Shown: positions 1 through 25,604 of the stretch, one piece after another | Layout: every line of letters begins with the position of its first letter | Numbering within the stretch: position 1 is the first letter of the stretch | Position numbers and translations under genes: made by a program | DNA from: Larix sibirica | Taxonomy: Eukaryota > Streptophyta > Pinopsida > Pinales > Pinaceae | Reading direction: 5' to 3' | Length of the DNA stretch: 25,604 nt | NCBI GenBank assembly: GCA_004151065.3 | Contig: NWUY0300004214.1 | Coordinates: 1 to 25,604 of the forward strand | The notes under the pieces: model-generated | Databases searched by the model: none | Seen by the model: the letters and a program-made list of their open reading frames with translations, nothing else | Told to the model about the DNA's origin: nothing

Positions 1-2032
1 ATAAGATACTGGAAATTAGCTACTAATAGTCGTTGACTAAAAAATAGTCATTTATATGGAAATTTTAGACATTTTTTTATCACTAATTTCTCATTTTGTA
101 CTAGTGAAAATACATGGGATGCAAATGTCTTATTCCATTCACTACTTTCATAGGAATGCATCATATAAGTGAGATAAATATTCTCTAAAACCTATGTTGT
201 GGTAATTCAGATGTTCAACAAACTTAAAGGTTAATTATTTGGTTCCATGAAAGAGAACGCTTCTAATTCAATTATAGCAATATAGAAACCATGGCACTCA
301 AATATTATTGTCAAATAAATGGTTTCTCAACACAAACTCAATGGGTTCAATGTCTATATACAACTTCTTTCACGTCACAAGGTTTTTTTTAATTATCAAA
401 TAAATAACTCAAAAGATTGTTGAGTTTTCCAAAAATAAAATAAAATAAAAATTATTTACTTGAAAATGGGTTTGCATACATACATAATGTGAAGTCTTAC
501 AAGCTTGAGAAAGAACTGGAATATAAATAATAGATGAGAATATTTGACCTTTATCTCATTAGCAAATGGTGTTCAACAATTTCATGTCTAAAATTAAAAT
601 ATTCATACTAGATAAGCACAAGCAGAAAACATAAGAAATACTCTTACACAAGCATAAGAAATCCTCACACTAATAAATAATGGAATATGCAAAGCTGGAT
701 TCAAAGACAACAATTCTCGATCTTTAAGAAATTATGCCAGACACATGTAAGTGATTTGACCTCTAGCATTCAAGCACAACCTTGAGAAAGTGCAAAGGAA
801 AAATCCATATGCATAAATGACTATTTATGTCTATAAATCTACCCATTTTAACCAAAATAACTTGGTAGAATAATGTAAAAAGGAATGCAATACATTTAGG
901 TGAGAAATTATCCATCAAATTGCATTCCAAACAATTTCAGAGTTCGATATTAACAAACCTTGCTTCCCAAGCTTGGACACACCTACACAAGAAAAAATTA
1001 ACCAAGGAAAATAATGAAAAATGCTAGGTAAAGATACAATTATGAGACATGAAAACTGCTAGGAAAATATAAAATTCACTCTCAGATATGGGATTCCAAC
1101 TCACAGGGATAACGCCCCACAAAACTAATGGAAAGAATCATACAAATAACAATAGAAAGGATTTTGTTGCAAAGTTGTTTAGCAAGTTACAATTTCACCA
1201 ATATTTCTCTGCCATTATTACATTGGAGAGGCACATATTTCTCATGCCATTCATCTCAAAATGTTAGTACATAAATGACATTCAGATTTGAAACAAATCA
1301 TTAATCCAATTCACACAAATATACATATTAGTGGTATCATATATACATGAAAGATATAAACCTATTTAAGGGCATGGTAGTTTTCACAAGCATATCGATG
1401 TTTGAAATATGTTTTGAAAAGAGAAACTAATTCTGGGTTTATGACAGAGTATTTCAGAGACCTCTAAAACATATTCTTGTGGAATATTTCCTTCCAATTT
1501 AATATGACTAATATCTATATATTCAGATTAAGATAGACAAATAATAGGATTAATATTTTGAGAAAGATAGGAATTAGGAATTAATATTCAGACATGGGAA
1601 TAAATATGAACTCCGTTTTAGTTTATATTTAGATAGGAAGAAGTTATATATGTACTTTTTATATATAGGATAAGTAAAACAATTTTATAATTAGGAGGAA
1701 GGGAAATAAGATATTTAGGTTGGTGGCATCAAACTATCTTTACTCAAAAAATCAAAAAATATAATCAGACTCTTTCGATGGCACTGAACCATTACTCTCA
1801 CTAAGCTAACCTACTGGAATTAAACTTAGTTCACATGAATTTTGCAGTATAGTATTACAGAGACAAACAATAGTAACAAACATGGATCAAAACACAAGCA
1901 TGTATCCAGATAAATATTTTGACTAGATTATAATGCAACCATGAACTATCAATAATAATAAAAAACAGGAGCTCGATTGACTCAAGGTATCCTTACCCTA
2001 TACAATGGAGAACATCTTAAGCATCCCATCCC
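1..2032. other. AT-rich non-coding DNA, no gene seen
   Basis: No open frame of useful length and no recognisable domain on either strand. The stretch is AT-rich with many short A and T runs. A 5' LTR for the downstream gypsy element would be expected here, but I see nothing resembling the LTR-like sequence after 23915. A small hairpin (TGACTA, five A, TAGTCA) lies at 34-50. The same DNA is repeated in reverse at 21051-23082. Confidence 0.6.
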
Positions 2033-2282
2033 ATGACTAGGACCTCTCAAGCAGCGGGTGGCGAATTTGGAAAATCAAAATGAAATATTGCTGGCATTCG
2101 TGGAGCAAGTTCATAATTGGGCTCAATCTCAGGTGTATCAAGAAGAACTAATGCAGGAGATCTTGGTTGAGCAATATCAACAGGTCATATCGGTCCAGCA
2201 AAAGTCAGGTTTCAGGCCTTATACAACATTCCATAGTTCTGAGTCTCATCTTATACAATGTTTACTGTATATAGTCATATAG
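2033..2282 (+). pseudogene. gag: Gag N-terminal fragment of the gypsy element (tentative)
   Basis: An ATG at 2033 opens MTRTSQAA. After a one-base shift near 2055 the frame continues as VANLENQNEILLAFVEQ and runs to a stop at 2280-2282. The segment is rich in Gln, Glu and Leu and looks helical, as Gag N-termini of plant gypsy elements often do, and it lies just upstream of a clear gag core. Similarity fades after about 2215, where the tail (SSESHLIQCLLYIVI) no longer looks like Gag. The assignment rests mainly on position and composition. It could be an unrelated short frame. Confidence 0.4.
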
Positions 2283-2446
2283 ATAATAAGGAAACGCAGA
2301 AACAAACACACACAGATCGTAACAAACACAGCAACCATAACAAACACATCAAACCATCCACCTTCATGTAATTGTTTTTTACAATATATAAACAAGAATA
2401 CAATGAAAGGAGCCTTGAACATACCTAGAAAAAAACGAACGCCAAG

Positions 2447-2575
2447 TCCACGTTCGCAGGCTACTGAAATATGAATGTTGTTTCCACATCCGCAGGCTAC
2501 TGAAAAATGACAGTCGAATCCACGTCAACAGCTTCCAAAATATCGATGCCAAATCCACCTCCGCAGGGTGTTCGA
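2447..2575. repeat. 36-bp minisatellite, about 3.6 copies
   Basis: Units begin with TCCAC at 2447, 2483, 2519 and 2554, giving periods of 36, 36 and 35 bases. Units 1 and 2 share the core CGCAGGCTACTGAAA; units 3 and 4 are more diverged. The last unit is cut short and runs into the 61/62-bp repeat. A reverse copy lies at 20508-20636. Confidence 0.8.
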
Positions 2576-2577
2576 AC

Positions 2578-2727
2578 AGGTTGATGGGTGGCCATGGTGG
2601 CCGTTTGTTCGGGATGAAGCAGCTTGGCCAGGAAAAACAGGTTGGTGGGTGGCCATGGTGGCCGTTTGGTCAGGATGAAGCAGCTTGGTCGGGCTCAAAC
2701 AGTTTGATGGATAGCCACGGTGGCAAC
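2578..2727. repeat. 61/62-bp tandem repeat, about 2.4 copies
   Basis: Copies start at 2578, 2639 and 2701 (periods 61 and 62). Copies 1 and 2 share GGTGGCCATGGTGGCCGTTTG and then GGATGAAGCAGCTTGG. The third copy fades after about 24 bases. Because the period is not a stable multiple of three, the array shifts frame between copies, which argues against a protein repeat. A reverse copy lies at 20356-20505. Confidence 0.85.
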
Positions 2728-2744
2728 AACATATCGTTTTCAGA

Positions 2745-2943
2745 GAATGTCGTTGTCGTTCGGCATAAAAATGAACTACGACGACAGTACGGGTTGTTAT
2801 ATGTAAAATTGTGTTTGACCAAATTACGCCAAAGCGGCACAATTATGGACCATATTACATCCTTTGAGAAATTTTTAATCCACACAGATGGATTCTCTGA
2901 TTCTTTTCTTGGGGAATTCTTCATCAGTCACAAAAAATCTTGA
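2745..2943 (+). pseudogene. gag: Gag core fragment (retrotransposon gag family)
   Basis: The translation contains LTKLRQSGTIMDHITSFEKF and then GFSDSFLGEFFIS, ending at a stop at 2941-2943. This is the pattern of the plant Ty3/gypsy capsid region: a Leu-rich helix, a Gln-Ser/Thr-Gly turn, an amphipathic helix and a closing FISGL-like motif. Gag forms the particle that packages element RNA. Only about 65 residues are present. The usual zinc knuckle between capsid and protease was not found, so a large part of gag is missing or unrecognisable. The frame is open upstream to 2581, but that part is the tandem repeat and not Gag-like. Confidence 0.7.
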
Positions 2944-3003
2944 CTGCTACTCCAAACACCTCCAATACACTACCATTAAAAAATCTACAAGTTGTCTCTA
3001 TAA

Positions 3004-3718
3004 GTGATGGCAAAACAATGCCTCATAATTTTTTATCACTATGATGAATGATATTTCAGAGGGAACAAATGCAAAGAACACAATTTTTTTGAAATAGATG
3101 TATCCCCACATGATCACCCAAAGGACATAACAACACTTTTCAAGCTCCTAAGAAGGAACTCCAAATTTTTCTCCATGTCTTATTAGGTTTCTCAACATAC
3201 CAAACATTTAATTGATAGTGAAAACACCCATAATTTTATTTGTAGGTGAGTAGAAAAATAAACCCATTGATATGTCTAGCCTATACCAAATTTCCAAATT
3301 ATGATAACAAATGGTGGTATGATGAAATGTGGGGGTTGATGTGAAAACGTGAAAATACAAATGAGTGACTACCATCTCAAAACACACATTTTTGTTGAAG
3401 AGTAGTTTTTTGGAGTATCCACAGTTTCCATTTTTTAGTCAACGTTTTGAATCCTCGGTTGGATTCATCATTAAAACAATCGGGTGATTATGATGTATAT
3501 TTTTGGAGGGAAAATGGCTAAGGACTTTGGGATTGATCATCGCGGATTTCAAGGACCTATATATAAGCTTCACTAAGGAATATCAAAGGGATTACTTTAG
3601 GTTATTTAGAAATTATCACCTCCCATCATATGCAAAAGTTATTAAAGAAAGTTCACTCAAGTATTATTGCACAATTCAATGCCATCCAAGTAGTGGACAC
3701 ACCCCCATAGCACATTAA
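3004..3718 (+). pseudogene. pol: Aspartic protease region of gypsy pol, decayed
   Basis: Three pieces in different frames line up with the retroviral-type aspartic protease and its link to reverse transcriptase. Near 3005 SDGKTMPHNFLS stands where the family has its active-site Asp-Ser/Thr-Gly followed by HNF. At about 3295-3400 come NGGMMKCGG, a stop, CENVKIQMSDYHLKTHIFV. At about 3488-3598, across a frameshift, GDYDV is followed by KWLRTLGLIIADFKDLYISF, the conserved strand after the protease flap. The active-site triad is altered (SDG rather than DSG), and several stops and at least two frameshifts are present. After about 3600 the open frame (to a stop at 3716-3718) runs into the protease-RT linker without clear motifs. 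Confidence 0.75.
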
Positions 3719-3830
3719 TCTGAACTTGTAGTTGGTTCTCTCTTAACATAAAGAATTTTTTGAAAAATCCAAGGATTTACCATCGACCCATGGGGAGCAT
3801 GGTCATGGTATTCTACTAATTCTATGAATT

Positions 3831-4540
3831 CAACCCCCTAATGTATGCCCTTATCGACATCCCTTTGCACAAAAGAATGAAATCAAAAAATTCATTCACA
3901 AGTTGTTTTGGGATGTCATCATTCATCCTAGTACCATACCTTATTCCTCACCAGTGGTTATAGTGTTGAAAAAGGAGGGGACTTTATGGATGTTTCTTGA
4001 TTTTTGAGCTCTCAATAAGTTGACTATCAAGGATAAATTTCCTATTTCAGTCTATGATGACCTCCTATACAAGATTCTTGGAGAAAAGTTCTTGACTAAA
4101 CTGGACCGTCTTTCTACACCCTTGAGGGCCATTATGATATTTTAATAATGTATGTTTTCCTTTGCAATGTACCATCCACCTATTAGAGTTTCATGAAAAA
4201 TGATCTTGCGACCTTTCCTCCACAATTTTGTGTTTCCCTTCTTTGATGATATATTAATCTTTGTTACAACATGTGAAGGCCACCTAGATCATTTTGATTG
4301 TGCCTTGCAATTATTAAAGGGCCATCCATTATTTGTGAAGTGTTCCAAATGTTCTTTTAGGGTTACTAAGTTTGAATATATGGGTCATACTATGATTTCA
4401 AATGGAGTACGTGTGGACCCCAAGAAAGTGGCAACTATGAAATCCTATCCATGCCCCAAGACCCTTAAGATCTTGCACAAGTTCCATGGATTTACTAGCT
4501 ACTACAAAAATTCGTAAAAAATTGTGGAACAAATGCATAT
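3831..4540 (+). pseudogene. pol: Ty3/gypsy reverse transcriptase, decayed
   Basis: From 3831 the frame reads PPNVCPYRHPFAQKNEIKKF, then HPSTIPYSSPVVIVLKK, DF, a stop at 4005-4007, ALNKLTIKDKFPIS and GEKFLTKLD. These are the RT finger and palm motifs, including the LD Asp of the first catalytic block. After a poorly preserved stretch around 4120-4200 the frame changes and 4200-4517 gives FFDDILIF (the xxDD catalytic box), then KCSKCSFRVTKFEYMGHTM, VDPKKVATMK and the thumb/connection motif HGFTSYYKNS. A one-base shift near 4510 truncates it, and similarity resumes briefly until the LINE insertion. The stop at 4005 stands where the family has Arg, consistent with CGA to TGA. The remainder resumes at about 10466. 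Confidence 0.92.
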
Positions 4541-4546
4541 CCTTCC

Positions 4547-4554
4547 TTTTTTTT
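4547..4554 (-). other. LINE poly(A) tail remnant (A8 on the minus strand)
   Basis: Eight T on the plus strand lie at the exact point where gypsy RT similarity stops. Read on the minus strand this is the A-tail ending the LINE. The about 310 bases upstream in LINE orientation (4555-4865) hold no clear frame and act as its 3' UTR. Confidence 0.75.
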
Positions 4555-4865
4555 GGTAAGTAAGGCTATATTATATTACTTCAAAAAGATGGCATGTCCA
4601 ATAGTACAATTCAAATCCAGAGCCATGAAATCAGGCATATGACATTGCTCTGTCAGTCTTCCCACACCATATCAACCAAAACCAAAACCATCCCACTACT
4701 ATGAGGATAACTATTGACATAATATACATATACAATTACCACAGACTTGTAGCTAACTATATCATTGACGACCCTATCAGACACACTAGTAATGACACTA
4801 ACAAAATAACGATTGAACGTCAAATGACCAAAAGAATAAAATAGCTACAGAACCTGAAGGTTCCC

Positions 4866-5441
4866 TTAATCAAGTCGAGCAGCATGATGAACAGGTTGTG
4901 GTGGAGCTGTGATGATTCCATCCATTGTTGGAGCAGGTTGAGCTGGCTATGGAGGAGCTTCTGCAAACCCAACCATCGGCGTCGAACGAGGAAGGAATCT
5001 TATCCCCAATTTACTTGCAATGAGATCCACCTTACGATGCATCAAGCAGCAATCAACATTGTCGTCTTTCCACGCTTGAATTAGATCCATATCCCCTTCT
5101 TCTTTTTTAGTTCTCTCCATAAGAACCCAGGAGAAAATGCCCTTCATCACCTAGAAGGTCGAAACTATACGGTCATAGGCTTCCTTACAACCTCGCACTG
5201 AACCAGAGTCTTGCACCCACTCTATGAGCTCATCAAAATCCTCACTCATCTGCATATTGTGGACTTGGTCCCAAAGACCCCACTCAATTTCCTCAATTTC
5301 CTCTTTAATGAAAACAAGGATTCTAGATTTAAAGAATTGGGTTTCCTGACCAGCCTGCTTTTGCTCTCTGGTGGCTCGAGGTGTAATAGCCACCCTTTTC
5401 CCCTTCACTTCTCACTTAGCTCGTTTCCCCTTGGTCTCCAT
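4866..5441 (-). pseudogene. Unrecognised 3' reading frame of the LINE (ORF3)
   Basis: Downstream of the RNase H, an ATG at 5441 (minus strand) opens a frame of 191 codons before a TAA at 4866-4868. It carries three in-frame stops (TGA about 5413, TAG about 5152, TAG about 4948) but no frameshift. The N-terminus is basic (METKGKRAK and, after the first stop, KGKRVAITPRATREQKQAGQ). The middle is acidic and probably helical (FIKEEIEEIEWGLWDQ, SEDFDELIEWVQD). A Cys-containing stretch (DNVDCCLMHRKVDLIASKLG) follows, then a Pro/Ala-rich tail (PAQPAPTMDG, APPQPVHHAARLD). The frame may extend upstream to about 5534 (GNFGYFHPHERRYLVLGNN). I recognise no family. It may be a LINE-specific third ORF, a captured fragment, or a frameshifted ORF2 extension. 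Random DNA of this length would be expected to hold about nine stops. Confidence 0.5.
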
Positions 5442-5782
5442 CGACCCCAACCACCGGTATTCTAGGTTGTTCCCAAGCACCAAATATCTCCTTTCATGGG
5501 GATGAAAATAACCAAAGTTTCCAACTGGTAACACTCACACCTAGTTTGCATTCCTCTACCTGAATAAGAACCCATGCCACCATAAATTCTCATAATGACC
5601 TCTATTATCTCCCCAAAATCCTAATTGGAGTTCATACCTTTGACCAATCCTCCCACACCAGCGCACTTTATGCCATTATTCTCCATAGCTTTAATCTCGT
5701 AGTCCCTCCTCTCCCATACAGACTCATTACTGCAATCTCCACCTAACATCAACTAGCCCCTCTTCCAACAATAACCATTGCC
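5405..5782 (-). other. Region between LINE RNase H and 3' frame, possible ORF2 tail
   Basis: The ORF2 frame continues past the TAA at 5783 with only a few stops (TAG at about 5753-5755, 5621-5623 and 5462-5464, TGA at about 5405-5407). It encodes ERRDYEIKAMENNGIKCAG, GGMGSYSGRGMQTRCECYQ and NTGGWGRWRPRGN. A second frame reads GHYENLWWHGFLF and then GNFGYFHPHERRYLVLGNN and joins the 3' frame. I cannot tell which was the ancestral frame. Nothing in it matches a domain I know. Confidence 0.45.
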
Positions 5783-5982
5783 TTAATTAACACCCTGCAT
5801 GAGGTCATAATTTATGACACGAAAAGATACTCCTCTAGGCGTAGGCACGTGGGGCATCACATTCTATGCATCCTCCTCCCTTGCCTCTCCGTTACCCACA
5901 TCAGGGATGCTAATATCATGAGCTGCAAGGAGTTCACATTGGTTGACCCATGTCTGATCTCCAATCGACTACAGCTTACCTT

Positions 5983-6516
5983 ATGTATTGTTTATGCGAT
6001 CCTTCTCTCCTTTGTTTGCTAGGATATCCACTACCTTATTGCCATTATGTTTGACGTTGTTGAAAGAGAGGGCCCAAATTTGACATAGCAAGGAAATTAA
6101 TTTCTCTAGTCTATAATCTAGATGCTACTTGTTAGTCCTTTTGTAATTCCCTTTCCATTGATAATATTATTTTGGAGTAACCTTCCACTATTAGTGGTGT
6201 ACAATCCTTCTAAATCACCATCTTTATCCCATACAGAAGGTCCTCCAATTTAGAAGCATTATTAATTTATGTTCCTATGTATCATGTATAAGCTTCCAAA
6301 ATCCCCCCCCTAGTGGTTTTGAAATATCCCTCCAAAACCAGCCAAACCCAGGTTCCCTTTGGATGCCCCATCAAAATTAAGTTTGATATACCCCTCTGGG
6401 GGAGCACACCAATAGTTTGGGCTTAAATCCTCTACCATCCTTAATTTATTTAGCCTAATAAAACTTGGAAGAGATCTCACTTCCCTATTTTCAAGAATAC
6501 TTCTTTGTTGATCCAA
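5983..6516 (-). pseudogene. LINE ORF2 RNase H domain, third catalytic Asp lost
   Basis: A ribonuclease H domain, typical of many plant L1 elements, removes the RNA strand of the hybrid. Visible motifs: EGYIKLNFDGASKGN with the first catalytic Asp, NNASKLEDLLYGIKM with the Glu helix, LIVEGYSKII where the family has VEGDS (the third acidic residue is Tyr here), and VKHNGNKVVDILANKGEK with the last Asp. Stops follow GGIFQNH (6310-6312) and recur within the domain; a frame change before VKHNGN is also needed. The domain is inactive by both substitution and truncation. Confidence 0.9.
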
Positions 6517-6766
6517 GGCTTGCTAGTCCTATTCACTCCAATTGGTCATCTGGAGAGTCTCAAGAATATGTAGCTTGATCTTAGTCCATACTCCATTCTA
6601 CGAATCGCTCTTGTCTTGAAAAATATGTTGATTCCTTTCCTTCCATATTTCCCAAAACAAAAATCCTAGAAATATTTGCCAGATTATATTGATAATTGTA
6701 TTTTGAAATGGTTTAACTATTCATTCTTTGATAGATAGTTTCGGTCTACCATGAACACGGTTCAAA

Positions 6767-7950
6767 TTTTAGAATACTTTAGTAGTTGTGTCCCATAATG
6801 TTGATACAAATGTGCATGCATCTAGCAAGGGGTCCATCGTTTCCTTTGCTTGGGAACACATAACACAACGGGATGGGCCAACTATCCCTCTCTTGCTTGG
6901 ATTTTCCCCTGTCGAGATTCGCCTTTTGACTACCAACCACAAGAATGTTTCCACCTTGGGCCAGATATTTACCTTCCATATTTTATTCCATACTTCTTGT
7001 TTTGTAAACTCTCTTTGTCCCGTCCATAAAATGTAAGCTTCCTTTAGGTTAAAAGATCATTTTGGTGATAATCCCCACCTCAGTTTGTCTAGTCCCCTCT
7101 GGATCCAAATATGCCACTCTTAGATGGTTTCCCATAGTCTTTGGGGCTCCTCTTCTTGACGATTCAGTCTCCCCCATTCATGTGGATTCCATCATCTGAA
7201 ATCTCCTTCCCCCGATATCTCATGCTAGAATTCCTTTACTTTCATCCATCCCCTTTCTTGGCAAACAACTTGAAAACCAGGCGCTTCTAGGTGATGAACA
7301 AGGTTTGGGAGTTGTTTCCAAGAGTCTTGCAAAAATTACACATCGCCTCCATTTCATATTTCCCAAAAACTATGTTCCTGAATTAAACTTCTTCCTTGAA
7401 TAATTGTCCTCCAAATATAAGATCTAGGCTTCAGTTCTGCAAATATGATAAGATCTTGTTTATTCCAAACTTGATCATACTTACAGTGCCATATTTTATG
7501 CCATGGTTCCTCTTTGTGGGTTACCCACCTCCACCATATTTTAGCACCCAAGACCTTGATTTTATTCTTTGGATATCTTAGGCCTAGGCCACCTTGTAAT
7601 TTAGGCATACATATATTATCCCAACTAACCAACGCTCATTTGATCCTCTCTTGTGTTTCCCCCCAAAGAAACTTTCTTTGCATATTCCTTATCTCTTTCA
7701 GAACTGCCTTTGGTGTTTCCATCGCTGAAAATAAATAGATTGCCATGGATCGAAGGACTGATTTTACCAATACCAATCCAATTGTCAAGTTGAGGGGTTT
7801 CAACACCCAATTTGCTAACTTCTATTTCATCTGGTCAAGAAAATACATCCAAGAATATTTCCTAATAATAGAGTCATCCAGAGAGGCCCCTAGATATTTG
7901 GATGGAAGGGAGCTCCCTTGGAATCCCAAAATGCATAGAATATTAAGTTG
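6767..7950 (-). pseudogene. LINE ORF2 thumb/linker and zf-RVT zinc-binding region
   Basis: Downstream of RT the fragments SKYLGASLDD, VLKEIRNMQRKFLWG, VSWDNICMPKLQGGLGLRYP and then VETFLWLVVKRRISTGENPS and KRGIVGPSRCVMC follow the plant L1 order. The zf-RVT module normally has two close Cys, a His and a Cys. Here CVMC is present and a later Cys (LLDAC) is present, but the expected His just before LL is Pro, so the metal site is probably lost. Several stops and shifts break the region. A single arm-to-arm difference (7893 versus 15190) falls in SKYLGAS and is synonymous (Leu). Confidence 0.85.
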
Positions 7951-8053
7951 GGTAGTCCAGGGAGTGTTGATCAAGAAGAAAACCTAATATTTATCTTCAT
8001 TAACTTCAAGTCCTAAGGTGACAGAGAACATGTTTAAACATTTTTTTAATTGC

Positions 8054-8908
8054 TCATGCTACTTGAACCAATGGGTGACCCATTAACATTGTATCATCAA
8101 TGAATTGTTGGTGGAAGTATTTTGTCACCAAAGGATGTAAGCTCAAGCATCTAATTTCATGCCTCTCCATCATTTCCTTGATTGTCCTACCCATCCCTCT
8201 TGCCAATAGAATGAAAAGAAAGGGGGAAAGTGGATCCCCTTGTCTAATTCCCCTAGATGGCCTAAAGCTGGGGGTTGGGGATCCATTCAAAAATATTGAG
8301 AAGAAGGCTGATAAAGTCAAACTCATGATCCATCCCACCCAAGCATCCCAAAAACCAAAATCCTTCAACATCTCCCTCTTGAACTGCCAACTTATTTTTT
8401 CGTATGATTTATAAATATCAAGCTTGAGTAGCATCCTCATCTTCTTTCTTATTTTTAAGGAATGAATCGCCTCATGCACTAGAATTATCCCATCCAATAT
8501 TTTCCTTTCCTCCATGAATCCCGATTGCTCCAGCGAGATCAGTGCGGGAATGAGAGGTTTCATCCTATTGGCTATGACTTTAGTTATAATTTTATAGATA
8601 ACATTGCACAACGAAATTGGTCCAAATTTACCTGGAGTGTTTGCTCCATCACTTTTGGGAATAGGAGTTAAGAACGTGGCATTGAAGGTCGCTAACACTC
8701 CTTTGGATCTTCCTGAGTATTCCACTATTCTCAACAACTCCTCCTTGATCATATCCCATAAGTGGTGAAAGAAATTAGTTATGAAGCCATCCGACCTAGA
8801 GGATTTCCCATATTCCATTTGTTTATCTGCTTCTTCAACTTCCTTCATTTCCACTAGCCGCATCAATATGTCATTTTGGGTGTTAGACACCAAAGATGGG
8901 ATATGCTA
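8054..8908 (-). pseudogene. LINE ORF2 reverse transcriptase domain, longest open piece (279 codons)
   Basis: This is the longest open frame in the arm. Motifs in order, numbering from the first codon of the open piece: FNATFLTPIPKSDGANTP and FGPISLCNVIYKIITKVIAN (residues 68-109), EQSGFMEERKILDGI (122-136), KLDIYKSYEKISW (157-169, first catalytic Asp 159), RPSRGIRQGDPLSPFLF (211-227), and HQQFIDDTML (261-270) with the catalytic Asp pair 266-267. The L1 RT catalytic Asp residues are therefore retained. The family motif that usually reads KAPGPDGF is degraded to SSRSDGF. The frame is closed upstream by a TAG at 8907 and downstream by a TGA at 8054. Confidence 0.95.
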
Positions 8909-9504
8909 GGTAATCCTCGCAATATCGGCCAATCTATCATATCGTGGCTCCTCCATAATGTCCTTGAAGTAATTCACCAATTCCTCTTCAATCTCTTCTC
9001 GAGTCTCAACCGGTTTCCCATCCTCCTTCTTCATCCTTAGTACTTTATTCTTTTTCAATGTTGAATTGTTGATCTATGGAAGAAATTGTTGTTTCGTTCT
9101 CCTTCTTTTAACCACATATTCCTTGATTTCTGCTTCCACGGGATATTCTCCTGAGACTCCCTAGAATCAATTTGTTCCAAGATATTAGTTTCATGTGCCT
9201 TAAGTTATTTTGTATATCCATTTTGCATGCCATCCAATTGGATTTCGTCTAGTTAGATTTCCAGCCTTCTTTTATCTTGGAAAATATTCTCAAATTCTTA
9301 TTTGTTCCATATTAATATTTTTCCTTTAGTAGTTTTTAATTTCTATTGAAATTGGTACATACTTGATCCCCGTGGTACTTCCAACTCCTCTCTCCATTAT
9401 TGCACCATCGTCTTGAAGTCCTTATCCCCTAACCATAAATGCTCAAAATGAAAAGGCTTTCTAGCAAGGTAACCAAACCCACTCCATCACAAGCTAACGA
9501 GCCA

Positions 9505-10188
9505 GTGGTCTGAACTTTTCGAAGGAAGCACCAAGGCTGATAATTCTACCTTGCCATAACAATAGATTCACATAGCAAGGACATATCCAAACATGAGGTC
9601 ACATGCTGATCTCCACTTTATCTTTTATTATTCCAATTATAGACGCTATTTCCTGTATCTACATCTATTAACTTCGATTTTTCTATGAAATTCCCAAATG
9701 CTTTGTTTTTCATCCCCAAAATCCTCCTTCCTCCCTTTGTTTCCCTCAAGGACGCTATCATATTGAAATCCCCTCCAATGATCCAATGTGTGTTCTCTAC
9801 CCATCTACTAACTCCCTCTAAAGATTCTAAAGATTCTAGCTTTTTTTGTTGCATTTGGGTCCATAAACATTGGAGATCACCCCACCAATCATTGTTCCAA
9901 CAATCTGAAATTATATGGAAAGGGATCTCAAAGTAGCTAATAAATTAGATAGACATAACTCTATAGGGTTCCATAGGATTTCCAAGCCTCTTGCAGCTCC
10001 ATTTGCATCAATTGCTATTGCCTCGCTTCCCTTCCATGCTCTTCTACCTTTTTCTCTGATAGCATCTTCCTGACATTTGGTTTCTTGAAGCAACAAAACC
10101 ATCGTCTTTTCTTTCCTTATATTTTTTCTTAGGATTCTAATTTTTTGGGAGTTACTTGCCCCCTTATATTCCAAGTTATAACTTTCAT
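9505..10188 (-). pseudogene. LINE ORF2 AP-type endonuclease domain
   Basis: The apurinic-endonuclease fold motifs appear in order: WNIRG at the start, LLLQETKC (metal-binding Glu) in the segment 9911-10174, WIIGGDFNMIASLRETKGG in 9618-9854, and SSDHWL at about 9505-9513, the closing Ser-Asp-His motif. In L1 elements this domain cuts one target strand to prime reverse transcription. The motif residues are visible but lie in three different frames (shift near 10160, stop at 9911-9913, stop at 9618-9620), so no functional protein can be made. Confidence 0.88.
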
Positions 10189-10277
10189 TGAGTTCGATTA
10201 CTTAACTCTAAAAGACTTGCCTTGATTTTGGGATATTGTCCATATTCCACCAATTTGATACCAACTTCTGTTATTCT

Positions 10278-10460
10278 TTACTTGTTTCTCTTCCTTCCTT
10301 GTTTCTCTCCATTGTCCATAAACTCAAATTTATTCTCCTTTGTTATCTCCAAAGACATCCCCAATTGAGGGGATTCCTTCACCCGCAATATAGCCTCCTG
10401 AAGCAGTTCTACTTGTCGAAAGGGTACCTACCCCTTTCCTTTATCGTCACAAGCTCTTTC
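10278..10460 (-). pseudogene. Possible C-terminal remnant of LINE ORF1
   Basis: About 90 bases before the ORF2 start, a minus-strand frame ends at a TAA (10278-10280) with ENKFEFMDNGEKQGRKRNK. Position and charge suit the tail of a plant L1 ORF1 (RNA-binding protein), but no RRM or zinc knuckle is present, because the LINE is truncated just upstream. Weak call. Confidence 0.3.
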
Positions 10461-10465
10461 GATCC

Positions 10466-11063
10466 CCTTCAGATCCTTCAACTAAAACAAAAATCCTTTG
10501 TCTAGAGCCAAGAAACTGAGAAGGCATTCTTATCCTTAAAGGATGCCATGTGCACTACACTAGTATTAGCAATGCATGACTTCACTAAGACTTTTGTGTT
10601 AGAATGTGATGCCTTAGGAAGAGGCCTTAGAGTAGTATGGATGCGAGAAGGATTCCCTTTATCCTTATCCATTAAGCAATTATGTGATCAAAATTTGTGC
10701 AAATCTACATATGAAAAAAAGAAGATGCCCATCCTTCATGCAATTGATACATGCCACCCATATTTAATAAGGAAGCATTTCCAAATCAAGGTTTAACATA
10801 GTTTAAAATATTTCTTTAAACAAAGTTTGTAATCACCAGAGTAGCGTAAGTGGGTTACTAAGGTGTCGAGCTATTATGATGAGATTATATATAAGAAGAG
10901 TAGAGAAAATGTGGTAGTTGATGCATTGTCTAGGAAATTTAAGGAGAAGGGATCCACATTTGTATTATCCTTACTAGTTCCAGGTTGGCTTGAGGAAGCA
11001 CGTCAAGAATGGATGGTGAATGACATCATAAGGCAACTCATCCAAAGGCTTCAGAAAGACTGA
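10466..11063 (+). pseudogene. pol: Ty3/gypsy RNase H domain, decayed
   Basis: Gypsy pol resumes here in one frame: LKQKSFV, a stop at 10503-10505, SQETEKAFLSLKDAM, TKTFVLECDALGRGLRVV (first Asp), KSTYEKKKMPILHAIDTCHP (Glu), then HSLKYFF, SPE, KWVTKV, YYDEIIYKKSRENVVVDALS (last Asp). Stops at 10794-10796, 10830-10832 and 10842-10844 replace residues in otherwise aligned blocks, and the Asp expected just before HSLKYF is missing. It is the C-terminal continuation of the RT cut at 4540, which shows that the LINE interrupted an originally continuous gene. Confidence 0.92.
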
Positions 11064-11574
11064 AACCTTCCAACTAGGTATACATGGAACTGATATACAT
11101 TGAGGTATAAAGAGCACTTTTTTTGGCACTGAATTCAACCTTAAAATAACAAATCTTAGAGGAGTTGCATTCATCACCCACATCAAGTCACTTAGGATTT
11201 CATAAAACCTATGAAATATTAAGTGCTCATTCTTTTGGGAATGCATGAAAATAGACATCTAAAACTTTGTCACAACCTATGACACTTGTCAATGGCACAA
11301 GGGAGAGATGGTGAAGTCACCAGGTGCCGCCTAGCCTCTGTTGATTCCAACCCATATATGGATTGATATCTCTATGGATTTTATAATAAGGCTTCATAGA
11401 GCTAGTAAGAAATCATCCATAGTGGTAGTTAATCACCTTTCCAATAATGATCACTTTTGTTTCTTGTCACACCCTTTAACACCATCAATTGTTGCACAAG
11501 TCTTCATGGATTAGATTTTTAAGTTACATTGCATGCGAACTTCCATTAGTATTACCTTATTAGGACCCTACATT
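11064..11574 (+). pseudogene. pol: Ty3/gypsy integrase, first half, running into the palindrome spacer
   Basis: From about 11160 the N-terminal zinc-binding region is poorly preserved (HLGFHKTYE, HSFGNA, then FVTTYDTCQWHKGEM, where one expected Cys is Tyr). The catalytic core begins with THIWIDISMDFI; the Asp codon is 11377-11379. VVVNHLSNNDHFCFLS and VAQVFMD follow, with a TAG at 11512-11514. Inside the spacer a one-base shift leads to DPTF, the second catalytic Asp (11564-11566). The continuation is found after the n, at 23147. The codon at 11389-11391 is AGG (Arg) where the right arm has GGT (Gly), the residue typical of the family. Confidence 0.88.
11509..11574. other. Palindrome centre: 66-bp spacer (hairpin loop)
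   Basis: This is the only unpaired part of the 23-kb palindrome. It is flanked by TTCATG (11503-11508) and CATGAA (11575-11580), complementary hexamers. A 3' end finishing in CATGAA could fold back on TTCATG 66 bases upstream and prime synthesis of the right arm. The spacer itself is ordinary integrase coding sequence. Confidence 0.9.
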
Positions 11575-11580
11575 CATGAA
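11518..11580 (+). repeat. 63-bp direct repeat, copy 1 (at the palindrome centre)
   Basis: Identical to 23084-23146, the first 63 bases after the n. The match stops exactly where the right arm departs (11581 g versus 23147 c). The same integrase sequence is therefore present twice, once leading into the inverted arm and once into the expected continuation. Confidence 0.97.
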
Positions 11581-12019
11581 GACTTGTGCAACAATTGATG
11601 GTGTTAAAGGGTGTGACAAGAAACAAAAGTGATCATTATTGGAAAGGTGATTAACTACCACTATGGATGATTTCTTACTAGCTCTATGAAGACCTATTAT
11701 AAAATCCATAGAGATATCAATCCATATATGGGTTGGAATCAACAGAGGCTAGGCGGCACCTGGTGACTTCACCATCTCTCCCTTGTGCCATTGACAAGTG
11801 TCATAGGTTGTGACAAAGTTTTAGATGTCTATTTTCATGCATTCCCAAAAGAATGAGCACTTAATATTTCATAGGTTTTATGAAATCCTAAGTGACTTGA
11901 TGTGGGTGATGAATGCAACTCCTCTAAGATTTGTTATTTTAAGGTTGAATTCAGTGCCAAAAAAAGTGCTCTTTATACCTCAATGTATATCAGTTCCATG
12001 TATACCTAGTTGGAAGGTT
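11575..12019 (-). pseudogene. pol: Mirror copy of gypsy integrase, first half
   Basis: Reverse-complement copy of 11064-11508. The minus-strand frame 11560-11742 gives THIWIDISMDFIIGLHRAS, with Gly at the codon (11692-11694) that is Arg in the left arm. This copy ends at the palindrome centre without the rest of the integrase, so it is cut in mid-domain. Confidence 0.85.
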
Positions 12020-12617
12020 TCAGTCTTTCTGAAGCCTTTGGATGAGTTGCCTTATGATGTCATTCACCATCCATTCTTGACGTGCTTCCTCAAGCCAACC
12101 TGGAACTAGTAAGGATAATACAAATGTGGATCCCTTCTCCTTAAATTTCCTAGACAATGCATCAACTACCACATTTTCTCTACTCTTCTTATATATAATC
12201 TCATCATAATAGCTCGACACCTTAGTAACCCACTTACGCTACTCTGGTGATTACAAACTTTGTTTAAAGAAATATTTTAAACTATGTTAAACCTTGATTT
12301 GGAAATGCTTCCTTATTAAATATGGGTGGCATGTATCAATTGCATGAAGGATGGGCATCTTCTTTTTTTCATATGTAGATTTGCACAAATTTTGATCACA
12401 TAATTGCTTAATGGATAAGGATAAAGGGAATCCTTCTCGCATCCATACTACTCTAAGGCCTCTTCCTAAGGCATCACATTCTAACACAAAAGTCTTAGTG
12501 AAGTCATGCATTGCTAATACTAGTGTAGTGCACATGGCATCCTTTAAGGATAAGAATGCCTTCTCAGTTTCTTGGCTCTAGACAAAGGATTTTTGTTTTA
12601 GTTGAAGGATCTGAAGG
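12020..12617 (-). pseudogene. pol: Mirror copy of gypsy RNase H
   Basis: Reverse complement of 10466-11063 with identical translations, including the same in-frame stops. The shared stops show that decay preceded the duplication. Confidence 0.92.
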
Positions 12618-14174
12618 GGATCGAAAGAGCTTGTGACGATAAAGGAAAGGGGTAGGTACCCTTTCGACAAGTAGAACTGCTTCAGGAGGCTATATTGCGG
12701 GTGAAGGAATCCCCTCAATTGGGGATGTCTTTGGAGATAACAAAGGAGAATAAATTTGAGTTTATGGACAATGGAGAGAAACAAGGAAGGAAGAGAAACA
12801 AGTAAAGAATAACAGAAGTTGGTATCAAATTGGTGGAATATGGACAATATCCCAAAATCAAGGCAAGTCTTTTAGAGTTAAGTAATCGAACTCAATGAAA
12901 GTTATAACTTGGAATATAAGGGGGCAAGTAACTCCCAAAAAATTAGAATCCTAAGAAAAAATATAAGGAAAGAAAAGACGATGGTTTTGTTGCTTCAAGA
13001 AACCAAATGTCAGGAAGATGCTATCAGAGAAAAAGGTAGAAGAGCATGGAAGGGAAGCGAGGCAATAGCAATTGATGCAAATGGAGCTGCAAGAGGCTTG
13101 GAAATCCTATGGAACCCTATAGAGTTATGTCTATCTAATTTATTAGCTACTTTGAGATCCCTTTCCATATAATTTCAGATTGTTGGAACAATGATTGGTG
13201 GGGTGATCTCCAATGTTTATGGACCCAAATGCAACAAAAAAAGCTAGAATCTTTAGAATCTTTAGAGGGAGTTAGTAGATGGGTAGAGAACACACATTGG
13301 ATCATTGGAGGGGATTTCAATATGATAGCGTCCTTGAGGGAAACAAAGGGAGGAAGGAGGATTTTGGGGATGAAAAACAAAGCATTTGGGAATTTCATAG
13401 AAAAATCGAAGTTAATAGATGTAGATACAGGAAATAGCGTCTATAATTGGAATAATAAAAGATAAAGTGGAGATCAGCATGTGACCTCATGTTTGGATAT
13501 GTCCTTGCTATGTGAATCTATTGTTATGGCAAGGTAGAATTATCAGCCTTGGTGCTTCCTTCGAAAAGTTCAGACCACTGGCTCGTTAGCTTGTGATGGA
13601 GTGGGTTTGGTTACCTTGCTAGAAAGCCTTTTCATTTTGAGCATTTATGGTTAGGGGATAAGGACTTCAAGACGATGGTGCAATAATGGAGAGAGGAGTT
13701 GGAAGTACCACGGGGATCAAGTATGTACCAATTTCAATAGAAATTAAAAACTACTAAAGGAAAAATATTAATATGGAACAAATAAGAATTTGAGAATATT
13801 TTCCAAGATAAAAGAAGGCTGGAAATCTAACTAGACGAAATCCAATTGGATGGCATGCAAAATGGATATACAAAATAACTTAAGGCACATGAAACTAATA
13901 TCTTGGAACAAATTGATTCTAGGGAGTCTCAGGAGAATATCCCGTGGAAGCAGAAATCAAGGAATATGTGGTTAAAAGAAGGAGAACGAAACAACAATTT
14001 CTTCCATAGATCAACAATTCAACATTGAAAAAGAATAAAGTACTAAGGATGAAGAAGGAGGATGGGAAACCGGTTGAGACTCGAGAAGAGATTGAAGAGG
14101 AATTGGTGAATTACTTCAAGGACATTATGGAGGAGCCACGATATGATAGATTGGCCGATATTGCGAGGATTACC

Positions 14175-15029
14175 TAGCATATCCCATCTTTGGTGTCTAA
14201 CACCCAAAATGACATATTGATGCGGCTAGTGGAAATGAAGGAAGTTGAAGAAGCAGATAAACAAATGGAATATGGGAAATCCTCTAGGTCGGATGGCTTC
14301 ATAACTAATTTCTTTCACCACTTATGGGATATGATCAAGGAGGAGTTGTTGAGAATAGTGGAATACTCAGGAAGATCCAAAGGAGTGTTAGCGACCTTCA
14401 ATGCCACGTTCTTAACTCCTATTCCCAAAAGTGATGGAGCAAACACTCCAGGTAAATTTGGACCAATTTCGTTGTGCAATGTTATCTATAAAATTATAAC
14501 TAAAGTCATAGCCAATAGGATGAAACCTCTCATTCCCGCACTGATCTCGCTGGAGCAATCGGGATTCATGGAGGAAAGGAAAATATTGGATGGGATAATT
14601 CTAGTGCATGAGGCGATTCATTCCTTAAAAATAAGAAAGAAGATGAGGATGCTACTCAAGCTTGATATTTATAAATCATACGAAAAAATAAGTTGGCAGT
14701 TCAAGAGGGAGATGTTGAAGGATTTTGGTTTTTGGGATGCTTGGGTGGGATGGATCATGAGTTTGACTTTATCAGCCTTCTTCTCAATATTTTTGAATGG
14801 ATCCCCAACCCCCAGCTTTAGGCCATCTAGGGGAATTAGACAAGGGGATCCACTTTCCCCCTTTCTTTTCATTCTATTGGCAAGAGGGATGGGTAGGACA
14901 ATCAAGGAAATGATGGAGAGGCATGAAATTAGATGCTTGAGCTTACATCCTTTGGTGACAAAATACTTCCACCAACAATTCATTGATGATACAATGTTAA
15001 TGGGTCACCCATTGGTTCAAGTAGCATGA
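14175..15029 (+). pseudogene. Mirror copy of LINE reverse transcriptase open piece
   Basis: Identical in translation to 8054-8908 on the other strand: 279 codons between a TAG at 14175 and a TGA at 15027, with the LDI, RQGDP and FIDD motifs. It is a duplicate of one gene fragment and not a second independent LINE. Confidence 0.93.
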
Positions 15030-16566
15030 GCAATTAAAAAAATGTTTAAACATGTTCTCTGTCACCTTAGGACTTGAAGTTAATGAAGATAAATATTAGG
15101 TTTTCTTCTTGATCAACACTCCCTGGACTACCCAACTTAATATTCTATGCATTTTGGGATTCCAAGGGAGCTCCCTTCCATCCAAATATTTAGGGGCCTC
15201 TCTGGATGACTCTATTATTAGGAAATATTCTTGGATGTATTTTCTTGACCAGATGAAATAGAAGTTAGCAAATTGGGTGTTGAAACCCCTCAACTTGACA
15301 ATTGGATTGGTATTGGTAAAATCAGTCCTTCGATCCATGGCAATCTATTTATTTTCAGCGATGGAAACACCAAAGGCAGTTCTGAAAGAGATAAGGAATA
15401 TGCAAAGAAAGTTTCTTTGGGGGGAAACACAAGAGAGGATCAAATGAGCGTTGGTTAGTTGGGATAATATATGTATGCCTAAATTACAAGGTGGCCTAGG
15501 CCTAAGATATCCAAAGAATAAAATCAAGGTCTTGGGTGCTAAAATATGGTGGAGGTGGGTAACCCACAAAGAGGAACCATGGCATAAAATATGGCACTGT
15601 AAGTATGATCAAGTTTGGAATAAACAAGATCTTATCATATTTGCAGAACTGAAGCCTAGATCTTATATTTGGAGGACAATTATTCAAGGAAGAAGTTTAA
15701 TTCAGGAACATAGTTTTTGGGAAATATGAAATGGAGGCGATGTGTAATTTTTGCAAGACTCTTGGAAACAACTCCCAAACCTTGTTCATCACCTAGAAGC
15801 GCCTGGTTTTCAAGTTGTTTGCCAAGAAAGGGGATGGATGAAAGTAAAGGAATTCTAGCATGAGATATCGGGGGAAGGAGATTTCAGATGATGGAATCCA
15901 CATGAATGGGGGAGACTGAATCGTCAAGAAGAGGAGCCCCAAAGACTATGGGAAACCATCTAAGAGTGGCATATTTGGATCCAGAGGGGACTAGACAAAC
16001 TGAGGTGGGGATTATCACCAAAATGATCTTTTAACCTAAAGGAAGCTTACATTTTATGGACGGGACAAAGAGAGTTTACAAAACAAGAAGTATGGAATAA
16101 AATATGGAAGGTAAATATCTGGCCCAAGGTGGAAACATTCTTGTGGTTGGTAGTCAAAAGGCGAATCTCGACAGGGGAAAATCCAAGCAAGAGAGGGATA
16201 GTTGGCCCATCCCGTTGTGTTATGTGTTCCCAAGCAAAGGAAACGATGGACCCCTTGCTAGATGCATGCACATTTGTATCAACATTATGGGACACAACTA
16301 CTAAAGTATTCTAAAATTTGAACCGTGTTCATGGTAGACCGAAACTATCTATCAAAGAATGAATAGTTAAACCATTTCAAAATACAATTATCAATATAAT
16401 CTGGCAAATATTTCTAGGATTTTTGTTTTGGGAAATATGGAAGGAAAGGAATCAACATATTTTTCAAGACAAGAGCGATTCGTAGAATGGAGTATGGACT
16501 AAGATCAAGCTACATATTCTTGAGACTCTCCAGATGACCAATTGGAGTGAATAGGACTAGCAAGCC

Positions 16567-17100
16567 TTGGATCAACAAAGAAGTATTCTTGAAAATAGGG
16601 AAGTGAGATCTCTTCCAAGTTTTATTAGGCTAAATAAATTAAGGATGGTAGAGGATTTAAGCCCAAACTATTGGTGTGCTCCCCCAGAGGGGTATATCAA
16701 ACTTAATTTTGATGGGGCATCCAAAGGGAACCTGGGTTTGGCTGGTTTTGGAGGGATATTTCAAAACCACTAGGGGGGGGATTTTGGAAGCTTATACATG
16801 ATACATAGGAACATAAATTAATAATGCTTCTAAATTGGAGGACCTTCTGTATGGGATAAAGATGGTGATTTAGAAGGATTGTACACCACTAATAGTGGAA
16901 GGTTACTCCAAAATAATATTATCAATGGAAAGGGAATTACAAAAGGACTAACAAGTAGCATCTAGATTATAGACTAGAGAAATTAATTTCCTTGCTATGT
17001 CAAATTTGGGCCCTCTCTTTCAACAACGTCAAACATAATGGCAATAAGGTAGTGGATATCCTAGCAAACAAAGGAGAGAAGGATCGCATAAACAATACAT
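16567..17100 (+). pseudogene. Mirror copy of LINE RNase H
   Basis: Reverse complement of 5983-6516. NFDGASKGN, KLEDLLYGIK, VEGYSK (Tyr in place of the catalytic Asp) and GNKVVDILANKG read on the plus strand with the same stops. Confidence 0.88.
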
Positions 17101-17641
17101 AAGGTAAGCTGTAGTCGATTGGAGATCAGACATGGGTCAACCAATGTGAACTCCTTGCAGCTCATGATATTAGCATCCCTGATGTGGGTAACGGAGAGGC
17201 AAGGGAGGAGGATGCATAGAATGTGATGCCCCACGTGCCTACGCCTAGAGGAGTATCTTTTCGTGTCATAAATTATGACCTCATGCAGGGTGTTAATTAA
17301 GGCAATGGTTATTGTTGGAAGAGGGGCTAGTTGATGTTAGGTGGAGATTGCAGTAATGAGTCTGTATGGGAGAGGAGGGACTACGAGATTAAAGCTATGG
17401 AGAATAATGGCATAAAGTGCGCTGGTGTGGGAGGATTGGTCAAAGGTATGAACTCCAATTAGGATTTTGGGGAGATAATAGAGGTCATTATGAGAATTTA
17501 TGGTGGCATGGGTTCTTATTCAGGTAGAGGAATGCAAACTAGGTGTGAGTGTTACCAGTTGGAAACTTTGGTTATTTTCATCCCCATGAAAGGAGATATT
17601 TGGTGCTTGGGAACAACCTAGAATACCGGTGGTTGGGGTCG

Positions 17642-18217
17642 ATGGAGACCAAGGGGAAACGAGCTAAGTGAGAAGTGAAGGGGAAAAGGGTGGCTATTAC
17701 ACCTCGAGCCACCAGAGAGCAAAAGCAGGCTGGTCAGGAAACCCAATTCTTTAAATCTAGAATCCTTGTTTTCATTAAAGAGGAAATTGAGGAAATTGAG
17801 TGGGGTCTTTGGGACCAAGTCCACAATATGCAGATGAGTGAGGATTTTGATGAGCTCATAGAGTGGGTGCAAGACTCTGGTTCAGTGCGAGGTTGTAAGG
17901 AAGCCTATGACCGTATAGTTTCGACCTTCTAGGTGATGAAGGGCATTTTCTCCTGGGTTCTTATGGAGAGAACTAAAAAAGAAGAAGGGGATATGGATCT
18001 AATTCAAGCGTGGAAAGACGACAATGTTGATTGCTGCTTGATGCATCGTAAGGTGGATCTCATTGCAAGTAAATTGGGGATAAGATTCCTTCCTCGTTCG
18101 ACGCCGATGGTTGGGTTTGCAGAAGCTCCTCCATAGCCAGCTCAACCTGCTCCAACAATGGATGGAATCATCACAGCTCCACCACAACCTGTTCATCATG
18201 CTGCTCGACTTGATTAA
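17642..18217 (+). pseudogene. Mirror copy of the unrecognised LINE 3' frame
   Basis: Reverse complement of 4866-5441. ATG at 17642, TGA at 17669-17671, TAG at 17930-17932, TAG at 18134-18136, TAA at 18215-18217, all in one frame without any shift. The in-frame stops are the same in both arms. Confidence 0.5.
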
Positions 18218-18542
18218 GGGAACCTTCAGGTTCTGTAGCTATTTTATTCTTTTGGTCATTTGACGTTCAATCGTTATTTTGTTAGTGTCATTACTAGTGT
18301 GTCTGATAGGGTCGTCAATGATATAGTTAGCTACAAGTCTGTGGTAATTGTATATGTATATTATGTCAATAGTTATCCTCATAGTAGTGGGATGGTTTTG
18401 GTTTTGGTTGATATGGTGTGGGAAGACTGACAGAGCAATGTCATATGCCTGATTTCATGGCTCTGGATTTGAATTGTACTATTGGACATGCCATCTTTTT
18501 GAAGTAATATAATATAGCCTTACTTACCAAAAAAAAGGAAGG

Positions 18543-19252
18543 ATATGCATTTGTTCCACAATTTTTTACGAATTTTTGTAGTAGCTAGTAAATCCATGGA
18601 ACTTGTGCAAGATCTTAAGGGTCTTGGGGCATGGATAGGATTTCATAGTTGCCACTTTCTTGGGGTCCACACGTACTCCATTTGAAATCATAGTATGACC
18701 CATATATTCAAACTTAGTAACCCTAAAAGAACATTTGGAACACTTCACAAATAATGGATGGCCCTTTAATAATTGCAAGGCACAATCAAAATGATCTAGG
18801 TGGCCTTCACATGTTGTAACAAAGATTAATATATCATCAAAGAAGGGAAACACAAAATTGTGGAGGAAAGGTCGCAAGATCATTTTTCATGAAACTCTAA
18901 TAGGTGGATGGTACATTGCAAAGGAAAACATACATTATTAAAATATCATAATGGCCCTCAAGGGTGTAGAAAGACGGTCCAGTTTAGTCAAGAACTTTTC
19001 TCCAAGAATCTTGTATAGGAGGTCATCATAGACTGAAATAGGAAATTTATCCTTGATAGTCAACTTATTGAGAGCTCAAAAATCAAGAAACATCCATAAA
19101 GTCCCCTCCTTTTTCAACACTATAACCACTGGTGAGGAATAAGGTATGGTACTAGGATGAATGATGACATCCCAAAACAACTTGTGAATGAATTTTTTGA
19201 TTTCATTCTTTTGTGCAAAGGGATGTCGATAAGGGCATACATTAGGGGGTTG
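18543..19252 (-). pseudogene. pol: Mirror copy of gypsy reverse transcriptase
   Basis: Reverse complement of 3831-4540. The open part 18566-18883 gives FFDDILIF and SKCSFRVTKFEYMGH; the N-terminal part carries the same stop in place of Arg. Confidence 0.9.
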
Positions 19253-19364
19253 AATTCATAGAATTAGTAGAATACCATGACCATGCTCCCCATGGGTCGA
19301 TGGTAAATCCTTGGATTTTTCAAAAAATTCTTTATGTTAAGAGAGAACCAACTACAAGTTCAGA

Positions 19365-20079
19365 TTAATGTGCTATGGGGGTGTGTCCACTACTTGGATG
19401 GCATTGAATTGTGCAATAATACTTGAGTGAACTTTCTTTAATAACTTTTGCATATGATGGGAGGTGATAATTTCTAAATAACCTAAAGTAATCCCTTTGA
19501 TATTCCTTAGTGAAGCTTATATATAGGTCCTTGAAATCCGCGATGATCAATCCCAAAGTCCTTAGCCATTTTCCCTCCAAAAATATACATCATAATCACC
19601 CGATTGTTTTAATGATGAATCCAACCGAGGATTCAAAACGTTGACTAAAAAATGGAAACTGTGGATACTCCAAAAAACTACTCTTCAACAAAAATGTGTG
19701 TTTTGAGATGGTAGTCACTCATTTGTATTTTCACGTTTTCACATCAACCCCCACATTTCATCATACCACCATTTGTTATCATAATTTGGAAATTTGGTAT
19801 AGGCTAGACATATCAATGGGTTTATTTTTCTACTCACCTACAAATAAAATTATGGGTGTTTTCACTATCAATTAAATGTTTGGTATGTTGAGAAACCTAA
19901 TAAGACATGGAGAAAAATTTGGAGTTCCTTCTTAGGAGCTTGAAAAGTGTTGTTATGTCCTTTGGGTGATCATGTGGGGATACATCTATTTCAAAAAAAT
20001 TGTGTTCTTTGCATTTGTTCCCTCTGAAATATCATTCATCATAGTGATAAAAAATTATGAGGCATTGTTTTGCCATCAC
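19365..20079 (-). pseudogene. pol: Mirror copy of gypsy protease region
   Basis: Reverse complement of 3004-3718, including the KWLRTLG segment (19365-19580 open frame) and the same frameshifts. Confidence 0.72.
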
Positions 20080-20139
20080 TTATAGAGACAACTTGTAGAT
20101 TTTTTAATGGTAGTGTATTGGAGGTGTTTGGAGTAGCAG

Positions 20140-20338
20140 TCAAGATTTTTTGTGACTGATGAAGAATTCCCCAAGAAAAGAATCAGAGAATCCATCTGTG
20201 TGGATTAAAAATTTCTCAAAGGATGTAATATGGTCCATAATTGTGCCGCTTTGGCGTAATTTGGTCAAACACAATTTTACATATAACAACCCGTACTGTC
20301 GTCGTAGTTCATTTTTATGCCGAACGACAACGACATTC
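20140..20338 (-). pseudogene. gag: Mirror copy of gag core
   Basis: Reverse complement of 2745-2943, with LRQSGTIMDHITSFEKF and the same stop at the end. Confidence 0.68.
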
Positions 20339-20355
20339 TCTGAAAACGATATGTT

Positions 20356-20636
20356 GTTGCCACCGTGGCTATCCATCAAACTGTTTGAGCCCGACCAAGC
20401 TGCTTCATCCTGACCAAACGGCCACCATGGCCACCCACCAACCTGTTTTTCCTGGCCAAGCTGCTTCATCCCGAACAAACGGCCACCATGGCCACCCATC
20501 AACCTGTTCGAACACCCTGCGGAGGTGGATTTGGCATCGATATTTTGGAAGCTGTTGACGTGGATTCGACTGTCATTTTTCAGTAGCCTGCGGATGTGGA
20601 AACAACATTCATATTTCAGTAGCCTGCGAACGTGGA
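20356..20636. repeat. Mirror copies of the 61/62-bp and 36-bp tandem repeats
   Basis: Reverse complement of 2447-2727. The 61/62-bp units occupy about 20356-20505 and the 36-bp units about 20508-20636. Copy numbers and unit variants match those of the left arm. Confidence 0.85.
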
Positions 20637-20800
20637 CTTGGCGTTCGTTTTTTTCTAGGTATGTTCAAGGCTCCTTTCATTGTATTCTTGTTTATATATT
20701 GTAAAAAACAATTACATGAAGGTGGATGGTTTGATGTGTTTGTTATGGTTGCTGTGTTTGTTACGATCTGTGTGTGTTTGTTTCTGCGTTTCCTTATTAT

Positions 20801-21050
20801 CTATATGACTATATACAGTAAACATTGTATAAGATGAGACTCAGAACTATGGAATGTTGTATAAGGCCTGAAACCTGACTTTTGCTGGACCGATATGACC
20901 TGTTGATATTGCTCAACCAAGATCTCCTGCATTAGTTCTTCTTGATACACCTGAGATTGAGCCCAATTATGAACTTGCTCCACGAATGCCAGCAATATTT
21001 CATTTTGATTTTCCAAATTCGCCACCCGCTGCTTGAGAGGTCCTAGTCAT
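20801..21050 (-). pseudogene. gag: Mirror copy of gag N-terminal fragment
   Basis: Reverse complement of 2033-2282 with the same one-base shift after MTRTSQAA. Tentative for the same reasons as the left copy. Confidence 0.38.
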
Positions 21051-23082
21051 GGGATGGGATGCTTAAGATGTTCTCCATTGTATAGGGTAAGGATACCTTG
21101 AGTCAATCGAGCTCCTGTTTTTTATTATTATTGATAGTTCATGGTTGCATTATAATCTAGTCAAAATATTTATCTGGATACATGCTTGTGTTTTGATCCA
21201 TGTTTGTTACTATTGTTTGTCTCTGTAATACTATACTGCAAAATTCATGTGAACTAAGTTTAATTCCAGTAGGTTAGCTTAGTGAGAGTAATGGTTCAGT
21301 GCCATCGAAAGAGTCTGATTATATTTTTTGATTTTTTGAGTAAAGATAGTTTGATGCCACCAACCTAAATATCTTATTTCCCTTCCTCCTAATTATAAAA
21401 TTGTTTTACTTATCCTATATATAAAAAGTACATATATAACTTCTTCCTATCTAAATATAAACTAAAACGGAGTTCATATTTATTCCCATGTCTGAATATT
21501 AATTCCTAATTCCTATCTTTCTCAAAATATTAATCCTATTATTTGTCTATCTTAATCTGAATATATAGATATTAGTCATATTAAATTGGAAGGAAATATT
21601 CCACAAGAATATGTTTTAGAGGTCTCTGAAATACTCTGTCATAAACCCAGAATTAGTTTCTCTTTTCAAAACATATTTCAAACATCGATATGCTTGTGAA
21701 AACTACCATGCCCTTAAATAGGTTTATATCTTTCATGTATATATGATACCACTAATATGTATATTTGTGTGAATTGGATTAATGATTTGTTTCAAATCTG
21801 AATGTCATTTATGTACTAACATTTTGAGATGAATGGCATGAGAAATATGTGCCTCTCCAATGTAATAATGGCAGAGAAATATTGGTGAAATTGTAACTTG
21901 CTAAACAACTTTGCAACAAAATCCTTTCTATTGTTATTTGTATGATTCTTTCCATTAGTTTTGTGGGGCGTTATCCCTGTGAGTTGGAATCCCATATCTG
22001 AGAGTGAATTTTATATTTTCCTAGCAGTTTTCATGTCTCATAATTGTATCTTTACCTAGCATTTTTCATTATTTTCCTTGGTTAATTTTTTCTTGTGTAG
22101 GTGTGTCCAAGCTTGGGAAGCAAGGTTTGTTAATATCGAACTCTGAAATTGTTTGGAATGCAATTTGATGGATAATTTCTCACCTAAATGTATTGCATTC
22201 CTTTTTACATTATTCTACCAAGTTATTTTGGTTAAAATGGGTAGATTTATAGACATAAATAGTCATTTATGCATATGGATTTTTCCTTTGCACTTTCTCA
22301 AGGTTGTGCTTGAATGCTAGAGGTCAAATCACTTACATGTGTCTGGCATAATTTCTTAAAGATCGAGAATTGTTGTCTTTGAATCCAGCTTTGCATATTC
22401 CATTATTTATTAGTGTGAGGATTTCTTATGCTTGTGTAAGAGTATTTCTTATGTTTTCTGCTTGTGCTTATCTAGTATGAATATTTTAATTTTAGACATG
22501 AAATTGTTGAACACCATTTGCTAATGAGATAAAGGTCAAATATTCTCATCTATTATTTATATTCCAGTTCTTTCTCAAGCTTGTAAGACTTCACATTATG
22601 TATGTATGCAAACCCATTTTCAAGTAAATAATTTTTATTTTATTTTATTTTTGGAAAACTCAACAATCTTTTGAGTTATTTATTTGATAATTAAAAAAAA
22701 CCTTGTGACGTGAAAGAAGTTGTATATAGACATTGAACCCATTGAGTTTGTGTTGAGAAACCATTTATTTGACAATAATATTTGAGTGCCATGGTTTCTA
22801 TATTGCTATAATTGAATTAGAAGCGTTCTCTTTCATGGAACCAAATAATTAACCTTTAAGTTTGTTGAACATCTGAATTACCACAACATAGGTTTTAGAG
22901 AATATTTATCTCACTTATATGATGCATTCCTATGAAAGTAGTGAATGGAATAAGACATTTGCATCCCATGTATTTTCACTAGTACAAAATGAGAAATTAG
23001 TGATAAAAAAATGTCTAAAATTTCCATATAAATGACTATTTTTTAGTCAACGACTATTAGTAGCTAATTTCCAGTATCTTAT
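21051..23082. other. Mirror copy of the AT-rich non-coding DNA
   Basis: Reverse complement of 1-2032; no gene seen on either strand. Its last base abuts the n, and its end is the exact complement of the first bases of the window. Confidence 0.6.
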
Positions 23083-23083
23083 N
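23083..23083. other. Single n: scaffold join or unresolved base
   Basis: The only ambiguous base in the window. It separates the outer end of the right arm from a repeat of the palindrome centre. Some scaffolders write one n when two contigs are thought to overlap but are not merged; that would fit the 63-bp overlap, but the tool used is not known. Confidence 0.9.
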
Positions 23084-23146
23084 TTTAAGTTACATTGCAT
23101 GCGAACTTCCATTAGTATTACCTTATTAGGACCCTACATTCATGAA
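23084..23146 (+). repeat. 63-bp direct repeat, copy 2 (start of the following contig)
   Basis: Exact copy of 11518-11580. It overlaps the palindrome centre and then continues with new integrase sequence. An overlap of this size would suit a graph assembler working with k of about 63. Confidence 0.97.
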
Positions 23147-23660
23147 CAAATTTTTGCAAGAGTTATTTAAACATCAAAGTACCTAGTTGAAACTCAACAC
23201 TACGTATCATCCCCAAACAAATGGTAAAATAGAATCAGGCAATGAGTGCTTGGAAACCTATTTGAGATGCTTCGGTTCAAAAGGGCTGCACCAATAGGCA
23301 TAATGGATTCCTCTTGCAAAATGGTGGTATAATACCACTTATCATGGAGGGACCAAAGCGACACCATATGAAGTTGTATATGGCCAAAATCTCTTGTCCA
23401 TGGTTTCCTATTTACCATGAACTTCCAAGGTTCATATAATGGACAACACACTTCTCACCAGAGAAGTTATTCTCCATACACTTAAGGATAATTTGGTTAT
23501 GGCTCAAAATAGAATGAAACAACAAGAAGATCAACATCACTCCAAGTGTTCACAGAAGGGGACCAACTATTTCTTCGACTTCAACCCTATAAACAAACAT
23601 CACTAAAAAAAACCTCCACAGGAAACTAGCCCCAAAGTTTTATGGTCCCTATAAGATGAT
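23084..23660 (+). pseudogene. pol: Ty3/gypsy integrase, second half
   Basis: The frame with the second catalytic Asp (DPTF, Asp codon 23130-23132) runs through FMNKFLQELFKHQST, a TAG at 23184-23186, and [18 protein letters not shown], where Glu 23232-23234 is the third catalytic residue. [30 protein letters not shown] and VYGQN follow. Farther on, in other frames, EGDQLFLRLQPYKQTSLKK and FYGPYKM mark the C-terminal DNA-binding part (GPY/F module). There are several stops and at least one frameshift. The minus-strand frame at 23200-23451 is only its shadow. Confidence 0.9.
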
Positions 23661-23737
23661 TCAACGTTGTGGGATAAAAATGTAAAGTGCAGACCAAATT
23701 ACCAGAACTTGATGAATAAGGGTCCATTCAACTCTAT

Positions 23738-23901
23738 CCAGAAGCAGTATTGGATACCAGAGAGAATCAATTATGCAGGTGCACAGTCAACTAAGTTATG
23801 ATCTAGTGGAAATATATGTAACAAGAAGATGCCACGTGGGAATCAAGAGATATTCTTCAAAAATTTCATCACCTTCAACCTTGAGGACAACACTACTCTT
23901 T
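23738..23901 (+). pseudogene. Integrase C-terminal chromodomain, decayed
   Basis: PEAVLDTRENQLCRCTVN, a stop, VMI, a stop, WKYM, a stop, then QEDATWESRDILQKFHHLQP. In chromoviruses this module follows the integrase and is thought to guide insertion by binding modified histones. The Trp of the WK pair and the EDATWE block are kept, while three stops fall in the middle strand. The order integrase, GPY module, chromodomain is normal for the lineage. Confidence 0.85.
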
Positions 23902-23914
23902 AAGGAGTGAAGCA

Positions 23915-24337
23915 TGCTAGAGTCCTACCCTAACCCCCCTACTTTAAGCTACATAGGAGTTAGCCAATCGATGTATGTGGACATCTCCTTTGAATAAGAT
24001 TAACTATATAATAGTTAATAATTTATTGATGTAAAAATGGTCTCTTTGTTAATTAAGGCCCACCAAGTAGTTGGTGCCCATTAATTATGGGACCATAAGT
24101 AGTTAGGGTTTTGGATATGGGAAGCTTATTTAAAAAGCTAGGAAGATATGGATTGTTTTTTCAAGTAGTGTTGTATTTGGAACTTGGCTCAAGTGGACGG
24201 TTTCCCAACCTTAAGACGCAAGTGAACATTACTTTCTAATGTATTCTCATAATACAAGGGTTTATTCTACAACCTTTGTTTGAACTATTGTCTTATGTTT
24301 GGTTATTTTGCACTGTAATTTTTGGTTTCTTGCATCA
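23915..24337 (+). repeat. Possible 3' LTR of the gypsy element
   Basis: After the pol end a purine-rich run (AAGGAGTGAAG, 23902-23912) could be the polypurine tract, and TGCTAGAGTCC from 23915 could open the LTR. A TATA-like TTATTTAAAA lies at 24127-24136. A CA end near 24334-24337 is a guess. With no second LTR in the window for comparison, both borders are uncertain. Confidence 0.35.
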
Positions 24338-25604
24338 TAAATCTCTATATATCATGTGGTTTTTTTAGTTTAAGGGTTAAGAAGACTACACCATCAAATA
24401 TTAACACAACCACATGAAATAGTGGAACTAAAACAAAAACCCTCAACCATCCCACACACAAAACTACCACACTAAGCATAGATTACTCCAAACCTAGGCA
24501 AGTGACAAATCCATTGAGAAACATCCAAATCTTATGAAAAATACCAACTACCGACACATACTATAGTCAATGCTACTACATACCCAAAAAATACTCAGTG
24601 GGGATAACGATTGCATGCTTCCATCCTCACTCTATTTCCCAAGACACACATTAGCAATCAAGTCACCAATCATCTGCAAGATAATTAGAAAATTTCACTT
24701 TAATTTTTAAATTTAAATCCTAAGCCAGACATTAGAATTTAATTAAAAAAATAATTACCATATGGATGAGAGATGATTAGTTCCAACCCATCAAATGAAA
24801 TTTAAATCTTAAAAAAGTGAACTTTTAATAATGACTGAAGCCTTTGTCTGAGCAAACCAACATTAAGTACATATTGAATCTCATAAGCATCGGTGCATAA
24901 AAGCATAAGCGTGGCCACTAACGATTAGAGCCCCGATGCAATTGTTTAGTAATTTTTATTTTGCAATTATTGTGGTGCTTCTCATTATTTTTTTAAATAT
25001 TCATTAAATCAATCTTGATTGTTTAGTAATTTCGGTGTTTTATTGGTGGATCAACAATCATATTTACAAACAACGGATGTGACCAATCAAGAAACAAAGA
25101 TAAATAATGTAAAAAATAATCCATAAATTTATATAAATTCTCAACAATATAGGGTTAGGATAAAAAAGAGAAATAAATATTAAACTATTTTAATTTTTTA
25201 TAATATGAATTAGATAAAGAGTACACTATAATTAGTTAGAGAATGATGTTAATTGTGAAAAATAAGTGTAATGGTAAAAGTACTGATATTTACAATATTT
25301 TTCGTCATTAAATTAATTCTGACATGACCGTGAGTATGTTATTTGCAATTTTTCCAGTTCACTTAAGAGGGCTGGTATTTTGTATCACTATCCACTATCC
25401 TTATTTGGGATGGATATTTGTAATGTTAAGTTGTCACAAATTTAAATGTTGATAGCGTCAAGGCTGTGGGATGGGACAAGTAGTGTATTACTCACTGAAA
25501 TGAAAGGTAAATTAGGTAAAATAGTTTAATGCAGCACGTATTACATAACATGTGACATTTTTACACCTTTTGTTTTATAAATTATTTTTAATTATTTTTA
25601 AATT
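24338..25604. other. AT-rich non-coding DNA, no gene seen
   Basis: No frame of useful length and no recognisable motif on either strand; long A and T runs are common toward the end. It is present once, outside the palindrome. Confidence 0.6.

Follow-up and report, generated by a model that had tools for sequence, protein, structure and literature searches.

The locus and its palindrome

The stretch of DNA analysed here, the window, is the entire contig C1436 (25,604 bp), which holds a 23-kb palindrome turning about a short loop, a single N and a tail, together with the remains of a Ty3/gypsy element in which a LINE is nested (Table 1). When the window is compared with itself, position i pairs with position 23083-i for i from 1 to 11508, without any indel, the last exact pair being 11508/11575. 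A repeat finder, which reaches through a mismatch, makes the arms 11,511 long. The palindrome is confirmed in the sequence as given, and a chance origin is out of the question.

The original prediction had the arms matching base for base. Equal length, coordinates summing to 23083 and the absence of indels all stand, but 11,505 of the 11,508 positions match, a mismatch of 0.026%: read on the left strand, the left arm has G and the right arm A at 7893, while over 11389-11391 the left arm reads AGG and the right arm GGT, differing at 11389 and 11391. Two of the three differences thus lie within 3 bp of one another, for which we estimate a probability of about 0.001 if three differences fell at random in 11,508 positions, and such clustering suggests an error in the local consensus more than divergence with age. 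Among 19 paralogous stretches (see below), A at 11389 is found in one and T at 11391 in one, so that each arm carries one rare base within this triplet. The right arm therefore does not simply reproduce the left and may represent another allele or a sequence corrected in a different way.

Table 1. Features of the window, with strand and supporting evidence.
Feature	Position	Strand	Remarks
Dispersed repeat module opening the contig	1..106	+	Copies elsewhere have sequence on their left side
Left arm	1..11508	+	Probable parental copy; degenerate Ty3/gypsy (+ strand) with inserted LINE (- strand); arm pairing, domains, paralog collinearity into the loop
Gypsy reverse transcriptase, C-terminal part	4197..4514	+	RVT_1, E 8.1e-7; 29.4 bits, just under the curated cut-off of 29.6
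zf-RVT domain, downstream of LINE reverse transcriptase	6772..7056	-	E 9.6e-20
LINE reverse transcriptase	8057..8905	-	Mirror ORF 14190-15029 (+) in right arm: RVT_1, E 1.6e-25
Gypsy RNase H	10506..10793	+	RT_RNaseH_2, E 8.5e-13
TTCATG	11503..11508	+	Complementary to CATGAA at 11575-11580; fold-back microhomology
Loop and first right-arm bases	11509..11580	+	Integrase part; 60 nt between arms (11512-11571) by the repeat finder
CATGAA	11575..11580	+	Last bases common to palindrome centre and tail; presumed chimeric switch next
Right arm	11581..23082	-	Reverse-complement copy of left arm, read as the intruder; its outer end faces contig base 1 exactly; arm pairing, loop repeat, paralogs
Single N	23083	.	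Read as scaffold join between palindromic piece and tail piece; other single Ns occur in the assembly
Direct repeat, 63 nt	23084..23146	+	100% identical to 11518-11580 (63/63); start of tail piece, overlapping loop
Tail	23147..25604	+	Gypsy integrase continuation and downstream sequence, up to contig end

The nested retrotransposons

The succession reverse transcriptase, RNase H, integrase is that of a Ty3/gypsy element, the integrase lying in two pieces on either side of the right arm. In phmmer comparisons with the PDB, Ty3 (7q5b) is matched over residues 1144-1229 by the piece made of left arm and loop (E 0.0005) and over residues 1246-1322 by that from the tail (E 0.00081); the pieces are collinear on Ty3, 16 residues apart, with facing unmatched ends of 6 and 8 residues. 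PFV integrase is a further match of the tail piece (best E 1.6e-5). The first half of the integrase lies in the left arm and loop and is continued in the tail past the 63-nt repeat. In Pfam neither piece has a significant integrase match: the tail reaches rve_3 at E 0.02, and the piece of left arm and loop an unrelated family at E 0.28. The integrase call therefore rests on the phmmer matches to the PDB and on the paralogs. No LTR-like pair of direct repeats is found in the contig, where the direct repeats are the loop copy, short tandem units and a weak pair of 45 nt. The element may exceed the contig ends. Scans of the window for tRNAs and for Rfam families (at the gathering threshold) gave no match.

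The inserted element has its reverse transcriptase followed downstream by a zf-RVT domain, as in plant LINEs. Relatives of this reverse transcriptase are 43-60% identical among the matches listed (120 of 2801), and in genome_contigs 27 stretches fit the pattern, none of which was confirmed. A target-site duplication, sought as exact matches of at least 8 bp between 4515-4960 and 10195-10510, gave two weak and unconvincing matches of 9 and 8 bp. Both the gypsy element and the LINE are stop-ridden.

Centre, outer end and assembly context

As in an inverted chimera, the sequence directly before the second segment recurs there as its reverse complement, and the junction carries a short inverted complementarity, CATGAA, of 6 bp; of 200,000 fold-back points drawn at random, 467 (0.23%) have at least 6 bp. 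The 88-nt palindrome centre has a single occurrence in the assembly (exact matches only), and an exact search of viral_contigs and genome_contigs with a 50-nt loop sequence returned no match. Outside C1436, 39 places were listed, from which 19 paralogous stretches were examined, and in all 19 of them left arm, loop and tail follow one another on one strand without an intervening inverted copy. Identity of the paralogs is 75-80%. The parental sequence, again as in an inverted chimera, continues without its inverted copy: the tail piece (23084-25604) begins in the loop, and the paralogs and the Ty3 coordinates agree with this order.

With the window spanning all of the contig, base 1, where the palindrome begins, is no more than the point at which the contig starts. 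The N that directly follows the palindrome is the only one in the window. In a genomic duplication we would take the outer arm end to be a breakpoint independent of the ends of the assembly; here it faces base 1 of the contig, with the single N directly after it. Equality of the arms down to the outermost base, which the original prediction took as a sign of artefact, carries less weight once base 1 is seen to be where the contig starts, within a dispersed repeat or at its edge. That prediction mentioned neither the N, nor the 63-nt repeat of the loop, nor the fact that the window and the contig are one and the same.

Elsewhere in the assembly, 54 loci outside C1436 (150,052 bases) contain six further distinct single Ns. 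Duplicates flank two of these (56 and 32 nt), while the other four have none within 400 bases, so that a single N is not proof of an overlap. The 63-nt overlap could conceivably reflect k in a de Bruijn assembly, where nodes overlap by k-1 (PMC9215042), but the two other duplicated joins are of 56 and 32 nt, exact, which leaves this as conjecture. Three pairs of contigs, chosen for having the same coordinates in the matches, share a starting coordinate and differ by 0-0.13% in six of the seven pieces compared, to be set beside the 0.026% of the arms; the seventh piece, at the ends of C743 and C14643, stands at 85%. Some scaffolders follow a single-N convention, and the single Ns together with the near-identical contigs of common start suggest a scaffolded short-read draft. 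No second long near-perfect palindrome occurs in the 54 other loci, which with their overlaps make up some 0.02% of the assembly, though an older inverted repeat is present at one of them, L060.

Origin of the palindrome and known counterparts

Base 1 as contig start, the N after the palindrome, the repeated loop with the continuity of the integrase across it, and the unanimous order of the paralogs are the four lines that lead us to read 11581-23082 as an intruding fold-back copy, and the 23-kb palindrome as very probably a library or assembly artefact within old nested retrotransposons, presumably those of a conifer, rather than a chromosomal structure. Most likely, the chromosome would run from left arm (1-11508) through loop (to 11580) to tail (23147 onwards), as one degenerate Ty3/gypsy element with its nested LINE. 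We may picture the 3′ end of a library molecule, ending in CATGAA (11580), as folding back over some 70 nt and pairing with TTCATG of its own strand, extension then producing a hairpin junction. The assembler would have taken this junction and rewritten the left-arm contig in reverse, until it stopped at the contig's own end at base 1. A single N would then have served the scaffolder to attach the true continuation at the outer end; as this continuation begins inside the loop, a 63-nt overlap with the middle of the palindrome would have resulted.

It had been proposed at the outset that a single strand was copied to its 5′ end. The fold-back artefact itself is well supported by the 6-bp microhomology, the integrase continuity, the 19 paralogs and the N with its repeated loop, but the copying of one 11.5-kb strand to its 5′ end is not singled out, as equal arms fit a contig written in both orientations equally well. 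Among the forms of artefact, a single long hairpin molecule, in which some 11.5 kb of one strand turned back on itself and was the template for synthesis up to its 5′ end (or a hairpin closed the end of a duplex), the product being sequenced as one 23-kb read and later polished, would have equal arms and microhomology as its direct consequence. We hold it possible but rather doubtful: the contig start already accounts for the equality of the arms and makes such a molecule unnecessary, the single Ns and near-identical contigs point, without proof, to a short-read draft, and the loop, which recurs in the tail and is part of the integrase, does not look like an adapter.

That the inverted duplication is real and very recent, whatever its mechanism, is improbable. 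Replication or repair might, for example, have folded back at CATGAA, copied 11.5 kb backwards and switched a second time near 23082, back to the loop and on into the tail; the 63-nt direct repeat could be the trace of this second switch, and the 6-bp junction falls within the 2-8 bp of 13 human fold-back junctions (PMC3907307). Yet the second switch would have to coincide both with the very point opposite the contig start and with a single N, a loop of 60 nt is much shorter than the spacers of 766-70,466 bp in that human set, and the pairing of two of the three arm differences resembles local consensus error. Less probable again is its germ-line form, a young inverted duplication of 11.5 kb around a 60-nt loop, created in one event by two template switches (out at CATGAA, back at the loop, leaving the 63-nt direct repeat), its youth told by the three arm differences. 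If true, a real duplication would offer a clean plant case of fold-back replication, a counterpart of human and yeast events. Near-identity of the arms could also be expected of an old genomic inverted repeat held identical through gene conversion, which we find hardly credible: the tail piece begins inside the loop, after the N, the nested elements are stop-ridden and yet the arms differ at only three sites, and none of the 19 paralogous stretches examined, of the 39 listed, has such a structure.

To return to the artefact, the palindrome is almost certainly ordinary, one 11.5-kb piece of old transposons written twice, once backwards, and not a new chromosome structure. The 25.6 kb of the contig would then stand for about 14 kb of chromosome. 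A palindrome that runs from contig base 1 to a single N calls for the reads before any biological interpretation, and a direct-orientation repeat of the loop after the N may serve as a tell-tale in screening this draft and similar ones.

A search by title in the literature on palindromic, fold-back and long-read artefacts and on conifer assembly palindromes did not find this exact pattern. In the chimeras of multiple displacement amplification (MDA) described in PMC1855051, more than 85% of 475 are inverted and more than 70% were primed at 2-21 nt of complementarity; as here, nearby sequence is joined inverted, with a short unduplicated turn and few-base priming, whereas here the second arm spans the whole contig, and amplification of this DNA is not established. 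Ordinary short-read library preparation also yields chimeras in which a read doubles back along its complementary sequence (PMC10908179). There, during end repair, a strand that meets a short inverted repeat goes on with its own complement, much as proposed for our contig, but these are short human reads and not an assembled 23-kb palindrome. Human fold-back inverted duplications (PMC3907307) share arms, spacer and an inverted microhomology of a few bp with our structure and differ, beyond spacer length, in that their junctions were sequenced in patients while ours is inferred from a draft contig. As for the join, the parts of PMC3158087 (Meraculous) and PMC5368935 that treat negative gaps do not mention a single N as the mark of an overlap, in contrast to the single N found here; the negative gaps of Meraculous are nevertheless like our case in that flanking contigs overlap and the overlap is sometimes left unmerged.

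Palindrome and its ends

At the level of sequence the palindrome is genuine: within the window, position i pairs with position 23083-i at 11,505 of 11,508 positions, with zero indels, and comparing the arms base for base leaves three mismatches, at 7893, 11389 and 11391. The exactly equal arms of the original prediction are thus upheld in length and in indel-free pairing, not at these three positions. A repeat finder sets the arms at 1-11511 and 11572-23082, with a spacer of 60 nt, and the 88 nt of the centre occur once in the assembly, exact matches only being counted. The equality had also been claimed down to the outermost base. The right arm does end opposite base 1, but the window spans contig C1436 from end to end (bases 1-25604 of 25,604 bp); base 1 is simply where the contig begins, and the equality tells no more than that the right arm stops opposite that point.

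This start carries a dispersed repeat (the listing has 41 matches, of which two fall in C1436). Three of four copies were compared leftward: the two in contig C3621 share 96.7% identity in the 60 bases preceding the match, and the flank of the copy in contig C18443 agrees with one of them at 15 of 16 bases. Because these few flanks resemble each other, the repeat may extend beyond base 1. Repeats are common break sites of contigs.

The other end is marked by the only N of the window, at 23083, immediately after the right arm. The following 63 bases (23084-23146) repeat 11518-11580 without a mismatch, a stretch that takes in most of the loop and the bases just past it. There the two copies part: from 11581 onward one runs back along the left arm as its reverse complement, while after 23146 the other continues as a gypsy integrase.

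Nested retrotransposons and the parental order

The arms hold a degenerate Ty3/gypsy element on the forward strand, split between its reverse transcriptase and its RNase H by a LINE on the reverse strand, an arrangement of nested retrotransposons; no convincing target-site duplication was found for this LINE. Of 2801 relatives of its reverse transcriptase, 120 were listed; nine of these have PITA_ names, PITA_ being the Pinus taeda locus prefix, and the rest are unnamed or "hypothetical protein". A conifer is therefore the likely source of the sequence.

Features of the left arm
Feature	Position	Strand	Remark
Dispersed repeat	1-106		matches, whole or partial, in many other places at 74-93% identity
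Tandem repeats, 18-, 36- and 61-bp units	2301-2357, 2447-2523, 2575-2724		2-3 copies each; 61-bp array mirrored at 20359-20508
Open frame	2419-2940		contains the 36- and 61-bp arrays; no Pfam match
Gypsy reverse transcriptase, C-terminus	4197-4514	+	just below Pfam cut-off
Interval holding the LINE	4515-10505	-	mirrored in right arm
zf-RVT of LINE	7056-6772	-	
LINE reverse transcriptase	8905-8057	-	
LINE endonuclease, weak	10201-9621	-	below cut-off, E 0.026-0.074
Gypsy RNase H	10506-10793	+	
Gypsy integrase	from about 11275	+	

The frame running from the left arm into the loop, searched from about 11275, matches residues 1144-1229 of Ty3 Gag-Pol (PDB 7q5b; E 0.0005), and a piece of the tail, queried separately, aligns with residues 1246-1322 of that chain (E 0.00081) and likewise with PFV integrase (best E 1.6e-5). 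The two pieces stand in the correct order, 16 residues apart, with facing unmatched ends of 6 and 8 residues; Pfam alone gave nothing significant for either. Paralogous stretches, about 75-80% identical, were sampled at 19 of the 39 places listed outside C1436. In all 19, the left-arm query (10900-11580) adjoins the loop and tail query (23084-23784) on the same strand, with no inverted copy between them, and the right-arm query matches solely as antisense of the same stretch. Because the collinear Ty3 matches and the 19 paralogues concur, the parental order read from these alignments is left arm, loop, tail, with 11581-23082 as the intruding segment.

Arm differences and habits of the assembly

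Two of the three arm differences fall in one codon, 11389-11391, AGG in the left arm and GGT in the right, where the 19 paralogues have GGG (14), GGA (2), AGA, GGT and GAG (one each). Plain copying is the less apt account, since each arm bears its own rare base; differently corrected or allelic versions fit better. This pattern is the sole observation not predicted by simple re-use of one contig.

The 54 loci sampled outside C1436, which total 150,052 bases with overlapping pieces counted in, contain seven single Ns and two longer runs (446 and 1,500). One N is common to loci L003 and L026, so that six single Ns are distinct. Duplicates flank two of the six, at 1932 and 2649 of locus L013 (C3621), where they are exact (56 and 32 nt), and these joins seem to be overlapping ends left unmerged; the other four lack duplicates within 400 bases. 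Three contig pairs, picked for identical coordinates in match listings (loci L045-L050 and L053-L060), share a starting coordinate and differ by 0-0.13% in six of seven compared pieces: C15712/C13678 at 0 of 2,500 positions at the start and 2 of 1,499 towards the end of the shorter contig; C16164/C16149 at 2 of 2,500 and 0 of 1,435; C743/C14643 at 0 of 1,000 and 3 of 3,000, with 85% identity near the ends. The simplest reading is that the pipeline outputs the same locus, or its alleles, repeatedly with slight differences, real recent duplicates being the alternative; the 0.026% arm difference is in keeping with such multiple emission. Locus L060 (C13678:8801-11187) has a 236-nt inverted repeat (872-1107 and 1647-1875, 92% alike), whose halves flank the site where the near-identical C15712 ends.

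Probable origin of the palindrome

What bears directly on the origin is the N at 23083, the second copy of the loop, the parental order in 19 of 19 paralogues and the microhomology at the junction, where CATGAA (11575-11580) is complementary to TTCATG (11503-11508); complementarity of at least 6 bp occurred at 467 of 200,000 random fold-back points (0.23%) drawn in the same sequence at offsets of 50-100 nt. Together these favour the fold-back artefact towards which the original prediction leaned, and we are highly confident that the palindrome, real as text, is not real as biology. A fold-back chimera, short or of the whole 23 kb, would have supplied the junction; the assembler would have crossed it and retraced the sequence already written until the contig itself ended; and the scaffolder, leaving a negative gap unresolved, would have put at the outer end a tail that belongs in the palindrome middle. 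The stretch of chromosome so represented would measure about 14,038 bp (1-11580 plus 23147-25604). An inverted duplication of very recent date, made by two template switches, is most improbable, as its break point would have to coincide with both the contig start and the scaffold join.

Microhomology is by itself not decisive, since real human fold-back duplications show 2-8 bp of it too, at 13 junctions reported in PMC3907307, where spacers span 766-70,466 bp in 21 sequenced cases. Chimeras of similarly short complementarity are described for MDA: among the 475 reported in PMC1855051, more than 85% were inverted and more than 70% primed at 2-21 complementary nucleotides. Library preparation without MDA, as described in PMC10908179, also gives reads turning onto their own complement.
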